64,000 nucleotides of DNA from positions 3,562,001 through 3,626,000 of the forward strand of contig NZ_AP022848.1 in assembly GCF_011764485.1 (NCBI RefSeq). The letters are read 5' to 3'. The notes under the pieces were generated by a model. It ran no database searches. It saw nothing but the letters and a program-made list of their open reading frames with translations, and was not told where the DNA came from. This document shows, piece after piece, positions 1-64,000 of this stretch (positions are counted from its first letter, which is position 1; every line of letters starts with the position of its first letter). Source of the stretch: Bosea sp. ANAM02 (lineage in GTDB: Bacteria > Pseudomonadota > Alphaproteobacteria > Rhizobiales > Beijerinckiaceae). The translations under genes were made by a program, and so were the position numbers.

Positions 1-662
1 GCGAAGAAGCCATAGGCGACGAAAACGCCGAAAAAGGTGCCGACGAGCGCGCCGCCGATCAGATGTCCCAGAACTTCCGGCGGCTCCTTGATCGCCCCCA
101 TCGTCTTGATCACGCCGAGCACGGCGGCGACGATGCCGAGTGCCGGGGTTCCGTCGGCAAGCGACTGCATGGCCGCGACGACACGCTCCTGCTCCTGATG
201 GTGCGTCTCCAGTTCCTCGTCCATCAGAGCGTCGATCTCGTGGACGTTGTTGGCGCCCAGCGTCAACATGCGCATGTAGTCGCAGACGAACTCGACCGCG
301 TGATGGTTCGCCGCAAAAGTCGGGAAGGCGTTGAAGAGTGTCGACTCGCTCGGATTCTCGATGTGCTGCTCGACCGCGAGCATGCCTTTCTGCTTCACGA
401 GCTTGTACAGCGAATACTGCATTCCCAGCAGCTCGACATAGCATTCCTGCTTGTACTTGGGGCCCTTGACGATCGTGCCGAGCATGCCGGGCACGGCCTT
501 GAGCACCGGCCCGGGGTTGCCGATGATGAAGGCACCAATCGCCGCGCCGAGGATGATGACGAACTCGAACGGCTGCCAAAGAACTTCGAGGTGGCCGCCC
601 ATCGCCGCGTAGCTGCCGAAGACGCAGACGAAGACGATGATTGTGCCGACGACCAGCCGCAT
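1..662 (-). CDS. motA: Flagellar motor stator protein MotA (3' end cut by window edge)
   Basis: Proton-channel stator subunit of the flagellar motor, in the inner membrane, expected to pair with MotB. It reads on the minus strand from the ATG at 660-662; 220 residues are visible, against about 290 in the family, and the rest lies beyond the left edge. Hydrophobic segments lie near residues 1-20 and 32-50, then a large cytoplasmic loop, then two more segments near 170-188 and 201-220. The third contains ADGTPALG, placing a proline at residue 173 as in the classic MotA channel. The acidic loop around EIDALMDEELE (142-152) matches the FliG-contacting region. motB would be expected downstream, outside the window. 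Confidence 0.93.
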   Translation of the reverse strand, partial: MRLVVGTIIVFVCVFGSYAAMGGHLEVLWQPFEFVIILGAAIGAFIIGNPGPVLKAVPGMLGTIVKGPKYKQECYVELLGMQYSLYKLVKQKGMLAVEQHIENPSESTLFNAFPTFAANHHAVEFVCDYMRMLTLGANNVHEIDALMDEELETHHQEQERVVAAMQSLADGTPALGIVAAVLGVIKTMGAIKEPPEVLGHLIGGALVGTFFGVFVAYGFF

Positions 663-880
663 GGTTTGTCACCCTCGCAACGCAGCAGGGACAGCCCGCG
701 CGAAGCCATTACTGGTCCGACGAAATGAACGATCGAGGTTAAGGGCGAGTTTATGGCCCCTGGCGTCGGCGCCTTCACCCAAGGCGCGCGAGCCGACGGC
801 TCTCGCCGTCTGCGATGTTCAGGAAGATGACGATCCGCCCCGCCCAAAGCTCCGAGCTGTTCGTTCGCGGACGGTCGGCC

Positions 881-1906
881 TCAGGCCGCGGCTGCCGCCT
901 CGTGGCGCGAGACATGGGCGATGGCCGCGCGCAGGTCGTCCAGCGTCGCGTCGGCGCCGACGCAGCGCTCGGCCAGATGGCGGCGGAACAGGCGCGCGCC
1001 CGGGCGGCCCGGGAAGAGGCCGACAAGGTGACGGGTGAAGGCATGCAGGCGCCCGCCCCGCGCGAGATGTGCGGCGAGATGCGGCTCCAGCGCCTCCAGC
1101 ATGGCGAAGGCATCGGCCACCGGCGCCGCCTCACCGAAGAGCAGCGGATCGACCTGAAGCAGGATCTCGGGGTTCTGATAGGCCTCGCGACCGACCATCA
1201 CGCCGTCGAGCCTCTCCAGATGGGGCAGCCATTCCGAAGGCGTCTTGATTCCGCCGTTGATCGCGACCGGCAGGTCGGGATCGGCCGCCTTCAGGCGATA
1301 GGCGCGCTCGTAGTCGAGCGGCGGGATCTCGCGGTTCTCCTTGGGCGAAAGCCCCTGCAGCCAGGCCTTGCGGGCATGGACGATGAGAGCATCGACGCCG
1401 GCGGCACGCACCGAAGCGGTCAGCGCATCGAGCGCGATTTCCGGGTCCTGGTCGTCGACGCCGATGCGGCATTTCACCGTGACGGGGACCTTGACCGCCG
1501 CCTTCATCGCCGCGACGCAATCGCCGACCAGCGCCGGCTCGCGCATCAGGCAGGCGCCGAAGGCCCCGCCCTGCACGCGGTCCGAAGGGCAGCCACAGTT
1601 CAGGTTGATCTCGTCATAACCGAAATCGGCGCCGATCTTCGCGGCTTCCGCCAGCAGCTTCGGGTCGTTTCCGCCGAGTTGGAGCGCGACGGGATGTTCG
1701 ACAGTGTCGAAACCGATCAGCCGCTCGCGATCGCCGCGGATCACCGCCTGCGCCGTGACCATCTCGGTATAGAGCAGCGCATGGCGCGACATCAGGCGGT
1801 GGATCACCCGGCAATGCCGGTCCGTCCAGTCCATCATCGGCGCCACGGAGAAGCGCCAGAAGCTCGGCGCGCGACCAGCTTCGGTTGTCGGGATCTCTGC
1901 GTTCAA
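881..1906 (-). CDS. dusA: tRNA-dihydrouridine synthase DusA
   Basis: Flavoenzyme that reduces uridine to dihydrouridine in the D-loop of tRNA, using FMN and NADPH. The 341 residues match DusA length. The N-terminal APMMDWTDRHCR motif is at about 22-33, the catalytic cysteine lies in NCGCPSDRVQGG (Cys106), and the RNA/FMN-contacting IVHARKAWLQGLSPKENR stretch follows in the second half. The start used is a TTG at 1904-1906. The only nearby internal ATG falls inside the conserved APMMDW motif and would cut it, so the TTG is preferred. The gene stands alone, divergent from the ABC transporter gene at 2180. Confidence 0.93.
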   Translation of the reverse strand: MNAEIPTTEAGRAPSFWRFSVAPMMDWTDRHCRVIHRLMSRHALLYTEMVTAQAVIRGDRERLIGFDTVEHPVALQLGGNDPKLLAEAAKIGADFGYDEINLNCGCPSDRVQGGAFGACLMREPALVGDCVAAMKAAVKVPVTVKCRIGVDDQDPEIALDALTASVRAAGVDALIVHARKAWLQGLSPKENREIPPLDYERAYRLKAADPDLPVAINGGIKTPSEWLPHLERLDGVMVGREAYQNPEILLQVDPLLFGEAAPVADAFAMLEALEPHLAAHLARGGRLHAFTRHLVGLFPGRPGARLFRRHLAERCVGADATLDDLRAAIAHVSRHEAAAAA

Positions 1907-2179
1907 CTCTCGGCCTGCGAATGCCTGTCAGCGGTGATGCGTTGTCGCCAGATCGGCTACTCCCGGCGTCAAACGACGCCTGAACGGCGAAACTGCGGCG
2001 TATATGGCGCAAATCGCCCGGACGCGCGAGGGGCATGGCGAAAAAACCGGCTTGCGTCTTGTCCGGACCTACTCCGAAAGCCGATGGAACCGAGGCGCCG
2101 GGCTGCGGTTTGAGGAAATGGAGGCTGCCTGTCGCGAGCCTTTCCCGAGCGCGACGGCGCCTGAAAGGCGGAGTAGCAC

Positions 2180-4003
2180 ATGGCAGAGGCTCCGCAGGTT
2201 TCGCGCCGATCACGCATGCGCCAGTTTTTCCGAATCGCGCTGCGTTACTGGCGCGGCAGGACGCGCTGGCAGGCCTGGGGCCTGACACTCACCGTCCTCG
2301 TCTTCATTGCCGCGCAGACCTCCGCCGCCGTCGGCATCAACCGCTGGAACCGCTGGTTCTTCGACGCGCTCGAAAAGCGCGATGTCGGCGCCGTCTGGGC
2401 GACGACCGGCTGGCTGCCCTTCCTGCTGGCGGCTTCGGCCCTGTCGGTCTCCGGCCTCGTCGTCAGCCGCATGCTGCTGCAGGTGCGCTGGCGCGAGAAC
2501 CTGACGCGCCGCCTCGGGGGCTGGTGGATCGCCGACCAGCGCTATTACCGGCTGGGCTTCCTGACCAAGAGACTGACCGCGCCGGAATATCGCATCGCCG
2601 AGGATGTCCGGCTGGCCGTCGAGCCGCTGGTCGAGCTCGCGATCGGGCTGATCACCGCCTTCGTCACGGCGGCGACCTTCGCCGCCATCCTCTGGCAGGT
2701 CGCCGGCTCGGCGGAGTTCACGCTGGGCGGCACGACGATCGTCATCCCCAGCTACATGGCGGTCGCGGCCGTGATCTATGCCGTGATCGCCTCGCTCGGC
2801 GCCTATCTCGCCGGGCGGCCGCTGGTGGCGCGCGTCGCCCACAAGAACGAGATGGAGGCGCAGTTCCGGGCCGAGATGACGCGGCTGCGCGAGAATGCCG
2901 AGAGCATTGCGCTGATCAAGGGCGATGCCGACGAACGCAGCTCCCAGGGGGAGAATTACGGGCGCGTGGTCGCAGCCTGGCTCAGGATCGTGCGCCAGCA
3001 GGGAGTCATCGCATTGGTGCTCAACACCAATGGTGCGCTGTTCCCGATCGTGCCGCTCCTGCTGATCGCGCCTAAATATCTCTCCGGCGGCGTCTCGCTG
3101 GGCGCGGTCGTGCAGGTCGTTGCAGCCTTCAGCGCCGTGCAGGCCGCGCTGATCTGGTTCGTCGACAATTTCGTGCGGCTGGCGGAGTGGTTCGCCTCGG
3201 TCACCCGCGTCGACGAGTTGGTGGAGGAGCTGGAGGCGCTGGATATCGGCACGATCATGGAGCAGGACGAGCAGATCGCGCTCGCCACGAGCGAGGACGG
3301 CGCGATCCACCTGGAGAACCTGTCGGTCGCGCACAGCAATGGCCGCGTCGTGCTGGCCGACGCCACCGTCTCCATTCCACGAGGGGCGAAGGTACTGATC
3401 GCGGGCGAAAGCGGCTCGGGCAAGAGCACGCTGATCCGGGCGCTCGCCGGCATCTGGCCCTGGGGTTCGGGCACGATCCGCGTGCCGTCCGGCCAGACCA
3501 TCGCCTTCGTGCCGCAGAAGCCTTACCTGCCGCGCGGGACCTTGCGCACGATCCTGCTCTATCCGGATGCGGATCGCTCCGTTCCCGACGATGCGATCGC
3601 GGGCGCCTTGCTGCGATGCGGCCTGGGCTATCTGGCCAGGAAGCTCGATGTGGAGGACGAGGACTGGGACCGCGTCCTCTCGGGCGGCGAGCGCCAGCGC
3701 GTCGCCTTCGCCCGCCTGCTGCTTCAGAAGCCGGACATCATCGTGATGGACGAGGCGACCTCGGCGCTCGACGAGGAAAGCCAGGCCTCGCTGCTCAGCC
3801 TGTTCGACGAGGATCTGGCGGAAGCGACGCTGATCAGCGTCGGCCATCGACCGGGTCTCGAAGACTATCACGACCAGAAGATCACGCTGGAGCGTCGGCC
3901 GGCCGGCGCGCATCTGACATCGCGGCGCCTGCGCAAGTCGCTGTGGCGGCTGTTCAGGAGCCGCAGCGCCGCCAATGAGGACGAGCGGCCGGACGCCCTG
4001 TGA
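2180..4003 (+). CDS. SbmA/YddA-type fused ABC transporter (permease plus ATPase)
   Basis: A single 607-residue chain joins an N-terminal membrane domain of the SbmA/BacA-like type (about residues 15-350, several hydrophobic helices) to a C-terminal ABC ATPase. Walker A is GESGSGKST at about 408-416, the signature is LSGGERQRV at about 500, and Walker B is IIVMDEATSALDE at about 520-532. The family (YddA, Mycobacterium Rv1819c) moves peptides, cobalamin-like or other hydrophilic cargo across the inner membrane. The substrate here cannot be told from sequence. The ATG at 2180 is preceded by a GGCGGAG ribosome site. The downstream gene converges, so it appears monocistronic. Confidence 0.88.
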   Translation: MAEAPQVSRRSRMRQFFRIALRYWRGRTRWQAWGLTLTVLVFIAAQTSAAVGINRWNRWFFDALEKRDVGAVWATTGWLPFLLAASALSVSGLVVSRMLLQVRWRENLTRRLGGWWIADQRYYRLGFLTKRLTAPEYRIAEDVRLAVEPLVELAIGLITAFVTAATFAAILWQVAGSAEFTLGGTTIVIPSYMAVAAVIYAVIASLGAYLAGRPLVARVAHKNEMEAQFRAEMTRLRENAESIALIKGDADERSSQGENYGRVVAAWLRIVRQQGVIALVLNTNGALFPIVPLLLIAPKYLSGGVSLGAVVQVVAAFSAVQAALIWFVDNFVRLAEWFASVTRVDELVEELEALDIGTIMEQDEQIALATSEDGAIHLENLSVAHSNGRVVLADATVSIPRGAKVLIAGESGSGKSTLIRALAGIWPWGSGTIRVPSGQTIAFVPQKPYLPRGTLRTILLYPDADRSVPDDAIAGALLRCGLGYLARKLDVEDEDWDRVLSGGERQRVAFARLLLQKPDIIVMDEATSALDEESQASLLSLFDEDLAEATLISVGHRPGLEDYHDQKITLERRPAGAHLTSRRLRKSLWRLFRSRSAANEDERPDAL

Positions 4004-4045
4004 ACTCGACGGGCGGCGCCCCGCGAGGAACGCCGCCCGTTCTCG

Positions 4046-4876
4046 TCACCGCTTGGCGCGGGCGACGATCTGCGTCGGATTGACGAAGCGCAGCGCGATC
4101 ACGAGCCAGATCAGCGTGGTGACCATGTAGATCACCGCCATGGCATCGATCGACTGCACCGCGCGCACGCCGGCGGCGAAGACCGCATAGTAGAGCGCGA
4201 CGACGAGCGTCTGGCTGGTCGGGCCGGCCGTGAGGAAGGTCAGTTCGAACATGGCGAGCGTCCTGACCAGCACCAAGAGCAGGGCGGCGAGGATGCCGGG
4301 CATGAGCAGCGGCAGCAGCACATGCACGAAGAGCTTGAAGGTGTTGGCGCCGAAGACGCGCGCCGCCGCCTCGATCTTGGTGTCGATCTGCTCGATGAAC
4401 GGGATCATCACGAGGATGACGAAAGGCACGGTCGGCACGAGATTGGCGAGCACGACGCCCGACATCTGGCCGGCGAAGCCGGTCTGGTAGAGCACCGTCG
4501 CCAGCGGGATACCGAAGGTGATCGGCGGCACCAGGAGCGGCAGCAGGAAGAGCAGCATGACGAGCTTCTTGCCGGGAAAGTCGCGCCGGGCCAGCGCATA
4601 GGCCGCCGGCACGCCGATCAGGCCGGAGAGCGCCACCACCAGGAAGACGATCTGGAAGGTGACGAGCAGCACATCATAGAGCTGGAACTCCGCCCAGGCC
4701 GCCGAATACCAGCGCGTCGTCCAGCCGGCCGGCAGCCAGGTGCCGAGCCAGCGCGTCGAGAAGGACGAGGTCACCACCGTCGCGATCATCGCGAAGAGGT
4801 TGACGATGAAGAAGCCGATCAGCGTCCAGTTGGCGGCCGCCCAGAGCTTCGTCGAGAGACGAGTATCCTTGACCAT
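4046..4876 (-). CDS. ABC importer permease (PotC/ThiP-type), subunit 2
   Basis: Inner-membrane permease of a binding-protein-dependent importer, 276 residues with about six hydrophobic helices. The cytoplasmic EAA loop that docks the ATPase reads EAAARVFGANTFKLFVHVLLP, in the standard place before the fifth helix. The ATG at 4874-4876 lies 4 bp after the stop of the partner permease, so the genes are co-transcribed and probably translationally coupled. It is the last gene of a four-gene operon (binding protein, ATPase, two permeases) read leftward from 8117. The fold belongs to the spermidine/putrescine, iron and 2-aminoethylphosphonate group. The cargo is discussed with the operon. Confidence 0.9.
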   Translation of the reverse strand: MVKDTRLSTKLWAAANWTLIGFFIVNLFAMIATVVTSSFSTRWLGTWLPAGWTTRWYSAAWAEFQLYDVLLVTFQIVFLVVALSGLIGVPAAYALARRDFPGKKLVMLLFLLPLLVPPITFGIPLATVLYQTGFAGQMSGVVLANLVPTVPFVILVMIPFIEQIDTKIEAAARVFGANTFKLFVHVLLPLLMPGILAALLLVLVRTLAMFELTFLTAGPTSQTLVVALYYAVFAAGVRAVQSIDAMAVIYMVTTLIWLVIALRFVNPTQIVARAKR

Positions 4877-4880
4877 GAGA

Positions 4881-5771
4881 TCAGCCCTTTCCGCCGCCGG
4901 CAGGGCCGCGATACAGAAGCCCGCGCGCGGCCAGAACCACGACGACGATGGTGAGCTGAACCACGCCCATGATCATCGCGACGGCCGATGCCATGGAGTA
5001 GTCGTATTCCTCGAAGGCCGCCTGATAGGCCGCGATCGAGATCACCCGGGTCGGCCCCGAGGGCGCGCCGAGCAGCACGGCCGAAGGGAAGACCGAGAAG
5101 GCCTGAACGAAGCTCAGGCAGAAGGTGATCGCCAGACCCGGCAGCAGCAGCGGGAAGAGGATGTGCTTGAACCGGTCCCAGGGACCCGCCCCCAGCGTCG
5201 CGCCCGCCTGCTCCAGCGCCGGATCGATGCCGGATAGGTAGGACAGCGTCAAAAGGAAGGTGAAGGGGAAGCCGGTTATGACCAGCGAGAGCATCACGCC
5301 CCAGTAATTGTGCAGCAGCTTCACCGGCGAGGAGATGATGCCAAAGGTCATCAGCACGCGGTTGAACCAGCCCTGCGGCCCGAGATAGTTCAGCAGGCCC
5401 TCGGCGACGAGCACCGTGCCGAGCGTGATCGGGATCACCAGGATCGTGGTCAGCAGGCGCTGGTTGCGCATCAGGCGGACGCGGAAGGCGATCGGGATCG
5501 CCAGCAGCAGCGTCGCGATGGTCACGGGAAGCGCGAGCCAGAGCGTCGTCGCGATCGTCCCGTAGAGGAAGCGATCGGAGAAGAAGCGCTGGTAATTGGC
5601 GAAGATGCCGCCCTGCTTCGGCTCGAAGGACAGGAAGAGCCCGTAGAGGAACGGGTAGATGAACAGCGCCAGCAGAAACAGCACCGCAGGCAGGACGAGC
5701 AATGTCAGCCCGTCGAGCCCGCGCGCCGCCAGGCGCTGCTTCAGCGGAATGGAGAAGGTGTCGGTGCTCAC
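4881..5771 (-). CDS. ABC importer permease (PotB-type), subunit 1
   Basis: Partner permease of the same importer, 296 residues. A short N-terminal cytoplasmic tail is followed by a hydrophobic helix (LLVLPAVLFLLALFIYPF, about 24-41), then the further helices of the family. The EAA loop reads LEQAGATLGAGPWDRFKHIL. Its ATG at 5769-5771 overlaps the stop of the ATPase gene by 4 bp (ATGA), a translational coupling arrangement. It lies between the ATPase gene and the second permease, the usual order in spermidine-type operons. Confidence 0.9.
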   Translation of the reverse strand: MSTDTFSIPLKQRLAARGLDGLTLLVLPAVLFLLALFIYPFLYGLFLSFEPKQGGIFANYQRFFSDRFLYGTIATTLWLALPVTIATLLLAIPIAFRVRLMRNQRLLTTILVIPITLGTVLVAEGLLNYLGPQGWFNRVLMTFGIISSPVKLLHNYWGVMLSLVITGFPFTFLLTLSYLSGIDPALEQAGATLGAGPWDRFKHILFPLLLPGLAITFCLSFVQAFSVFPSAVLLGAPSGPTRVISIAAYQAAFEEYDYSMASAVAMIMGVVQLTIVVVVLAARGLLYRGPAGGGKG

Positions 5772-6841
5772 GCCGCCCCTCCATAGACGAGGACGCGGTC
5801 CGGATCGGCGGCGAGCGTCACCGCTTCGCCCGGGGACAGCTTGTCATGGGCGAGGAAGGACAGGTCCGTGCCATCCGCCATGCGGGCGAAGCCGACGAAT
5901 TCGCGCCCGCGGAACTCGGTCGAGACGACCTGCGCCTCGAGGCCGGGCTGACCAGCGGCGACCGGATGCAGATCCTCCGGGCGGATCGCCAGATAGCCGT
6001 CGGCACCGGCGGAGACCGCCTCGCGCGCACGACCGGAGAGCTGCGCATCGGCCACAGTGACCGCCGCCTTGCCGTCTCCGACGGAAGCGACCTTGCCCTT
6101 CACCTTGTTGCGGAAGCCCATGAACTCGGCGACGTCGAGATGGTCCGGCCGCATGAACAGGTCTTCCGGCGTGCCGACCTGACGGACCTGGCCGTCACGC
6201 AGCACGACGATGCGGTCGGCGAGCGAAAGCGCCTCCTCCTGGTCGTGGGTGACGTAGATCGTGGTGGCGCCGAGCGTGTTATGGATGCGGCGGATCTCGG
6301 CGCGCATCTCCAGGCGAAGCTTGGCGTCGAGATTCGAGAGCGGCTCGTCCATCAGCACCAGGGGCGGCTCGACGACGATGGCGCGCGCGATGGCGACGCG
6401 CTGCTGCTGGCCGCCGGAGAGCTGGCCCGGCAGCTTCTCGGTCTGGCCCTGCAGACGCACCAGCGCGGCGGCTTCCGCGACGCGCCTGTCGATCTCGGCC
6501 TTGGGCACGCCGCGCATCTTCAGGCCGAAGCCGATATTCCTGTTCACGCTCATATGCGGGAAGAGCGCGTAGCTCTGGAAGACCATGCCGAATCCGCGCT
6601 CTTCCGGGCGCAGCGGATCGATGCGCTTGTCGTCGAGCCAGATGCCGCCTCCGGTTGCCGGGAGCAGGCCCGCGATCAGGTTCAGCGTCGTCGACTTGCC
6701 GCAGCCGGACGGGCCGAGCAGCGCGATGAACTCGCCCTTGCCGATCGTCAGCGAGACGTCCTTGAGCGCGTTATGGGTGCCGAAGTCACGGCTCAGACGG
6801 TCGAGCCGAAGCTCGCGGAACGAGGCTGCGTTGATGGTCAT
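5768..6841 (-). CDS. ABC importer ATP-binding protein (PotA/UgpC-like)
   Basis: Cytoplasmic ATPase that powers the importer, 357 residues. Walker A is GPSGCGKST, the signature LSGGQQQRVAIARAI, and Walker B LVLMDEPLSNLD, followed by the switch histidine in YVTHDQEEA. The C-terminal third (about 235-357) has the beta-rich regulatory TOBE-like region typical of PotA, FbpC and UgpC. It overlaps the first permease gene by 4 bp and lies 85 bp after the binding-protein gene. Sequence alone does not separate polyamine, iron, phosphonate or sugar-acid cargo. Confidence 0.92.
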   Translation of the reverse strand: MTINAASFRELRLDRLSRDFGTHNALKDVSLTIGKGEFIALLGPSGCGKSTTLNLIAGLLPATGGGIWLDDKRIDPLRPEERGFGMVFQSYALFPHMSVNRNIGFGLKMRGVPKAEIDRRVAEAAALVRLQGQTEKLPGQLSGGQQQRVAIARAIVVEPPLVLMDEPLSNLDAKLRLEMRAEIRRIHNTLGATTIYVTHDQEEALSLADRIVVLRDGQVRQVGTPEDLFMRPDHLDVAEFMGFRNKVKGKVASVGDGKAAVTVADAQLSGRAREAVSAGADGYLAIRPEDLHPVAAGQPGLEAQVVSTEFRGREFVGFARMADGTDLSFLAHDKLSPGEAVTLAADPDRVLVYGGAA

Positions 6842-6926
6842 GGCTTCCGGATGGATCTGAGAAACGGGATCGGAACAGCAGGCGGCGGGCCCCGGATCAA
6901 ACCGGAGCCCGCCGCCGCGATCACAA

Positions 6927-8117
6927 TTACTTCTTCTTGGCGCCGCCGACCTGCTCGTCCCAGATGCGGAAGGCGATCACCATCTTGTCGGGGTTGAGCG
7001 GGGTTTCCATCGGGTTGTCGGCGATCAGCTTCTCGTATTCGGGCCGGCCGAACTCGGCGATCGCCTTCTGGCTGGAGGCCGGGGCCATCGAAAGCGGCAC
7101 GTCCTTCACGGCCGGGCCCGGATAGAAATAGCCCTCGTCATAGGTATAGGCCTGCTGCGCGGGCGTCAGCATGTGGCGGATCAGGTCGAGCAGCACGTTG
7201 AGCTTCTCGTCGGAGACGCCCTTCGGGATCATCATGTACTGGGCGTCGGTGACCCAGTGGAAACCCTTCAGCGGCTGGATCTTGGCCTCCTTCGGCACGA
7301 TGCCGAGCACGCGCGGGTTGATGTCCCAGCCGGTGGTCGAGACGATGATGTCGCGCGAGCCGTCACCGAGCTCCTTCATCGTCTGGCCGGTGCCGCCCGG
7401 ATAGTACTCGATGTTTTCGCCGAGCTCCTTGAGATAGGCCCAGGTCTTGTCCCAGCCCTTTTCCGGGTCTTTCGGATCCTTGTCGCCGAGGAGATAGGGC
7501 AGGCCCATGATCCAGGTGCGGCCGGGGCCGGAATTGGCCGGGCGGCCGTAGAAGAAGCGGTTCTTGTTCTGCTTGGTCCAGGCCAGCAGCTCCTCGGCCG
7601 TGGTCGGCACCTGCTTGACGCGGTCCGGCATGTATTCGAGCAGCGGGCCGGAGGGGTAATAGACCATCGCCATGGCCTGACCTTGCCCGAGATTGTGCAT
7701 GGCGAGCGCCGGCTTGAGGTAGATGTCCTCCGGCTTCGGCAGTTCGGCCTGCAGGCGTGGCAGCAGATCGACCCAGAGCTTCTGGTCGATGCCGGCCGAA
7801 AGTACGTCGAGGCCGCCGATTACCATGTCGATGTCGAGGCGGCCGGCATTCTGCTGGGCCTTGATCTTCGCCGGCAGTTCGGGCGCCGGGGCCTTGGTGA
7901 AGACCATGCGCGAGACGGCCTTGGGATTGGCCTTCGGATAGTTCTCCAGCGGCGTCTGGACGAGGGCGAGCGCCCCGCCGACATCGATGATGCTGATCGT
8001 CAGCGGCGAGGCCGGCAGCTTGAGCTGCTGCGCGAAGACGCCGGGCGCATGCGCAGCGACGCCGAGGCCGGCAACGCCACCGATGAAATGACGCCGATTG
8101 ATGCTGTCGTGAGCCAT
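6927..8117 (-). CDS. Tat-exported periplasmic solute-binding protein of the ABC importer
   Basis: Periplasmic substrate-capture subunit, 396 residues, first gene of the importer operon. The N-terminus has a twin-arginine signal (NRRHFIGGVAGLGVAAHA, about 7-24, cleaved probably after GVFAQ), so the protein is likely exported folded through Tat. The body resembles family 1 extracellular solute-binding proteins of the spermidine/iron type. It is divergent from the GntR regulator at 8277, with a palindromic candidate operator in the 159 bp between them. The neighbouring uxuA suggests a sugar-acid cargo, but that is inference from context only. Confidence 0.88.
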   Translation of the reverse strand: MAHDSINRRHFIGGVAGLGVAAHAPGVFAQQLKLPASPLTISIIDVGGALALVQTPLENYPKANPKAVSRMVFTKAPAPELPAKIKAQQNAGRLDIDMVIGGLDVLSAGIDQKLWVDLLPRLQAELPKPEDIYLKPALAMHNLGQGQAMAMVYYPSGPLLEYMPDRVKQVPTTAEELLAWTKQNKNRFFYGRPANSGPGRTWIMGLPYLLGDKDPKDPEKGWDKTWAYLKELGENIEYYPGGTGQTMKELGDGSRDIIVSTTGWDINPRVLGIVPKEAKIQPLKGFHWVTDAQYMMIPKGVSDEKLNVLLDLIRHMLTPAQQAYTYDEGYFYPGPAVKDVPLSMAPASSQKAIAEFGRPEYEKLIADNPMETPLNPDKMVIAFRIWDEQVGGAKKK

Positions 8118-8247
8118 GATTTCTCCTCCAGATGCGGGGGCCCGCTTACGAGCCTTATTGTGTTGCGCCAGCCCGACCGACCCGATCCGGCCCCGTCCCT
8201 CGCCCCGGAACCTGCGAAGTTGACGCAGCCCCCGGTTGATCAGTATC

Positions 8248-8259
8248 CTAGTATACTAG
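8248..8259. promoter_or_regulatory. Candidate GntR operator, perfect 12-bp palindrome
   Basis: CTAGTATACTAG is a perfect palindrome centred 23 bp before the ATG of the GntR gene, in the intergenic space shared with the divergent ABC operon. GntR/FCD regulators commonly bind GTA-TAC-type palindromes, so this site probably controls both directions. I infer this; binding is not shown by sequence. Confidence 0.55.
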
Positions 8260-8276
8260 TCGTCGAGAGCTTGGCA

Positions 8277-8972
8277 ATGGCCCACCCTGCAACCCGTCAC
8301 AGCACGGACCAGATCTACAGCGTTCTGCGCAGCGACGTGATCAGCGGCGTGCTGAAGCCGCGTGAAGCGATGTCCGAGGCGCGCATGGCCTTGCGCTTCG
8401 GCGTCAGCCGCACGCCCGTGCGCGAGGCGTTCAAGCGGCTGGTCGACGAAGGCTTCCTCGTCGCCGTGCCGCAGGTCGGCACCTTCGTCGCGCCGATCGA
8501 CCTCGCCGCCGTGCGTGACAGCCAGTTCATCCGCGAGACGCTGGAATGCCGCACTGTCGTGCTGGCCGCCCAGCGCATCGGCGATGCCGATTGCCGCCGG
8601 CTCGCGGCCCAGGTCGAAGAGCAGGCCGAGGCGGTCCGGCGCGGCGAGCGCTCCGAGATCTTCCGCCTCGACGAGGTGTTCCATGCCGAGATCTCGCGTA
8701 TCGCCGGGCACCGCGCCGTCTGGAGCATGATCGAGGGCGTGAAGGCCCAGATGGACAGGGTGCGCTGCCTTTCGCTGGAGACGCCGTCCTGGTCCGAGGT
8801 CATCCTGAACGAGCACCGCATCATCGCCGCCTGCATCATGAAGCATGACGCGAAAGGCGCGGAAGCCGCGATGCGCGCGCATCTGCGCACCGTCTTCGCG
8901 ACGATCGACACGATCGCGAAGGACCATGCGGACGCCTTCGACGATTCCCGCCTCGCGCACGAAGCCTCCTGA
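8277..8972 (+). CDS. GntR-family transcriptional regulator, FCD (FadR-like) subfamily
   Basis: Ligand-responsive DNA-binding regulator, 231 residues. The N-terminal winged helix-turn-helix (about 8-72) contains LRFGVSRTPVREAFKRLVDEG. The C-terminal all-helical FCD domain keeps the metal-site pattern: Asp and His in LDEVFHAEI, His in NEHRIIAA and His in RAHLRTVF. An open frame continues upstream, but the ATG at 8277 fits the family N-terminus and lies just after the palindrome at 8248-8259. It faces away from the ABC operon and is followed after 44 bp by uxuA, so it probably controls both in response to a sugar acid or catabolic intermediate. Confidence 0.9.
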   Translation: MAHPATRHSTDQIYSVLRSDVISGVLKPREAMSEARMALRFGVSRTPVREAFKRLVDEGFLVAVPQVGTFVAPIDLAAVRDSQFIRETLECRTVVLAAQRIGDADCRRLAAQVEEQAEAVRRGERSEIFRLDEVFHAEISRIAGHRAVWSMIEGVKAQMDRVRCLSLETPSWSEVILNEHRIIAACIMKHDAKGAEAAMRAHLRTVFATIDTIAKDHADAFDDSRLAHEAS

Positions 8973-9016
8973 CACCGTTTCCAGCACAGCCGCATTTCTC
9001 ACAAGGACAACAAGAC

Positions 9017-10213
9017 ATGGAACAATGCTGGCGCTGGTTCGGGCCGGACGATGTCGTGACTCTGGCGCAGGCCCGGCAGGCCGGCGCGACCGGCATCGTC
9101 AACGCGCTGCACCAGATCCCCTATGGCGTGGTCTGGAGCGTCGAGGAGATCGAGAAGCGCCAGGCCATCGTCCGCGCCGACAAAAGCCTCGGCCTCGAAT
9201 GGAGGGTGGTCGAGAGCCTGCCGATCCATGAGAGCGTGAAGATCGGCGAAGGCGATCTCGAAACCGTCTTCGAGAACTACCGCCAATCGATGCGCAACCT
9301 CGCCGCCTGCGGGCTCGAGGTGATCTGCTACAATTTCATGCCGGTGCTGGACTGGACCCGCACCGAGCTCGCCCACAAGCTACCTGGTGGCGGCACGGCT
9401 TTGCGCTTCAACCTGCATGAGTATGTCGCGCTCGACCACTTCATGCTCAAGCGCAAGGGCGCCGACGAGGGGCATTCCCCCGAGGTGATGGACAAGGCCA
9501 GGGCCTGGTTCGAGGCATCCTCGCAGGCCGATCGCGACCGCCTGCTTTCAAGCGTCATGGCCGGCCTGCCCGGCGCCTTCGACCGCTACGACCTGCCCGG
9601 CCTCGCCCGCATCCTCGATCGCTATGCCGGCATGACCCATGACAAGCTGCGCGCCAACCTGAAGCGCTTCCTGGAGGCGATCATTCCGACCGCCGAGGAG
9701 GTTGGCATCCGCCTATGCATCCATCCGGACGACCCGCCGCGCTCGCTCTTCGGCCTGCCCCGCATCTGCTCGACCGAGGACGACATCGCCTACATCCTCG
9801 GCGCGGTCTCATCGCCCGCGAACGGGCTGACGCTCTGCTCGGGCTCGCTCGGCGCCAATCCGAGGAACGATGTGCCGCAGATTGCGCGCCGCTTCGCCGA
9901 CAAGATCTGGTTCGCGCATCTGCGCAATGTCGCGAAGGATCCGGACGGCTCCTTCATGGAGGCCGAGCATCTCGGCGGCGACACCGACATGGTCGCGCTG
10001 GTCGATGCGCTGATGGCCGAGGAGCAGCGCCGCAAGGCTGCCGGTCATAAGCACTGGCAGATCCCGATGCGGCCGGACCACGGCCACGAACTGCTCGACG
10101 ATGTCGGCAAGGGCAGCTTCCCGGGCTACCCCGCCGTCGGGCGCCTGCGAGGCCTCGCGGAGCTCCGCGGCGTGATGACCGCGCTGGCGCAGGTGAAGGG
10201 CTACGCGGCGTGA
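9017..10213 (+). CDS. uxuA: Mannonate dehydratase UxuA
   Basis: Dehydrates D-mannonate to 2-keto-3-deoxygluconate in glucuronate catabolism; cytoplasmic, Mn/Fe-dependent TIM barrel. The 398 residues match the family. The N-terminus MEQCWRWFGPDDVVTLAQAR and the following GATGIVNALHQIPYG are characteristic, and the metal-ligand segments are visible: IHPDDPP, CSGSLGANP, HLRN and PMRPDHGHEL near the C-terminus. An AAGGA ribosome site precedes the ATG. It lies downstream of the GntR gene in the same direction, probably co-transcribed. The dehydrogenase and KDG kinase of the pathway are not in the window. Confidence 0.95.
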   Translation: MEQCWRWFGPDDVVTLAQARQAGATGIVNALHQIPYGVVWSVEEIEKRQAIVRADKSLGLEWRVVESLPIHESVKIGEGDLETVFENYRQSMRNLAACGLEVICYNFMPVLDWTRTELAHKLPGGGTALRFNLHEYVALDHFMLKRKGADEGHSPEVMDKARAWFEASSQADRDRLLSSVMAGLPGAFDRYDLPGLARILDRYAGMTHDKLRANLKRFLEAIIPTAEEVGIRLCIHPDDPPRSLFGLPRICSTEDDIAYILGAVSSPANGLTLCSGSLGANPRNDVPQIARRFADKIWFAHLRNVAKDPDGSFMEAEHLGGDTDMVALVDALMAEEQRRKAAGHKHWQIPMRPDHGHELLDDVGKGSFPGYPAVGRLRGLAELRGVMTALAQVKGYAA

Positions 10214-10244
10214 AAGTTCGCCGTTGACATGAAAGGCGCGGGAT

Positions 10245-10388
10245 CCCCTCTCCTGTAAGGAGAGGGGTAGGGGTGAGGTGTCGGCCGCTGGACCAGCAAA
10301 GCGCCAGCTTCACCGCCACAGCGACCACCTCACAGCAAATGCGGTGAGCGGCCTACCCCTCACCCTGCCCTCTCCCTACGGGAGAGGG
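10245..10388. repeat. Pair of inverted C-rich hairpin repeats (family E)
   Basis: Two related hairpins face each other after uxuA. One is 10245-10267 (stem CCCCTCTCC with GGAGAGGGG); the other is 10368-10388 (stem CCCTCTCCC with GGGAGAGGG). Each carries a similar CTCACCC-type flank, on opposite strands, so the whole is a larger inverted repeat of about 145 bp. It sits between the convergent uxuA and ureE and could work as a two-way transcription terminator. Confidence 0.7.
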
Positions 10389-10422
10389 TTCCCTGCGGTA
10401 TCCGCGCCGTCTGGAAAGCACC

Positions 10423-11106
10423 TCAGTGATCGTGGGAGTGGCCCTTGTGGCCATGCGCGGCGCCATGGCCGTGACCATGATCGTGGTGACCATGGCCGTG
10501 ATCGTCGTGATCATGGCCGCAGCCGCAGCCCTCGCCATGGGCATGCTTGTGGTCATGCTCGTGCTTGTGGCCATGCGCGTGATCATGGCCATGGTGCGCG
10601 TGATCATGTCCGTGGCTGTGATCATGGCCATGCTGGTGATGGTCGTGCCCGCAGCCGCAATCGTCGCCATGGGCGTGGTGATGGACCTCCGCCTCCGGCT
10701 GGAACGGTCGCTCGACCACCGACATCGAACAGCCCTGCCCGCGTACCAGTTCGCCGAGCGCCGCATCGTTGGGGACATAGAGGGCATCGGGCGTCATTTC
10801 GGCCGGGACGTGATGGCCGCCGAGATGCCAGGCGAGGCGTACGAGCCGCAGAGGGTTCTCGGCGCGGATTTCCAGCAGGCTTTCCGGCGCGGCCTTGATC
10901 CGAACCAGCGTGCCGTCTTCCAGCTTCAGCGCGTCGCCGTCGTTCAGCACCGTCGCCCTGTCGAGCGCGATCGCGAGTTCCAGCCCACCCGTCGCGCGGA
11001 CGCTGACGCCGTTGATCGCGCGGTCGCGGTGGCCAAGCGGCAGCGTATCGACGACGCGCTCGGCCTTGACGGCGGCCTTGCGGAGAACGGAGGTGGCGCG
11101 AAGCAT
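10423..11106 (-). CDS. ureE: Urease accessory protein UreE with long His-rich tail
   Basis: Nickel chaperone that delivers Ni to the urease apoenzyme in the cytoplasm. The N-terminal peptide-binding domain (about 1-75) is followed by the metal-binding domain with WHLGGHHVPAEM, the counterpart of the conserved HLGNRHVP motif. Residues from about 140 to the end form a Gly-Asp-His-rich tail with very many histidines (HDHxHGHDH-type repeats), longer than the short tail of Klebsiella UreE. The corresponding DNA (about 10430-10680) is strongly repetitive. No ureABC, ureD, ureF or ureG lies in the window, so this copy is separate from any urease operon visible here. Confidence 0.92.
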   Translation of the reverse strand: MLRATSVLRKAAVKAERVVDTLPLGHRDRAINGVSVRATGGLELAIALDRATVLNDGDALKLEDGTLVRIKAAPESLLEIRAENPLRLVRLAWHLGGHHVPAEMTPDALYVPNDAALGELVRGQGCSMSVVERPFQPEAEVHHHAHGDDCGCGHDHHQHGHDHSHGHDHAHHGHDHAHGHKHEHDHKHAHGEGCGCGHDHDDHGHGHHDHGHGHGAAHGHKGHSHDH

Positions 11107-11209
11107 CGATGCGATCCCATGGCTTGGGGCTCAGGCGTCACGCGCCCGGATCGCAGCTTAGTAGCACAAACCGGCGGCCGTGCTACCAAGCCTGGATGTC
11201 ACAGGGGCC

Positions 11210-12247
11210 TCAGCGCGGCAGCGCCTTGACCTCGGTGTCGAACTTCTTGAGCAGGCGCGAGCGCTCGGCCGGCGAGCCCCAGCGCGGGGTGTCGTAGTCG
11301 ATCAGCTTCATCTCGGCGAATTTCGGCGCATCCGGCGAGAGCAGCGAATTCTTGTTCGACGGGATCGAATTGATCTTCAGCTTCGCGTTGATGTTCTGGG
11401 CATCGGGCGAGAGCGTGAAATCGACGAACTTGCGCGCGGCTTCCGGGTTCTTGCCGCCCTTGATGATCGAGACCGAGCCGGTTTCGTAGCCGGTGCCTTC
11501 GCAGGGAGCGACGGTCTCGATCGGCGCGCCCTGCAGCTTCTGCGTGAGCATGTCGTGGATGAAGGCGATGCCGACCGCGGTCTCGCCGAGCGCGGCCGCC
11601 TTGACCGGGGCGATGCCGGACTTGGTGTATTGGCTGACGTTCTTGTGTAGGCTCTTGAGGTATTCGAAGCCCTTCTCCTCGCCGAGGCGCTGCACCGTCG
11701 TCGCCAGGAAGACATAGGCCGTGCCGGACGAGCTGGGATCGGCGATCTGGACCTCGTCGCGCAGCTTGGGATCGAGCAGGTCGGCCCAGCATTTCGGCGC
11801 GGCGATACCCTTCTTCTTCAGGACTTCGGTGTTGTAGCCGACGCCGAGCGCACCGAGATAGATGCCGTTGGTGCGAAACTTCGACTGCTCGGCATGGCGC
11901 TGCGCCCAGTCGTGCAGTTCCGGCAGCTTCGGCGACTTGTACTCGTCGAGCAGACCTTCGCCGGCCGCCTGGAGATGTGGTTCGCCCGGCCCGCCCCACC
12001 AGACGTCGCCGCGCGGATTGCTCGCCTCGGCCTTGACCTGGGCATAGACCTCGCCGGTGCTCTTGCGGACCATCGAGACCTTGATGCCGGTCGCCTTCTC
12101 GAACATCGCCGCGCCCTCGCGGCACTGCTCCTCGAGGATCGAGCAATAGACCGTGACCTGCCCCTGGGCGAAGGCCGGCTGCACGGCCGCCGCGAGCGCC
12201 AGACCGGCAAAGAGCGCGCCGACAGGCGCAAAACGCGAAGCAACCAT
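11210..12247 (-). CDS. Orphan periplasmic ABC solute-binding protein (FbpA/phosphonate-type)
   Basis: Exported binding protein, 345 residues from the ATG at 12245-12247. A GGGAGGA ribosome site just upstream favours this start over a longer frame opening at 12334. The signal peptide (about 1-27, ending AVQPAFAQ) is followed by QVTVYCSILEEQCREGAAMF, typical of iron(III)- or aminoethylphosphonate-binding proteins. SSSGTAYVF and GSVSIIKGGKNPEAARKFVDF match the ligand-cleft and late conserved regions of that family. No permease or ATPase gene is adjacent; a transporter elsewhere must use it. The ligand cannot be assigned. Confidence 0.85.
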   Translation of the reverse strand: MVASRFAPVGALFAGLALAAAVQPAFAQGQVTVYCSILEEQCREGAAMFEKATGIKVSMVRKSTGEVYAQVKAEASNPRGDVWWGGPGEPHLQAAGEGLLDEYKSPKLPELHDWAQRHAEQSKFRTNGIYLGALGVGYNTEVLKKKGIAAPKCWADLLDPKLRDEVQIADPSSSGTAYVFLATTVQRLGEEKGFEYLKSLHKNVSQYTKSGIAPVKAAALGETAVGIAFIHDMLTQKLQGAPIETVAPCEGTGYETGSVSIIKGGKNPEAARKFVDFTLSPDAQNINAKLKINSIPSNKNSLLSPDAPKFAEMKLIDYDTPRWGSPAERSRLLKKFDTEVKALPR

Positions 12248-12354
12248 GATGATCCTCCCGATCGGATTCGTTTGCCGACGAAATGACCGGCGGGAGCGCG
12301 GGGAGTCAAGCGAGGGGGACTGCCGCTGAAACACACGACGTTCGTAAAGAGCAG

Positions 12355-12450
12355 GTCATCCCGGACGCAGCGGAGCGGAGATCCGGGATCCATGCCTGAA
12401 CCTTGACCGGCAGCGCTCCGGCATGGATCCCGGGTCAAGCCCGGGATGAC
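12355..12450. repeat. Palindromic intergenic repeat, family B copy 1
   Basis: A roughly 96-bp imperfect palindrome with outer arms GTCATCCCGG and CCGGGATGAC, and an inner GGGATCCATGCC/GGCATGGATCCC pairing. A related copy lies at 51270-51381. It sits between the binding-protein gene and the DUF1003 gene. Short dispersed hairpins of this type are common in Hyphomicrobiales intergenic regions. Confidence 0.75.
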
Positions 12451-12480
12451 CGCGCGGTTCCAATAGACCAGTCGAGCGGG

Positions 12481-13359
12481 CTAATTCTCGCCTTCCGGCT
12501 TGTCAGCAGCCCCCGCTTCGGCCGGCTTGGCGCGCTTCTTCTTGGCGGCCGGCTTCCTGCGGCGCTTCGCCCGCGCCTTCGGCAGTTGCGCCTCCTGCAG
12601 CATTTCGAGCTGCACCTGCTGGATTTCGGCGAGACGCTGCCATTGCCGGGTGACGAGATGATCCATCTTCTCGTGCAGGTGGCGGATTTCGAGCTCGGCC
12701 TTGAGATTGACCTGATAGTCGTTGAGCGAACGCAGGCGGTCCTTCGATTCCTGCCGCTTCTGGCTCATCATGATGATCGGCGCCTGCACCGCCGCGATGC
12801 AGGACAGCACGAGGTTCAGCAGGATGAAGGGATAGGGGTCGAAGGCCTTGACCTCGCCCATCAGGCCGTTGATCCCCATCCAGACCACCAGCACGAAGCC
12901 GAAGCTGATCAGGAACGCCCAGGAGCCGCCGAAGCTCGCGAGATTGTCGGAGAAGCGCTCGCCGAGCGTGCGGTGCTCCTCGAAATCATCCTCGGTATTC
13001 TCGGCGATGGTCTCCTGCCGGGCGATGCTCTCGGCGACCTCGCGGTCGAGGTCGGAATATTCGCCGTGCTCCTCGCGCAGGATCTCCTCGACATAGCGCG
13101 TGCGGTAACGCGCGAGTTCCTTGATGCTGATCAGTGCGTGATCGGGCAGATCGGGGAAGTCGGCGCGGATATGGTCGGCGAGCGCGGGACGCAGCGTGCC
13201 GATCTCGATGAGATTCTTGCGCGCCAGTTCCTGCCCGCTGATGGCGCAGATTCCGCGCTTCTTGCTGGCCGGACCGGCGAGGCTCGCCGGGTCGACCGCG
13301 GTCGCAAGGGCGCCCGATGGCGCCTCCGCGACCTGATCGTCATCCTGTTGCTGTGTCAT
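12481..13359 (-). CDS. DUF1003 membrane protein
   Basis: Cytoplasmic-membrane protein of unknown function, 292 residues from the ATG at 13357-13359. The longer frame from 13434 lacks family similarity at its start. Around residues 45-90 a short Cys-containing domain (CAISGQELARKNLIE) precedes a linker. The DUF1003 core then has two hydrophobic helices (SWAFLISFGFVLVVWMGI and FILLNLVLSCIAAVQAPIIM), followed by the typical MSQKRQESKDRLRSLNDYQVNLKAE segment and a coiled-coil region. The last 40 residues are rich in Lys, Arg and Ala. Homologues are sometimes linked to magnesium transport, but no function is assigned. Confidence 0.85.
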   Translation of the reverse strand: MTQQQDDDQVAEAPSGALATAVDPASLAGPASKKRGICAISGQELARKNLIEIGTLRPALADHIRADFPDLPDHALISIKELARYRTRYVEEILREEHGEYSDLDREVAESIARQETIAENTEDDFEEHRTLGERFSDNLASFGGSWAFLISFGFVLVVWMGINGLMGEVKAFDPYPFILLNLVLSCIAAVQAPIIMMSQKRQESKDRLRSLNDYQVNLKAELEIRHLHEKMDHLVTRQWQRLAEIQQVQLEMLQEAQLPKARAKRRRKPAAKKKRAKPAEAGAADKPEGEN

Positions 13360-13538
13360 TCCCTGCCCGTCGTCGCGTCTCAAGCCTTGCGCAGATTGCA
13401 CCTGCTTCCTGCGCGGATACCAGCATCCGAACAAGCCCGACCTATGGCGCGCCCCGAAACGAGAGCGCCCGGCGAGGCGGCTGCCTCTCCGGGCTCATGG
13501 TCGTCGTGGGGCCGCAGGCGGCCGGTTCCGACGCGGCT

Positions 13539-13877
13539 TCAGCCCCTCGGCTTCTCGTCCTTGCCGGCCTCGTCGGAATCCGCGCCCTCCTCTTCGGATT
13601 CCTCGGTGTCTTCGTCCTCGACCTCGTCTTCGTCGTCTTCCTCATCCTCGTCGTCGAGGTCGAGATATTCGTAACCGAAGACGATCTCGCCGGTTTCCGG
13701 ATCGAAGGCGCTGGCCGAGGAATCCTCGAAGGCCTCGATCAGCAGTTCGGCATCCTCGGCTCCGTCGACATCGAAGCGGCGCACGGCCTCCTCGCCATCG
13801 GCCCTGAGGACCAGCTCGATCGACCAACCCTTGCCCGTGGTGTCATAGATGCATTTCAGACCCTGGATCGCCAGCAT
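13539..13877 (-). CDS. Small protein with highly acidic tail, unknown function
   Basis: Predicted 112-residue cytoplasmic protein. The first 75 residues look like a small folded domain (MLAIQGLKCIYDTTGKGWSI at the start), and residues about 75-105 are an almost uninterrupted run of Asp and Glu. An AGGAGAGA ribosome site lies just before the ATG at 13875-13877, which supports expression. It lies between DUF1003 and the PfkB kinase on the same strand. I do not recognise a family. The acidic tail could mimic nucleic acid or bind cations or basic proteins, but that is speculation. Confidence 0.7.
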   Translation of the reverse strand: MLAIQGLKCIYDTTGKGWSIELVLRADGEEAVRRFDVDGAEDAELLIEAFEDSSASAFDPETGEIVFGYEYLDLDDEDEEDDEDEVEDEDTEESEEEGADSDEAGKDEKPRG

Positions 13878-13968
13878 GGTGCTCTCTCCTGAGCGCGGCA
13901 GCGCGCGCCGGGTCAGATGCCCGATGCGCGTGACGGCTGCGCGACGTTGGAGAGGAAAGCTGAATCGG

Positions 13969-14883
13969 CTAGGCGCCGGCCTGCGCCAGGAAGCGCTCGA
14001 CTTCGTCGCGCTTCGGCGCGCCGCTGCGCCCCCCGAAGCGGGTGCATTTGATCGCCGCCGCCGCCGAGGCGAAACGGATCGCCGCCGGCTCGGCCTGCCC
14101 TTCGGCCAAGGCCAGCGCGAAGGCCCCGTGCCAGACATCGCCGGCGCCCAGCGTGTCGACGGTGTCGACGATGAAAGCCGGGCTATGCCGGACCTCGTCT
14201 TCCTCGACGAAGAGCACACCACCCTTGCCGAGCGTGACCGCCAGCCAGCTCGGGACCCCGGCCGATACCTTGGCAAGGCCGGCGCGCGGATCCTCCTCGC
14301 CGGAAATCTCGCGCAGGGCCTGCTGGCTGAAGGCGACATGGCTCGCCGTGCCCACCAGATCGGGATGTGGTGGCTTGCGGTCGCCATCGAGCACGCCGGG
14401 TACACCGGCTGATCGCGCGAGCTTGAGGGCGGCGAGCGCCCCCTCCCCCCAGCGCGTATCGGCGAGCACGGCACCTGCGCTCGCCGGAAGCTCGGCAGGT
14501 AGCCAGGCGACATCCTCCGGCATGGCCGGATCGGAATAGGAGATCACCATGCGCTCGCCTTCTGCATCGACGAGAATCGCCGAGACCGGTGAGCGCAGGC
14601 CGGCAACGCGGCGGGCGAAGCCGGCATCGACGCCTTCCGATTCGAGATCGGCGACGATCTGGTCGCCGGTCAGGTCATCGGCGAGCCGCGTCGCCAGCCA
14701 GCAGGCTCCGCCAAGGCGGGCGATCGCGACCGAGGCGTTGCCGGCGCAGCCGCCGCCGACGACGGCGAGCCCGCGCGAGCGGTACTTCTCGCCGCGCGTC
14801 GGCATGGTCTCGACGCTGTAGACATAGTCCAGCGTCGCGATGCCCAGGCAGAAGACGCCGGCACGGACAGGTTCACGAGCCAA
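13969..14883 (-). CDS. PfkB-family carbohydrate kinase
   Basis: ATP-dependent kinase of the ribokinase/PfkB fold, probably acting on a sugar or sugar acid. The N-terminal FCLGIATLDYVYSVETMP region and GGGCAGNASVAIARLGG match the first PfkB signature; the C-terminal DTVDTLGAGDVWHGAFALAL carries the anion hole and catalytic Asp (GAGD). Two starts are possible. The ATG at 14917-14919 would overlap the vapC remnant by 47 bp. The TTG at 14881-14883 has a GAAGGG ribosome site seven bases upstream and overlaps the remnant only slightly, so it is preferred (304 residues). Substrate unknown. Confidence 0.88.
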   Translation of the reverse strand: MAREPVRAGVFCLGIATLDYVYSVETMPTRGEKYRSRGLAVVGGGCAGNASVAIARLGGACWLATRLADDLTGDQIVADLESEGVDAGFARRVAGLRSPVSAILVDAEGERMVISYSDPAMPEDVAWLPAELPASAGAVLADTRWGEGALAALKLARSAGVPGVLDGDRKPPHPDLVGTASHVAFSQQALREISGEEDPRAGLAKVSAGVPSWLAVTLGKGGVLFVEEDEVRHSPAFIVDTVDTLGAGDVWHGAFALALAEGQAEPAAIRFASAAAAIKCTRFGGRSGAPKRDEVERFLAQAGA

Positions 14884-15282
14884 AGCGCTGCCCTTCGATA
14901 TCCGTATGGATGAAATCATTGCCTTTGTAGGCGAGCTTCAGACCAGCGCCGCGGGCGGAGGCATAGGAGAAGCAGTCGCCCATGTTGAGGCGTGCCGGGT
15001 GGCCGGAGAGATAGGATATCGCGTAGCGCAAAGGCTGGCCAAACGACCGGTCTCCGTATCGACAGGCCGCATTTCGGCTTGAATCGACGTCAGAAAATCC
15101 ATCGCCGCGTCATGGGCTTCGTCGAAGCGGATCTTACGCAGCCTTGCGATGCGGGACGACGCTTCAAACACGGCCAGCGGCGATGTCGCCAGCCTCTCGC
15201 TTTCGACGATGGCTGAGTGGATCGCTTCAGCTTCTGTCTCACCAGCCAGCACAGCGACCAAGACCGAGGCATCGAGAAACAT
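14873..15282 (-). pseudogene. vapC: VapC-type PIN toxin, frameshifted
   Basis: The start reads as a PIN-domain ribonuclease: MFLDASVLVAVLAGE, then conserved acidic positions through about residue 80. The open frame then ends abnormally with a sequence unlike any PIN domain. From about 15030 leftward another frame carries the expected C-terminus: LRYAISYLSGHPARLNMGDC, then FSYASARGAGLKLAYKGNDF, then IHTDI, stopping at 14873-14875. A single-base loss (or two-base gain) near 15025-15037 therefore splits the gene. The broken product lacks the NMGDC acidic site. It may be an inactivated toxin or a sequencing error. The ATG follows directly after the vapB stop. Confidence 0.8.
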
Positions 15283-15528
15283 TCAAAGCTCACCTGACTC
15301 GCGATCGAAGAATTCCTTATGCGTCATCCCGTCGTCCACCACCGGATGATCGGCAAAGCGCTCGCGGACGCGCCTGAAGGCCTCATCGACCTGCCGGCGC
15401 CGCTCCTCACGGCGCTTCAACTCGCGCTCGACGGCCATGCCGATCGCCGCCTGCAGGCTGATGCCGTCGCGCTCCGCGAGTTCGCGGACCATGCGATCGA
15501 CCTTCGGGTCCCGAACGAGAATACCCAT
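15283..15528 (-). CDS. vapB: VapB-type antitoxin
   Basis: Antitoxin and autorepressor of a type II toxin-antitoxin pair, 81 residues from the ATG at 15526-15528. This start has GGAGG five bases upstream; an upstream frame to 15573 runs through the operator. The sequence MGILVRDPKVDRMVRELAER, followed by GISLQAAIGMAVERELKRRE, matches the PSK-type/Rv0623-like antitoxins: short N-terminal DNA-binding strand, helices, then a charged C-terminal toxin-binding tail. The stop codon abuts the vapC ATG with no gap. An inverted repeat just upstream is the likely autoregulatory operator. Confidence 0.85.
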   Translation of the reverse strand: MGILVRDPKVDRMVRELAERDGISLQAAIGMAVERELKRREERRRQVDEAFRRVRERFADHPVVDDGMTHKEFFDRESGEL

Positions 15529-15536
15529 CGCAACCT

Positions 15537-15563
15537 CCATGATATCACCAGATGATATCATGG
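15537..15563. promoter_or_regulatory. Perfect inverted repeat upstream of vapB, candidate operator
   Basis: Arms CCATGATATCA (15537-15547) and TGATATCATGG (15553-15563) pair perfectly over 11 bp around a 5-bp spacer. The site ends 9 bp before the vapB start and includes the GGAGG region edge. VapB-type antitoxins usually bind such palindromes to repress their own operon, so this is a probable autoregulatory site. Confidence 0.7.
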
Positions 15564-15589
15564 AGGCTATCACTGGACAAACGCGGCGA

Positions 15590-16039
15590 TCACCAGCTCC
15601 CGGTGTTCTGCATGCTCGCCCACGGCTCTGCCGGGGGCTTCGGCTCGCCCTTCTGGAGCAGTTCGATCGAGATGTTGTCGGGCGAGCGGATGAAGGCCAT
15701 GTTGCCGTCGCGCGGCGGGCGGTTGATGGTGACGCCAGCCTTCATCAGCTTGTCGCAGGTCGCGTAGATGTCGTCGACCTCATAGGCGAGATGGCCGAAA
15801 TTGCGGCCGCCGGTATAGGTCTCCGGGTCCCAGTTATAGGTCAGTTCCAAAGTCGGGCTGCCGCGCGAGGCACCGGCCTTCGCCGCCGCCAGATCGTCGG
15901 AGGCTGCGAGGAAGACCATCGTGAAACGGCCCTTCTCGTTCTCGATGCGGCGGGTTTCGACCAGGCCGAACTTGTTGACGTAGAAATCCAGCGCCTGATC
16001 CAGATCGGTCACGCGCACCATGGTGTGGAGATATCGCAT
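15590..16039 (-). CDS. gloA: Lactoylglutathione lyase / glyoxalase I-like VOC protein
   Basis: Metalloenzyme that isomerises the methylglyoxal-glutathione hemithioacetal to S-lactoylglutathione in the cytoplasm. The 149 residues form two VOC half-modules. Expected metal ligands are visible: His5 in RYLHTMVRV, Glu in the ELTYNW strand, His in [10 protein letters not shown] and Glu in SIELLQK. The N-terminus [20 protein letters not shown] is very close to Gram-negative GloA. The final 20 residues (about 130-149) extend slightly beyond the core. It appears to be monocistronic. Confidence 0.9.
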
Positions 16040-16143
16040 CGTCTTTCCTCGTTGAGGGGCGGCAGGGTTGATCCGTTTCCTAAATCAGGCAAGAGCATCG
16101 GTACTCCGGACCAACTCGCCAAGCCATCTGAACAGGACGCGCC

Positions 16144-17589
16144 ATGACGACAACGCAAGACGGGCCGGCGACGGCACCGGCCGTGCGCGCCACGCCCGCC
16201 CAGATCGCCCAGATCAAGCAGCGCGCCGCCATTCTCTCGGTGATGGCGACGATCCTTCTGACGGCGGCCAAGATCGTCGGCGCCATCCTCTCCGGCTCGC
16301 TCGCGCTGCTGACCGACGCTCTTCAGGGGCTGGTCGATGTCGGTTCGACGCTGTTCACCTGGTTCGCGGTCCGCGCTTCCGACAAGCCGGCGGACGACGA
16401 GCATCATTACGGCCACGGCAAGGTCGAGGCGCTCGCAGCCCTCGTCGAGACCGCGATCCTGTTCACGCTCGCCGGCGCGATCCTGTGGGAGGCCGGCAAC
16501 CGGCTCTGGACCAATGTCATCGCCCATGTCGAGGTGACGCCGATCGTCATCGGCGTGCTCGTGCTCTCGATGATCGTCGACGCGATCCGCTGGCGCTCGC
16601 TGACGAAGGTCGCCAAGGAAACCGGCAGCGAGGCTCTGGCCGGCGAGGCGACGCATTTCTCGGCGGATTTCGTCGGCTCGGGCCTGGTGCTGATCGGCCT
16701 GATCGGCGTCTGGTACGGTTTCGAGCGGGCCGATACCGCGGCCGCCTTCGCGATCGCGGCCTATACCGCCTTCTCGGCCTATCGCCTCGCCCGGCGCGTG
16801 CTCGACACTTTGCTGGATGCGGCTCCGGAAGGCGTCGGCGAGACCCTGCGCGAGGTTGCGCGCGGCGTGCCGGGAGTCGTCGGCATCAACTGGCTGCGCG
16901 TGCGCCCCGCGGGTGGGCGCGTCCATGGCGAGATCGGCATCAGCGTCTCACGGACGCTGCCGCTCGACCGCGTCGTGGCGATCAAGGCGCAGCTCGGCGA
17001 GGCATTGTTGCAGGCCGAGCCCGGCGCGGAGATCACGATCACGGCCGACCCCGTGCAGGTCGACGACGAGACGGCGCTGGAGCGCGTGCTGCTGATCGCG
17101 CTCAAGCTCAAGATTCCGGTGCATCACGTCACCGTCCACTCGATCGGCGAGAAGCTGTCGGTGAGCATGGACATGGAGGTCGACCAGAGCCTGCCGCTCG
17201 GCGAGGCCCATGAGATCGCAACCCGGCTGGAAAGCGCGATCCGGGCCGAATTCGGCGGCGAGACCGAGGTCGAGACCCATATCGAGCCGATGGAAACCGG
17301 CCAGCCCGCAGGCCACAACGCAGCCTGGGAAACGGTCGAGGATATCGGCAAGGCGCTGGCGGGCGAGGCCGCCAAGGTGGCCGGCCCGATCCACGACATC
17401 CACAGCGTGCGCGTGCGCCAGACGGCCAAGGGGCTGGTGGTGAACTACCATTGCCGCGTCGACCCGGCGCTGGACGTCGCTGCCGTGCATCACGCGGTCG
17501 ATGCGATCGAGCGCGCGGTGCGCCTTGCCCGCCCGCAGGTCTGCCGGCTGGTGAGCCATGCGGAGCCGGCAGTGCCGGCGACACCCTAG
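16144..17589 (+). CDS. Cation diffusion facilitator (CDF) metal exporter with three C-terminal repeats
   Basis: Inner-membrane divalent metal/proton antiporter, 481 residues. The N-terminal half has about six helices. The metal site is DALQGLVDVG in the second helix and HFSADFVGSG (HxxxD) in the fifth, and HHYGHGKVEALAALVE follows the second helix. The cytoplasmic part is unusually long: three ferredoxin-like dimerisation modules can be traced at about residues 241-303, 312-383 and 403-477, each with the hxVRV...V..H..VD-like pattern. Most CDF proteins of about 300 residues carry one. Metal specificity cannot be assigned. Confidence 0.9.
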   Translation: MTTTQDGPATAPAVRATPAQIAQIKQRAAILSVMATILLTAAKIVGAILSGSLALLTDALQGLVDVGSTLFTWFAVRASDKPADDEHHYGHGKVEALAALVETAILFTLAGAILWEAGNRLWTNVIAHVEVTPIVIGVLVLSMIVDAIRWRSLTKVAKETGSEALAGEATHFSADFVGSGLVLIGLIGVWYGFERADTAAAFAIAAYTAFSAYRLARRVLDTLLDAAPEGVGETLREVARGVPGVVGINWLRVRPAGGRVHGEIGISVSRTLPLDRVVAIKAQLGEALLQAEPGAEITITADPVQVDDETALERVLLIALKLKIPVHHVTVHSIGEKLSVSMDMEVDQSLPLGEAHEIATRLESAIRAEFGGETEVETHIEPMETGQPAGHNAAWETVEDIGKALAGEAAKVAGPIHDIHSVRVRQTAKGLVVNYHCRVDPALDVAAVHHAVDAIERAVRLARPQVCRLVSHAEPAVPATP

Positions 17590-17694
17590 CCGTCATTCTC
17601 GGGGGAAGCGCAGCGCAGACCCGAGAATCTCTTTCCCAAGGAGGCTCCCTGCCCCCTCGTCCTGAGATGCTCGGGTCAAGCCCGAGCATGACGG
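17590..17694. repeat. Palindromic intergenic repeat, family C copy 1
   Basis: About 105 bp with outer arms CCGTCAT and ATGACGG and an inner CTCGGGTCAAGCCCGAG hairpin. The copy at 23194-23286 shares the CTCGGG/CCCGAG core. It starts at the CDF stop codon and lies before pepN, where it could terminate transcription or be processed from the mRNA. Confidence 0.7.
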
Positions 17695-17778
17695 CCTGAG
17701 TTTGGCACGACGGCCTCGTTTCCCTCCCGCGCCGGCATGCTCTAGAACCGCACCCTGACCTTCGCCATCAGGGATTCC

Positions 17779-20424
17779 ATGCGTACCGACGACGCCCCGC
17801 TGATCCGCCTCGAGGATTACCGCCCCAGCGACTGGTTGATCGACACCGTCGATCTCGATATCGGCCTGCATCCGCAGAAGACGCGGGTGCGCGCCCTGCT
17901 GGCGCTCAGGCCCAATCCGGAAGGACAGCCCGGCGCACCGCTGAAGCTCGACGGTGACGAACTCGTCTTGAAGTCCCTGGCCATCGACGGCCAGCCGCTC
18001 GACGCTTCCGCCTATACGGTGACGCCGCAGGCGCTGACGATCCCGAACCCGCCGCGGCATGATTTCACGCTGACGATCGAGACGGAGATCGACCCCTCCG
18101 CCAATACCAAGCTGATGGGGCTCTACCGCTCGTCGAAGGTCTATTGCACGCAGTGCGAGGCGGACGGCTTCCGCCGCATCACCTATTTCCTCGACCGGCC
18201 GGACGTGATGAGCGTCTATACGGTCAGGCTCGAAGCAGCGAAGGCGGAAGCCCCGGTGCTGCTCTCCAACGGCAATCTCGTCGCGGCCGCCGAGCTGCCG
18301 GGCGGCGATCGGCATTTCGCCGTCTGGCACGATCCGCACCCCAAACCCGCCTATCTCTTCGCGCTGGTCGGCGGGGCGCTCGACCATGTCCGGCAGGATT
18401 ACGTCACCGCCGACGGCCGCAGGGTCGAGCTCGCCGTCTATGTCGAGCCGGGCAAGGCAGACCGCGCCGGCTGGGCACTGGATTCGCTGGTGCGCTGCAT
18501 GCGCTGGGACGAGCAGGTCTTCGGCCGCAACTATGATCTCGACGTGTTCAACGTCGTCGCCGTGTCCGACTTCAACATGGGGGCGATGGAGAACAAGGGC
18601 CTCAACATCTTCAACGACAAATATGTGCTGGCTGATCCGCAGACCGCGACCGACGGCGACTACGCCTCGATCGAGGCGATCATCGCGCATGAGTATTTCC
18701 ACAACTGGACCGGCAACCGCATCACCTGTCGCGACTGGTTCCAGCTCTGCCTGAAGGAGGGCCTGACCGTCTTCCGCGACCAGGAATTCTCCTCCGACGA
18801 GCGCTCGCGCGCGGTGAAGCGCATTGCCGATGTCCGCACCTTGCGCTCGACGCAATTCTCGGAGGATGCCGGCCCCCTCGCCCATCCGGTCCGGCCGCGC
18901 GCCTACAAGGAAATCAACAACTTCTACACGCCGACGGTCTATGAGAAGGGCGCGGAGGTCATCCGCATGCTCAAGGTGCTGATCGGCGAGGATGCCTTCC
19001 GGCAGGGCATGGACCTCTATTTCGCGCGCTGCGACGGCACCGCCGCGACGATCGAGGAATTCCTCGCCTGCTTCGCCGAGACCTCCGGCCAGAACCTCGA
19101 CCATTTCGCCAGGTGGTACGAGCAGGCGGGCACGCCGACCATCGTGGCGTCGGGCCGTTACGATGCCGCGGCGAGGTGCTACACGCTCGACCTTGCCCAG
19201 AGCACGCCGCCGACGCCCGGCCAGAGCGAGAAGCTCCCGGTCGTGCTGCCGGTCAAGCTCGGCCTCGTCGGCGCGAAGGGCGACCTGCCGCTGAAGACGG
19301 CCTCGAACGCCTATGCCGGCGACGGGCTCGTCGTGCTGGACCAGCCCTCGCTATCGATGACCTTCGAGGATGTCGCGGAAGCGCCGATCCCCTCGCTGAT
19401 GCGCGGCTTCTCGGCGCCGGCGCGACTCGATCTCGATCTGTCGGATGCCGACCTGCTGCGGCTGTTCTCGGCCGACAGCGATTCCTTCAATCGCTGGCAG
19501 TCGCTCCAGAGCGTCGCGACGCGCGTGCTCGTGGCAGCCGGCAAGCGCGGTGCCGATGCTGAGGTGCTGGCAGCGACCGCCGGCAAGCTCGGCGAAGCCT
19601 TGCAGGTTTTCCTCAAGAGCGACGCGCTGTCCGATCCCGCCTTCGCCGCTCAAGTGCTGCGCCTGCCCGCGCCGGCCGATATCGCCCGCGAGATCGGTCG
19701 GGATGTCGACCCCGATGCGATCTTCGCCGCCCATCGCAAACTGTCGGCCGCAATCGGCAAGGCTCTGCTCGGCGAATTGCCGGGGCTGCGCGGGTCACTC
19801 GCGGCAAGCGGCGCCTATCGTCCCGATGCGGCCTCGGCGGGGCGGCGGGCACTACGCAACGAATTGCTCGGGCTCGCGGCGCTTGCCGCCCCGGTTGAAG
19901 CTGCCGATCTCTGCGAGGAGCAGTTCACTGCCGGCGACAATCTGACCGATCGCCTTGCTGCGCTCGCGGCAATGACGCTGATCCCGGGCGAGCGCCGCGA
20001 GGCGCTGATCGCCCGCTTTGCCGAGACCTATGCGGGCGAACCGCTGGTGCTCGACAAATGGCTGATGGCGCAGGCGCTGATCGCCGAGCCCGGTACGCTG
20101 GAGCGGGTCAAGACGCTGATGCAGCACCCCGCCTTCTCGCTCGGCAATCCCAACCGGGTGCGGGCGTTGATCGGCGGCTTCGCGGCGAACCTGACCCAGT
20201 TCAACCGGGCGGACGGCGCGGGCTATGACTTCGTCGCCGATATCGTCGTCGCGCTCGACAAGACCAACCCGCAGGTCGCCTCTCGCCTGCTTGGCTCGTT
20301 CAAGAGCTGGCGCATGCTGGAGCCCGGCCGCAAGCGCCTCGCACAGGAGGCTCTGAGCACCGTCGCGCGGCTGCCGAACCTGTCGCGGGACGTCGCCGAC
20401 ATCGCCGAAAGAGCGCTCGCCTGA
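17779..20424 (+). CDS. pepN: Aminopeptidase N
   Basis: Zinc M1-family metallopeptidase that removes N-terminal residues from peptides in the cytoplasm, 881 residues, matching the bacterial PepN of about 870-890. The exopeptidase motif GAMENKGLNIFN lies at about 267-278. The zinc site HEYFHNW is at about 304-310 with the third ligand Glu in LKEGLTVFRDQEF, about 18 residues on. The C-terminal half is the alpha-helical domain ending NLSRDVADIAERALA. It sits alone between two palindromic repeats and is read toward the histidine kinase gene. Confidence 0.96.
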   Translation: MRTDDAPLIRLEDYRPSDWLIDTVDLDIGLHPQKTRVRALLALRPNPEGQPGAPLKLDGDELVLKSLAIDGQPLDASAYTVTPQALTIPNPPRHDFTLTIETEIDPSANTKLMGLYRSSKVYCTQCEADGFRRITYFLDRPDVMSVYTVRLEAAKAEAPVLLSNGNLVAAAELPGGDRHFAVWHDPHPKPAYLFALVGGALDHVRQDYVTADGRRVELAVYVEPGKADRAGWALDSLVRCMRWDEQVFGRNYDLDVFNVVAVSDFNMGAMENKGLNIFNDKYVLADPQTATDGDYASIEAIIAHEYFHNWTGNRITCRDWFQLCLKEGLTVFRDQEFSSDERSRAVKRIADVRTLRSTQFSEDAGPLAHPVRPRAYKEINNFYTPTVYEKGAEVIRMLKVLIGEDAFRQGMDLYFARCDGTAATIEEFLACFAETSGQNLDHFARWYEQAGTPTIVASGRYDAAARCYTLDLAQSTPPTPGQSEKLPVVLPVKLGLVGAKGDLPLKTASNAYAGDGLVVLDQPSLSMTFEDVAEAPIPSLMRGFSAPARLDLDLSDADLLRLFSADSDSFNRWQSLQSVATRVLVAAGKRGADAEVLAATAGKLGEALQVFLKSDALSDPAFAAQVLRLPAPADIAREIGRDVDPDAIFAAHRKLSAAIGKALLGELPGLRGSLAASGAYRPDAASAGRRALRNELLGLAALAAPVEAADLCEEQFTAGDNLTDRLAALAAMTLIPGERREALIARFAETYAGEPLVLDKWLMAQALIAEPGTLERVKTLMQHPAFSLGNPNRVRALIGGFAANLTQFNRADGAGYDFVADIVVALDKTNPQVASRLLGSFKSWRMLEPGRKRLAQEALSTVARLPNLSRDVADIAERALA

Positions 20425-20433
20425 AGCCGCGCT

Positions 20434-20647
20434 CCGTCATTCCGGGGCTTCGCGTCAGCGGAGAGCCAGGAACCCATGAACACGGCATCGCTCCGCCCCG
20501 TCATGCTCGCCCTTGTGGCGAGCATCCACGTCTTGAACACCGTGCTTCACGAAGGAAGACGTGGATGGTCGGGACAAGCCCGACCATGACGGGAATACCG
20601 TGTTCACGAGTTGCGGGCCCGCCGCTTCGCGGCGCCCGAAATGACGG
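20434..20647. repeat. Nested palindromic repeats downstream of pepN
   Basis: The outer element has arms CCGTCATTCCGGGGC (20434 on) and GCCCGAAATGACGG (ending 20647), with a second paired layer TGAACACGGCAT/ATACCGTGTTCA. Its loop contains an entire family A element (20498-20592, arms CCGTCATGCTCG and CGACCATGACGG) that also occurs at 47745-47837 and 56865-56958. The arrangement looks like insertion of one short palindromic element into another. No open frame with supporting signals is present. Confidence 0.75.
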
Positions 20648-20692
20648 CGCGGCGGATGTTCCAAGATGGTTAACGCCGACCTGTCCAAAAGA

Positions 20693-20707
20693 TTAACGCT
20701 TCATTAC
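20693..20707 (+). promoter_or_regulatory. CtrA-like box upstream of the PleC-like kinase gene
   Basis: TTAA, seven bases, TTAC at 20693-20707 matches seven of the eight defined positions of the CtrA recognition site TTAA-N7-TTAA. It lies 172 bp before the kinase ATG, in the otherwise featureless 230 bp after the nested repeat. Single matches occur by chance in AT-rich patches, so this is only a candidate. Confidence 0.35.
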
Positions 20708-20878
20708 CCGCGCAGGATTCATCGCCACAAGCACCACAACCTAAAGGAGAATTCGACACTCCTGACTCAACTCAGGGCTAGACAAACCGGGGCGCCCGGA
20801 TTCAACTGACAGTGATTCGCGGGGATGCGGCACGTCTCCCGATCTTACTGACGGTAAAGTTCCGAAGGGGGACCGGGC

Positions 20879-23173
20879 ATGTCGCGTGCCAACGCGGGCT
20901 GCGCACCTGTGCGCGCCGATACGATTCTGGGCGTAGCGCGCTCGCTGACGCACCCGTTGTATCATCGCTTCGAAAGCTTCGAACCCACCTTCCGCACCGC
21001 GATCCCGGCGTTCGTCGGACTTTTCCTCATCATTCTCGGCGCCGGCGCGCTGATCCAGACCGCGGCCATGCGCGACGATGCCCTCGTCGACGCTGCCGGG
21101 GACATGGACCTGGTCTCGGCGCTGGTCGCCCGCGAGCTCGACAACGCCACGCTGGCGGGCAAGGAACCGGCCGCGGTGCTGGCCGCCCTGACCGCGCGCC
21201 ACCTCGCCGCCCATGGCCGCTTCGTCCATGTGAGCGGCGCCGATGGCCGCGTCATCGCCAGCGAGCCGGTGATCGGCCAGACGCAGCGCACGCTCGTCGA
21301 CTTCCTCGGCCCGACCCAGCCGCTCACCGTGTTCGGCGACCGTGTCGGCGTGATGCGCATCACCCTTCCCAACGGCGCCGACGTCTTCGCCAGCGTGCGC
21401 AATCTCGCCGCCCCGCTCGGGCAGGTCGCGGTGCTGCAGCCGGTCTCCCGCGCCCTCTCGACCTGGCAGTTGCGCCGCTCCGGCCTGATCCTGCTGTTCG
21501 GCGCCGCCGGGCTCGTGCTCGGCGTCACCACGCTCGCCTTCATGTTCCAGTCGAAGCGGGCGAGCGCCGCCGACCAGGATTGCGACTGCGTCCGCGAGCG
21601 CATCGACACGGCGCTCAACCGCGGCCATTGCGGCCTCTGGGACTGGGACCTGGCACGCGGCCGGATCTACTGGTCGGATTCGATGTATGCCCTGCTCGGC
21701 TATGACCGCAGCGGCGAGTACATGTCCTTCGGCGAGGTCTCGAGCTTCATCAACCAGGAAGATGTCGACCTCTACGCGCTGGCCGATGCGATCAGCCGCG
21801 GCGAGGCCGACCATCTCGACCGCGAGTTCCGCGTCCGCTCCGCCTCGGGCGAATGGATTTGGCTCAAGGCCCGCGCCGAGCTGGTGATCGACCGCCGTAC
21901 CCGCTCGCGCCACCTCGTCGGCATCGTCGTCGACATCTCCGAGCAGCGCCGCATGGCCGAGCGCACCGCCACCGCCGATGCCCGCCTACGGGACGCCGTC
22001 GAGGCGATCTCGGAAGCCTTCGTGCTCTGGGATGCCGACAATCGCCTCGTGCTCTGCAATGCCAAGTACCAGCAGCTCCACCAGCTTCCGGCCGAGGCCC
22101 TGCAATCCGGCGCCTCCTATGACGAGATCATGGAGCTCTCTGCCCAGCCGCAGATCGACCGCGAGCCGATGCGTGTGCAGCGCGGCGCCGCCGGCGCCTC
22201 CTATGAGGCCCGCCTGTCGGACGGCCGCTGGCTGCAGATCAACGGCCGCCGCACCAAGGATGGCGGCTCGGTCTCGGTCGGCACCGACATCACCAAGCTC
22301 AAGCAGCAGGAAGAGCGGCTGACCCAGTCCGAACACCAGCTCCTGATGCATGTCACCGATCTCAAGGCCTCGCGCCAGAAGCTCGAGGCGCAGGCCCAGC
22401 AGCTCGCCGAGCTTGCCGAGCGCTACCTGGAACAGAAGGCCGTCGCCGAAGGCGCCAATCGCGCCAAGTCCGAATTCCTCGCCAATATGAGCCATGAGCT
22501 GCGCACCCCGCTCAACGCGATCATCGGCTTCTCCGAGATCATGGAAGGCGAGCTGTTCGGCCCGCTCGGCGAGAAATACACCGACTATGTCCGCGACATC
22601 CGCACAAGCGGCGGCTACCTGCTCGGGATCATCGACGACATCCTCGACATGTCGCGCATCGAATCCGGCCGGATGCGGCTTGAGAAGACCGAGATCGCGC
22701 TCGGACCGGTGCTCGACCAGGCCCTGCGGAAGGTGCAGCCCGAGGTGGAACGCAAGCAGCTCATCCTCGCCATCGAAGGCCCGATCGACACCCATCTCGA
22801 AGCCGATCCGCACGCGCTCTACCAGATCCTCGGCAATCTCCTCGACAACGCCGCCAAGTTCACGCCGGAAGGCGGACGGATCGCGGTCCGCACCCGCCAT
22901 GTCCCCGGCGCGCTCAACATCTTCATCGAGGATACCGGCATCGGCATCCCCCGGGAGAAGCTCGACCGCGTCGGCCGGCCGTTCGAGCAGGTCGAGGGCG
23001 ATCTGGTGCGCAGCTACAAGGGCTCGGGTCTCGGCCTCGCCATCGCCCGCTCGCTCGCCGAGCTGCATGGCGGCTCGCTGAGGCTGCGCTCGGCGATGGG
23101 CGCCGGCACCATCGTCATGGTCCATCTGCCGCTCGACGGCGGTGCCGAGCGCGTGACCGCGCAGGCGGCCTGA
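20879..23173 (+). CDS. PleC-like PAS sensor histidine kinase, orphan
   Basis: Membrane-bound hybrid-free histidine kinase, 764 residues. Helices at about 40-60 and 199-219 flank an extracytoplasmic sensor segment. One PAS domain lies at about 245-365 (WDWDLARGRIYWSDSMYALLG) and a second at about 370-475, then a coiled coil. The HisKA domain has the phospho-acceptor His539 in NMSHELRTPLNAIIGFSEIM, and the ATPase has N box LLDNAAKFTPEGG, then DTGIGI and GSGLGLAIARS. Layout and HisKA sequence resemble PleC/DivJ-group kinases of the alphaproteobacterial cell-cycle network. No response regulator gene is adjacent. A GGGGGA ribosome site precedes the ATG. Confidence 0.88.
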   Translation: MSRANAGCAPVRADTILGVARSLTHPLYHRFESFEPTFRTAIPAFVGLFLIILGAGALIQTAAMRDDALVDAAGDMDLVSALVARELDNATLAGKEPAAVLAALTARHLAAHGRFVHVSGADGRVIASEPVIGQTQRTLVDFLGPTQPLTVFGDRVGVMRITLPNGADVFASVRNLAAPLGQVAVLQPVSRALSTWQLRRSGLILLFGAAGLVLGVTTLAFMFQSKRASAADQDCDCVRERIDTALNRGHCGLWDWDLARGRIYWSDSMYALLGYDRSGEYMSFGEVSSFINQEDVDLYALADAISRGEADHLDREFRVRSASGEWIWLKARAELVIDRRTRSRHLVGIVVDISEQRRMAERTATADARLRDAVEAISEAFVLWDADNRLVLCNAKYQQLHQLPAEALQSGASYDEIMELSAQPQIDREPMRVQRGAAGASYEARLSDGRWLQINGRRTKDGGSVSVGTDITKLKQQEERLTQSEHQLLMHVTDLKASRQKLEAQAQQLAELAERYLEQKAVAEGANRAKSEFLANMSHELRTPLNAIIGFSEIMEGELFGPLGEKYTDYVRDIRTSGGYLLGIIDDILDMSRIESGRMRLEKTEIALGPVLDQALRKVQPEVERKQLILAIEGPIDTHLEADPHALYQILGNLLDNAAKFTPEGGRIAVRTRHVPGALNIFIEDTGIGIPREKLDRVGRPFEQVEGDLVRSYKGSGLGLAIARSLAELHGGSLRLRSAMGAGTIVMVHLPLDGGAERVTAQAA

Positions 23174-23193
23174 GGCTCCGGCCTCCGCCGCCT

Positions 23194-23286
23194 CGTCATG
23201 CTCGGGCTTGACCCGAGCATCTCCTCCCGGAAGAGGCTCCAGCACGTCCTCGTCATGAGATTCTCGGGTCAAGCCCGAGAATGACG
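23194..23286. repeat. Palindromic intergenic repeat, family C copy 2
   Basis: Arms CGTCATGCTCGGG and CCCGAGAATGACG, with an inner CTCGGGTCAAGCCCGAG hairpin. It occupies the whole space between the convergent kinase gene and glnE, so it is well placed as a bidirectional terminator. Confidence 0.75.
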
Positions 23287-23288
23287 CT

Positions 23289-26243
23289 CTACCCCTTCCG
23301 CGCCTCGCCGAGCACGCGCGTGAAGATCGCCCTCACCGCCGCGCGGACCTCGTCAAGCTCCGCCTTCAGGACCTTCGCATCCGGCCGGCCGACAGCGGTC
23401 GCAATGCGGCGCAGCACCCGGGGCGGCACCGCCTTGGGATCGAAGGCCTCCTCGACCGTGAAGCGCTGCCAGAGCTGGACGTCGCCGATCAGGCGATGCG
23501 CCTCCAGCAAGCTCGAGGCGTCGCCATCCGAAAGCAGGCCGGCCGCCTTGGCCGCCGCGAAGACCGAGGCCGTGTCGTTGACGATCAGGCCGGTATGTTC
23601 GCTGGCATAGGCGAGCAGCAGGAACTGGGCCAGGAAGTCGAGATCGGTGATGCCGCCGGCCGCGAGCTTCAGGTCCCAGGGATCCTTCTCGCCCTTCTCC
23701 TTCGCAATGAGAGCGCGCATCTCGGCGACCGCCGTCGCGACCTTGGCCGGCTCACGCCTGCGCGAGAGGATCGCCCGGATCGAGGCTTCCGCACGCTTCG
23801 CAAGACCAACATCGCCGGCGACGACGCGGGCGCGGGTCAGCGCCATCTCCTCCCAGATTTCGGCCTCGCCGGAATGATAGGCCTCGAAACCGGCGAACTG
23901 GGTCGCGGCCGGGCTCTTGTTGCCGGTCGGGCGCAGGCGCATGTCGACCTGATAGAGCGTGCCGCGCCGCGTCGGCACGGTCAGCGCCGCGACGAGGCGC
24001 TGGGTGAAGCGGACATGCCAGGTGACGGGGTCGAGGCTCTTGGCGCCGTCGCTCGGGCCGGCCTCTTCCGGCCTGTCATAGAGCAGGATCAGGTCGAGAT
24101 CGGATGAGGGCGTCAGCTCGCCCGCGCCGAGTCGGCCGAGGCCGAGCACCACGGTCTCGGCCCCTTCGATCGTGCCGTGATCCTCGACGAAGGAGCGGCG
24201 CGTGTCGGCGAAGGCGACGCGCAGGCAGGCTTCGGCTACGGCACAATAGGCCTGCCCCGCCCCTTGCGCCGGATAGACGCCGGAGAGCAGGCGGGCGCCG
24301 ACCAGGAAATTCTCCTGCCGGGCGGCGTCACGCAGGCGGTCGAGCCCGTCCTCGACGCTCGGCGGGGGCGAACCGACATAGTTGCGGATGCGGCGCTCCA
24401 GCGCTTCCACGTCAAGCACCGCCTGTCCGAAGGCCGGGTCGATGACACCGTCGAGCACATGCGGGTGCAGGGCCGCGACCTTGGCGAGGCGCGGCGCGCT
24501 GCCGAGGATCTCGGCGAAGAGCTTCAGCAGGGAATCATGCGAGCGCAGCAGCGTCAGCAGTTCGACTGCGGCGGGCATGCGGACGAAGGCGTTGTCGAGA
24601 TGGGCGAGCGCGCCATCGGGATCGGCGGTGCGGCCGAGCGCGACGAGCAGCGCCGGGGTCAGTTCGGTCAGCACCTCGCGGGCGCGGGCGCTGGTCACGG
24701 CGGCGCGGCGGCCGAAATGCCAGCCGCGCACCGTCTCCGCCGCGTTCGCGCCGTCGCGGAAGCCGAGCTTGCCCAGCGTCTCGATCGTCTCGGGATCAGC
24801 TTCCGAGCCGGTGAAGCTCAGCGTACCCGCCTCGGATGCGAGGCTCGGCCCCTCCTCGAACAGCAGGGCGTAATGCCCTTCGACACGCTTTGCATGCGCC
24901 GTCAGCGCCTTGCCGAAGGCGGCCGTCGAAGGATAGCCGCAGAAGCGGGCGAAGCCTTCGAGCTCGCCGGCGGCCTTGGGCAGGGTCTGCGTCTGCTCAT
25001 CCGCCTGCATCTGCAGGCGGTGCTCGATGGTGCGCAGCCAGCGATAGGATTCGGAGAGTTCGTCGCGGGCCTGCGGGGTGATCCAGCCCTCGGTCGTCAA
25101 TTCGCCGAGCATCTCCAGCGTGCGCGGGCCACGCAAAGCCGGGCGGCGCCCGCCGAAGACGAGTTGCTGGGTCTGGACGAAGAACTCGATCTCACGGATT
25201 CCGCCGCGGCCGAGCTTCACGTTATGGCCGGCGACCGCGATGGTCTCGTGGCCCTTCACCGTCTGGATCTGGCGCTTCATCGCGTGGATGTCGGCGATGG
25301 TCGCGAAGTCGAAATATTTGCGCCAGATGAAGGGCGCGAGGTCTTTCAGGAAGCGCCGACCGAGTTCGATATCGCCCGCGATCGGCCGCGCCTTGATCAT
25401 GGCGGCGCGTTCCCAGTTCTGGCCGACCGTCTCGTAATAGGAATAGGCCGAGGGCAGCGAGACCGCGACATGGGTCGAGGCCGGGTCCGGCCGCAGGCGC
25501 AGGTCGACGCGGAAGACATAGCCGTCGGGCGTGCGCTCCTGGATGATGCGCGCGATCTGCTGGGTCAGCTTGACGAAGAAGCTGGTGGGTTCGCCGACGC
25601 CGGCGACTTCCGCCACCTCGGGATCGAAGAAGACGACGATGTCGATATCGGAGGAATAGTTCAGCTCGCCGGCGCCATGCTTGCCGAGCGCCAGCACGAC
25701 GAGGCCGGAGCCCGGACCGGGATCGGCGGGGTCGGCGAGGTTGATCCGGCCGAGATCGGCCGCCTGGCGCAGGACATGGTTGGTGGCGAGACGCGCCGCC
25801 GTATCGGCGGTCGCGGTCAGCGCCTGCGTCACGGTCTCGACGTCCCAGGCGCCGCCGATATCGGCGAGCGCGATCAGCAGCGCCATGGAGCGGCGGAAGC
25901 GGCGCAATTCGCGCATCAGGTCGGCGGTCTCGCAGCCGGCGTCGGCAAAGGCCGCGATGCCGGCGAGCAGCGCGTCGCGGCGCGCCTCCGGCGCGTCCGC
26001 CAGGGCGGCGAGCAAGCCGGCCGGATCGAAGCGCATGATCTGCGTCAAGAAGGGCGAATGGGCGAGGATGCCGGCGACGAGCGCGGCGCTACGCGGATGC
26101 TCGGCCAGATGCGCGCTCAGCGCCCCGGCCGCCTCCTCGTCATGGAGACGCTCGATCAGCTCGCGCTTCAGCAGCGCCTCGGCCTTGGCCTTCGCCGGCA
26201 GGACCGGCGCCACCTTGAGCCTGTCACAGAGCCGTTCCGCCAT
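23289..26243 (-). CDS. glnE: Bifunctional glutamine synthetase adenylyltransferase/deadenylyltransferase GlnE
   Basis: Controls glutamine synthetase by adding or removing AMP in response to PII signalling. The 984 residues match the family. The N-terminal deadenylylating nucleotidyltransferase has GELNYSSDIDIVVFFD, and the C-terminal adenylylating domain GAGELTPSSDLDLILLYD; each G-S-x10-DxD pattern is intact. Helical linkers and the final HD-like region fill the rest. It reads leftward after the histidine kinase gene at 26396, with a long hairpin repeat between them. The same order (degP, regulator, kinase, glnE) is known in rhizobia. Confidence 0.96.
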   Translation of the reverse strand: MAERLCDRLKVAPVLPAKAKAEALLKRELIERLHDEEAAGALSAHLAEHPRSAALVAGILAHSPFLTQIMRFDPAGLLAALADAPEARRDALLAGIAAFADAGCETADLMRELRRFRRSMALLIALADIGGAWDVETVTQALTATADTAARLATNHVLRQAADLGRINLADPADPGPGSGLVVLALGKHGAGELNYSSDIDIVVFFDPEVAEVAGVGEPTSFFVKLTQQIARIIQERTPDGYVFRVDLRLRPDPASTHVAVSLPSAYSYYETVGQNWERAAMIKARPIAGDIELGRRFLKDLAPFIWRKYFDFATIADIHAMKRQIQTVKGHETIAVAGHNVKLGRGGIREIEFFVQTQQLVFGGRRPALRGPRTLEMLGELTTEGWITPQARDELSESYRWLRTIEHRLQMQADEQTQTLPKAAGELEGFARFCGYPSTAAFGKALTAHAKRVEGHYALLFEEGPSLASEAGTLSFTGSEADPETIETLGKLGFRDGANAAETVRGWHFGRRAAVTSARAREVLTELTPALLVALGRTADPDGALAHLDNAFVRMPAAVELLTLLRSHDSLLKLFAEILGSAPRLAKVAALHPHVLDGVIDPAFGQAVLDVEALERRIRNYVGSPPPSVEDGLDRLRDAARQENFLVGARLLSGVYPAQGAGQAYCAVAEACLRVAFADTRRSFVEDHGTIEGAETVVLGLGRLGAGELTPSSDLDLILLYDRPEEAGPSDGAKSLDPVTWHVRFTQRLVAALTVPTRRGTLYQVDMRLRPTGNKSPAATQFAGFEAYHSGEAEIWEEMALTRARVVAGDVGLAKRAEASIRAILSRRREPAKVATAVAEMRALIAKEKGEKDPWDLKLAAGGITDLDFLAQFLLLAYASEHTGLIVNDTASVFAAAKAAGLLSDGDASSLLEAHRLIGDVQLWQRFTVEEAFDPKAVPPRVLRRIATAVGRPDAKVLKAELDEVRAAVRAIFTRVLGEARKG

Positions 26244-26268
26244 CGCGAACTCCCTCGCACCAGATATC

Positions 26269-26382
26269 GAGCCCTCATCCTGAGGAGCGCCGCAGGCGCG
26301 TCTCGAAGGATGCTCCAGAGGGTGGAGGTAACTGGAGCATCCTTCGAGACGCCGCTGGCGCGGCTCCTCAGGATGAGGGCTC
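26269..26382. repeat. Long hairpin repeat, family D copy 1
   Basis: A nearly perfect palindrome with arms of about 48 bp, opening GAGCCCTCATCCTGAGGAGC and closing with its complement, and a loop of about 13 bp. A second copy is at 53218-53333. It separates the histidine kinase gene from glnE on the same strand and would fold strongly in RNA, so it may reduce read-through into glnE or stabilise mRNA ends. Confidence 0.8.
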
Positions 26383-26395
26383 GGATATAAAACCC

Positions 26396-27922
26396 TTAGT
26401 GGCTGGGCACGCCAGCAGGGTTTGGCGCCGCTGTCGAGGCGGGAGCTTCCGCAAGGGCCGGCGTGTCCACAGGCTTGGAACGATCGGCCGGCAGGAGAAT
26501 GACCACGCGCAAGCCCGGCGCATTGTCCTCCAGCCGCAGCAGACCACCGTGCAGGCGCACGACGCCGGCCGCCAGCGAGAGGCCGAGCCCGAAGCCCGGC
26601 TTGCTGCGGCTGGCATCCAACCGCACGAACCGATCCAGCACGCGGCCGCGATCCGCCTCCGGAATGCCCGGACCGTGATCGGCAACGGCAAGCTCGACCT
26701 GATCGCCGATCTGCCGGGCCGAGACCGCGACGGTGCCGTCGCCGCCCTGCTCCGACCCGCCATATTTCAGGGCATTGTCGATCAGGTTGTTGAGAGCCTG
26801 CCCGATGAGCTCGCGATTGCCGCGGATCTTCAGGCCGGGGGCAACGTCGCAGGTCAGCGTCAGTCCGGCTTCCTCGGCCAACGGCTCGTAGAGTTCGGCG
26901 AGGCCGGAGACGATCTCGGAGACGTCGAGCTCGCTCATGGTCTCGCTGATACGGCCGGCTTCCAGCCGCGCGATCATCAGGAGCGCGTTGAAGACGCGGA
27001 TCAGGTTGTCCGCCTCCTCGATCGCGCCGTCGAGGGCCGCGCGCAATTCATCCGGCGATTGCGCCGTGCGCAGGGCTTCCTCGGCCCGGTTGCGCAGGCG
27101 GGTCAGCGGCGTCTTGAGGTCATGGGCGATATTGTCGCTGACCTGCTGCATGCCGGCCATCAGCTCGCCGATGCGGTCGAGCATGGCATTGAGATTGAGC
27201 GCCAGCCGATCCAGCTCGTCGCCGGTGCCGGTGATGGCGATCCGACCCTTGAGATCGCCCTCCATGATACCGTGCGCGGTCTCGCTCATGCCGTCGATGC
27301 GCTTCAGCACGCGCCGCGCCACGAACCAGCTCGCGAAGCAGCCGAGGACGAAGACCAGCGCCAGCGACCAGCCGGCGGCGCGGCGGATGACGATACCGAG
27401 ACGTTCCCGCTCCTCGAGGTCGCGGCCGACGAGCAGGCGGAAGCCGGCCGGCAGGAAATAGACACGCACCAGCGCGTGGCTCGGCCGATCGACCGTCTCG
27501 CTGGATCGGGCGTATTCGATCTCGCTCTCGCCGGTGCGGTCGAGCGTGCCGGGCGGGATCGCCTCGACATTGCCGGCGATGCGCTCGCCGACAGGGGTGG
27601 TGACGAGATAAAGCGAGGCGCCCGGCGCCCGCGAGCGGCGCTCGATGATGTTGACGAGGCGGCGAATGCCACCCTGGCGCTGCTGCTCGGCCAAGCCCTG
27701 GATCTCGGCATCGATGGTCGAGCGGATCTGGTCGTCGAGCAGGCGCCTGGCGTTCCAGGCGACATAGCCCAGCACGAAGGCCGCGAAGAGCGCGAAGATG
27801 ACGAGATAGGCCGCCGTCAGCTTGAAGGCGGTCGTACGGAACAAGGTCGGCAGGAACTTCTGGCGCTTGCGTGGCGCGGAGCCCGTTTCGCCTGAGAGAA
27901 TCTTTCCGTCAGCGGGTGTCAC
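26396..27922 (-). CDS. Envelope-type sensor histidine kinase (HAMP, HisKA)
   Basis: Inner-membrane sensor kinase, 508 residues, partner of the regulator gene that overlaps it by 14 bp. Helices at about 31-56 and 181-203 flank a periplasmic sensor domain; a HAMP linker follows (about 203-256). His267 lies in DNIAHDLKTPLTRLRNRAEE, and the ATPase has the LIDNALKYGG N box, then DHGPGIPEADR and GFGLGLSLAAGV. The C-terminal 30 residues are Pro- and Ala-rich. Downstream of degP, it fits a stress-sensing circuit for the envelope; the signal is unknown. Confidence 0.9.
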   Translation of the reverse strand: MTPADGKILSGETGSAPRKRQKFLPTLFRTTAFKLTAAYLVIFALFAAFVLGYVAWNARRLLDDQIRSTIDAEIQGLAEQQRQGGIRRLVNIIERRSRAPGASLYLVTTPVGERIAGNVEAIPPGTLDRTGESEIEYARSSETVDRPSHALVRVYFLPAGFRLLVGRDLEERERLGIVIRRAAGWSLALVFVLGCFASWFVARRVLKRIDGMSETAHGIMEGDLKGRIAITGTGDELDRLALNLNAMLDRIGELMAGMQQVSDNIAHDLKTPLTRLRNRAEEALRTAQSPDELRAALDGAIEEADNLIRVFNALLMIARLEAGRISETMSELDVSEIVSGLAELYEPLAEEAGLTLTCDVAPGLKIRGNRELIGQALNNLIDNALKYGGSEQGGDGTVAVSARQIGDQVELAVADHGPGIPEADRGRVLDRFVRLDASRSKPGFGLGLSLAAGVVRLHGGLLRLEDNAPGLRVVILLPADRSKPVDTPALAEAPASTAAPNPAGVPSH

Positions 27923-28589
27923 GGACCATGTATCCCGCGCCGCGGATGGTGTGGATCATCGGCGGCTCGAAGCCCTTGTCGACCTTGGCGCGCAGGCGGC
28001 TGACATGCACGTCGATGACGTTGGTCTGGGGGTCGAAATGATAGTCCCAGACATTCTCCAACAGCATGGTGCGGGTCACGACCTGGCCGGCATGCTTCAT
28101 CAGATATTCGAGCAGGCGGAACTCGCGCGGCTGCAGCACGATCTCCTGCCCCTCGCGGGTGACGCGATGCGCCAGCCGGTCGAGCACCAGATCGCCGACG
28201 CGATAGGTGGTCGGCTCGGAGGCCGGCGCGCCGCGCCGGCGCGACAGCACCTCGACCCGTGCGAGCAGCTCGGAGAAGGCATAGGGCTTGGGCAGATAGT
28301 CGTCGCCGCCGGCGCGCAGGCCCTTCACCCGGTCGTCGACCTGGGCGAGCGCGGACAGGATGAGCGCGGGTGTCTCGTCCTTCTGCTCGCGCAGCGAGCG
28401 AATCAGCGAGAGCCCGTCGAGCCGAGGCAGCATACGGTCGATGACCAGCACGTCATAACCGCCGCCTTCGGCCATGGCATAACCTTCCAGACCATCCGCG
28501 GCATGGTCGGCGACATGGCCGACCTCGCGCAGCGCCTTGGTCAGATAGGCCGCAGCCTCGGCATCATCTTCGACGATCAGGAGTCGCAT
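27909..28589 (-). CDS. OmpR/PhoB-family response regulator
   Basis: DNA-binding response regulator, 226 residues. The receiver domain (1-115) has the acidic pocket VEDD at the start and phospho-acceptor Asp51 in VIDRMLPRLDG. The winged-helix effector (about 130-225) has LQPREFRLLEYLMKHAGQVVT and ends IRGAGYMVRDTR. The kinase gene begins before this gene stops, so the pair is translationally linked. It is 124 bp downstream of degP on the same strand and could regulate degP, as CpxR-like systems do; that is inference. Confidence 0.93.
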   Translation of the reverse strand: MRLLIVEDDAEAAAYLTKALREVGHVADHAADGLEGYAMAEGGGYDVLVIDRMLPRLDGLSLIRSLREQKDETPALILSALAQVDDRVKGLRAGGDDYLPKPYAFSELLARVEVLSRRRGAPASEPTTYRVGDLVLDRLAHRVTREGQEIVLQPREFRLLEYLMKHAGQVVTRTMLLENVWDYHFDPQTNVIDVHVSRLRAKVDKGFEPPMIHTIRGAGYMVRDTR

Positions 28590-28713
28590 GGGCGGACCCT
28601 ATCTCAAGACGAATGAAAACGGCAGGCCGGAGGATACGCATCCGGCCTGCCGCCGCGACGGCAAAGTCCCTGGGCTGGGGCGACAGGAAACCGAGGGACC
28701 TGCCAGCTCCGGT

Positions 28714-29886
28714 TCAGGCCGCCGGCTGGCGGCCGACCTCGAAGGTCACGTCGCGCGACTTGCCTTCGCGGTAGACGGTGATCGTGGTCTTGGTGCCCGG
28801 CGCGAAGGCCGCGATCCTGCGCGAAAGATCACGCGCATCCTTGACCGCTTCGCCATTGACCGCGGTGATGGTGTCGCCGCGACGGATGCCGGCCTTGGCG
28901 GCGGGGCCGTTGCCCTGCGCCTCGGCGACGAGCGCGCCCTTGGCGTCCTTCAGGCCGATAGCGTCGGCCATCTCCCCGGTGACCGGCTGGATCTGCACGC
29001 CGATGAAGCCGCGCGCCACCGTGCCGTCCTTCTTCAGCGACTCGACCACCTGCTTGACCGTCGAGGCGGGGATCGCGAAGGCGATGCCGACATTGCCTCC
29101 GGAGGGCGAGTAGATCGCGGTGTTGACGCCGACGACCTCGCCGTTCTGGTTGAAGGTCGGGCCGCCCGAATTGCCGCGGTTGATCGGCGCATCGATCTGG
29201 ATGAAGTCGTCATAGGGGCCGGAGCCGATATCGCGGCCCTGCGCCGAGACGATGCCGGCCGTGACCGTGCCACCGAGGCCGAACGGGTTGCCGATCGCCA
29301 GCACCCAGTCGCCGATACGTGCCTTGGCATCGGCAAGCTGGACGTAAGGATAGTTGCCGGCGTCCTTGACCTTGAGCAGGGCGAGATCGGTGCGCGGATC
29401 GGTGCCGACGACTTTGGCGTCGAGCGTCTTGCCGGTATCGGTGACGAGCTGGACCTCCACGGCATTCTCGACGACGTGGTTGTTGGTCACAACATAGCCG
29501 TCCTGACTGACGAAGAAGCCGGAGCCCTGCGACATGGTCTGGCGCGGCTGCGGACGGCTCGGCATGGCGCCCTCACCACGCTCGCGGAAGAAGCGGCGGA
29601 GCTGCGGGGGAATGTCGTCGAGGCTCTGTTCATCGCCGGCGGAGGCGACCTGCGCCTTGACGCGAACGGAGACCACGGCCGGCTTCACCTTGTCGACGAG
29701 ATCGGCGAAGGAGGGCAGCGCCGTCTGCCCGCCGGAGAGCTGGATCGGCTGCGCGATGGCATTGTGGTTCTGCATCAGCGCGCTGTCGGCGATGCCGGCG
29801 GCGAGGCCGATGCCGAGGATGGCGGTGCCGGCGAGAAGGGCGCCGCGCTTCAGGATGGACTTGCGATTTTCGGTCTGTGTCGTCAT
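28714..29886 (-). CDS. degP: Do-family periplasmic serine protease DegP/HtrA, single PDZ
   Basis: Envelope quality-control protease. The ATG at 29884-29886 is chosen because the MTTQTENRKSILKRG stretch and hydrophobic segment (about 12-34) that follow form a normal export signal/anchor; a longer frame to 30051 adds non-conserved residues. From this start the protein is 390 residues with His137 (TNNHVVEN), Asp167 (RTDLALLKV) and Ser240 (NRGNSGGPTF). Only one PDZ domain (about 290-385) follows, so the layout is DegS-like rather than the two-PDZ DegP. It precedes the regulator and kinase genes and lies next to the cytochrome c maturation genes. Confidence 0.92.
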   Translation of the reverse strand: MTTQTENRKSILKRGALLAGTAILGIGLAAGIADSALMQNHNAIAQPIQLSGGQTALPSFADLVDKVKPAVVSVRVKAQVASAGDEQSLDDIPPQLRRFFRERGEGAMPSRPQPRQTMSQGSGFFVSQDGYVVTNNHVVENAVEVQLVTDTGKTLDAKVVGTDPRTDLALLKVKDAGNYPYVQLADAKARIGDWVLAIGNPFGLGGTVTAGIVSAQGRDIGSGPYDDFIQIDAPINRGNSGGPTFNQNGEVVGVNTAIYSPSGGNVGIAFAIPASTVKQVVESLKKDGTVARGFIGVQIQPVTGEMADAIGLKDAKGALVAEAQGNGPAAKAGIRRGDTITAVNGEAVKDARDLSRRIAAFAPGTKTTITVYREGKSRDVTFEVGRQPAA

Positions 29887-30066
29887 GGCGGGAACCTCTT
29901 GGAGCGACAGGGTTCTGTCCCTGCTCGTGAGGAGGACCATGACGCCCGCCGCCTTACGCGGCTTTGGCCTGAAGATGACGGTTTCGTAAGGTTGGCCAGA
30001 TCGCCCTGGTCGTCTTGACGCCGTCTCCCGCATCATCTCCTCTTGTCGCATGGTTGGGAGACTACG

Positions 30067-30336
30067 ATGCGTAAGATCAGTATCGTGCTGGCCTTCACGG
30101 CGGGGTTCAGCGGCTTTGCTCTAGCTCAGAATCGCTCAGCATACGAAACCGGCATGCGGATTGCGGCACAACGTGGCTATACCGGCGCGAAGGCGGCATG
30201 TCTCGCGCGCGTCTTTCAGTCCTACGCCTCGCTGCAACCCTTTGGCCGCGCCAACAGGGTGAGCTATGCGGTGGAAGGCCCCAAGGTCCGAGCGTTGAAG
30301 CACGAGCTGTATCAACGCTGCGGTATCAACATTTAG
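30067..30336 (+). CDS. Small exported protein, unknown function
   Basis: Predicted 89-residue secreted protein. The ATG at 30067 has GGGAG upstream and opens a clear signal peptide (MRKISIVLAFTAGFSGFALAQ); an in-frame ATG at 30043 would add eight residues in front. The mature part has two cysteines (about 50 and 86) and no recognisable domain. It is divergent from degP and convergent with ccmH. It could be a stress-induced envelope protein given the neighbour, but there is no direct evidence. Confidence 0.6.
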   Translation: MRKISIVLAFTAGFSGFALAQNRSAYETGMRIAAQRGYTGAKAACLARVFQSYASLQPFGRANRVSYAVEGPKVRALKHELYQRCGINI

Positions 30337-30399
30337 ACCGACGCTCAGCGTGGTTCGGAGCGACAGTGAAAGCCCGGACGTCCGATTGGAGCGCGATCT

Positions 30400-30891
30400 T
30401 CAGTCCGGTCGTCTTGCGCCATCCTGCGGCCCAACCAGCGCCGCTAGCCGTGCCTCCTCGTCGGCCGAAAGCGCCGGCAGCGCCGCTGGAGCAAAGCTGC
30501 GCTGGCGGGCGCGGTGCCACAGAAAGGCGAGCGCCAGCAGCAGGATGAGGAAGGGCGCGCCCCACAGCAGCAGCGTATGCGCGTTCAACGGCGGGCGCAG
30601 CAGCACAAAGTCGCCGTAGCGGGCGACGACGAAAGCGACCACGGCCTTGTCGTCGTCGCCGGCGACGAGACGCTCACGCACCAGGATACGCAGATCGCGG
30701 GCGAGCGGCGCATCGGAATCGTCGATCGACTGATTCTGACAGACGAGGCAGCGCAGCTCGCCGGAGATGGCGCGCGCCCGCTGCTCCAGTGCTTGGTTGG
30801 GCAATATCTCGTCGGGCTGAACGGCCTGCGCCGCGGGCGCCGCCAGCAGCATCAGGCCGAGGATGAGGGCGATCCGCCGCATCGCGCTCAC
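30400..30891 (-). CDS. ccmH: Cytochrome c maturation protein CcmH (CycL)
   Basis: Periplasm-facing, membrane-anchored thiol oxidoreductase that keeps apocytochrome c cysteines reduced for haem ligation. A 163-residue chain with a signal peptide (about 1-23), the LRCLVCQNQSI motif with redox Cys48 and Cys51, and a C-terminal hydrophobic anchor (LLLWGAPFLILLLALAFLW). Its start overlaps the ccmF stop by 4 bp. It is the last gene of the ccmIEFH (cycHJKL) operon. Confidence 0.95.
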   Translation of the reverse strand: MSAMRRIALILGLMLLAAPAAQAVQPDEILPNQALEQRARAISGELRCLVCQNQSIDDSDAPLARDLRILVRERLVAGDDDKAVVAFVVARYGDFVLLRPPLNAHTLLLWGAPFLILLLALAFLWHRARQRSFAPAALPALSADEEARLAALVGPQDGARRPD

Positions 30892-32864
30892 TCCGCCGGC
30901 TGCGCGGCGGCGGCCGGCGCGGCACGCTTCGGCGCCGCCAGCCGGAAACGCCGGTCGGTCAGCGAGAGCCCGCCGCCCAGCGCCATGACGAGCGAGCCGA
31001 TCCAGATCAGCAGGATCAGGGGCTTGTCGTAAAGGCGCACCGCGACGCCGCCATCCTGCGCCTCACCGAGGCTGACATAGGCCTGGCTCAGGCCGTCCGT
31101 GCGGATGCCTGCCTCCGTCGTCGGCATGGAGCGGGCCGTGTAGACGCGCTTGGAGGCCTCGACCGGCGAGAGTTCGCGATCGCCCGAGAAGACCTGGAAG
31201 CGGGCGACCTCGGCCCGGAAATTCGGGCCGGTGCGCGGCGACAGGCCTTCCAGCACGATGGTGTAGCGACCGCTGGTCAGGCGCTCGCCGGGCTTCAGGA
31301 CGGTGATCGCCTCGGTGCTCCAGGCCTGGGCTGCGATGCCGATGATGCTCAAGCCCACGCCGGCATGGGCGAGCGCCGTGCCCCAGGCCGAACGCGGCAG
31401 GCCGCGTGCCCGCGACAGCATCGCCCGCCAGCCGCTGGCGCGGGTGACGATGCGCTCGGCAAGGTCGAAGCCGGCTCCGAGCACGAGGAAGACGCCCAGG
31501 CCTGCGCCGAGCGGCGCCAGGACCGGGCCGCCGCGCGTGAAGAAGAGCAGTGCCAGCGCCGCCAGCACCGCGAGCCCGAAAGCGAAGGCATTGCGCTGCG
31601 CCGCGCCAAGCAGGTCGCCGCGCTTCCAGGCGAGCGATTGGCCGATCGGCAGCAGCAGCAGCAGCGGCACCACCACCGGCACGAAGGTCGCGTTGTAGAA
31701 GGGGGCGCCAACCGAGATCTTGTCGCCGGTCACCATCTCCAGCAGCAGCGGATACAGCGTGCCGACGAAAACGGTGGCACAGGCCGTCGCCAGGAAGACG
31801 TTGTTGACGACGAGCGCACTCTCACGGGAGACGGGCGCGAACAATCCGCCCTGCCGCAACAGAGGAGCGCGCCAGGCGAAGAGCGCCAGCGATCCGCCGA
31901 CGAAGAAGATCAGAATCAGCAGGATGAAGAGGCCGCGCGCCGGATCGGTCGCGAAGGAATGGACCGAGGTCAGCACGCCGGAACGGACGATGAAGGTGCC
32001 GAGCAGCGAGAGCGAGAAGGTCAGGATCGCGAGCAGGATCGTCCAGACCTTCAGCGCGTCGCGCTTCTCCATCACGACGGTCGAGTGGATCAGGGCGGTG
32101 CCGGCGAGCCAGGGCATGAAGGAGGCGTTCTCGACCGGGTCCCAGAACCACCAGCCTCCCCAGCCGAGCTCGTAATAGGCCCAGTAGGAGCCCATCGCGA
32201 TGCCGAGCGTCAGGAAGGTCCAGGCCAGCAAGGTCCAGGGCCGGACGGCGCGCGCCCACATCGCATCGATGCGCCCGTCGATCAGTGCGGCGACCGCGAA
32301 AGCATAGGTGATCGAGAAGCCGACATAGCCGACATAAAGCAGCGGCGGATGGATCGCGAGGCCGAGATCCTGCAGGATCGGGTTGAGGTCCTGCCCCTCG
32401 GCCGGCACGGGAGAGAGACGCTGGAACGGGTTCGAGGTCAGCAGGGTGAAGGCGAGGAAGGCGACGGCGACCAGTCCCTGCGCGGCGAGCGCACCGGCCC
32501 GCAGGCGCGGCGGCAGCGAACGGCGCGAGAGCGCGACCAGCGCTCCGAACAGCGTCAGGATCAGCACCCAGAGCAGCATCGAGCCCTCGTGGTTGCCCCA
32601 GACGGAGGTGAATTTGTAGATCAGCGGCTGCGCCGAATGGGAATTGGCGACGACGTTGCCGACCGAGAAATCGGAGCGGACATAGGACGTCACCAGCGCC
32701 GCGAAGGACAAGGCGACCAGCGCGAAGGAGACCAGCGCCGCGCTGCTGCCGACCGAGGCCAGCGTCCTGTCCTGCCGGAACACGCCCCAGAACGGCACCA
32801 CCGCCTGGATCACGGAGACGCCGAGCGCGAGCGCCAGCGCGTAATGGCCGATCTCGACGATCAT
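30888..32864 (-). CDS. ccmF: Cytochrome c haem lyase subunit CcmF (CycK)
   Basis: Large inner-membrane component of the haem ligation complex, 658 residues from the ATG at 32862-32864. This start (MIVEIGHYALALALGV) matches the family; a longer frame to 32909 overlaps ccmE and is rejected. The tryptophan-rich haem-handling segment is GWGGWWFWDPVENASFMPWL, and many hydrophobic helices span the length. Conserved His residues flank this loop. It lies between ccmE (7 bp) and ccmH (4-bp overlap). Confidence 0.95.
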   Translation of the reverse strand: MIVEIGHYALALALGVSVIQAVVPFWGVFRQDRTLASVGSSAALVSFALVALSFAALVTSYVRSDFSVGNVVANSHSAQPLIYKFTSVWGNHEGSMLLWVLILTLFGALVALSRRSLPPRLRAGALAAQGLVAVAFLAFTLLTSNPFQRLSPVPAEGQDLNPILQDLGLAIHPPLLYVGYVGFSITYAFAVAALIDGRIDAMWARAVRPWTLLAWTFLTLGIAMGSYWAYYELGWGGWWFWDPVENASFMPWLAGTALIHSTVVMEKRDALKVWTILLAILTFSLSLLGTFIVRSGVLTSVHSFATDPARGLFILLILIFFVGGSLALFAWRAPLLRQGGLFAPVSRESALVVNNVFLATACATVFVGTLYPLLLEMVTGDKISVGAPFYNATFVPVVVPLLLLLPIGQSLAWKRGDLLGAAQRNAFAFGLAVLAALALLFFTRGGPVLAPLGAGLGVFLVLGAGFDLAERIVTRASGWRAMLSRARGLPRSAWGTALAHAGVGLSIIGIAAQAWSTEAITVLKPGERLTSGRYTIVLEGLSPRTGPNFRAEVARFQVFSGDRELSPVEASKRVYTARSMPTTEAGIRTDGLSQAYVSLGEAQDGGVAVRLYDKPLILLIWIGSLVMALGGGLSLTDRRFRLAAPKRAAPAAAAQPAE

Positions 32865-32871
32865 GCTTGGC

Positions 32872-33390
32872 TCATGGCTTGGCCGGAGCGGCAGCCGGCG
32901 CGCCGGCACCGCTGCCCGCCTGCCAGTGCCCCTGTTTCTTCAGTGCGTCGGCGACCTCGCGCGGCATATAGGTCTCATCATGCTTCGCCAGCACCGAATC
33001 CGCCTTGAAGCGACCTGCCCCCTCGAAGATGCCCTCGGTGACGACGCCCTGCCCTTCCCGGAAGAGATCGGGCAGCAGGCCATCATAACCGACCCTGATC
33101 GAGGTCTTGCCGTCAGTGACGCTGAAGGCGACGCGCTGGCCGCCGCTGCGCTGGACAGAGCCGGCCTCGACCAGCCCGCCGAGGCGCATGCGGGTGCCCG
33201 GCTGCACGCCCTTCTCGGCGATCTCGGTGGGGCCATAGAAGAACACAATGGTGTCGCGCATCGCGAAGAGGACGAGGCCGGCAGCCAGGCACAGCACGGC
33301 GCCAGCCGAGGCGATCAGGGTCAGCCTGCGCTGTTTGCGGGTGAAGCGGCGTTTCGCCGGGAGCGGCCGCGTCGGCTGGGCAATCGTCAT
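32872..33390 (-). CDS. ccmE: Cytochrome c maturation haem chaperone CcmE (CycJ)
   Basis: Periplasmic haem chaperone, 172 residues. An N-terminal anchor (about 24-44) is followed by an OB-fold domain. The haem-attaching His137 lies in [10 protein letters not shown], with Tyr141 following as in the family. The C-terminal tail is Ala/Pro-rich and probably disordered. The gene overlaps the ccmI stop by 4 bp, so the two are coupled. Confidence 0.96.
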
Positions 33391-34490
33391 GGTGCGGCCT
33401 CCTTCAAGGCCAATTCATCGGCGAGCGCGTCGATCGCCGCAAGCGCGGCCTTGTCCTCGGCGAGCCGCTCGCGCGCGGTCTTCATCGCCTGGAGCGCCGC
33501 CGGCTTATCGCCGAGGACGGCGCGAGCCCTGATCAGGCGGCTCCATTCGGGCAGGCTGCCGCCGCCGGCGCTCAGGCGCTCGGCCAGACCGTCGACCATC
33601 GCCTTGATGGCCTGCTGGCGTTCGGCTTCGGGAAGGGCTGCGACGGCCTTGCGGCCGGCATCGGCCTGCATTCGCTCCAGCCGGGCGCGAACGGCGCCGG
33701 CCCAGTCGGCATTGGCGGGCGCCTCGGACAGAAGCTGGGAGAGCGCGGCCTGCGCGCCCTCGCCATCGCCATCCTGCTCCTTTGCGAGGGCGAGATAATA
33801 ACGGGCACGAGGGCTTTTCGGATCGAGCTTGACCGCCTCGGCCAGAGCTTCGCGCGCTGCGGCCGTCACAACCCCGCCGGCTTCCATGATGCGGGCTTCG
33901 CCCAAACCGGCATAGAGATCGGCATCGGGCTTGCCGGAGCGGACGGCCGCCGCGAAGGCCTTGGCAGCCTCCTCGTAACGCCCCTGGCGGAGATAGATCG
34001 GCGCAAGCAGCGACCAGCCCCTGGCATCGCCCGGATTGGCTGCGAGATGCGCCTCCATGCGGGCAAGCACGATGGCGAAATCCTGCTGCGGCCCGGCCCT
34101 CTCCATGCGCGCAGCCAGCGGCTGGTCGGGCTGGCCCGGCGAGCCGTAGAGACCGTAGATCAGAAGCGCGAGCAGCGGCACGACAGAGAGCATCAGGGCC
34201 GAGCTCGCCCGGCGGCGACGCAGCGACGGCTCGGTCTCGCCGGCAGGGCCGGCCTCGTCGCCGGCAGCGCGCAGAAGGCGGCGGGCAGCTTCGGTGCGGG
34301 CGGCCTGCGCCTCCTCCTCGCCGATCAGCTTACGCGCGAGATCGCGGTCGATCTCCTTGAGCTGGGAGCGGTAGAGGCTGCGGGCATCCGAAACATCGGC
34401 AAAGGCCTGCGCCCGGCCATGGCTGAGCGGCCAGAGCAAGGCGAAGATCGCCGCTCCCGTCATGGCTGCAAAGATGGCCCAGATCATCAT
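33387..34490 (-). CDS. ccmI: Cytochrome c biogenesis protein CcmI (CycH)
   Basis: Chaperone that holds the C-terminus of apocytochrome c during maturation, 367 residues. Two N-terminal hydrophobic helices (about 3-20 and 97-115) flank a cytoplasmic segment; the periplasmic part contains tetratricopeptide-like repeats ([20 protein letters not shown] and [20 protein letters not shown]). It is the first gene of the operon, 67 bp after feuQ, and overlaps ccmE by 4 bp. Confidence 0.93.
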
Positions 34491-34557
34491 GCGGCGTTCT
34501 TAGCCAATCATCCGCTCGGGTTCATGGTGACAAAGGGTCACGCGCCCAGGAATTCTT

Positions 34558-35937
34558 CTAAACCGAAGGCAGCTCCAGCCGCGCCCGCAAACCGCCGAGC
34601 GGCGAGCGTTGCAGCGTCAGGTTGCCGCCATAGAGCTTGGCGAGATCGACGACGATGGAGAGGCCGAGGCCGGAGCCCGGCGTGGTTTCGTCGAGCCGGC
34701 GGCCCCGCTTGAGGACCTCGGCCATCGCCCCCTCCGGCAAACCGGGACCGTCATCGTCGATCAGGAGCGCGATCCGTTCGGTATCAGGTGCCTTCCCAGC
34801 GGCGAGCGAGACCTCCACCGTCGAGGAGGCCCACTTGAAGGCGTTGTCGAGGAGATTGCCGAGCATCTCCTCCAGGTCCTGCTTCTCGCCACGGAAGCGA
34901 ATATCCGGCCGGATCGCATGCGACCCGGAGATACCCCTGCCCTGCGAGATCCTGGTGAAGGTGCGCAGCAGCGCATCGAGCGAGGGCGCAATCTCGGTCA
35001 CGCCGCCGAGGGCGCCGGACAGCGCGGCAGCGCGGGCCCGGTCGAGATAATACTGAACCTGATCGCGCATGATCGCGGCTTGCGCGCGGACGGTCTGGGG
35101 CAACTGGCCGTCGCCGCTCGTGCCGGCCTCGTTCATCATCACGCTGAGGGGTGTCTTCAGCGCATGGGCGAGATTGCCGACCTGGGTGCGGGCGCGGTCG
35201 AGAATCTCGTGATTGGCGTCGATGAGCTGGTTGAGCTCGCTCGCGAGCGGGGCGAGATCGGGCGGATACTGCCCGACGATCCGCGGATTTTCACCCGTCC
35301 GCACCGCGCCGACGGCCGAGCGGAGGCGCACCAGCGGTCGCAGGCCGAAGCGGACCTGCACCAGCGTCGAGGCGACCAGAGCGATGCCGAGCAGCAGGAA
35401 GGTCATCGCCAGCGCGAAGCGGAAATCCTGGATGTCGCCCTCGATCTCGTCGGCAGGCGCCGCGACCGCGACGGTGAAGCGGCCGTCCTCGCCGACATCG
35501 ATCTCGCGCTCCAGGATGCGCAATTGGCGATCGTCCGGGCCGGAGACATAGCTCTCGCGCAGGCCCCGGCTGTTGGGCGCGATGGACTGATCGAGCAGCT
35601 TGGGGAGTTGCCCGCCGACGAGCGAGCGCGAGGCCCGGACATTGGGCCGTTCGCCATCGAGCCTCGTGATCTGCCAATACCAGCCGGTCAGCGGCAGATC
35701 GAAGCGCGGCTCGCCGAGGTCGCCGATCGTCTGACGCTCGGTTTCGGGAGGCGCGGCGAGATCGGCGACGAGCTGCTTGATATAGACCGAGAGCCGCTCG
35801 TCGAAGCCGCGCTCGGCCGAGCGGCGATAGAAGGTGGTGAGGCCGATGCCCGCCACCACGAGGATCAGAACGCAGCAAAACGCCGCCGAGACGAAGAGCC
35901 GCGTTCCCAGCGAATAGCGGTGGGACCTGAGCGGCAT
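34558..35937 (-). CDS. feuQ: FeuQ-type sensor histidine kinase
   Basis: Inner-membrane sensor kinase, 459 residues. Helices lie at about 14-36 and 172-195 around a periplasmic sensor domain, followed by HAMP. His258 lies in VGNLAHALKTPLSVMMNEAG, and the ATPase has LLDNAFKWASS, DDDGPGL and GSGLGLSIV. The position directly upstream of cycHJKL and downstream of feuP matches the rhizobial feuPQ-cycHJKL locus, where FeuPQ is linked to iron uptake in Rhizobium leguminosarum and to osmotic sensing and cyclic glucan export in Sinorhizobium meliloti. The assignment rests on family plus position. Confidence 0.82.
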   Translation of the reverse strand: MPLRSHRYSLGTRLFVSAAFCCVLILVVAGIGLTTFYRRSAERGFDERLSVYIKQLVADLAAPPETERQTIGDLGEPRFDLPLTGWYWQITRLDGERPNVRASRSLVGGQLPKLLDQSIAPNSRGLRESYVSGPDDRQLRILEREIDVGEDGRFTVAVAAPADEIEGDIQDFRFALAMTFLLLGIALVASTLVQVRFGLRPLVRLRSAVGAVRTGENPRIVGQYPPDLAPLASELNQLIDANHEILDRARTQVGNLAHALKTPLSVMMNEAGTSGDGQLPQTVRAQAAIMRDQVQYYLDRARAAALSGALGGVTEIAPSLDALLRTFTRISQGRGISGSHAIRPDIRFRGEKQDLEEMLGNLLDNAFKWASSTVEVSLAAGKAPDTERIALLIDDDGPGLPEGAMAEVLKRGRRLDETTPGSGLGLSIVVDLAKLYGGNLTLQRSPLGGLRARLELPSV

Positions 35938-35946
35938 CGCCCGCGA

Positions 35947-36615
35947 TCAGACCTTTTCCGGAGCGGCGGCGATATAGCCGAGCCCCCGGACGGTCTCGAT
36001 GACATCCACGCCGAGCTTCTTGCGCAGGCGACCGACGAAGACCTCGATCGTGTTGGAATCGCGGTCGAAATCCTGATCGTAGAGATGCTCGACCAGCTCG
36101 GTGCGCGAGACCACCCGCCCCTGATGATGCATCAGGTAGGAGAGCAGGCGGTATTCGTGCGAGGTCAGCTTGACCGGATTGCCGTCGACGACGACGCGGC
36201 TCGCGCGGGTATCGAGCCGGACGGGGCCGCAGACCAGCTCCGAAGTCGCGTGGCCGGCGGCGCGGCGCAGCAAAGCGCGGACGCGGGCCAGCAGTTCCTC
36301 GATATGGAAGGGCTTGACGACATAGTCGTCAGCGCCGGCGTCGAAGCCCGAGACCTTGTCGCTCCAGCGGTCGCGCGCGGTCAGGATCAGCACCGGCATG
36401 GTCTTGCCGGCCCGGCGCCAGCCCTGCAGCACGGCGACGCCATCGACCTTCGGCAGGCCGAGATCGAGAATCACCGCGTCATAGGGCTCGGCCTCGCCGA
36501 GATAGAGGCCTTCCTCGCCGTCGAAGGCCTTGTCGACGGCATAACCGGCATTCTCGAGCGCGGTCGCGATCTGGCGGTTGAGGTCCTTGTCGTCCTCGAC
36601 GACGAGCAATCTCAC
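35947..36615 (-). CDS. feuP: FeuP-type response regulator
   Basis: OmpR-family DNA-binding response regulator, 222 residues. The receiver domain has VEDD near the start and phospho-acceptor Asp51 in ILDLGLPKVDG; the C-terminal winged helix has LTSHEYRLLSYLMHHQGRVVS and ends VRGLGYIAAAPEKV. It lies 9 bp before feuQ. The small exported protein gene upstream (37 bp away) occupies the position of feuN in Sinorhizobium. Confidence 0.85.
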   Translation of the reverse strand: MRLLVVEDDKDLNRQIATALENAGYAVDKAFDGEEGLYLGEAEPYDAVILDLGLPKVDGVAVLQGWRRAGKTMPVLILTARDRWSDKVSGFDAGADDYVVKPFHIEELLARVRALLRRAAGHATSELVCGPVRLDTRASRVVVDGNPVKLTSHEYRLLSYLMHHQGRVVSRTELVEHLYDQDFDRDSNTIEVFVGRLRKKLGVDVIETVRGLGYIAAAPEKV

Positions 36616-36652
36616 GGTAGGGTCGCTCCAGTTGGAGAAGCCGCGACGGCTG

Positions 36653-36976
36653 TCAGCGGATGGTGGCGATCTTGCCGGATTGTCCTTCCAGCGTCACCCT
36701 CGCGACGCGGCCGTCTCGCTTCAGTGTCGTCACGACATAGACGAATTCCTCGCCCTGTCGACAGAGCCTGATGCGAACCACCTCGCCAGGCGCGGCGTCG
36801 CGAGCATGGCGGGAAGCTTCCGCGGGCTGCATGACGCGCCCTTCGGCGACGGCGTCGCGCGTCTCCTCGGAGGACAGGCAAGAAATCGGCGTGGCGTCGT
36901 CGACGCGGATGAGCGGCAACGGCGAGGAGGCGATGAGCGCAAAAGCAAGGATCGGTTCGACCGGCATCATCGACAT
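36653..36976 (-). CDS. Small exported PepSY-like protein, candidate FeuN analogue
   Basis: Predicted 107-residue periplasmic protein. It starts with a signal-like hydrophobic stretch (about 6-22), then ISCLSSEETRDAVAEG, a charged middle, and VRIRLCRQGEEFVYVVTTLK with a following GRVARVTLEGQSGKI. The last part resembles a PepSY strand-helix unit, and the two cysteines (about 33 and 72) could form a disulfide. It lies 37 bp upstream of feuP on the same strand. In Sinorhizobium meliloti a small periplasmic inhibitor of FeuQ, FeuN, is encoded in this position. Homology is not established by eye. Confidence 0.65.
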   Translation of the reverse strand: MSMMPVEPILAFALIASSPLPLIRVDDATPISCLSSEETRDAVAEGRVMQPAEASRHARDAAPGEVVRIRLCRQGEEFVYVVTTLKRDGRVARVTLEGQSGKIATIR

Positions 36977-37039
36977 CGGCTAGTCCCATCCGTGTGAATG
37001 CGCCATGAATGCATCACCTCGTTCACAACTCACAGTAGA

Positions 37040-40000
37040 TCAACGCACCGGAATCCGTCCACGCCATTCGCGCCCCTGCCCGACCGTGGCGCCGAGCTGG
37101 CGGAGCGAAAGCCCGATATCCGGCTGCGGCGTCCCGAAATCCGCGAGTTCCTGCGCGGCCGGGTAGAGCCATCCGGGCGCGTTCACGATTTCGGTACGAA
37201 GCCGATCCTCGCCGTCGAGAACGCCGATTTCATAGCGCTCGCTCTCCTCCCCCAGCGGCACCTCCGCCAGCTCCCAGGAATCACCGTCGATCCGCGTCCG
37301 CCGGAGCCAGCTCAGGACGATGCCGTCCCCGGTCCGGGTCGCTCCAGGCCGGACCGGGGAGAGCGGGAAGAGCGCTTCGCCCGTGATCGCGGTCTCGAAC
37401 TCGACCATCGTCGCATCGCCGACATCGTCGCGGACCGGACCGACGCGATAACGCTGCCTCCGGCCGATATCCGCCAGATCGCTCGTCAGCGAGACAGCCG
37501 CCCCATCCAGCACCACCACCCGGGCGCCGGCCGGCAGCAGCCGTGCCGCCGCGGCCTCGCTGCCGCCGATCCCGCGGATCAGGCCCGACAGGCGGAACTG
37601 TTGCGGCCCGACCAGCTCGACCTGAGACACCGTAACGATCTCGACCGCGCCATCCTCATCGACCAGGGCGAGTGCGTTCGCTCCGGCCAGCGCCGCCTCC
37701 GGCGAGACGGAGGACAGCACGCCGCCGCGCAGCCTGACCTCCAGCACGGCACGCCGATCGGTCCGCCAGAGCGGCCCCGGCGGCAATGCCGTCAAGGTCT
37801 CGCCGACGATCGAAGGCGCCTCGACGAAGCCGTCCAGCGCGAACTGCCCGGCCTCGTCGGCGCGCCAGATCGCGAGGCCACCCGGCCAGGGCGCGGCGAA
37901 GGCGGCGAGCGACAGCAAAGGCGGCGGCTGCACGGTGACGATCGGCAAGGCCAGCGGCACGGCGAGCGGGCGCCCGGGCAAGGCGGGAGGTGTGCGCGGC
38001 GGACGCGTGCCACCGCTCGTTCCCGTCGTCACGTAGACCGCCGGTTCGACGGCGCGCGCGCTGACTTTCCGCGCCGGACCGTCGGAGATGCGGGTGACGC
38101 GGAACAGGCGGTTGCCGGCTTCCGTCGACACGGACAGGACATCGCCGGGCTCGATCGCGATGCAGCGCGGCGACAGCTCGCATTCCAGAGCTTCGCGCCC
38201 GGCCCAGGCTTCCTGCAAGCGCTGGTCCGCAAGGCGCTGCCCCTCGGCCGAGCGGGTCACGATCGCGGTGTCGACGGCGACCTCGCGGCGAGCTGCCCCC
38301 GCCAGCCGGCGCGAGCGCGCCGCGGCGCTGCGATAATCGGCCTCGCTGTCGCTGAAGCCGAGGCGCAATTCGAGCGGCAGTTCGGTCTCCTGGCTGCGCC
38401 GCAGCGTGAACGGCTCGCCATCGCGATCGGGAACGAGATCGTCGGGGCCGAGCAGGCGGGAAACCTGGCCGCCCCTGCCTTCGAAACGCAGGGTTCCCCC
38501 GCTCATGACCGCATCGAAGCCGAAGCTCTGGGCGAGCGGCTCCAGCGCCTGCCTCGCCGATAGCGGGCGGTCCAGCACGAAACCGTCGACGAAGCCGTCG
38601 ACCGTGATCCGGTCCGCCGGTGGCAGGCCGAAATCGGCCAGGAGCCTGGCAACGAGCCGGTCGACCGGCGTGCCTTCCAGGCGCCCGTTCAGCCAGTGAC
38701 CGGTCTCGAAATTCGCGCCGTCGGCCCAGATGCCGGAGATGTCAGGGAAAGCCGGAAAAGGCCGCATATCCCAGGTCCAGACGAATATCCTGTCGGGATC
38801 GACCATGCGGATGCCGCTGACCGGATGAACCGGATTGCGCGCGGGATCGAACCCGGCCCGCGCCGGATCGAAGCCCGAGATGATCGCCTCCAGCGCACGG
38901 GCCTGCACCAAATCGTCGCGCACTCCGCTCGAAAACGGCGGATAGCCGCCTTCGTCCGATTTGGGATCGGGGAACATGTTGGGCGCATTGGCGCCCTTGT
39001 CGACGGCGGGCACGCCAATCTCGGTCAGCCAGACCGGCTTGCCGCCGGGCACGAACGGGGTCGCCGTCGTCTCGACGCCGCCCGCACGGCGGATATGAAG
39101 CTGGCTCCACCAGCCCCACAAATCCTTGGGCCGGAAGATCCAGGGCTTGCCATAGGCGCCGTCGGTGATCGGCAGGCGCGCCTGCGCGTCCCGGCCGGCC
39201 TCGTCTACATAGTACCAGTCATAGGCCTCGCCGGCGGTCAGGCGCTGGCGCAGATAGGCGAGATCGGCCGGGCCGCGCGCGATCGCGGCATCGGCATGGC
39301 TGCCGGAATCGCGCCAGTCCGAAAGCGGCGGATAGAAATCGATGCCGATCGCGCCGATCGCGGGGGAAGCCCAGAGTGGATCGAGCGGAAAATCGATGCT
39401 GTCGCCGCCCTCGCGGACATCCGCACCGTATTCGGTCCAGTCGGCGGCATAGGTCGCGACCGTGCCGGGAAGCATCGTCGTGACGTCCTGCGCGATGGCC
39501 GTGAGCTGATCGACCATGGGATAGCCGGCCGCGCCGCGCAGATGCGTCAGCCCGACCATCTCGGAGCCTATGACGAAACCCTCTACGCCGCCGGCGGCCT
39601 GCGCCAGCGCGGCGCAGTGCATCACGAGGCGGCGATAGGACCATTCGTCCGGCGTGGCGCAGGTGACGCTGTCGCCCGCCACGGCCATATCGGCGGGCGC
39701 GACGGTGCCGACGAAGGATGCGATCTGCGCCGCAACCGCCGCGCTGTCCTCCGGGCTGCCCGGCCGGCCCGGCGCCGGATCGCAGGTGATGCGGCCGCGC
39801 CAGGGATAGCGCGGCTGGCTCGCCGACTCCGAATAGGGATCCGGCAGCGTGTTTCCGGCGGGGATGTCCATCATCAGGAAGGGGTAGAGCACGACCTCCA
39901 GCCCGTAATCGAAGCGCAGGCGCCGGATCAGCGCGACGACGCTCTCGTCCGAGGGCGTGCCGCCGAAGGCCGGCCGCCCGGAGACCTGGCTGACGGCGCG

Positions 40001-40963
40001 GGCCGAGGAGCGCGTCAGCCCCGCAACGGACCATTGCGCCCCAACCGTGGGCTTGTGCGAGAGCTCGATCCGGGGCGCGACGGTGCAAGCGCCGGCGCGC
40101 AGATCGTCGCCGAACCAGGACACGACCAGCGAAACCCGGCGCAGACTGGGGCACAACGACAGGAGATGGCTGAGCGCGGTGTCGGCATCGCTGCCGCCAT
40201 AAAGCTGATGGCGCGTCAGGCTTTCGCTGACGCCGGGCTCGGGCTCGTGGCTGACCGCACGGACGTCGTAGACGAACTCGCCGGCCCCCGGCGTCAGCGC
40301 CACCGCGCGGATCATGCCGCCCAGGCCGTCGACGGCGCGCACGACCTCGAAATCGAACTGCGGCACGCGGTTGCCGTAATCGGCCAGCGGAAAGCGCTCG
40401 AACACGACATAAGCAAGCCCGCGATAGGCCGGCGCCTCGCCCGCTTCCTTCGCAGCGATCAGCGGATCCGGCTCCTGCGTCTCATGGCCGTGATGCAGAC
40501 GCATCGAGACCGTCGCGACGTCAAGCTCGCGCCCGTCGACCCAGATGCGCCGGATGAAGGCGATCGGCCCCTCGCACAGTCCGATCGCGAGGTTGGCATG
40601 GTAGCTATAGGTCGTCTCGAAGGTCTTCCTGGAGCGGCCGCCACCCTTGCCGCCGCTCTTGGTGCGCGTGATCGAGACGGTGACCTCCTCCTCGAAGCGC
40701 GTCGCCCAGATCAGTTGGCCGCCGAGCCGCGCCCGGCCGTAGAGACGCGGTATCGCGCCTCCTTCCGTCGCGGCGAGGCCGTTGACCTCCTTAAGGCGCG
40801 GGCCGTCGACGATCTTGTTCCCGCCGCCGGCACCGCCGAGCCAGGCCTGGTCGATGCTGGCGCCGGCGAGCCCGCCCAGGGCCTGGCCGATGACGCCACC
40901 GATCGAGCCGCCCAGACCCGATCCGAGGGCGGACCCGGCAACCTGGAGAAGAAGCGTCGCCAT
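37040..40963 (-). CDS. GTA baseplate/host-specificity multidomain protein (RcGTA g15-like)
   Basis: Largest protein of the cluster, 1307 residues from the ATG at 40961-40963. A longer frame to 41014 overlaps g14 too far and lacks similarity. The N-terminus is glycine-rich and hydrophobic (LGSGLGGSIGGVIGQALGGL). A central TIM-barrel-like domain (about 430-790, with GIDFYPPLSDWRDSG and PVWLTEIGVPAVDKG) is followed by the phage-tail-type and C-terminal regions ending RQLGATVGQGREWRGRIPVR. In Rhodobacter GTA this protein forms the tail tip hub and contacts the host surface. The start shares one base with the g14 stop. Confidence 0.93.
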   Translation of the reverse strand: MATLLLQVAGSALGSGLGGSIGGVIGQALGGLAGASIDQAWLGGAGGGNKIVDGPRLKEVNGLAATEGGAIPRLYGRARLGGQLIWATRFEEEVTVSITRTKSGGKGGGRSRKTFETTYSYHANLAIGLCEGPIAFIRRIWVDGRELDVATVSMRLHHGHETQEPDPLIAAKEAGEAPAYRGLAYVVFERFPLADYGNRVPQFDFEVVRAVDGLGGMIRAVALTPGAGEFVYDVRAVSHEPEPGVSESLTRHQLYGGSDADTALSHLLSLCPSLRRVSLVVSWFGDDLRAGACTVAPRIELSHKPTVGAQWSVAGLTRSSARAVSQVSGRPAFGGTPSDESVVALIRRLRFDYGLEVVLYPFLMMDIPAGNTLPDPYSESASQPRYPWRGRITCDPAPGRPGSPEDSAAVAAQIASFVGTVAPADMAVAGDSVTCATPDEWSYRRLVMHCAALAQAAGGVEGFVIGSEMVGLTHLRGAAGYPMVDQLTAIAQDVTTMLPGTVATYAADWTEYGADVREGGDSIDFPLDPLWASPAIGAIGIDFYPPLSDWRDSGSHADAAIARGPADLAYLRQRLTAGEAYDWYYVDEAGRDAQARLPITDGAYGKPWIFRPKDLWGWWSQLHIRRAGGVETTATPFVPGGKPVWLTEIGVPAVDKGANAPNMFPDPKSDEGGYPPFSSGVRDDLVQARALEAIISGFDPARAGFDPARNPVHPVSGIRMVDPDRIFVWTWDMRPFPAFPDISGIWADGANFETGHWLNGRLEGTPVDRLVARLLADFGLPPADRITVDGFVDGFVLDRPLSARQALEPLAQSFGFDAVMSGGTLRFEGRGGQVSRLLGPDDLVPDRDGEPFTLRRSQETELPLELRLGFSDSEADYRSAAARSRRLAGAARREVAVDTAIVTRSAEGQRLADQRLQEAWAGREALECELSPRCIAIEPGDVLSVSTEAGNRLFRVTRISDGPARKVSARAVEPAVYVTTGTSGGTRPPRTPPALPGRPLAVPLALPIVTVQPPPLLSLAAFAAPWPGGLAIWRADEAGQFALDGFVEAPSIVGETLTALPPGPLWRTDRRAVLEVRLRGGVLSSVSPEAALAGANALALVDEDGAVEIVTVSQVELVGPQQFRLSGLIRGIGGSEAAAARLLPAGARVVVLDGAAVSLTSDLADIGRRQRYRVGPVRDDVGDATMVEFETAITGEALFPLSPVRPGATRTGDGIVLSWLRRTRIDGDSWELAEVPLGEESERYEIGVLDGEDRLRTEIVNAPGWLYPAAQELADFGTPQPDIGLSLRQLGATVGQGREWRGRIPVR

Positions 40964-41394
40964 CAGTCGGTCACTCCGGGGAAGGAAAAGGCATGGCTGA
41001 GATGGCGTTGCCACCAGGGCGTGAAGGCGACCTCGGCGACGGCCGCGCCGTCATGGGCATGAATGAGGCGGTCGGGCGCCGACAGGATCGCGCAATGCTT
41101 GGCCGGCAGATGCGCGCGCCAGCGAAAGAGCAGCACGTCGCCCGGTCTCGCCTCCGCGATGGCGAGCGGCCGCAGATGCCGCTCCGCCGCCAGAGCCAGC
41201 GTCTCCTGCCGCAGGCTCTCGGCCCAGCTCGGCGAATAGGGCGGCGGCATTTCCGGCTCGGCTCCGCAGAGGTCGCGCCAGACGCCGCGGACCAGCCCGA
41301 GGCAATCGCAGCCGACGCCGCGCAGCGAGGCCTGATGATGATAGGGTGTGCCCAGCCAGAGCCGCGCCGCCTCGACGATCTCGTCGCGCGTCAT
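40963..41394 (-). CDS. GTA NlpC/P60 peptidase (g14-like)
   Basis: Small cell-wall hydrolase or scaffold of the tail tip, 143 residues. The NlpC/P60 catalytic Cys31 lies in GVGCDCLGLVRG and His100 in LPAKHCAIL; the third polar residue is probably near IHAHDG. In RcGTA the equivalent protein helps the tail cross the recipient's peptidoglycan. The start overlaps the g13 stop by 4 bp. Confidence 0.92.
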   Translation of the reverse strand: MTRDEIVEAARLWLGTPYHHQASLRGVGCDCLGLVRGVWRDLCGAEPEMPPPYSPSWAESLRQETLALAAERHLRPLAIAEARPGDVLLFRWRAHLPAKHCAILSAPDRLIHAHDGAAVAEVAFTPWWQRHLSHAFSFPGVTD

Positions 41395-42272
41395 CGGAAC
41401 AGGCTCCCGCCGTCGAGCGCCCCGTCGCCGGGGCGGACGCCGCCGATGATGAAATCGCTGGTCGGCATATGCGGGAAGCCGCGGAAATTGACGCCGTTGG
41501 CGAATTTGGCGCGACAGGTCGCGAAGATCTTGTCGCAGCCCGGCGTCACCCGGAAGCCGTCGCCAATAGCAATCGGCGCCGCCGGCGCCTGCCAGAGCTG
41601 GAACAGCGCCTGCGCGCCCTCGCGGCCATGCCGCTTCACCTCGGTGGCGAAACCCGCATTCGCACCGCTGGTGAAGACCAGCCTGCCGGCGGTGAAATGA
41701 CCGTCCGGGTAGGAGCCCATGCCCTCAGCCGAGAACGAGAGACGGCCGTCGCTCGCGATGACCTCGGCTTCGGCCGCAACGAGCGCGACGCCGCAGCGCG
41801 CGTCGCCGAGATCGGCCGAGCAGGAGCGCATGTAGAGCCGGCCCCTCTCCTCGTCGAAAGCCTTGGCGAAGCTGCGGATTTCGGCCGTGAAGCTGGTCTC
41901 GCCACGCTTGATCTCGCCGACGAAGCCTTCCTCCATCAGCACGCGCTGGCCTGGGTCGGCCCAGTTGACCAGCCAGACGCGGGCGCGCGCATCGTCGTAA
42001 AGCCCGCGCGCCAGGTCGGTTTCGTTCAGCCCGAAGGCCGCGAAGGCGCCGGCGACCTCGCCGCCACCGATGGCGAAGCCGAGCTCCGCCGCGCTTTCCG
42101 CCGCTTCGACACCGGTCGTCGCGGCGAAGTCGACGCCGTCGAAAGACAGCTTGCGATCGTGATCGGTGAAGCCGAGCACGAGCCCGTCGCGGCGCGTCAG
42201 GCTCCAGCAATGGCAAAGCGTCGTCGCAGCCGTCTCGAGATGGGCGGCGAGACCGGAGGGGATGTCACGCAT
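41391..42272 (-). CDS. GTA tail hub protein, DUF2163 (g13-like)
   Basis: Structural protein of the distal tail, 293 residues, opening MRDIPSGLAAHLETAATTLC. The C-terminal domain has the family's CDKIFATCRAKFANGVNFRG segment with conserved cysteines, preceded by the GFATEVKRHGREGAQALFQL strand region. It is placed between g12 and g14 as in Rhodobacter. The ATG lies 9 bp after the g12 stop. Confidence 0.93.
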   Translation of the reverse strand: MRDIPSGLAAHLETAATTLCHCWSLTRRDGLVLGFTDHDRKLSFDGVDFAATTGVEAAESAAELGFAIGGGEVAGAFAAFGLNETDLARGLYDDARARVWLVNWADPGQRVLMEEGFVGEIKRGETSFTAEIRSFAKAFDEERGRLYMRSCSADLGDARCGVALVAAEAEVIASDGRLSFSAEGMGSYPDGHFTAGRLVFTSGANAGFATEVKRHGREGAQALFQLWQAPAAPIAIGDGFRVTPGCDKIFATCRAKFANGVNFRGFPHMPTSDFIIGGVRPGDGALDGGSLFR

Positions 42273-42281
42273 GGGTGGGCC

Positions 42282-42920
42282 TCAGGGAATAATCTCGACC
42301 ACGGGAACGCGCGGGATCTCGCCGGCCGCGAAGGCGGAGAGATCGACCTCGATGGCGTCCGTGTCGAAGCGGACGGGCACGTCGAAGGCGAAGCCGGCGG
42401 TGAGGACGGCGCCGAGCGGTGGGATCGATCCGGCCGCGATGGTGACCTGTCCCGTCGACAAATTGCAGGAGAAGGCGCTTCCCGCGAGTTCGACGCCATC
42501 CATGGCGATCCGCACCGTGCCGGCACAGGGCTTGGTGATCTCGCGGCTATAGGCGGAGGCGCCTGCCCCGTAGGCCTTGCAGAGCTGGAAGACGGAGGCG
42601 ACACCGTCGCCGACCCCGATGACCTGGTCAGTCGCCGCCGGCTCCTGCGAGGGCGGGCCGCTCTTCCAGTCGAGCTGGTCGCGCCAGCGGAAGCCGTGGA
42701 GCCGGCCGCGCCGTTCCTCGAAGAAGCTCACCACGGCGGCGAGCGCATCGAGCGTGCGGATGCCGAGCCCGGCATCATAGCGGCGGCGCGAATGGGCCCA
42801 GCGGCTGTTGCGGACCTCGCGCCCGGAGGCGAGCGTCACGATCTGGGTCTGGCGTTCCGGCCCACCGCGCGCGCCGCGCGCGACATCGAGCGGGAAGCGG
42901 ACCTCATGGAAATCCGGCAT
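42282..42920 (-). CDS. GTA distal tail protein, DUF2460 (g12-like)
   Basis: Distal tail ring protein, 212 residues. The N-terminus MPDFHEVRFPLDVARGARGG and the FEERRGRLHGFRWRDQLDWK segment are characteristic of the TIGR02217/DUF2460 family. The C-terminal half is beta-rich and ends IPRVPVVEIIP. It lies between the tape-measure gene (12 bp) and g13. Confidence 0.94.
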   Translation of the reverse strand: MPDFHEVRFPLDVARGARGGPERQTQIVTLASGREVRNSRWAHSRRRYDAGLGIRTLDALAAVVSFFEERRGRLHGFRWRDQLDWKSGPPSQEPAATDQVIGVGDGVASVFQLCKAYGAGASAYSREITKPCAGTVRIAMDGVELAGSAFSCNLSTGQVTIAAGSIPPLGAVLTAGFAFDVPVRFDTDAIEVDLSAFAAGEIPRVPVVEIIP

Positions 42921-42932
42921 GCTACCCCTTCC

Positions 42933-43538
42933 TCAGAGCGCGCGCCGGCCGCGCGCGACGGCACGGGCGATCGCCGCGGAGACCTGCGCCTCCGAGCGGC
43001 GGAAGCTGTCGGCATCGGGGGTCGAGACCTGCACGACGACGTTGAGCGGGCGCCCCTGCCCACTGCCGGCGCGTACGCCGAGGCGCCCATCCGGCCCGCG
43101 AGCGAGCGGCATGATCGCCTCGGCCCCGCGCTCGCCCATCAGGCCGAGCCCGCGCCCGGTCGGGAAATAGGAGGGCGAAGCGACGATGCCGCCCTCGGCG
43201 AAGGGCGCAATCGGCACGGTGCCGCCGGAACCGCCCAGGCCGATGCCGCCGAATAGACCCGTCAGGCCCTTGATGCCCGTGCTCAGCAGGCTCGACAGGC
43301 CGGTCTGGAGCGGCTTCAGCGCCGTCTTGAGCAGGCTGTCGGTCATCGAGCGGCCGACGCTGCGCAGCACGTCCTCGAAGCGCTTGCCCTCGACGACCCC
43401 GCGCGAAAAGGCATTGACGATCGACTTGCCGAAGCTCTCCGAGGACCGGCTCAGCGACTGTGTCAGCCTGTCCATCGCCCTGAGATCGGAGAGGCGCCCT
43501 CCCGACTCGATACCGTCATCATCCGTCATGACCGTCAC
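42933..43538 (-). CDS. GTA short tape-measure protein (g11-like)
   Basis: Determines tail length, 201 residues, far shorter than siphophage tape measures but the usual size in GTAs. The N-terminal helix region (LRAMDRLTQSLSRSSESFGK) leads to a hydrophobic, glycine-rich core (STGIKGLTGLFGGIGLGGSG) and a C-terminal domain with FPTGRGLGLMGERGAEAIMP, typical of phage tape-measure C-termini. It follows the tail assembly chaperone gene by 27 bp. Confidence 0.9.
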   Translation of the reverse strand: MTVMTDDDGIESGGRLSDLRAMDRLTQSLSRSSESFGKSIVNAFSRGVVEGKRFEDVLRSVGRSMTDSLLKTALKPLQTGLSSLLSTGIKGLTGLFGGIGLGGSGGTVPIAPFAEGGIVASPSYFPTGRGLGLMGERGAEAIMPLARGPDGRLGVRAGSGQGRPLNVVVQVSTPDADSFRRSEAQVSAAIARAVARGRRAL

Positions 43539-43565
43539 CTCGTTGGTTTGGTTGGAATGGCCGTC

Positions 43566-43766
43566 TCAGGCGTCGGGAAAGGCGGCCATCAGCGCAGCCA
43601 GCGCCGGGCGCTCCGGCGCAGAAGCACGGGACCGGTCCTGATAGGCCCGCAATGCCGCCGCGATCTCGCGCGGCGTCGCGGCCCAGAAGCGCTCGGGCGG
43701 CCAGGCCAACCGGCCGAGCCCGAAGGCCATCACCTCGTCCCAGGGAAAGCCCGCCGGCGCGCCTAT
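43566..43766 (-). CDS. GTA tail assembly chaperone (g10.1-like), start unclear
   Basis: Small phage tail assembly chaperone of the TIGR02216/DUF2376 type. The conserved core is FPWDEVMAFGLGRLAWPPER, continuing FWAATPREIAAALRAYQDRS. No ATG, GTG or TTG lies upstream of the core in this frame; the nearest candidates (GTG 43731-43733, ATG 43728-43730) would remove the conserved FPWDE. An ATA at 43764-43766 sits in the position of an overlapping start (ATAG with the g10 stop) and gives 66 residues, the family size. The true start cannot be decided by eye; the gene itself is well supported. Confidence 0.75.
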   Translation of the reverse strand: MGAPAGFPWDEVMAFGLGRLAWPPERFWAATPREIAAALRAYQDRSRASAPERPALAALMAAFPDA

Positions 43767-44107
43767 GCCGGCGGCTGCGGAGGGCGGGATGCGTCCCCAC
43801 CCTCGCCGAAGGTCGCCTCGAGCAGCGCGATCGCAGCCTTGATCGCTCCGCTGAGGCCGCCATCGAAGGAAAGCTCGGCGACATCCTCGTCGCGGATCGC
43901 CCTGCCCGCGCCGCGCAAGCCCGCGGCGATGATGCGGATGATGTCGCGGGCGGAGAGCCTGCCCTCGACGAAGCGCTCGCCCAGTGCCGGGAGGCTGTCG
44001 ACGGCGAAGGCATGCTCGAGCTCGGCGAGCGCGCCGAGGGTCAGGCGCATCGGCAGGGTTTCGCCGGAGACCATGAGCGCGGTCTCGCCGCGATGACGAT
44101 TGACCAT
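43763..44107 (-). CDS. GTA tail assembly protein (g10-like)
   Basis: Tail tube assembly factor of the gene transfer agent family, 114 residues. MVNRHRGETALMVSGETLPM opens it, followed by RLTLGALAELEHAFAVDSLP and ARDIIRIIAAGLRGAGRAI, all matching the GTA gp10 family; the Pro/Ala-rich tail is variable. It lies 11 bp after g9, and its TAG stop lies within the first codons of the g10.1 frame. Confidence 0.9.
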   Translation of the reverse strand: MVNRHRGETALMVSGETLPMRLTLGALAELEHAFAVDSLPALGERFVEGRLSARDIIRIIAAGLRGAGRAIRDEDVAELSFDGGLSGAIKAAIALLEATFGEGGDASRPPQPPA

Positions 44108-44118
44108 GACCGCCCTCC

Positions 44119-44529
44119 TCAGAGCGCCGCAAAGGCGAGCGGGCCGGCCGATTCCAGCGACAGGTCGAAGGTGACCTCGCCGGCATGGTCGCCGCGATAT
44201 TCCAGCCCCGTGAGCTGAAACGGGCCCGAGATCGTGCCGAAATCCGGCACGACGATCTGCCAGTCACGGATCACCCCGTCGAAGAAGCTCTGGCGCACGA
44301 GCGCGTCGGAGGCCTCGTCCTTGAATATGCCGGAGCCGCTGATGCTGGCACGGCGCACGCCGGCGCCCGCCAGCAGTTCGCGCCAGCGCCCGGCCGATTC
44401 CGAATGCGTCACGTCGACGGTCTCGGCGTTGAAGGCGATCTGGCGCGCCCTCAGGCCGGCGACCGTGACGAAGCCGCCGGCACCATCCCCTGCCTTGAGC
44501 AGCAGGTCCTTGCCCTTTTGTGCCGCCAT
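44119..44529 (-). CDS. GTA major tail tube protein (g9-like, TP901-1 type)
   Basis: Forms the tail tube, 136 residues from the ATG at 44527-44529, which has AAGGAG upstream; a frame to 44562 runs into a repeat. MAAQKGKDLLLKAGDGAGGF and FNAETVDVTHSESAGRWREL are typical of TIGR02126/TP901-1 major tail proteins, as is SISGSGIFKDEASDALVR. A rhizobial-type palindrome lies just upstream. Confidence 0.93.
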   Translation of the reverse strand: MAAQKGKDLLLKAGDGAGGFVTVAGLRARQIAFNAETVDVTHSESAGRWRELLAGAGVRRASISGSGIFKDEASDALVRQSFFDGVIRDWQIVVPDFGTISGPFQLTGLEYRGDHAGEVTFDLSLESAGPLAFAAL

Positions 44530-44552
44530 GCGGCTTCTCCTTTGAATCTGAA

Positions 44553-44596
44553 GCATTTTCAAGCGAAGTGGGAACCGGTTCGCTTGAAGAAAATGC
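44553..44596. repeat. Rhizobial-type palindromic repeat (family F) between g8 and g9
   Basis: GCATTTTC-AGCGAA and TTCGCT-GAAAATGC arms pair around a short loop containing GGAACCGG. The same kind of element, with a GAAGTGG core, is abundant between genes in Rhizobium, Mesorhizobium and relatives. Here it lies inside the GTA operon, 24 bp before the g9 start. Confidence 0.75.
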
Positions 44597-44610
44597 GATA
44601 AAACAAGGCC

Positions 44611-45021
44611 CTAAAGCGTTTCGGTGGCGGCACGGAAGCGGACCGTCACTTGCGGCAATCCGTTGCGCGCCTCGCGGGCGAGCCGGCTCGACAGCCAGCG
44701 CAGATTGACCAGCGCATGCCCGTCCAGGGCGAGATCGACCTGGTCGAGCGCCGAGACGATCAGGCCCGCCGCCTCCAGCGCCTGCCGAGACGAACTGCTC
44801 TGTGCAGCCCAGACGACGAGCGCGAATTCCTGCTCGCAACCCCGGTCGCTGCCGGTCGACCAGTCGCGCGCCTCGACCTCGCCATGGACGACATAGAACC
44901 CGCGCGCCGCGCGTGGCGCTTCGTCGAAAACGCGATCGGGGCCGATCAACGTGGTCAGCGCGGCATTCGCGACAAGACGTGCCTGAACGGCAGCGCGAAG
45001 GGCCAGAATGGCATCGCTCAT
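44611..45021 (-). CDS. GTA tail terminator, DUF3168 (g8-like)
   Basis: Head-tail connector or tail terminator protein, 136 residues from the ATG at 45019-45021, overlapping the g7 stop by 4 bp. MSDAILALRAAVQARLVANA and LIGPDRVFDEAPR are characteristic of DUF3168; the end reads NGLPQVTVRFRAATETL. A longer open frame to 45519 passes over g7 and is not used. Confidence 0.92.
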   Translation of the reverse strand: MSDAILALRAAVQARLVANAALTTLIGPDRVFDEAPRAARGFYVVHGEVEARDWSTGSDRGCEQEFALVVWAAQSSSSRQALEAAGLIVSALDQVDLALDGHALVNLRWLSSRLAREARNGLPQVTVRFRAATETL

Positions 45022-45359
45022 GGCGTCACCTCCTCGGCGAGGCAGATCAGACGCCGGCGAGCGCCGTCGGGGTCGGCGGCGGAGCGAATGTCGAACAGGC
45101 GATCGCCGTCGCGCAGGCGCCGGCCGGCATCGACATCGCCACGCCAGCGCATGGTGATGCGGTAGCTGCGCGACTGCTCCGGCCGGCCCTGACGCCAGGC
45201 TTCCGTACCGGAGATCCACTCGACCTGGGCCCAGAGCGCGGCGACGGCCTCGAAGACCTGCGTCGCGCCGCCGAGCCCGTCCGGCGACGCGACCGGCGCT
45301 TCCAGCACGAGCCGGCGCCGCATCCGACCGATGGCGGACGATTCCTGCGCCATGCTCAC
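45018..45359 (-). CDS. GTA head-tail adaptor (g7-like)
   Basis: Head completion or stopper protein, 113 residues. IGRMRRRLVLEAPVASPDGL and WAQVEWISGTEAWRQGRPEQ, then SYRITMRWRGDVDAGRRL, match the phage head-tail joining family. The start overlaps the g6 stop by 4 bp. A second ATG two codons later is an equally possible start. Confidence 0.9.
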   Translation of the reverse strand: MSMAQESSAIGRMRRRLVLEAPVASPDGLGGATQVFEAVAALWAQVEWISGTEAWRQGRPEQSRSYRITMRWRGDVDAGRRLRDGDRLFDIRSAADPDGARRRLICLAEEVTP

Positions 45360-45925
45360 AGCCTCCCGCGGCGGAACGGCGCGACCAGCGCAGCGATCGC
45401 CACCGGCAGGGCTTGCGCATCGCGGCCGGCGACATCGCCGCGCTGCTCGAACCAGCGGGCGGCGAGGCGCAGCACCGCCTGCCGCAACGGCGCCGGCACG
45501 GCGGCAGCGGTCGCGCCATAGCCGGCGGCGACGTCGATCTCGATCGCGCCGTGGACGCGGCCGATCTCCGGCAGCTCGCCTGTCAGGCGGATAACCGGCG
45601 GATCGGCTGCCTTGTCCAGGGTCAGGGACGCAGCCGCGACGACCTGGGCGGAACCGAGCACGTCATAGACGCGCGCCGCGTCGATCCGCAGCAACGGCGA
45701 GAGCGGCAGGCGGATCTCACCGCCCGCCGGCCAGCGATCGAGCACGATGCGCCAGGGCTGCTCGATCAGGCAGCGGCCGGATGCCGCCTCGATCATCAGC
45801 CTTGCAGCGGTGATCAAGGTGGTGAGCAAGGCGTCCTCGTCGGTCTGGTCGAGGCGCAGGAACTGGCGCGCTTCGGTGAGCGTCACCGGCTCCATCGTCG
45901 GCGGACCCAGGGCAAGCGGCGTCAT
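45356..45925 (-). CDS. GTA head-tail connector (g6-like)
   Basis: Connector protein, 189 residues from the ATG at 45923-45925, which has GGGAG upstream; an ATG at 45938-45940 would add five residues. EPVTLTEARQFLRLDQTDED is the family N-terminus of gp6-like head-tail connectors, with the AAGYGATAAAVPAPLRQAVL region near residue 150. It is the first gene of the second GTA block (g6-g15). Upstream lie 116 bp shared with a divergent protease gene, so this block probably has its own promoter; none is obvious. Confidence 0.92.
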   Translation of the reverse strand: MTPLALGPPTMEPVTLTEARQFLRLDQTDEDALLTTLITAARLMIEAASGRCLIEQPWRIVLDRWPAGGEIRLPLSPLLRIDAARVYDVLGSAQVVAAASLTLDKAADPPVIRLTGELPEIGRVHGAIEIDVAAGYGATAAAVPAPLRQAVLRLAARWFEQRGDVAGRDAQALPVAIAALVAPFRRGRL

Positions 45926-46041
45926 GGGCGCTCCCTTCATTCGTTCGATTGCATGAGGTTCGACCGCGAGGCCGCGGCCGAAGAGGGTTCATCTGCGGCG
46001 CCGGGCGCGCTATTGAGCGATCTCTCGAAGAGGAGCGCCCG

Positions 46042-46821
46042 ATGCGCATCGCCAACCGGATCGTCGCCATCGGCCTCGCTTTCGCCGCAGTAGCGAGCTT
46101 CGGGAGCCTGCCGGTGGGAGCCGTCGTTGCCGGGCAGGAAGGCGGGCCGGCCGCTGGCTCGACATTGATGGTGCTCAACGCCCGCGGCGGGGTCTGCACC
46201 GGCATCGTCCTGTCGCCGCGCGCCATTCTGACCGCGGCTCATTGCGCCGCCGGAGGCACCGAACTCCGGATTCACTGGCGGGAAGCCGGAGAGCCGGTCC
46301 TGATCGTGCCAGCTTCCGTCGCGTTGCATCCGGAATTCGACGCCGGTGCCATCCGCAGCCGGCGCCGCACGATCGATCTTGCCCTGATCCGCCTGGCCGA
46401 GCCCCTGCCCCGCCGGTTCAGCGCGGCGATGCTCGTCGATGGCGCGCTGCCGCGCGCCGGCAGCGACATCACGCTTGCCGGCTACGGCGTCTCCCGCGAG
46501 GGCGAGGCGCGCAGCATGGGCATCTACCGCTCGGCGGCGCTGAAAACCGTCGAGCCTTACGGGCCCGGCCGCATCCTGCTCTGGGCGGCCGACAGTGCCG
46601 GCGGTGGCAAGCGCCCCGGAGCCGGCGCCTGCCAGGGCGATTCAGGAGGCCCGATCTTCGGCGACACAGGAATTGTCGCGATCACGAGCTGGTCGACCGG
46701 CCCTTCCGGACGCCAATGCGGCCTGCTCAGCCAGGGTGTTCTCGTCGCGCCGCAACGCGGCTGGATCGATTCCACCTTGTCGAGATGGGGCGAAAGCGCG
46801 CACTGGACGCGCGACCGCTGA
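46042..46821 (+). CDS. Secreted trypsin-like serine protease, first of tandem pair
   Basis: S1-family endopeptidase, 259 residues. The ATG at 46042 has AGAGGAG upstream and opens a signal peptide (about 1-28); a longer frame from 45949 is less likely. The catalytic triad is complete: His67 in LTAAHCAAG, Asp112 in TIDLALIRL and Ser201 in CQGDSGGPIF. Cysteines 52 and 68 fit the usual His-loop disulfide. The gene is opposite to the GTA genes on both sides and lies between g6 and g5. No link to GTA function is known. Confidence 0.9.
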   Translation: MRIANRIVAIGLAFAAVASFGSLPVGAVVAGQEGGPAAGSTLMVLNARGGVCTGIVLSPRAILTAAHCAAGGTELRIHWREAGEPVLIVPASVALHPEFDAGAIRSRRRTIDLALIRLAEPLPRRFSAAMLVDGALPRAGSDITLAGYGVSREGEARSMGIYRSAALKTVEPYGPGRILLWAADSAGGGKRPGAGACQGDSGGPIFGDTGIVAITSWSTGPSGRQCGLLSQGVLVAPQRGWIDSTLSRWGESAHWTRDR

Positions 46822-46836
46822 GGGAAGGGCTGGACT

Positions 46837-47727
46837 GTGGCGCGCCACTCCCTAGATTGGTTGGCCGGTCCACTGGTTCGTTTCATGCTCTCTCGCTCGT
46901 CGCTCGCCCTTGCCTGTTTCCTGGCCGCCGGCGCCGCTCATCCGGCGCTCGCCGTGGTCGGCGGCGTCGATTCGCGCGACAAGCTCGGCGCCCGCGCCTC
47001 GACCGTGCGGGTCGAGACGAGCCGCGGCGAGCTCTGTTCGGGCGCGGTGATCGCGCCCGAGATCGTGCTGACCGCGGCCCATTGCCTGATGGGTGGCGGC
47101 TCCATCAGCGTCGTCAGCCTCGACACGCGCTTCCGGGCGCGCCGCCAGCAGGTCGTCGCCGTGCTGCCGCATCCGAGCTTCGTGCCCGGCACGACGCCGC
47201 GGACGCAGCCCGGCACTGATCTTGCGCTGTTGCGCCTGGCGCGCCCGCTGCCCCGCGATATCGAACCGTTGATGCTCGGCAGCGGCCTCTGGCAGGGCGA
47301 GACCGTCACCATGGCCGGCTACGGGTTGTCGTCGGAGAACAACAAGCGCACGGCCCGGCGCCTGCGCGAGACCCAGCTCGTCAATGCCGGCAACTACACG
47401 ACCCAGAACACGGTCAAGGTCGCCGTCGATGCCGAGAACCGCGGCGAGACGCCGGGCGCCGGTGCCTGTCGCGGCGATTCCGGCGGGCCGGTGATGCGGG
47501 GCGACGCCCGCTCGCGCGACCTCGTCGGCATCGTCAGCTGGTCGAGCGGCCCGCTGAGGACGCGGGCGAAGCGGATCTGCGGCGGCTTCACGGCGATCAC
47601 GCCCATCAGCGACTATCGCGGCTGGATCGCCCAGGGCAGCGCGCGGCTGCTCGCGCTCGGCGGCGAAGCGCCGCCGGAGCAGGCGGCCGAGCCGCGCGCC
47701 GCCTTCAGCTGGTGGTTCTCGCGCTGA
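46837..47727 (+). CDS. Secreted trypsin-like serine protease, second of tandem pair
   Basis: S1-family endopeptidase, 296 residues from a GTG at 46837 with AAGGG upstream; an ATG at 46885 is an alternative start that leaves a standard signal peptide. The triad is complete: His82 in LTAAHCLMG, Asp128 in GTDLALLRL and Ser215 in CRGDSGGPVM. The mature part opens VVGGVDSRDKLGARAS, like an activated trypsin N-terminus. It follows the first protease by 15 bp and is probably a diverged duplicate. A palindrome separates it from the convergent capsid gene. Confidence 0.9.
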   Translation: MARHSLDWLAGPLVRFMLSRSSLALACFLAAGAAHPALAVVGGVDSRDKLGARASTVRVETSRGELCSGAVIAPEIVLTAAHCLMGGGSISVVSLDTRFRARRQQVVAVLPHPSFVPGTTPRTQPGTDLALLRLARPLPRDIEPLMLGSGLWQGETVTMAGYGLSSENNKRTARRLRETQLVNAGNYTTQNTVKVAVDAENRGETPGAGACRGDSGGPVMRGDARSRDLVGIVSWSSGPLRTRAKRICGGFTAITPISDYRGWIAQGSARLLALGGEAPPEQAAEPRAAFSWWFSR

Positions 47728-47744
47728 TTCTTCAGCGAACCGGG

Positions 47745-47837
47745 CCGTCATGCTCGCCCCTGTGGCGAGCATCCAAGTATTGCCGCCACCCCTCGAAAGG
47801 CGAAGACGTGGATGGTCGGGACAAGCCCGACCATGAC
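47745..47837. repeat. Palindromic intergenic repeat, family A copy 2
   Basis: Arms CCGTCATGCTCGCC and the complementary GACCATGAC end, with an inner GTCGGGACAAGCCCGAC hairpin, about 93 bp. It fills the space between the convergent second protease gene and the capsid gene and could terminate both transcripts, which would separate g5 from the g6-g15 block. Confidence 0.75.
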
Positions 47838-47858
47838 CGAGACCGCGCGGCCGACGAC

Positions 47859-49103
47859 TCAGACCGCGAACTTGAGTCCCTTGATCGCGGCGAAGTCCTG
47901 GACGCCGCCGCCGACGCGCTTGGTCGTGTAGAACAGCACATAGGGCTTGGCGGAATAGGGATCGCGCAGGATGCGGACGCCCGCCCGGTCGACGACGAGA
48001 TAGCCGCGGCGGAAGTCGCCGAAGGCGATCGAGACCGCATTGTTGGCGATATTCGGCATATCCTCCGCCTCGACGAGCGGGAAGCCGAGCAAGGTCGCCG
48101 GTGCGCCGGCCGAGGCAGGGGGCTGCCAGAGATAGTTGCCCGTCGAGTCCTTGAACTTGCGGATCGCTCCTTGCGTCTTCCGGTTCATCACGAAGGAAGC
48201 GTTCTGGCGATAGCCGGCCTTCAGCGCGTAGACGAGATCGACCAGCACGTCGGAAGGGTTCGAGGCCGGAAAGGCGCCGGCCACACCGGTGTTGAGCACA
48301 CCGACATTGCCCCAGCTCCAGCTCGCGTCGGCGACCGTCGGATAGGCCAGGAACCCCTTCGGCTTGTCGACGCCGTCACCATTCACGAAGGCCGCGCCCT
48401 CCTGCTCGGCGAAGGCGCTTTCGACCTCCTCGGCGATCCACTGGTCGATATCGACGATGGCGTCGTCGAGCAGGGTCTGGGTCGCCGCCGGCATGGCGTA
48501 GAGCTCCATGGCCGGGAAGGAGAGTTCGGCCAGAGTCGGCGACGCACCCTGCGGCCGCGCCGCCGTCTCCGCCACCCAGCCGGAGGCCGGGCCGGTGGTC
48601 GAGAACGCTTTCTTATAGGTGCCGGACGAGATCGTGCGGACCGTGGCGAGCGCGCGGATCGGCGAGACATTGGCCAGGCGGCGCAGGATCTCGCCCTCGA
48701 CGGTGGCCGGCGCGAGGTAGCCGCCATCCGGGCCCGAGCCGGCGGAGAGCGCCTTGGCCTCCAGCCGCTTCAGCCCGCCGGCCTCGCCGGTACGGACATA
48801 GGAAGCGAAGGCCGCCTTGTGCTCAGCCGTCAGCGGATCGCGCGGGCCGTCATGGCCGAGCGCCGGGCGGGCGCGCTCCAGCGTGAGCCGGTCGATGCGG
48901 CGCATGGTGTCGTCGAGCGCCGCATCCATGCGGACGAGCTTCTCCTCGGTCAGCGGGTCGACGCCCTGGCGCGCCTCGAGCCCCGCGAGGCGCTCCTCGT
49001 TGGTGGCACGGTAGTTTTCGAGCGTGTAGCACAGATCCTCGAAAGCCAGCGCGAGATCGCCGCCGGCGGCCTTGGTCTCTGGCACGGTGTTGAGATGGCT
49101 CAT
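47859..49103 (-). CDS. GTA major capsid protein, HK97 family (g5-like)
   Basis: Head shell protein, 414 residues. The N-terminal 100 residues are a charged, coiled-coil-like delta scaffold (LALAFEDLCYTLENYRATNE). The HK97 fold follows from about 120, with SPIRALATVRTISSGTYKKA, PAMELYAMPAATQTLLDDAI, LGFPLVEAEDMPNIANNAVS and the C-terminal FGDFRRGYLVVDRAGVRIL. The start is 22 bp after the prohead protease stop. The delta domain is probably removed by the g4 protease. Confidence 0.95.
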   Translation of the reverse strand: MSHLNTVPETKAAGGDLALAFEDLCYTLENYRATNEERLAGLEARQGVDPLTEEKLVRMDAALDDTMRRIDRLTLERARPALGHDGPRDPLTAEHKAAFASYVRTGEAGGLKRLEAKALSAGSGPDGGYLAPATVEGEILRRLANVSPIRALATVRTISSGTYKKAFSTTGPASGWVAETAARPQGASPTLAELSFPAMELYAMPAATQTLLDDAIVDIDQWIAEEVESAFAEQEGAAFVNGDGVDKPKGFLAYPTVADASWSWGNVGVLNTGVAGAFPASNPSDVLVDLVYALKAGYRQNASFVMNRKTQGAIRKFKDSTGNYLWQPPASAGAPATLLGFPLVEAEDMPNIANNAVSIAFGDFRRGYLVVDRAGVRILRDPYSAKPYVLFYTTKRVGGGVQDFAAIKGLKFAV

Positions 49104-49125
49104 GGTCTCTCCTCGGGGGTGATGG

Positions 49126-49635
49126 TCAGATGAAGGCTGGCGGCCGCGTCGCCTTGACGGCGGCGATCCGGGCCTGGGGCAGCATCGGGAAGGTCACGAC
49201 CGAGACCTCCCAGAGATCGATGCGTTCGAGCCGACGCAGGCCGGTTCGCGGTTCGGTACGGGCTTTCTCATGGCGAAAGCCGATCGAGAGTCCGTCGATC
49301 GCACCGTCGAGCATCAGCGCATGGATCTCGCGGGCCCGGGCGACAGCCAGCGACAGCCGGCCGCGCACGAACAGGCCACGGCTATCCTCGGTGAGGCTCG
49401 ACCAGCGGCCGATCGGCTCGGCCGGATCATGCTGCCAGAGCATCTTCACACCGCCCGGCCCGCGCCTTTGCAGGCTCTCGCGGAAGGCGCCGGGCTCGAC
49501 GATATCCTTGCCGAGATCGGGAATACGGAACAGGCTGGCATAGCCCTCGAAGACGCCGTCCAGTCCGATCCGGGCCGGCTGGAGTGGCAGCAGCTTGGAT
49601 TCGAACGAGGCGCGGGCCGGGCTCGGTCGCCTCAT
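49126..49635 (-). CDS. GTA prohead protease, HK97 family (g4-like)
   Basis: Capsid maturation protease, 169 residues. After a basic N-terminal tail the domain starts VFEGYASLFRIPDLGKDIVE. The active-site His lies in MLWQHDPAEPIGRW and the Ser in IDGLSIGFRH, the standard HK97 protease motifs. Its ATG overlaps the stop of the 59-residue gene upstream, so the two are coupled. Confidence 0.94.
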   Translation of the reverse strand: MRRPSPARASFESKLLPLQPARIGLDGVFEGYASLFRIPDLGKDIVEPGAFRESLQRRGPGGVKMLWQHDPAEPIGRWSSLTEDSRGLFVRGRLSLAVARAREIHALMLDGAIDGLSIGFRHEKARTEPRTGLRRLERIDLWEVSVVTFPMLPQARIAAVKATRPPAFI

Positions 49636-49811
49636 CGCTCGCCCTCCGTGCCGTCCCGGCCACCCTTCGTCCGCCCGGTCTCGAGCTTCGCGAGCTGGCT
49701 GACGAAGCGGCTGAAGGTCTCGACCGGCGCGCCGCCGCGCGACGCCCTCCCGGCACGGGCTGGCATGGGCGCCTTGGGCGGCGGCTTGGCCGTGCCGTTT
49801 CTGCCTTTCAT
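49632..49811 (-). CDS. Small basic protein between portal and protease genes, unknown
   Basis: A 59-residue frame from the ATG at 49809-49811, with GAGGGGGA just upstream, overlapping g3.5 and g4 by about 4 bp on each side. The tight packing and strong ribosome site support translation. It is basic and Pro/Gly-rich at the start (MKGRNGTAKPPPKAPMPARA) with a helix-like end (FSRFVSQLAKLETGR). I recognise no family; RcGTA has one small gene here, so this may be an extra component. Confidence 0.65.
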   Translation of the reverse strand: MKGRNGTAKPPPKAPMPARAGRASRGGAPVETFSRFVSQLAKLETGRTKGGRDGTEGER

Positions 49812-50008
49812 GACGGGTCCCCCTCGTGGCGTGCGTTGAAGCGGTTGAGCTCGCGGACGAAATCGTCGAAGCGGCGATTGGCGGCGGTCAGCTCGCGCAG
49901 GACGAGCCAGGCCAGTCCCGAGGCGCTCGCGGCCCAGAGCAGCAGGCCGAGATGGCCGACATCGGCACGGCCGACGAAGGCCGCGACGACCTGTTCGAGC
50001 ATGTTCAT
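49808..50008 (-). CDS. GTA small membrane-like protein (g3.5 position)
   Basis: A 66-residue protein from the ATG at 50006-50008, with AAGGAG five bases upstream. One hydrophobic segment (GLLLWAASASGLAWLVLREL, about 25-44) is followed by a charged helix (RRFDDFVRELNRFNARHEGD). It overlaps the portal gene and the next small gene by 4 bp each. The position is that of g3.5 in RcGTA. A single-helix membrane protein could anchor assembly or aid release, but that is speculation. Confidence 0.7.
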   Translation of the reverse strand: MNMLEQVVAAFVGRADVGHLGLLLWAASASGLAWLVLRELTAANRRFDDFVRELNRFNARHEGDPS

Positions 50009-51186
50009 GAGGTCTCCTTCCCGGAGGCGCGCCGGCCGTAGCCGACGGCCTCGCGCTTCTCGTCCTCGTCGAGGAAGGTCGCAGCGCCGAGCCGGCGCCA
50101 GAGCGATTCCCGCTCGTCGGCCAGCGCCTCGATCGCATCGAGATCGGGTTCCAGGGTGAGTTCGTCGCCGAAGGCCGGGCCGAGCCATTGCGCCAGCGAC
50201 TGCGAGGTGCGCCGCACCAGCGGAATGACGGTCTGGCGCCAGAGCGCACGATTGGCCTCGGCGAAATTGGCATGGGTGTTGTCGCCGGGCAGCCCGAGCA
50301 GCAGCGGCGGCACGCCGAAGGCGAGCGCGATCTCGCGGGCTGCGACGCCCTTGGCGGCGACGAAATCGAGCTCCGCCGGCGTCAGCGAGAGCGGCTTCCA
50401 GTCCAGCCCGCCTTCGAGCAGCAGCGGGCGGCCGGCATTGCGGGCACCCTGGAACGAGTCCTCCAGTTCCTGCTTGAGCCGCTCGAACTGCGCCTCGGTC
50501 AGCGTCGCGCCTTCCGGCCCGTCATAGACCAGGGCTCCGGAGGGGCGCGCGGCGTTGTCGAGCAAGGCCTTGTGCCAGCTCCCCGCTGCATTGTGGATGT
50601 CGAGCGACACCGCTGCCGGCTCGATCGGCGACAGGCCGTAATGGTCGTCGACGGGGTGGAACAGCGTCAGGTGCAGGATCGGCGGCAGGCCGCCCTCGTC
50701 CTGCCGGAAGCGCACCGTGTCGCCACCGACCGTGTAATCATAGGCCTCGGGCCAGCCGTCGCGGCCGGGTACGACGCGCATACGGTCGGGCCGGAGCGCA
50801 TAGAGCTCGCGCGGCTCGCGGCCGGTGCTCACCGCCTCGACATAGGCATTGCCGGCCACGAGCAGATGCCCGACCAGCATCTCGCGGAAGGCGATGCCGC
50901 CCTGGCGCGGGTTCGGCCGCTCGATCAGGGCGAGCGCCGGATGCTCCGGCATCTCACGGGCACCGATCTTGGCGACGAGCGGCGTCTGCGCCGCCGCCTC
51001 CGCGATCAGGCGGATGCAGCGATGCACGACCGGGTTGCGCTCATAGCCCTCCCGCGAGAGCGCGACATAGTCGCGCGGCGTCCAGACGGCGCGCCCGGCC
51101 TCGTGCAGCGCGATCAGCGGCCCGACGCGCGAGCGCTTCTGGTCCGGCGCGGCACGGCCGCGCAGGCTGCGAAGAAAATCGAACAT
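50005..51186 (-). CDS. GTA portal protein (g3-like)
   Basis: Forms the head's DNA entry ring, 393 residues, HK97-type portal. Family segments include NPVVHRCIRLIAEAAAQTPL, RPNPRQGGIAFREMLVGHLL, AGNAYVEAV and, near residue 285, AAREIALAFGVPPLLLGLPG with DNTHANFAEANRALWRQTVI. The ATG is 206 bp after the terminase stop, an unusually wide gap for this cluster, and a palindromic element lies in it. Confidence 0.95.
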   Translation of the reverse strand: MFDFLRSLRGRAAPDQKRSRVGPLIALHEAGRAVWTPRDYVALSREGYERNPVVHRCIRLIAEAAAQTPLVAKIGAREMPEHPALALIERPNPRQGGIAFREMLVGHLLVAGNAYVEAVSTGREPRELYALRPDRMRVVPGRDGWPEAYDYTVGGDTVRFRQDEGGLPPILHLTLFHPVDDHYGLSPIEPAAVSLDIHNAAGSWHKALLDNAARPSGALVYDGPEGATLTEAQFERLKQELEDSFQGARNAGRPLLLEGGLDWKPLSLTPAELDFVAAKGVAAREIALAFGVPPLLLGLPGDNTHANFAEANRALWRQTVIPLVRRTSQSLAQWLGPAFGDELTLEPDLDAIEALADERESLWRRLGAATFLDEDEKREAVGYGRRASGKETS

Positions 51187-51269
51187 GGATGTCTCGCTTT
51201 TCTAAGTGCTGTCGTGCCCGGGCCTGAACCCGAGCGTCTCCAGACTGATCTTTGACCACCCATCGCGCC

Positions 51270-51381
51270 GTCATCCCGGGCGAAGCGAAGCGCAGACCCG
51301 GGATCCATGCCTGAACCTTTGCCGGAAGCGCTTCGGAATGGATCCCGGATCGGCGCGGCTTCGCCGCTTGTCCGGGATGAC
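51270..51381. repeat. Palindromic intergenic repeat, family B copy 2
   Basis: Arms GTCATCCCGGGC and GTCCGGGATGAC, with an inner GGGATCCATGCC-type pairing; related to 12355-12450. It lies in the 206-bp gap between terminase and portal genes of the GTA cluster, which otherwise shows no gene or clear promoter. Confidence 0.75.
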
Positions 51382-51392
51382 AGCCAGTGGGA

Positions 51393-52655
51393 CTACATCC
51401 CCCTCACCCGCGGCCGGGCCTTCGGTGCCAGCATCAGATGGGTCAACGCCCAGACGAGCGCATCGAGTCGGTCGGGCGAGCGCCCCGTTTCGAGCCCGCG
51501 CGGCCCGAAGGCGCACATCTCGTCTTCGAGTTCGGGAAAGGCCCCGGCATGGCGCACCCGGCCCTGCGCATAGAGCGCGGCGACCGGCTCGGCCCGAAGA
51601 TATTTGCCACGAGTCGCCCGCACGGCGACGACAGGCACGCCGGCATCGACCTCGCGGATGATACTTTCGACCATCTCGCCGCCCTGGTTGACCTCGACGA
51701 CCAGCACATCCGCTTCGTGGCGGCGATAGAGCGCGACCGCCCTTTCCGCCCATTCCTGCGGGCGGGCGCCGGCCAAGGTCGCGTCCTCCAGCACATGGCC
51801 GATGCCGTCATGGTCGACGCCGGCGACGACGAGCCCGCAGCGGTCGGCCCGCTGCGAGGAGGTGGCGGGCGGATCGACCGCGACCGCGATCCGGGCGAGC
51901 GCCGGCTTCTCACGTTCGCGGGTCGCCTCGATCATCGCCCGCGTCCAGAGCGCGTCCGGGCTTTCCTCGACGATCTCGCCGTCGAGTTCCTGCCGGCCGA
52001 GCCGCGTCCCGCCATAGGTCTGCGTGACCGTGCGGACGAATTCGGCCGCGAGATTGTAGCGGTTGTCCTGCGTCCGCGCCCGGCTCACCGCGACATGCGG
52101 CTCGACCAGCAGGCGCTTCACCAATGGCAGCGGACGGGGAGTCGTCGTCACGACCTGGCGGGGATGGTCGCCGAGGCGCAAGCCGAATTGCAGCATGTCC
52201 CAGCTCTCCTGAAGGTTCGGCCACTTGGCCAGTTCATCGGACCAGGCGGCGCCGAATTGCGGGCCGCGCAATCCTTCCGGGTCTTCGGCGGTGAAGACCT
52301 GCGCGATCGCGCCAGTCGACCATTGCAGGCGGCGCAGCGAGGGCTGCCAGATCGGCCGCTCCCCGCGGGTATGGATCGAGAGCAATCCGGAGACGCCCTC
52401 GATCATGACGTCGCGAACCTGCGCCTGCGTCTCGCCGACGAGGGCGATCCGTTCGATCGGCATATCGGCATAGGGCGGATGACCCAGCGCCATGCCCTTG
52501 ACCCATTCGGCCCCGGTGCGGGTCTTGCCGGCGCCGCGCCCGCCCAGCACCAGCCAGATCGGCTTCAGCGGGTCGGGCGGCAATTGATCCGGGCGCGCCC
52601 AGATACTCCAAGTGGAGCGAATGATCTCGACATCATCCGCCGTCGCCGTCGGCAT
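51393..52655 (-). CDS. GTA large terminase (g2-like)
   Basis: ATP-driven DNA packaging motor and headful nuclease, 420 residues from the ATG at 52653-52655 with AGGA five bases upstream. A frame to 53102 is longer but reads through g1 in another frame and is rejected. Walker A is LGGRGAGKTRTG (37-48); the IERIALVGETQAQVRDVM and AAWSDELAKWPNLQESWDML segments match terminase ATPase motifs. The C-terminal RNase H-like nuclease has acidic residues in IAVAVDPPATSS, VVAGVDHDG and the final LDALVWALTHLML. It overlaps g1 by 23 bp. Confidence 0.95.
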   Translation of the reverse strand: MPTATADDVEIIRSTWSIWARPDQLPPDPLKPIWLVLGGRGAGKTRTGAEWVKGMALGHPPYADMPIERIALVGETQAQVRDVMIEGVSGLLSIHTRGERPIWQPSLRRLQWSTGAIAQVFTAEDPEGLRGPQFGAAWSDELAKWPNLQESWDMLQFGLRLGDHPRQVVTTTPRPLPLVKRLLVEPHVAVSRARTQDNRYNLAAEFVRTVTQTYGGTRLGRQELDGEIVEESPDALWTRAMIEATREREKPALARIAVAVDPPATSSQRADRCGLVVAGVDHDGIGHVLEDATLAGARPQEWAERAVALYRRHEADVLVVEVNQGGEMVESIIREVDAGVPVVAVRATRGKYLRAEPVAALYAQGRVRHAGAFPELEDEMCAFGPRGLETGRSPDRLDALVWALTHLMLAPKARPRVRGM

Positions 52656-53034
52656 CAGCTTCCTGAGGATTCTCACGCGCGTCCTGAGCGACAAGGGCCT
52701 CAAGACGTCGAGCAAGATCCTGACGGAGCTGTGCGACATGTCGCAAATCGTCGGCAGCGGAAGGGTCATCCGAGCGCTTGTCCTTCCTCGTGGCCGGGGG
52801 CTCCTCGATCGCGACCAGCTCGCGTACGGTGCGGGCGAGCACGGCGAGCGCCTTGGCGTCGGCCTCGCTTGCGGTCGTGCCCTTCGGCAGGTCGGCGAGG
52901 TGCTCCTCATGGGTGTCGATCTGGCGCTTGGCGGCGCGCCAGAGCTGCCCCACCACCGCCTTGCGGGAGATCGCTTTGCGTTTCGACTTCGGCCCGGCGG
53001 CCGGCTGCGGCGTGGTCTCGTCCTCTTCGGCCAT
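52633..53034 (-). CDS. GTA small terminase-like protein (g1-like)
   Basis: First gene of the GTA cluster, 133 residues from the ATG at 53032-53034, with AAGGA upstream; a GTG at 53056-53058 is a weaker alternative. The N-terminal third is charged (PKSKRKAISRKAVVGQLWRA), followed by helical segments (DAKALAVLARTVRELVAIEE and LRHVAQLRQDLARRLEALVA) and an acidic end. Size, helical pattern and position match the DNA-recognition subunit g1. Sequence similarity is weak, as usual for this protein. Confidence 0.8.
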   Translation of the reverse strand: MAEEDETTPQPAAGPKSKRKAISRKAVVGQLWRAAKRQIDTHEEHLADLPKGTTASEADAKALAVLARTVRELVAIEEPPATRKDKRSDDPSAADDLRHVAQLRQDLARRLEALVAQDARENPQEADADGDGG

Positions 53035-53062
53035 CGCGTCCTTCCCGATGACAGGCACGAAA

Positions 53063-53091
53063 AAGCCGCCGGCTGGAGAGCGCGGCGGCTT
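53063..53091 (-). promoter_or_regulatory. Inverted repeat in the leader of the GTA transcript
   Basis: Arms AAGCCGCC (53063-53070) and GGCGGCTT (53084-53091) pair around 13 bases. The repeat would lie in the 5' untranslated leader, between the predicted promoter (53122-53150) and the g1 start, and could form a stem near the ribosome site or be bound by a regulator. Function is not known. Confidence 0.45.
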
Positions 53092-53121
53092 CGTTCGGGC
53101 ATATTTCGTGAGCGTTCCCGA

Positions 53122-53150
53122 TCTCTACCGGATCAGCGTCACGATGTCAA
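53122..53150 (-). promoter_or_regulatory. Predicted sigma-70-type promoter of the GTA cluster
   Basis: On the minus strand a perfect TTGACA -35 hexamer (53145-53150) is followed by a 17-bp spacer and TAGAGA as -10 (53122-53127). The start of transcription would be near 53115, about 80 bp before the g1 ATG. It is the best promoter match seen by eye around the cluster. Confidence 0.6.
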
Positions 53151-53217
53151 GGACAAAATTCCTACAACCTTGAGGGGCATCAACCTCCATCAACTCGCCG
53201 GCGCTCGCCCAGCACCC

Positions 53218-53333
53218 AGCCCTCATCCTGAGGAGCGCCGTAAGGCGCGTCTCGAAGGATGTTTCAGGAGGCTCCGGAATTATCTGGAACATCCTTCGAG
53301 ACGCCGCTGACACGGCTCCTCAGGATGAGGGCT
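53218..53333. repeat. Long hairpin repeat, family D copy 2
   Basis: Arms opening AGCCCTCATCCTGAGGAGC and closing GCTCCTCAGGATGAGGGCT, about 50 bp each, with a short loop; closely related to 26269-26382. It lies between the LOG-family gene's stop (53345) and the GTA promoter, where it could stop LOG transcription from entering the GTA operon. Confidence 0.8.
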
Positions 53334-53344
53334 GAGACCTTTGC

Positions 53345-53926
53345 TCAAACCTGCTCCTTCTCGATCCATTTATAGGTCGCGGCCGGAACATAAGCCTGCA
53401 TCCGGTCGAGCAGCGTCGCCGGCTCGGTATCGGTCATCGCCATCGCCCGGTGGTTCTGCTTCAGGAAGCCCGCCTCGACGGTGCGGTCGAGGAAAGTTGC
53501 CAGCGGATCGTAGAAGCCGGCGACATTGAGCAGGCCAAGCGGCTTGGCGTGGATGCCGAGCTGGCCCCAGGTCCAGATCTCGAACAGTTCCTCGAAGGTG
53601 CCGATGCCGCCTGGCATGGCGATGAAACCGTCCGAAAGCTCGGCCATGCGCGCCTTGCGGGTGTGCATGGTGTCGACGACCTCAAGCCGGGTCAGCCCGA
53701 CATGGCCGACCTCCTTGTCCTTCAGCGCCTTCGGGATGACACCGTGCACCTCGCCGCCGGCCTCCATCGCAGCGTTGGCGACGATGCCCATCAGGCCGAC
53801 CGCGCCGCCGCCATAGACCAGCGTCAGGCCGCGCCGGGCGATCTCGGCGCCCATGGCGCGGGCGCCCGCCGCGTAGACGGGCTCATTGCCGGGATTGGAA
53901 CCGCAGAAGACGCAAACCGACCTCAT
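53345..53926 (-). CDS. LOG-family cytokinin riboside 5'-monophosphate phosphoribohydrolase
   Basis: TIGR00730 Rossmann-fold enzyme that splits nucleoside 5'-monophosphates such as cytokinin ribotides or AMP, 193 residues from the ATG at 53924-53926. The N-terminus [20 protein letters not shown] is typical, and the active-site motifs MHTRKARM and [12 protein letters not shown] (about 105-116) are intact. Its start overlaps the dipeptidase stop by 4 bp, so the two are coupled. A frame to 53956 is not used. The physiological substrate is unknown. Confidence 0.92.
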
Positions 53927-55341
53927 GAACCGAGAGCCTGCAGGATACGGGCCCAAGAGCGCTGGCCCTTGTGGAAGGAGGACAGGTCGTATTTCTCGTT
54001 GGGCGAATGGACCCGGTCGTCATCGAGGCCGAAGCCGACGAAGAGCGTGTCGATGCCGAGCGTGCGCTTGAAATCGCCGCCGACGGGGATCGAGCCGCCG
54101 CTGCCGATCGAGACGACGCGCCCGCCCCATTCATCGGCAAGCGCGCCGCGCGCCTTCTGAAGCACGGGCGAATCCACCGGCACCGCCAGCGCCGGCGAGC
54201 CGGAATGGCTGATGAACTCAGCCGTCACATCCTCCGGCAGGCGCTCGCGGATGAACTGGTGGAAGGCTGCGGCGATCTTCGCCGGGTCCTGGTCGCCGAC
54301 GAGGCGGAACGAGACCTTGGCCGAGGCCTGGCCCGGAATGACCGTCTTGCTGCCCTCGCCGGTATAGCCGCCCCAGATACCGTTGACGTCGCAGGTCGGG
54401 CGCGACTGGATCTGCTCGATCAGCATCCGGCCCTTCTCGCCGATGGAGTGCTTCAAGCCGACCTGACCAAGGAATTCCTTCTCGGTCAGGTTGAGATCGG
54501 CCCATTCCGCCTTCTGGGCATTGGTCGGCTCATGCACGCCCTCGTAGAAGCCGGGAATGGTGATGCGGCCGGTCTCGTCATGGATCTCGCCGAGAATACG
54601 AGCGAGGAGATGGATCGGGTTCGCAGCCGCACCGCCGAACAGGCCGGAATGCAGGTCGCGGTCGGCCGCCGTCAGCGTGACCTCCTGATAGACCATGCCG
54701 CGCAGGGTCGAGGTGATCAGCGGCGTCTCGCGGTCCCACATGCCGGTGTCGCAGACCAGCGCGTAATCGGCCTTCAGCTCCGCGGCATTGGCCTTGATAT
54801 AGCCCGGCAGGTTGACCGAGCCGGACTCCTCCTCGCCCTCGACGAGGATGGTCAGGCCGATGGGCAGGTCGCCGGTTTCGGCCAGCGTCGCGCGCACCGC
54901 CTCGATGAAGGTCATCACCTGGCCCTTGTCGTCGCAGGCGCCACGCGCCGAGATGATCCTGCGGCCGGGCTCCAGCTCGCGGACGACCGGCTTGAACGGG
55001 TCGGTTTCCCAGAGGCTGACGGGATCGACCGGCTGGACATCGTAATGGCCGTAGAAGAGCGCATGCGGCGCGCCGGGTTTCGGACGATGGGCGAGGACGA
55101 CGGGATGCCCACCGGTTTCGCGCAGTTCCGCCTTGAAGCCGAGGCCTTCCAGATCGGCCCGCAGCCATTCGGCCGCGGCGCGCGTCTGCGCATTGAAGGC
55201 CGGATCGGTGCCGATCGAGGGGATTTCGAGCCAGGCGGAGAGGCGGTCGAGCGAGGCGTCGAGCCCATCGTCGAGACGGGCGAGAATGGCGGGGAGCTTG
55301 GTCATGGCGGCCATCGGATGCGATTCAGGTGACATCATCAT
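53923..55341 (-). CDS. M20-family dipeptidase / acetylornithine deacetylase-like
   Basis: Zinc metallopeptidase, 472 residues. The metal-site motifs are complete: His99 and Asp101 in YGHYDVQP, Asp137 in GACDDKGQ, the Glu pair in EGEEESGS at about 168-175, and a later [11 protein letters not shown] segment. A dimerisation domain lies in the middle and the last ligand His in [10 protein letters not shown]. Three ATG codons stand in a row at the start; the first is used. It probably cleaves dipeptides or N-acyl amino acids in the cytoplasm. Coupled to the LOG gene. Confidence 0.9.
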
Positions 55342-55426
55342 GGCAAGCCCCGCCCGGTGCGTCAGCCTCTATTCGCGCATGACGGGCAGGCTCTCCCTCC
55401 CCGGCCACCCCTAGTTGCCAACCATT

Positions 55427-55484
55427 TGCAATTACGTTGACAACACTGCGGCGCACCGATAGCCCTTATTGCAACCAAGTTGCA
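55427..55484 (+). promoter_or_regulatory. mntH promoter with two matching 15-bp operator-like boxes
   Basis: Box 1 (55427-55441) reads TGCAAT-TAC-GTTGAC and overlaps a TTGACA -35 (55437-55442); box 2 (55470-55484) reads TGCAAC-CAA-GTTGCA, a perfect inverted repeat. A TAGCCC stretch 17 bp after the -35 could be the -10. The paired boxes around the promoter of a manganese transporter suggest repression by a metal-responsive regulator (MntR or Mur type). Regulator identity is inference. Confidence 0.6.
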
Positions 55485-55497
55485 GCAAGGCATTTTC

Positions 55498-56841
55498 ATG
55501 TCGCAAGGCGCCCCCGAATCCTCGTCGATCTGGCTTCGATCGCGGGGCGAACCGTCCCTGACGGATGTCTTCCGCACCATCAAGGTGACGCCGACCTCCT
55601 CGAACTGGCGCAAGTTCCTCGCCTTCTTCGGGCCGGGTTATCTCGTCGCCGTCGGCTATATGGATCCCGGCAACTGGGCGACGTCGCTCGCCGGCGGCGC
55701 CCAGTACGGCTACACGCTGCTCGTCGTCGCGCTGGTCTCGAACCTGATGGCGATCATCCTGCAATCGCTTTGCGCGCGGCTCGCCATCGCCTCCGGCCGC
55801 GACCTCGCCCAGGCCTGCCGGGACGCCTATCCGCCCTACATGGCCTTCCCGCTCTGGCTGTTGGCCGAACTCGCGATCTGCGCAACCGATCTCGCCGAGG
55901 TGATCGGCACCGCGATCGGCCTCAACCTGCTCTTCGGCATCCCGCTCGAGATCGGCGTGCTGATCACCGCCTTCGACGTCTTCGTGATCCTCTGGCTGCA
56001 GACGCGCGGCTTCCGCTGGATCGAGGCCTTCATCATCACGCTGCTCGGCGTGATCGCGCTGTGCTTCGGCATCCAGATCGCGCTGGCCGACCCGAACTGG
56101 GGCGAGGTCATCCGCGGCTTCGCGCCGACGACGGAGATCGTGACCAACCCGAACATGCTTTATATCGCGCTCGGCATCATCGGCGCGACGGTGATGCCGC
56201 ATAACCTCTATTTGCACTCAGGCATCGTGCAGACCCGGGCCTATGGCGAGACGCTGCCGGAAAAGCGCGAAGCGCTGAAATACGCGACGATCGATTCCAC
56301 CGTCGCGCTCTGCTTCGCGCTTCTCATCAACGCATCGATCCTGATCCTGGCCGCAGCCACCTTCCACAAGGCGGGCCATACCGATGTCGCCGAGCTCGGC
56401 AAGGCGCAGGAGCTGCTTCAGCCGCTGCTCGGCGCCTCGATCGCGCCCTCGCTCTTCGCCATCGCCCTGCTCTGCTGCGGCCTGAACTCGACGGTGACCG
56501 CGACCATGGCCGGGCAGATCGTGATGGAGGGCTTCCTGCGTATCCGCCTCCCCGCCTGGATGCGGCGGCTGGTGACGCGCCTCGTTGCGATTGTGCCGGC
56601 GATCGCCGTGACGCTGATCTACGGCGAGAGCCAGACCGCCAAGCTGCTGATCCTCAGCCAGGTCGTGCTCAGCCTGCAATTGCCCTTCGCGGTCGTGCCG
56701 CTGGTGATGTTCACGGCCTCGAAGCAGAAGATGGGCGCGCTCGTCGCCCCGCGCTGGCTCAGTCTGACCGCAGCCATCATCGCCGCGATCATCATCGTGC
56801 TGAACCTCAAGCTGATCATCGATTTCGCCACGGGGGCGTGA
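55498..56841 (+). CDS. mntH: Nramp divalent metal transporter MntH
   Basis: Proton-coupled Mn(II)/Fe(II) importer in the inner membrane, 447 residues from the ATG at 55498, which has AAGG upstream; an in-frame ATG at 55480 lies inside the second operator box. The metal-site motifs are present: [17 protein letters not shown] in the first helix and MPHNLYLHS in the sixth. About 11 hydrophobic helices fit the family, and an N-terminal cytoplasmic extension of about 30 residues precedes them. Likely induced when manganese is low. Confidence 0.96.
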
Positions 56842-56864
56842 GGATGGTAGCGCGTGCCAACAGG

Positions 56865-56958
56865 CGTCATGCTCGCCCTTGTGGCGAGCATCCACGTCTT
56901 GACCCACGCCCTCGAAACGCGAAGACGTGGATGGTCGGGACAAGCGCGACCATGACGG
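56865..56958. repeat. Palindromic intergenic repeat, family A copy 3
   Basis: Arms CGTCATGCTCGCCC and GCGACCATGACG, with an inner GACGTGGATGG/CCACGTC pairing shared with the copies at 20498-20592 and 47745-47837. It fills the gap between convergent mntH and the HerA-like gene, a good position for a two-way terminator. Confidence 0.75.
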
Positions 56959-56965
56959 AAAGCTC

Positions 56966-58507
56966 TCAGCGCTTCCCGGACATCGACCCCAGAATTCCCC
57001 GCAGGATCGCCGTTCCAACCTGCCGGCCGATCGAGGTCGCGGCCGAGCGGGCGGCCGAGGTGATGATCTTCTCGGCCATGCTCTGCGGCAGCGGGCCGCC
57101 GCGCGAGCCCGGTCCCGTCTTCGGGCGCTGCTGGGGAGTACCGCCGCCGAGCCAGCCGCCGATCGTGTCGAGGATGCCGCCGCCCCCGCCATCCGCCGAA
57201 GCCTCGACCGGGGAACCGTCCGGATTGAGGTTCTTGCGCGCCATCAGGATCTCATAGGCCGACTCGCGATCGACCATGGTCTCGTATTTGCCCTTCTCGG
57301 GCGAGGCGTTGATCGCCTGCTGGCGCTGCTGCGGCGAGCAGGGGCCGACCTGCGCCATCGGCGGCGCGATCAGGGCGCGCTCGACCATTTCCGGCGAGCC
57401 CTTGCCTTCGAGCATCGAGACCAGCGCCTCGCCGACGGCGAGCTGGCTGATCGCCTCCTCGGTCTTGATCTTCGGGTTCTGGCGAAAGGTCTCGGCGGCG
57501 GCGCGCACCGCCTTCTGGTCGCGCGGCGTGAAAGCACGCAGCGCGTGCTGAACGCGGTTGCCGAGCTGGGCCAGCACCGTATCGGGAATGTCGAGCGGGT
57601 TCTGCGTGACGAAATAGACGCCGACGCCCTTCGAGCGGATCAGGCGCACGACCTGCTCGACCGCTGTCAGCAGCGCCTTCGGCGCACCGTTGAACAGCAG
57701 ATGCGCCTCGTCGAAGAAGAAGACGAGCTTTGGTTTGTCGAGATCGCCAACCTCCGGCAACTGCTCGAACAGCTCCGAGAGCAGCCAGAGCAGGAAGGTG
57801 GCGTAAAGCCGCGGATTGTTCATCAGCTTGTCGGCGGCGAGGATGTTGACGATGCCGCGGCCGTCGCGATCCGTCTTCATCAGGTCGTTGATATCGAGCG
57901 CCGGCTCGCCGAAGAAGAGATCGCCCTTCTGGTTCTCCAGCACGAGCAGGGCGCGCTGGATGGTTCCGACCGTTGTCGCGCTGACGTTGCCGTATTTCGT
58001 CGTCAGATCCTTTGCATTCTCTGCGATGAAGGTCAGGATCGCGCGCAGGTCCTTGAGGTCGAGCAGCAGCAGCTTCTGCTCGTCGGCGATGCGGAAGGCG
58101 ATGTTGAGCACGCCTTCCTGCGTATCGTTGAGGTCGAGCAGGCGGGCGAGCAGCAGCGGCCCCATCTCGGAGATCGTGGCGCGAACCGGGTGCCCCTGCT
58201 CGCCGAACACGTCCCAGAAGACGGTGGTGAACTGGTCCGGCTCGTATTTGAGACCGAGCTCCTTGGCCCGGTTGACGAAGGGCGGCTTGGAATCGCCGGG
58301 CGCGACGATGCCGGAGAGATCGCCCTTGATGTCGGCCGCGAAGACCGGGACGCCGTTGCGAGCGAAGCCCTCGGCCATCACCTGGAGCGTCACGGTCTTG
58401 CCGGTGCCGGTCGCGCCGGTCACCAGCCCATGGCGATTGGCGAGCTTGAGCAGGAGGTTTTCAGGCTTGCCGCTCTTGCCGATCAGAATCGCGCCGTCAT
58501 CCGCCAT
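56966..58507 (-). CDS. HerA-like ATPase, DUF853 (YjgR family)
   Basis: Cytoplasmic ATPase of the HerA/FtsK helicase superfamily, 513 residues from the ATG at 58505-58507 (a GTG directly before it is also possible). Walker A is TGATGTGKT near residue 33, and the Walker B-like element FFFDEAHLLF lies past the middle, followed by RSKGVGVYFVTQNPLDIPD, a sensor region. The C-terminal 60 residues are glycine-rich and basic. Family members are widespread, but their cellular role is unsettled. It is convergent with mntH. Confidence 0.9.
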   Translation of the reverse strand: MADDGAILIGKSGKPENLLLKLANRHGLVTGATGTGKTVTLQVMAEGFARNGVPVFAADIKGDLSGIVAPGDSKPPFVNRAKELGLKYEPDQFTTVFWDVFGEQGHPVRATISEMGPLLLARLLDLNDTQEGVLNIAFRIADEQKLLLLDLKDLRAILTFIAENAKDLTTKYGNVSATTVGTIQRALLVLENQKGDLFFGEPALDINDLMKTDRDGRGIVNILAADKLMNNPRLYATFLLWLLSELFEQLPEVGDLDKPKLVFFFDEAHLLFNGAPKALLTAVEQVVRLIRSKGVGVYFVTQNPLDIPDTVLAQLGNRVQHALRAFTPRDQKAVRAAAETFRQNPKIKTEEAISQLAVGEALVSMLEGKGSPEMVERALIAPPMAQVGPCSPQQRQQAINASPEKGKYETMVDRESAYEILMARKNLNPDGSPVEASADGGGGGILDTIGGWLGGGTPQQRPKTGPGSRGGPLPQSMAEKIITSAARSAATSIGRQVGTAILRGILGSMSGKR

Positions 58508-58663
58508 CACGTCCGCCTATGAGATTTCCCAGAACCTGGGTGGAGGGTGTAACCAAACGACGCAGAAGGCGGAAGCCCAGGCCGTTGGAAATCAGATCGT
58601 AAACATGTAAACTATTTTTCGAAGGCTTCGTGGCGAAGCCGTTTGGCGAGGGGTTCAAAGTCC

Positions 58664-59050
58664 ATGGAAGAGTTGCTTACGCGCGTGGCTGCGGTTGCCG
58701 GCATCAACGAAGAGCTCGCCCGCAAGGCGGTCGGCATCATCCTCGCCTTCCTGCAGAAGGAAGGGCCGCCCGCCGAGATCGGCCAGTTGATGGCGGCCCT
58801 GCCGGGCGCGCAGGCGCTGGCCGATGCCGAAGGCGGCGCAAAGGGCGGCATGCTCGGCGCGATCGGCGGCCTGATGGGCGGTGGCGGCGGCGTGATGGCG
58901 CTCGGCGGCCAGCTCATGGGCGCCGGCCTCTCGATGGGCCAGATCCAGAGCGTCTCGAAGGAAATGTTCGCCGTCGGCCGCGAGAAGGCCGGAGAGGACG
59001 CGATGGGCGCCATCGTCGGCGCGATCCCGGGCCTCGGCCAGTTCGTCTGA
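58664..59050 (+). CDS. Small glycine-rich protein, DUF2267/DUF2780-like
   Basis: A 128-residue protein from the ATG at 58664, with GAGGGG upstream; a frame from 58643 adds seven residues. The N-terminal helical unit (LLTRVAAVAGINEELARKAV, then GIILAFLQKEGPPAEIGQLM) resembles DUF2267/DUF2780-type domains. A middle stretch (about 68-100) is glycine- and methionine-rich (GAIGGLMGGGGGVMALGGQL), and the C-terminus ends GAIPGLGQFV. No signal peptide. Function unknown; family placement is tentative. Confidence 0.7.
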   Translation: MEELLTRVAAVAGINEELARKAVGIILAFLQKEGPPAEIGQLMAALPGAQALADAEGGAKGGMLGAIGGLMGGGGGVMALGGQLMGAGLSMGQIQSVSKEMFAVGREKAGEDAMGAIVGAIPGLGQFV

Positions 59051-59216
59051 TCCCGGTTGCATTCTTGAACGCCGCGGCACCGTCTCAGGATAGCGCTGCG
59101 GCGTTTTTGCATTCCCGCACCCGTCTTGCGACGAAGTAGGGATGGCGGTGCGCGCGCACCCATGGCAATCAGCGCTCCACGGCTGCACATTGTGCGGAAG
59201 AGGAGCATCGGCGCGC

Positions 59217-61190
59217 ATGAACTCGGCTGCCCCATCCGACCTGCCCTATCTCGACGCTTTCGCGGCGCCGTCGCATGACGCGTGGCGCGCGGCGGTGGAC
59301 AAGGTGCTGAAGGGCGCCGATTTCGAGAAGAAGCTTGTGGGCCGCACCGCCGACGGCATCCGCATCGAGCCGCTCTACCCTGCCGCTTCGACGCCTGCAC
59401 GCGCCCTGCGTGCGGAGGCCGGCCGCTGGCACGTCGCCGCCCGTCTCGACCATCCGCGGCCGGACGAAGCGCGTGCGTTCGCCCTCGCCGATCTCGAGGG
59501 CGGCGCCGACACGCTGACGATCAGCTTTGCCGGGGCGTTGGCGGCACGCGGCTACGGCCTCGTCGCCGATGACGTGGCAACGCTCGACGCCGCGCTTGAC
59601 GGCGTGATGTTGGACCTGATCCGCCTACGTCTCGAGCCCGCCCCTCAGGGCCGCATCAACGCCCTGCTGCTGGCGGCCTTGATCGAGAAGCGCGGCCATG
59701 CGGCAAGCGAAGTCTCGGTTTCGTTCGGTCTCGATCCGATCGGCGTCTTCGCAGGCCGGGGCTCGCTGGCGGCGCCCTGGCCCGAACTCGGACGCAGGCT
59801 CGCGGCGACGATCCGCACGCTGAAGGAACGCGGCTTCGCCGGCCCCTTCATCGAGGTCGACAGCCGCCCCTATCACGAGGCCGGCGCGAGCGAGGCGCAG
59901 GAGCTCGGCGCGGTGCTCGCCACGGCGGTCGCCTATCTGCGTGCGCTCGAAGCGCAGGGCCTATCGCTGTCGGAAGCGCGCGATGCGCTCGCCTTCACGC
60001 TGGTCGCGGATACCGACGAGTTCCTGACGGTGGCGAAGTTGCGCGCCGCGCGCCTGCTCTGGAACCGCATCCAGCAGGCTTGCGGTCTCACGCCGAAGCC
60101 GGCCCGTCTCCATGCCGAGACGGCCTGGCGCTCGCTGACGAAGCGAGATCCCAACGTCAATTTGCTGCGCGGCACCGTGGCGGCCTTCGCAGCCGGAGTC
60201 GGCGGCGCCGATTCGATCGCCATCCAGCCCTTCACCGCCGCGCTCGGCCTGCCTGACGTCTTTGCACGCCGCGTCGCGCGCAACACCCAGCTCATCCTGC
60301 TCGAAGAGAGCAATCTCTGGCGCGTCGCCGATCCCGCCGCCGGCGCCGGCGGCTTCGAGACACTGACGCAGACGCTCTGCGAGCAGGGCTGGCAGGCCTT
60401 CCAGGAGATCGAACGCCAGCGCAGCGGCGATCTCAGCGGCGTCGTTGCCTCTCTGGTCGACGGCCATTTCCAGAAAGCGCTCGCCGGGCAGCGCGCCGCC
60501 CGCGCCAAGGCCGTGGCGACGCGCCGCGAACCGATCACCGGCACCAGCGAGTTCCCGAATATCCGCGAGGAAACGGCGAAGGTGCTCGCCATCGCGCCGG
60601 TCAGGCTCGACGGCAAGCGCGTGCAGGGCAGCCTCGCCGAGCGCAATCAGGGCGAGATCATCCGTTCCTTCGTCGGCGGCGCCGGCCGGGCCGATGCGCT
60701 GGCTGCCCCCGCCACCGGCCTGCGCGCCGAGCCTCTGCCCTCGCTCCGGCTGGCGGAGGCGTTCGAGGCCTTGCGCGACAAGGCCGATGCCCAGCCGCAG
60801 CGCCCGGTCGTGTTCCTGGCGACTCTCGGCCCGATCGCCGATTTCACGGCCCGCGCCGGCTTCGCCCGCAACCTGTTCGAGGCCGGCGGTCTCGCGGCGC
60901 CCAGCGGCGACGGCTTCGCCAGGGACGGGGCCACCGATCTCGATGCGCTCGTCGGCGCCTTCCGCGCCTCGGGCGCGAAGCTCGCCTGCCTGTGCGGCTC
61001 GGATATCGCCTATGCCGCCGAAGGCTCAGCCGCAGCCGAGGCGCTCGTCAAGGCCGGCGCAACAGTCTGGCTTGCCGGCCGGCCGGCCGAGACCGAAGTC
61101 TTGAACAAGGCGGGCGTCGCCACGTTCATCTATATTGGCTGCGACGTCGTCGAGACGCTCGCGCAAGCGCAGGCGATCGCAATCGCCTGA
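59217..61190 (+). CDS. mutA: Methylmalonyl-CoA mutase small subunit MutA
   Basis: Non-catalytic small subunit of the heterodimeric adenosylcobalamin-dependent mutase that converts methylmalonyl-CoA to succinyl-CoA. The 657 residues start at the ATG at 59217, with AGAGGAG upstream; a frame from 59142 is longer but not conserved. It keeps the mutase barrel ([40 protein letters not shown]), while the C-terminal cobalamin-like domain lacks the DxHxxG motif expected in the catalytic subunit, as is normal for MutA. thiD follows after 15 bp, then mutB. Confidence 0.93.
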
Positions 61191-61205
61191 CCGGAGACGA
61201 AGAGT

Positions 61206-62030
61206 TTGACTGCCATCGCCCTCACCATCGCCGGTTCGGATTCGAGCGGCGGCGCCGGCATCCAGGCCGATCTCAAGACCTTCGCGGCGCATCAGGTCTA
61301 CGGCGCCAGCGTCATCGTCGCGCTGACCGCGCAGAACACGAAGGGCGTCAGCGCCATCCATGCCGTGCCGCGCGATTTCGTCGCCCGGCAGATAGACGCC
61401 GTCTTCGAGGATCTCGACGTCAATGCGGTCAAGATCGGCATGCTGGCGACGGCCGAGCTGATCGAGACCGTCGCAGCCGGGCTGAAGCGTCACGGCGCGA
61501 AGAACATCGTGCTCGACCCCGTCATGATCGCCGCCTCCGGCGCCCGACTGCTCGAAACGGCGGCCGTCGAGGCGATCCGCACGCATCTCTTCCCGCTCGC
61601 GACGCTGATCACGCCGAACCTGCCGGAAGCTGCCGCCCTGCTCGGCACGAGCATGGCCGAGACCGATCAGGCGATGGACGCGCAGGCCGAGAAGCTCGCC
61701 GCGCTCGGCGCAGCCAATGTGCTGATCAAGGGCGGGCACGGCACCGGCGAGGTCAGCAGCGACCTCCTCCTGCTCGCGGGTGGCGCACGCCAGCGCTTCA
61801 ATGCGCCGCGCCTGGCGACACGCAATACGCACGGCACGGGCTGCACATTGTCCTCCGCCATCGCCGCCAATCTCGCCAAGGAACTGGCGCTGCCGGAGGC
61901 GGTCGGCCACGCCAAGAGCTATATCTCGGCTGCCATCGCCGCCGCCGACCAGGTTGAGGTTGGCCACGGCCACGGACCGGTGCATCATTTCCACCATTGG
62001 TGGGACAGGACCGACGGGAGCCAGTCATGA
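61206..62030 (+). CDS. thiD: Hydroxymethylpyrimidine/phosphomethylpyrimidine kinase ThiD
   Basis: Phosphorylates HMP and HMP-phosphate in thiamine biosynthesis or salvage, 274 residues, ribokinase-like fold. Start is the TTG at 61206 with GAGACGAAGAG upstream. Family motifs: [20 protein letters not shown] at the N-terminus, DPVMIAASG in the middle and the [19 protein letters not shown] anion hole and catalytic region near the end. The C-terminus is His-rich ([14 protein letters not shown]). It lies between mutA and mutB and overlaps the mutB start by 4 bp, an unusual company for a thiamine gene. Confidence 0.95.
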
Positions 62031-64000
62031 CCGCGATCCCGGATTTCACGAAGCTCGCCTTTGCGGCTGGGGCTCGGTCCGCAGCCGGCGCTTTGCCAAC
62101 GGGCGAAGCCTGGCAGACGCCCGAGGATATCCCGGTCAAGCCTGTCTACACGGCGACTGACCGTGACGGCCTTCCCTTCGTCGAGACGCTGCCCGGCATC
62201 GCGCCCTATCTGCGCGGCCCCTACCCGACGATGTATGTCAACCAGCCCTGGACGATCCGGCAATATGCCGGCTTCTCCACGGCCGAGGATTCGAACGCCT
62301 TCTATCGGCGCAACCTCGCCGCCGGCCAGAAGGGCCTCTCGGTCGCCTTCGATCTCGCGACCCATCGCGGCTACGATTCCGACCACCCCCGCGTCGCCGG
62401 CGATGTCGGCATGGCCGGCGTCGCGATCGATTCGATCTACGACATGCGCACGCTGTTCTCCGGCATCCCGCTCGACCAGATGAGCGTGTCGATGACGATG
62501 AATGGCGCCGTCCTGCCGGTGCTGGCGCTCTACATCGTCGCGGCGGAAGAACAGGGCGTGCCGCAGGCCAAGCTCTCGGGGACCATCCAGAACGACATCC
62601 TCAAGGAGTTCATGGTCCGCAACACCTATATCTACCCGCCCACGCCCTCGATGCGGATCATCGGCGACATCTTCGCTTTCACCTCGGCGAACATGCCGAA
62701 GTTCAACTCGATCTCGATCTCCGGCTATCACATGCAGGAGGCCGGGGCGACACAGGACCTCGAGCTCGGCTACACGCTCGCCGACGGCGTCGAATATATC
62801 CGCGCCGGCCAGCGCGCGGGGTTGAGCGTCGATGTCTTCGCGCCGCGCCTGTCCTTCTTCTGGGCGATCGGCATGAACTTCTTCATGGAAGTCGCCAAGA
62901 TGCGCGCGGCTCGCCTGATCTGGGCGAAGCTGGTCAAGGATTTCGGGGCCCAGAACGAGAAATCCCTGCCCCTGCGCACGCATTGCCAGACCTCCGGCTG
63001 GTCGCTGACGGCTCAGGACGTGTTCAACAACGTGCCGCGCACCATGATCGAGGCGATGGCGGCGACGCAGGGGCATACCCAGTCGCTGCACACCAACGCC
63101 CTCGACGAGGCACTGGCGCTGCCGACCGATTTCTCGGCCCGCATCGCCCGCAACACCCAGATCCTGCTGCAGCAGGAGAGCGGCACGACCCGGATCATCG
63201 ACCCCTGGGGCGGCTCCTATTATGTCGAGCGATTGACCGCGGAACTGGCCGAGAAGGCCTGGGGCCATATCCAGGAGGTCGAGAAGCTCGGCGGCATGGC
63301 CAAGGCGATCGAGGCCGGCATCCCGAAGCTGCGCATCGAGGAAGCCGCGGCCAAGACGCAGGCGCGCATCGATGGCGGCCAACAGGCGATCATCGGCGTC
63401 AACTGCTACAAGCCGGACAACGAGGCGACGATCGACGTGCTCAAGGTCGATAATGCCGCCGTGCGCGCCCAGCAGCTCGACAAGCTGAAGAGGCTCAAGG
63501 CCGAGCGCAGCGAAACCGAGGTGCAGTCGGCGCTGACGGCGCTGACCAATGGTGCGGCCGGCAACGGCAACCTGCTCGATCTTGCGGTCAAGGCCGCCCG
63601 CGCCAAGGCTACCGTCGGCGAGATTTCGCTGGCGATGGAGAAGGTTTTCGGGCGCCACCGGGCCGAGATCAAGGCGATCTCGGGCGTCTACAAGCGGGAG
63701 GTCGGCGAGATGAACCCAGCCGTCACGCGCGTCCAGTTGATGTGCGAGGCCTTCGAGGAAGCCGATGGACGCCGCCCGCGCATCCTCGTCGCCAAGATGG
63801 GGCAGGATGGGCACGACCGCGGCCAGAAGGTCATCGCCTCGGCCTTCGCCGATCTCGGCTTCGACGTCGATATCGGCCCGCTCTTCGCGACGCCGGACGA
63901 GGCGGCGCGGCAGGCGGTCGAGAACGACGTCCATATCGTCGGCGTCTCGTCGCTGGCGGCAGGCCACCTCACGCTGGTGCCGGAGTTGAAGGCGGCGCTC
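62027..64000 (+). CDS. mutB: Methylmalonyl-CoA mutase large subunit MutB (3' end cut by window edge)
   Basis: Catalytic adenosylcobalamin-dependent subunit. 658 residues are visible of about 710-730. The mutase barrel has [60 protein letters not shown], and [13 protein letters not shown]. The cobalamin domain follows with [20 protein letters not shown], the DxHxxG motif that supplies the lower His ligand. The ATG at 62027 overlaps the thiD stop (ATGA). The pathway also needs a mutase chaperone and an epimerase, not seen in the window. Confidence 0.96.

What the first reader, a model, noticed from the sequence alone, without database searches (positions are those of the whole stretch)
37040..53034. 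Complete RcGTA-type gene transfer agent structural cluster
Homologues of g1 to g15, including the small g3.5 and g10.1 positions, are all present and intact in Rhodobacter order over 16 kb. Lysogeny, integrase and replication genes are absent. Established knowledge: such clusters package random host DNA. Inference: this strain may make transducing particles, which is rarely shown for Bosea-like Hyphomicrobiales. Host lysis and regulatory genes (endolysin, holin, GafA) are not in the window.
Basis: partly seen in the sequence, partly recalled or inferred. Interest (0 to 1): 0.75.

Follow-up and report, generated by a model that had tools for sequence, protein, structure and literature searches.

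The report
Gene-transfer-agent cluster harbouring nested protease genes
This Bosea bacterium carries a full set of genes for a virus-like DNA-transfer particle, but in its middle, on the opposite strand, sit two genes for protein-cutting enzymes that are conserved in many related bacteria and often remain where the particle genes have been lost.

Summary
The RcGTA-type cluster is real: g1 to g15 lie in order on the minus strand, with open frames and purifying selection. The split gafA pair (about 180 kb away) and a DUF2793 tail-fibre gene are in the genome; in Bosea both go when the cluster goes. No GH108 endolysin was found. Particle production is untested. So far, a member of a known kind.

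One or both are there in 79 of 80 titled relatives (Bosea, Microvirga, Methylobacterium, Chelatococcus and others) and in 9 of 80 junctions of an order sample. They often outlive the GTA: 25 of 34 GTA-less, protease-bearing loci read keep them at the old site, over at least nine apparently independent losses. Against this, one GTA-bearing clade lacks them, and in the family trypA is commoner with the GTA (78 of 91) than without (35 of 58). I read the pair as an autonomous host unit nested in a GTA. Its function is unknown; my paper searches showed no description.

The parts
52633..53034 (-). g1, small terminase position (133 aa)
   Evidence: position and size; no family hit; tblastn match in 33 of 110 loci (30 of those loci are short pieces around g5)
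51393..52739 (-). g2, large terminase (start uncertain; 52655 is an alternative)
   Evidence: PF03237 3e-29, PF17289 4.1e-23
50005..51186 (-). g3, HK97 portal
   Evidence: PF04860 1.7e-85; TIGR01537
49808..50008 (-). g3.5 position, 66 aa
   Evidence: position; match in 99 of 110 loci; no family hit
49632..49811 (-). extra 59-aa frame, ATGA-overlapped with g3.5 and g4
   Evidence: 78% or more identity in seven close Bosea loci, weak elsewhere
49126..49635 (-). g4, prohead protease
   Evidence: PF04586 5.1e-32
47859..49103 (-). g5, HK97 major capsid protein
   Evidence: PF05065 1.4e-94; TIGR01554
46885..47727 (+). trypB: S1 (trypsin-fold) protease with export signal, antisense to the GTA (GTG start at 46837 possible)
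   Evidence: PF00089 5.3e-29; triad H82/D128/S215 of the 296-aa frame in 83, 83 and 84 of 84
46042..46821 (+). trypA: S1 (trypsin-fold) protease with export signal, antisense to the GTA
   Evidence: PF00089 3.5e-19; triad H67/D112/S201 in 95 of 95; model pLDDT 81, S1 fold
45986..46013 (+). promoter-like element upstream of trypA, GGTTC-N17-SGCTAT
   Evidence: same spacing in 26 of 31 GTA-bearing titled Bosea loci and in 8 of the 10 GTA-less Bosea loci
45356..45940 (-). g6, head-tail adaptor
   Evidence: PF05135 2.3e-9; TIGR02215 4.8e-50
45018..45359 (-). g7, head closure
   Evidence: PF05521 6.5e-25
44611..45021 (-). g8, tail terminator
   Evidence: PF11367 5.1e-23 in the frame 44611-45519
44119..44529 (-). 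g9, major tail protein
   Evidence: PF06199 9.4e-47
43763..44107 (-). g10 position
   Evidence: position; match in 78 of 110 loci; no NCBIfam hit
43566..43796 (-). g10.1, tail assembly chaperone (start approximate)
   Evidence: PF09550 2.7e-15 in the frame 43566-44267
42933..43538 (-). g11, tape measure
   Evidence: RcGTA_tape 171 bits, cut-off 220; PHROG tape measure
42282..42920 (-). g12, distal tail protein
   Evidence: PF09343 1.1e-84; Rcc01695 family
41391..42272 (-). g13, baseplate hub
   Evidence: PF09931, PF09356; TIGR02218 phage/GTA hub
40963..41394 (-). g14, NlpC/P60 peptidase
   Evidence: TIGR02219 7e-58
37040..41014 (-). g15, megatron with GTA TIM barrel
   Evidence: PF13547 2.4e-118; GTA_megatron 1626 bits
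30400..36615 (-). conserved left flank: ccmH, ccmF, ccmE, ccmI-like TPR protein, histidine kinase, response regulator
   Evidence: used as the site marker
53345..55341 (-). right flank: LOG-like protein and M20 peptidase
   Evidence: beside the protease pair in 7 of the 8 loci L114-L121

Best explanation
A complete RcGTA-type cluster in which a host gene unit is nested. The GTA half works as in known GTAs (inferred): split GafA (DnaA-like protein plus DUF6456 protein) switches on g1-g15, particles are assembled, filled with host DNA and released by lysis. At the head/tail junction sits an antisense unit of two proteases. Shown: trypsin fold by family match (both) and model (trypA), full catalytic triads, an export signal that in most trypA ends just before an [IV][IV]xG start, a conserved promoter-like element in Bosea, purifying selection. 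Inferred: signal peptidase itself frees the N terminus that activates such enzymes, so the pair works in the periplasm or outside the cell, probably cutting at residues other than Arg/Lys (residue 189 is Gly, by recalled numbering). The unit entered an already domesticated GTA in an ancestor of several Hyphomicrobiales families. It serves the host by itself, so when deletions erode the GTA from both sides those that spare it are the ones kept. If g1-g15 are one transcript, it crosses the unit antisense, so GTA induction should silence the proteases, and GafZ-modified polymerase may carry transcription across. These last steps are inference.
For: Antisense protease gene(s) between g5 and g6 in 79 of 80 titled loci; the miss, L087, ends before g6. 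In the order sample 9 of 80 junctions read, in families f1, f18, f33. Triads 95/95 and 83-84/84. 25 of 34 GTA-less, protease-bearing loci read keep one or both genes beside the conserved flank. The eight clean GTA-less Bosea are not one clade (p-AU 4e-10) and the loss pattern in Bosea needs four changes. Promoter-like element with constant spacing in 8 of 10 GTA-less Bosea. dN/dS in the eight GTA-less loci 0.26 (trypA) and 0.145 (trypB). gafA and DUF2793 go with the GTA in Bosea, trypA does not. No match of trypA in 50,697 phage records at E 1e-4. One origin of the insert is not rejected (p-AU 0.80).
Against: 13 of 91 GTA-bearing f1 genomes lack trypA; the 8 read form one clade nested inside the bearing set, so the unit can be dropped. 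In f1 trypA is commoner with the GTA (78 of 91) than without (35 of 58; Fisher p 0.0007, relatedness ignored), and 23 of 149 lack both. 9 of the 34 loci are not at the site. trypB is missing in six titled loci and in six of the eight later GTA-less f1 loci at the site. The element was chosen by eye on these same loci, is missing in the two decayed GTA-less Bosea loci L127 and L131, and occurs in 0 of 49 other f1 loci. No terminator or consensus sigma-70 promoter there. dN/dS is a crude pairwise count. No expression or activity data. The deep tree is weakly supported.
Confidence: 0.67

Rival explanations
1. The proteases are GTA accessory proteins: exported before lysis, they process the envelope, surface fibres or a receptor so that particles are released or taken up, and they have a second role that explains their survival.
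For: Long conservation inside the cluster and an association with it: trypA in 78 of 91 GTA-bearing and 35 of 58 GTA-less f1 genomes. No GH108 endolysin in this genome, so release is unexplained. In C. crescentus the peptidase serines of LypA and LypC are needed for GTA-linked lysis (PMC13236601, passages).
Against: Antisense to the GTA, with a promoter-like element of their own in Bosea; kept in Bosea that lost gafA and the tail fibre; absent from a GTA-bearing clade; LypA and LypC are multi-domain proteins, unlike these single-domain ones with export signals.
Confidence: 0.16
2. Mutual silencing: the antisense unit is a regulatory device. Protease transcription in growing cells collides with leaky GTA transcription and keeps the tail genes off; strong GafA-driven transcription reverses this.
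For: Fixed antisense placement between head and tail genes in 79 of 80 titled loci; g6 and trypA diverge from about 100 bp.
Against: Does not explain retention after GTA loss, nor the GTA-bearing clade without it; no RNA data.
Confidence: 0.1
3. A moron: the genes came in with the ancestral prophage as a lysogenic-conversion cargo.
For: Antisense, promoter-like element of its own, at a structural-gene junction. Another antisense gene (and a weaker second case) sits at the same junction in other families.
Against: Absent from the 70 other g5-g6 junctions of the order sample that could be read; no phage record matches trypA.
Confidence: 0.05
4. Mere neutral insertion or assembly artefact.
For: None beyond the general possibility.
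Against: Same arrangement in separate assemblies of several genera, triads and dN/dS.
Confidence: 0.02

Closest known systems
RcGTA of Rhodobacter capsulatus and RcGTA-like clusters of Hyphomicrobiales
   Same: g1-g15 set and order; DUF6456 GafA; DUF2793 tail fibre elsewhere in the genome
   Different: a two-gene antisense protease unit between g5 and g6; gafA split in two, as published for Hyphomicrobiales (PMC9638019, passages); endolysin and head spikes not identified. That RcGTA has g6 directly after g5 is recalled.
Caulobacter crescentus GTA (gafY/gafZ)
   Same: split activator; no lysis-gene homologue was found there either (PMC9632790, passages)
   Different: no nested protease unit in the passages seen
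LypABC CARD-NLR-like system of C. crescentus
   Same: trypsin-like peptidase domains linked to GTA release (PMC13236601, passages)
   Different: LypA and LypC are multi-domain proteins; trypA and trypB are single-domain with export signals; synteny not tested
Phage morons (recalled)
   Same: antisense cargo with its own promoter at a structural-gene junction, possibly of use to the host
   Different: sits in a GTA, not a phage; arose after domestication on present evidence

Membership tests
RcGTA-type gene transfer agent | ordered g1-g15 head-tail set | tested here: met
   g1, g3.5 and g10 by position and relatives only
RcGTA-type gene transfer agent | no integrase or replication genes in the cluster | tested here: met
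   frames listed, family scans; not every small frame was scanned
RcGTA-type gene transfer agent | GafA activator elsewhere in the genome | tested here: met
   DUF6456 E 9.2e-42; order sufE - DUF6456 - DnaA-like - MucR (DnaA C-terminal domain by Pfam; sufE and MucR named by eye)
RcGTA-type gene transfer agent | DUF2793 tail fibre | tested here: met
   E 3.7e-28, 464-aa frame; named as the RcGTA tail fibre in PMC10883770 (passages)
RcGTA-type gene transfer agent | endolysin/holin | tested here: inconclusive
   GH108 absent from this genome, present in 20 of 67 Bosea; other types not searched
RcGTA-type gene transfer agent | head spikes (GhsA/GhsB) | not tested
   no model used
RcGTA-type gene transfer agent | particles that package random host DNA | not testable with these tools
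   -
RcGTA-type gene transfer agent | uninterrupted structural cluster (usual, not strictly defining) | tested here: not met
   two antisense genes between g5 and g6
S1 (chymotrypsin-fold) proteases | fold and His-Asp-Ser triad | tested here: met
   model for trypA only
S1 (chymotrypsin-fold) proteases | proteolytic activity | not testable with these tools
   -
LypA/LypC CARD-NLR-like peptidases | extra domains beside the peptidase (CARD and ATPase, or endonuclease) | tested here: not met
   259 and 280 aa; only trypsin domains in Pfam; PADLOC hits weak and limited to the peptidase part
phage moron | autonomous antisense transcription unit in a phage structural operon | tested here: inconclusive
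   antisense and promoter-like element shown; transcription untested; no phage match

The most novel reading that the evidence does not exclude
A host-beneficial protease unit nested at the head/tail junction of an ancient GTA has made whole-cluster deletion costly and so slowed GTA loss, while its antisense transcription and that of the GTA exclude each other, so a cell either secretes the proteases or makes particles.
Probability: 0.15. Interest if true: 0.8.

Novelty: new variant of a known kind. Interest (0 to 1): 0.5.

Why it matters
Why bacteria keep GTAs is an open question. Here are many related genomes with and without the GTA at one chromosomal site; in Bosea the regulator and fibre vanish with the cluster but the nested proteases stay. 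That makes retention, loss and regulation of GTAs testable in ordinary soil bacteria, and it warns that a contiguous GTA operon cannot be assumed outside Rhodobacter.

Tried and rejected
Terminase family PF03354 in the own genome: no match; this terminase belongs to another family. GH108 endolysin as a GTA partner: no link. The minus-strand frame 46852-47772 was taken for a shadow of trypB (no family hit). AlphaFold without an alignment was poor (pLDDT 34) and not used; the one with alignment A1 was. Rfam: nothing. Apparent absence of capsid and protease in G059 is a contig end inside g6. Stops flagged in trypA of G105 and G142: the frames run through the active site and are long enough to be whole; flagged stops in other genomes were not checked. 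Phage origin of trypA: no match. Viral-contig loci L233-L312 were fetched but not analysed. Taxon codes f1, f18, f33, f46 and the g-codes carry no names, and cannot be matched with the titled loci; my guesses at names are not used. One broad paper search listed nothing relevant. Rows left out: 4 of 94 in the tree and 1 of 65 (L334), for too few genes; two loci without trypA.
Full report
WHAT IS THERE. The window lies at G000:C1:3562001-3626000 of a 5.65-Mb genome. By capsid sequence its closest titled relatives are Bosea (97% downward). The GTA runs on the minus strand from g1 (53034) to g15 (37040). Family scans identify most genes, ending with g15 as GTA megatron at 1626 bits. g1, g3.5 and g10 rest on position and relatives.

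WHAT WAS MISSED. Between g5 and g6 lie two genes on the + strand, both S1 (trypsin-fold) proteases. trypA gives a usable model (pLDDT 81, pTM 0.81) whose nearest solved structures are trypsins, kallikreins and other S1 proteases (by sequence). Over 95 trypA and 84 trypB relatives the triads are kept. Most trypA frames have an export signal ending at an [IV][IV]xG start (89 of 95; for trypB the strict pattern fits 42 of 84). By recalled chymotrypsin numbering residue 189 is Gly, so Arg/Lys specificity is not expected (inference).

HOW WIDESPREAD. In the 80 titled loci fetched with g5 (the best 80 of 557), 79 have one or both genes antisense between g5 and g6; L087 ends before g6. Five Chelatococcus loci and L107 have trypA only. 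In 199 genomes of the order 139 have a capsid match at E up to 1e-60. I read 80 of those 139 junctions: 9 have the insert (f1 6 of 6, f18 2 of 2, f33 1 of 1); of the other 71, 70 show g6 without it and one ends before g6. Three more f18 genomes read later also have it, one of them cut by the contig end (L227-L229). trypA matches (E up to 1e-18) occur in 26 of 199 order genomes, in f1, f18, f33 and f46 only. A tree of g6, g8 and g9 (90 of 94 rows) does not reject one clade of insert-bearing GTAs (p-AU 0.80; the held tree even scores better), though deep branches are weak. In the protease tree the f1 A copies form one group, the f1 B copies fall together with those of f46, and both broadly follow host genera.

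INDEPENDENCE FROM THE GTA. Of 67 Bosea genomes 56 carry the GTA: 55 by capsid match (four with a split or partial capsid gene, G030, G041, G050, G065) and G059 by g6-g15. Ten do not (G006, G008, G016, G025, G040, G042, G048, G051, G054, G063; G040 and G042 keep remnants), and G032 is too fragmented to tell. A DUF6456 (gafA) match is in 56 of 56 (in two pieces in G021, partial in some others) against 1 of 10, that one broken. DUF2793 at E below 1e-20: 48 of 56 against 0 of 10, two of these with weak partial hits. trypA at E below 1e-60: 55 of 56 (the miss is G059's contig end) against 10 of 10. In the eight clean GTA-less genomes the site reads left flank, trypA, trypB; the right flank follows in 7 of 8 (loci L114-L121). 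Their trypA and trypB stay under purifying selection (dN/dS 0.26 and 0.145, 28 pairs each). A tree of two right-flank proteins and both proteases (43 rows) needs four changes of GTA state, one for G040, and rejects one clade for the eight (p-AU 4e-10). It uses genes of the same locus, and loss rather than gain is assumed.

Outside Bosea the same site without GTA but with protease(s) is seen in five f46 genomes, G253 (f18) and G263 (f1), and in eight of twelve further f1 genomes read (six of these eight have trypA only). One of them, L331, has weak remnants of g1 and of the start of g6 on either side of trypA. Of the other four, three have trypA away from the flank genes (L325, L326, L335) and L334 holds a GTA with a broken capsid gene. 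With the six f33 loci that are also off-site (L220-L225), 25 of 34 GTA-less loci read keep protease(s) at the old site; 56 such genomes were found, so 22 were not read. Counting only groups that also hold GTA-bearing members gives at least nine losses: four in Bosea and one each in g4, g113, g115, g116 and f18, if those groups are natural.

RESULTS AGAINST. In 149 f1 genomes: GTA and trypA 78, GTA only 13, trypA only 35, neither 23 (recounted; one of the 35, G322, proved to hold a GTA with a broken capsid gene; place of trypA not checked except where read). I read 8 of the 13; all have g6 close after g5, and they form one clade beside an insert-bearing genus. So the unit can be lost while the GTA stays.

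REGULATION. About 100 bp separate g6 and trypA, which diverge. GGTT[CTG]-N17-[CG]GCTAT lies within 120 bp upstream of trypA in 26 of 31 GTA-bearing titled Bosea loci (window included; missing in L035, L042, L043, L044, L050) and in the eight clean GTA-less loci, but not in the two decayed ones, L127 and L131. Five further Bosea loci, four with damaged genes and one whole, have it too. The spacing is always 17; 0.0016 would be expected per 120 bp from its density in all loci. I chose the pattern after seeing these sequences, and it occurs in 0 of 49 other f1 loci. The consensus scan found no promoter or terminator there. If g1-g15 are one transcript it crosses the pair antisense. For Caulobacter the authors suggest that GafZ may travel with RNA polymerase (PMC9632790, passages), which would fit, but nothing here tests it.

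OTHER INSERTS. In the GTAs without proteases the g5-g6 gap exceeds 500 bp in 11 of 70 loci, against 0 of 64, 3 of 63 and 4 of 66 at g6-g7, g7-g8 and g8-g9. One such gap holds an antisense zinc-type dehydrogenase (L180), one a PIN-domain frame below its cut-off (L147). The head/tail junction may be where inserts are best tolerated.

COMPARISON WITH WHAT IS KNOWN. RcGTA-like clusters are common in the order: PMC9638019 reports a published estimate of 60% of 730 genomes (passages), and the gafA layout here is the one it describes for Hyphomicrobiales. For the insert I searched 'gene transfer agent' with trypsin (88 papers, 20 listed), with serine protease and capsid (12 listed), with moron (2) and with Bosea (1), and looked for it in passages of PMC6821227, PMC9765227, PMC10883770, PMC11409702 and PMC6854486. 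I saw no description. One open library was searched and no paper was read whole. The nearest link is LypABC of Caulobacter, whose LypA and LypC peptidase serines are needed for lysis (PMC13236601, passages), but those are different, multi-domain proteins.

VERDICT. The GTA itself is ordinary. The nested, antisense, long-lived protease unit is a new variant of GTA architecture of moderate interest. Its function is unknown, and its independence from the GTA rests on comparison alone, with an association in f1 that is not yet explained.

Noticed in passing
window 49632-49811 (-): 59-aa frame between g3.5 and g4, ATGA overlaps on both sides, conserved in close Bosea.
   Followed up: partly
window 53217-53334, 26268-26383; also in own-genome locus L129 4076-4204: Palindromic intergenic repeat of about 115 bp in several copies.
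   Followed up: no
L122/L123 (G050), L124/L125 (G030): The capsid gene is in two parts about 59 kb and 23 kb apart on the same contig, as if a large element had entered g5.
   Followed up: no
L334 (G322): GTA with the capsid gene in several broken pieces, both proteases matched beside it.
   Followed up: no
L180 484-1902, L147 341-1048: Other antisense frames at the same g5-g6 junction in other families: zinc-type dehydrogenase; weak PIN domain.
   Followed up: partly
L220-L225: GTA-less f33 genomes with a single related protease away from the flank genes.
   Followed up: partly
L331 8232-8468 and 10182-10334: Weak remnants of g1 and of the start of g6 on either side of a kept trypA.
   Followed up: partly
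L169 3096-3395 (+): 99-aa antisense frame with a possible export signal beside trypA in the g5-g6 gap.
   Followed up: no
L233-L235 (viral contigs): Contigs of about 51-54 kb catalogued as viral carry Bosea-like GTA capsid genes (84-85% identity), perhaps GTA regions counted as viruses.
   Followed up: no
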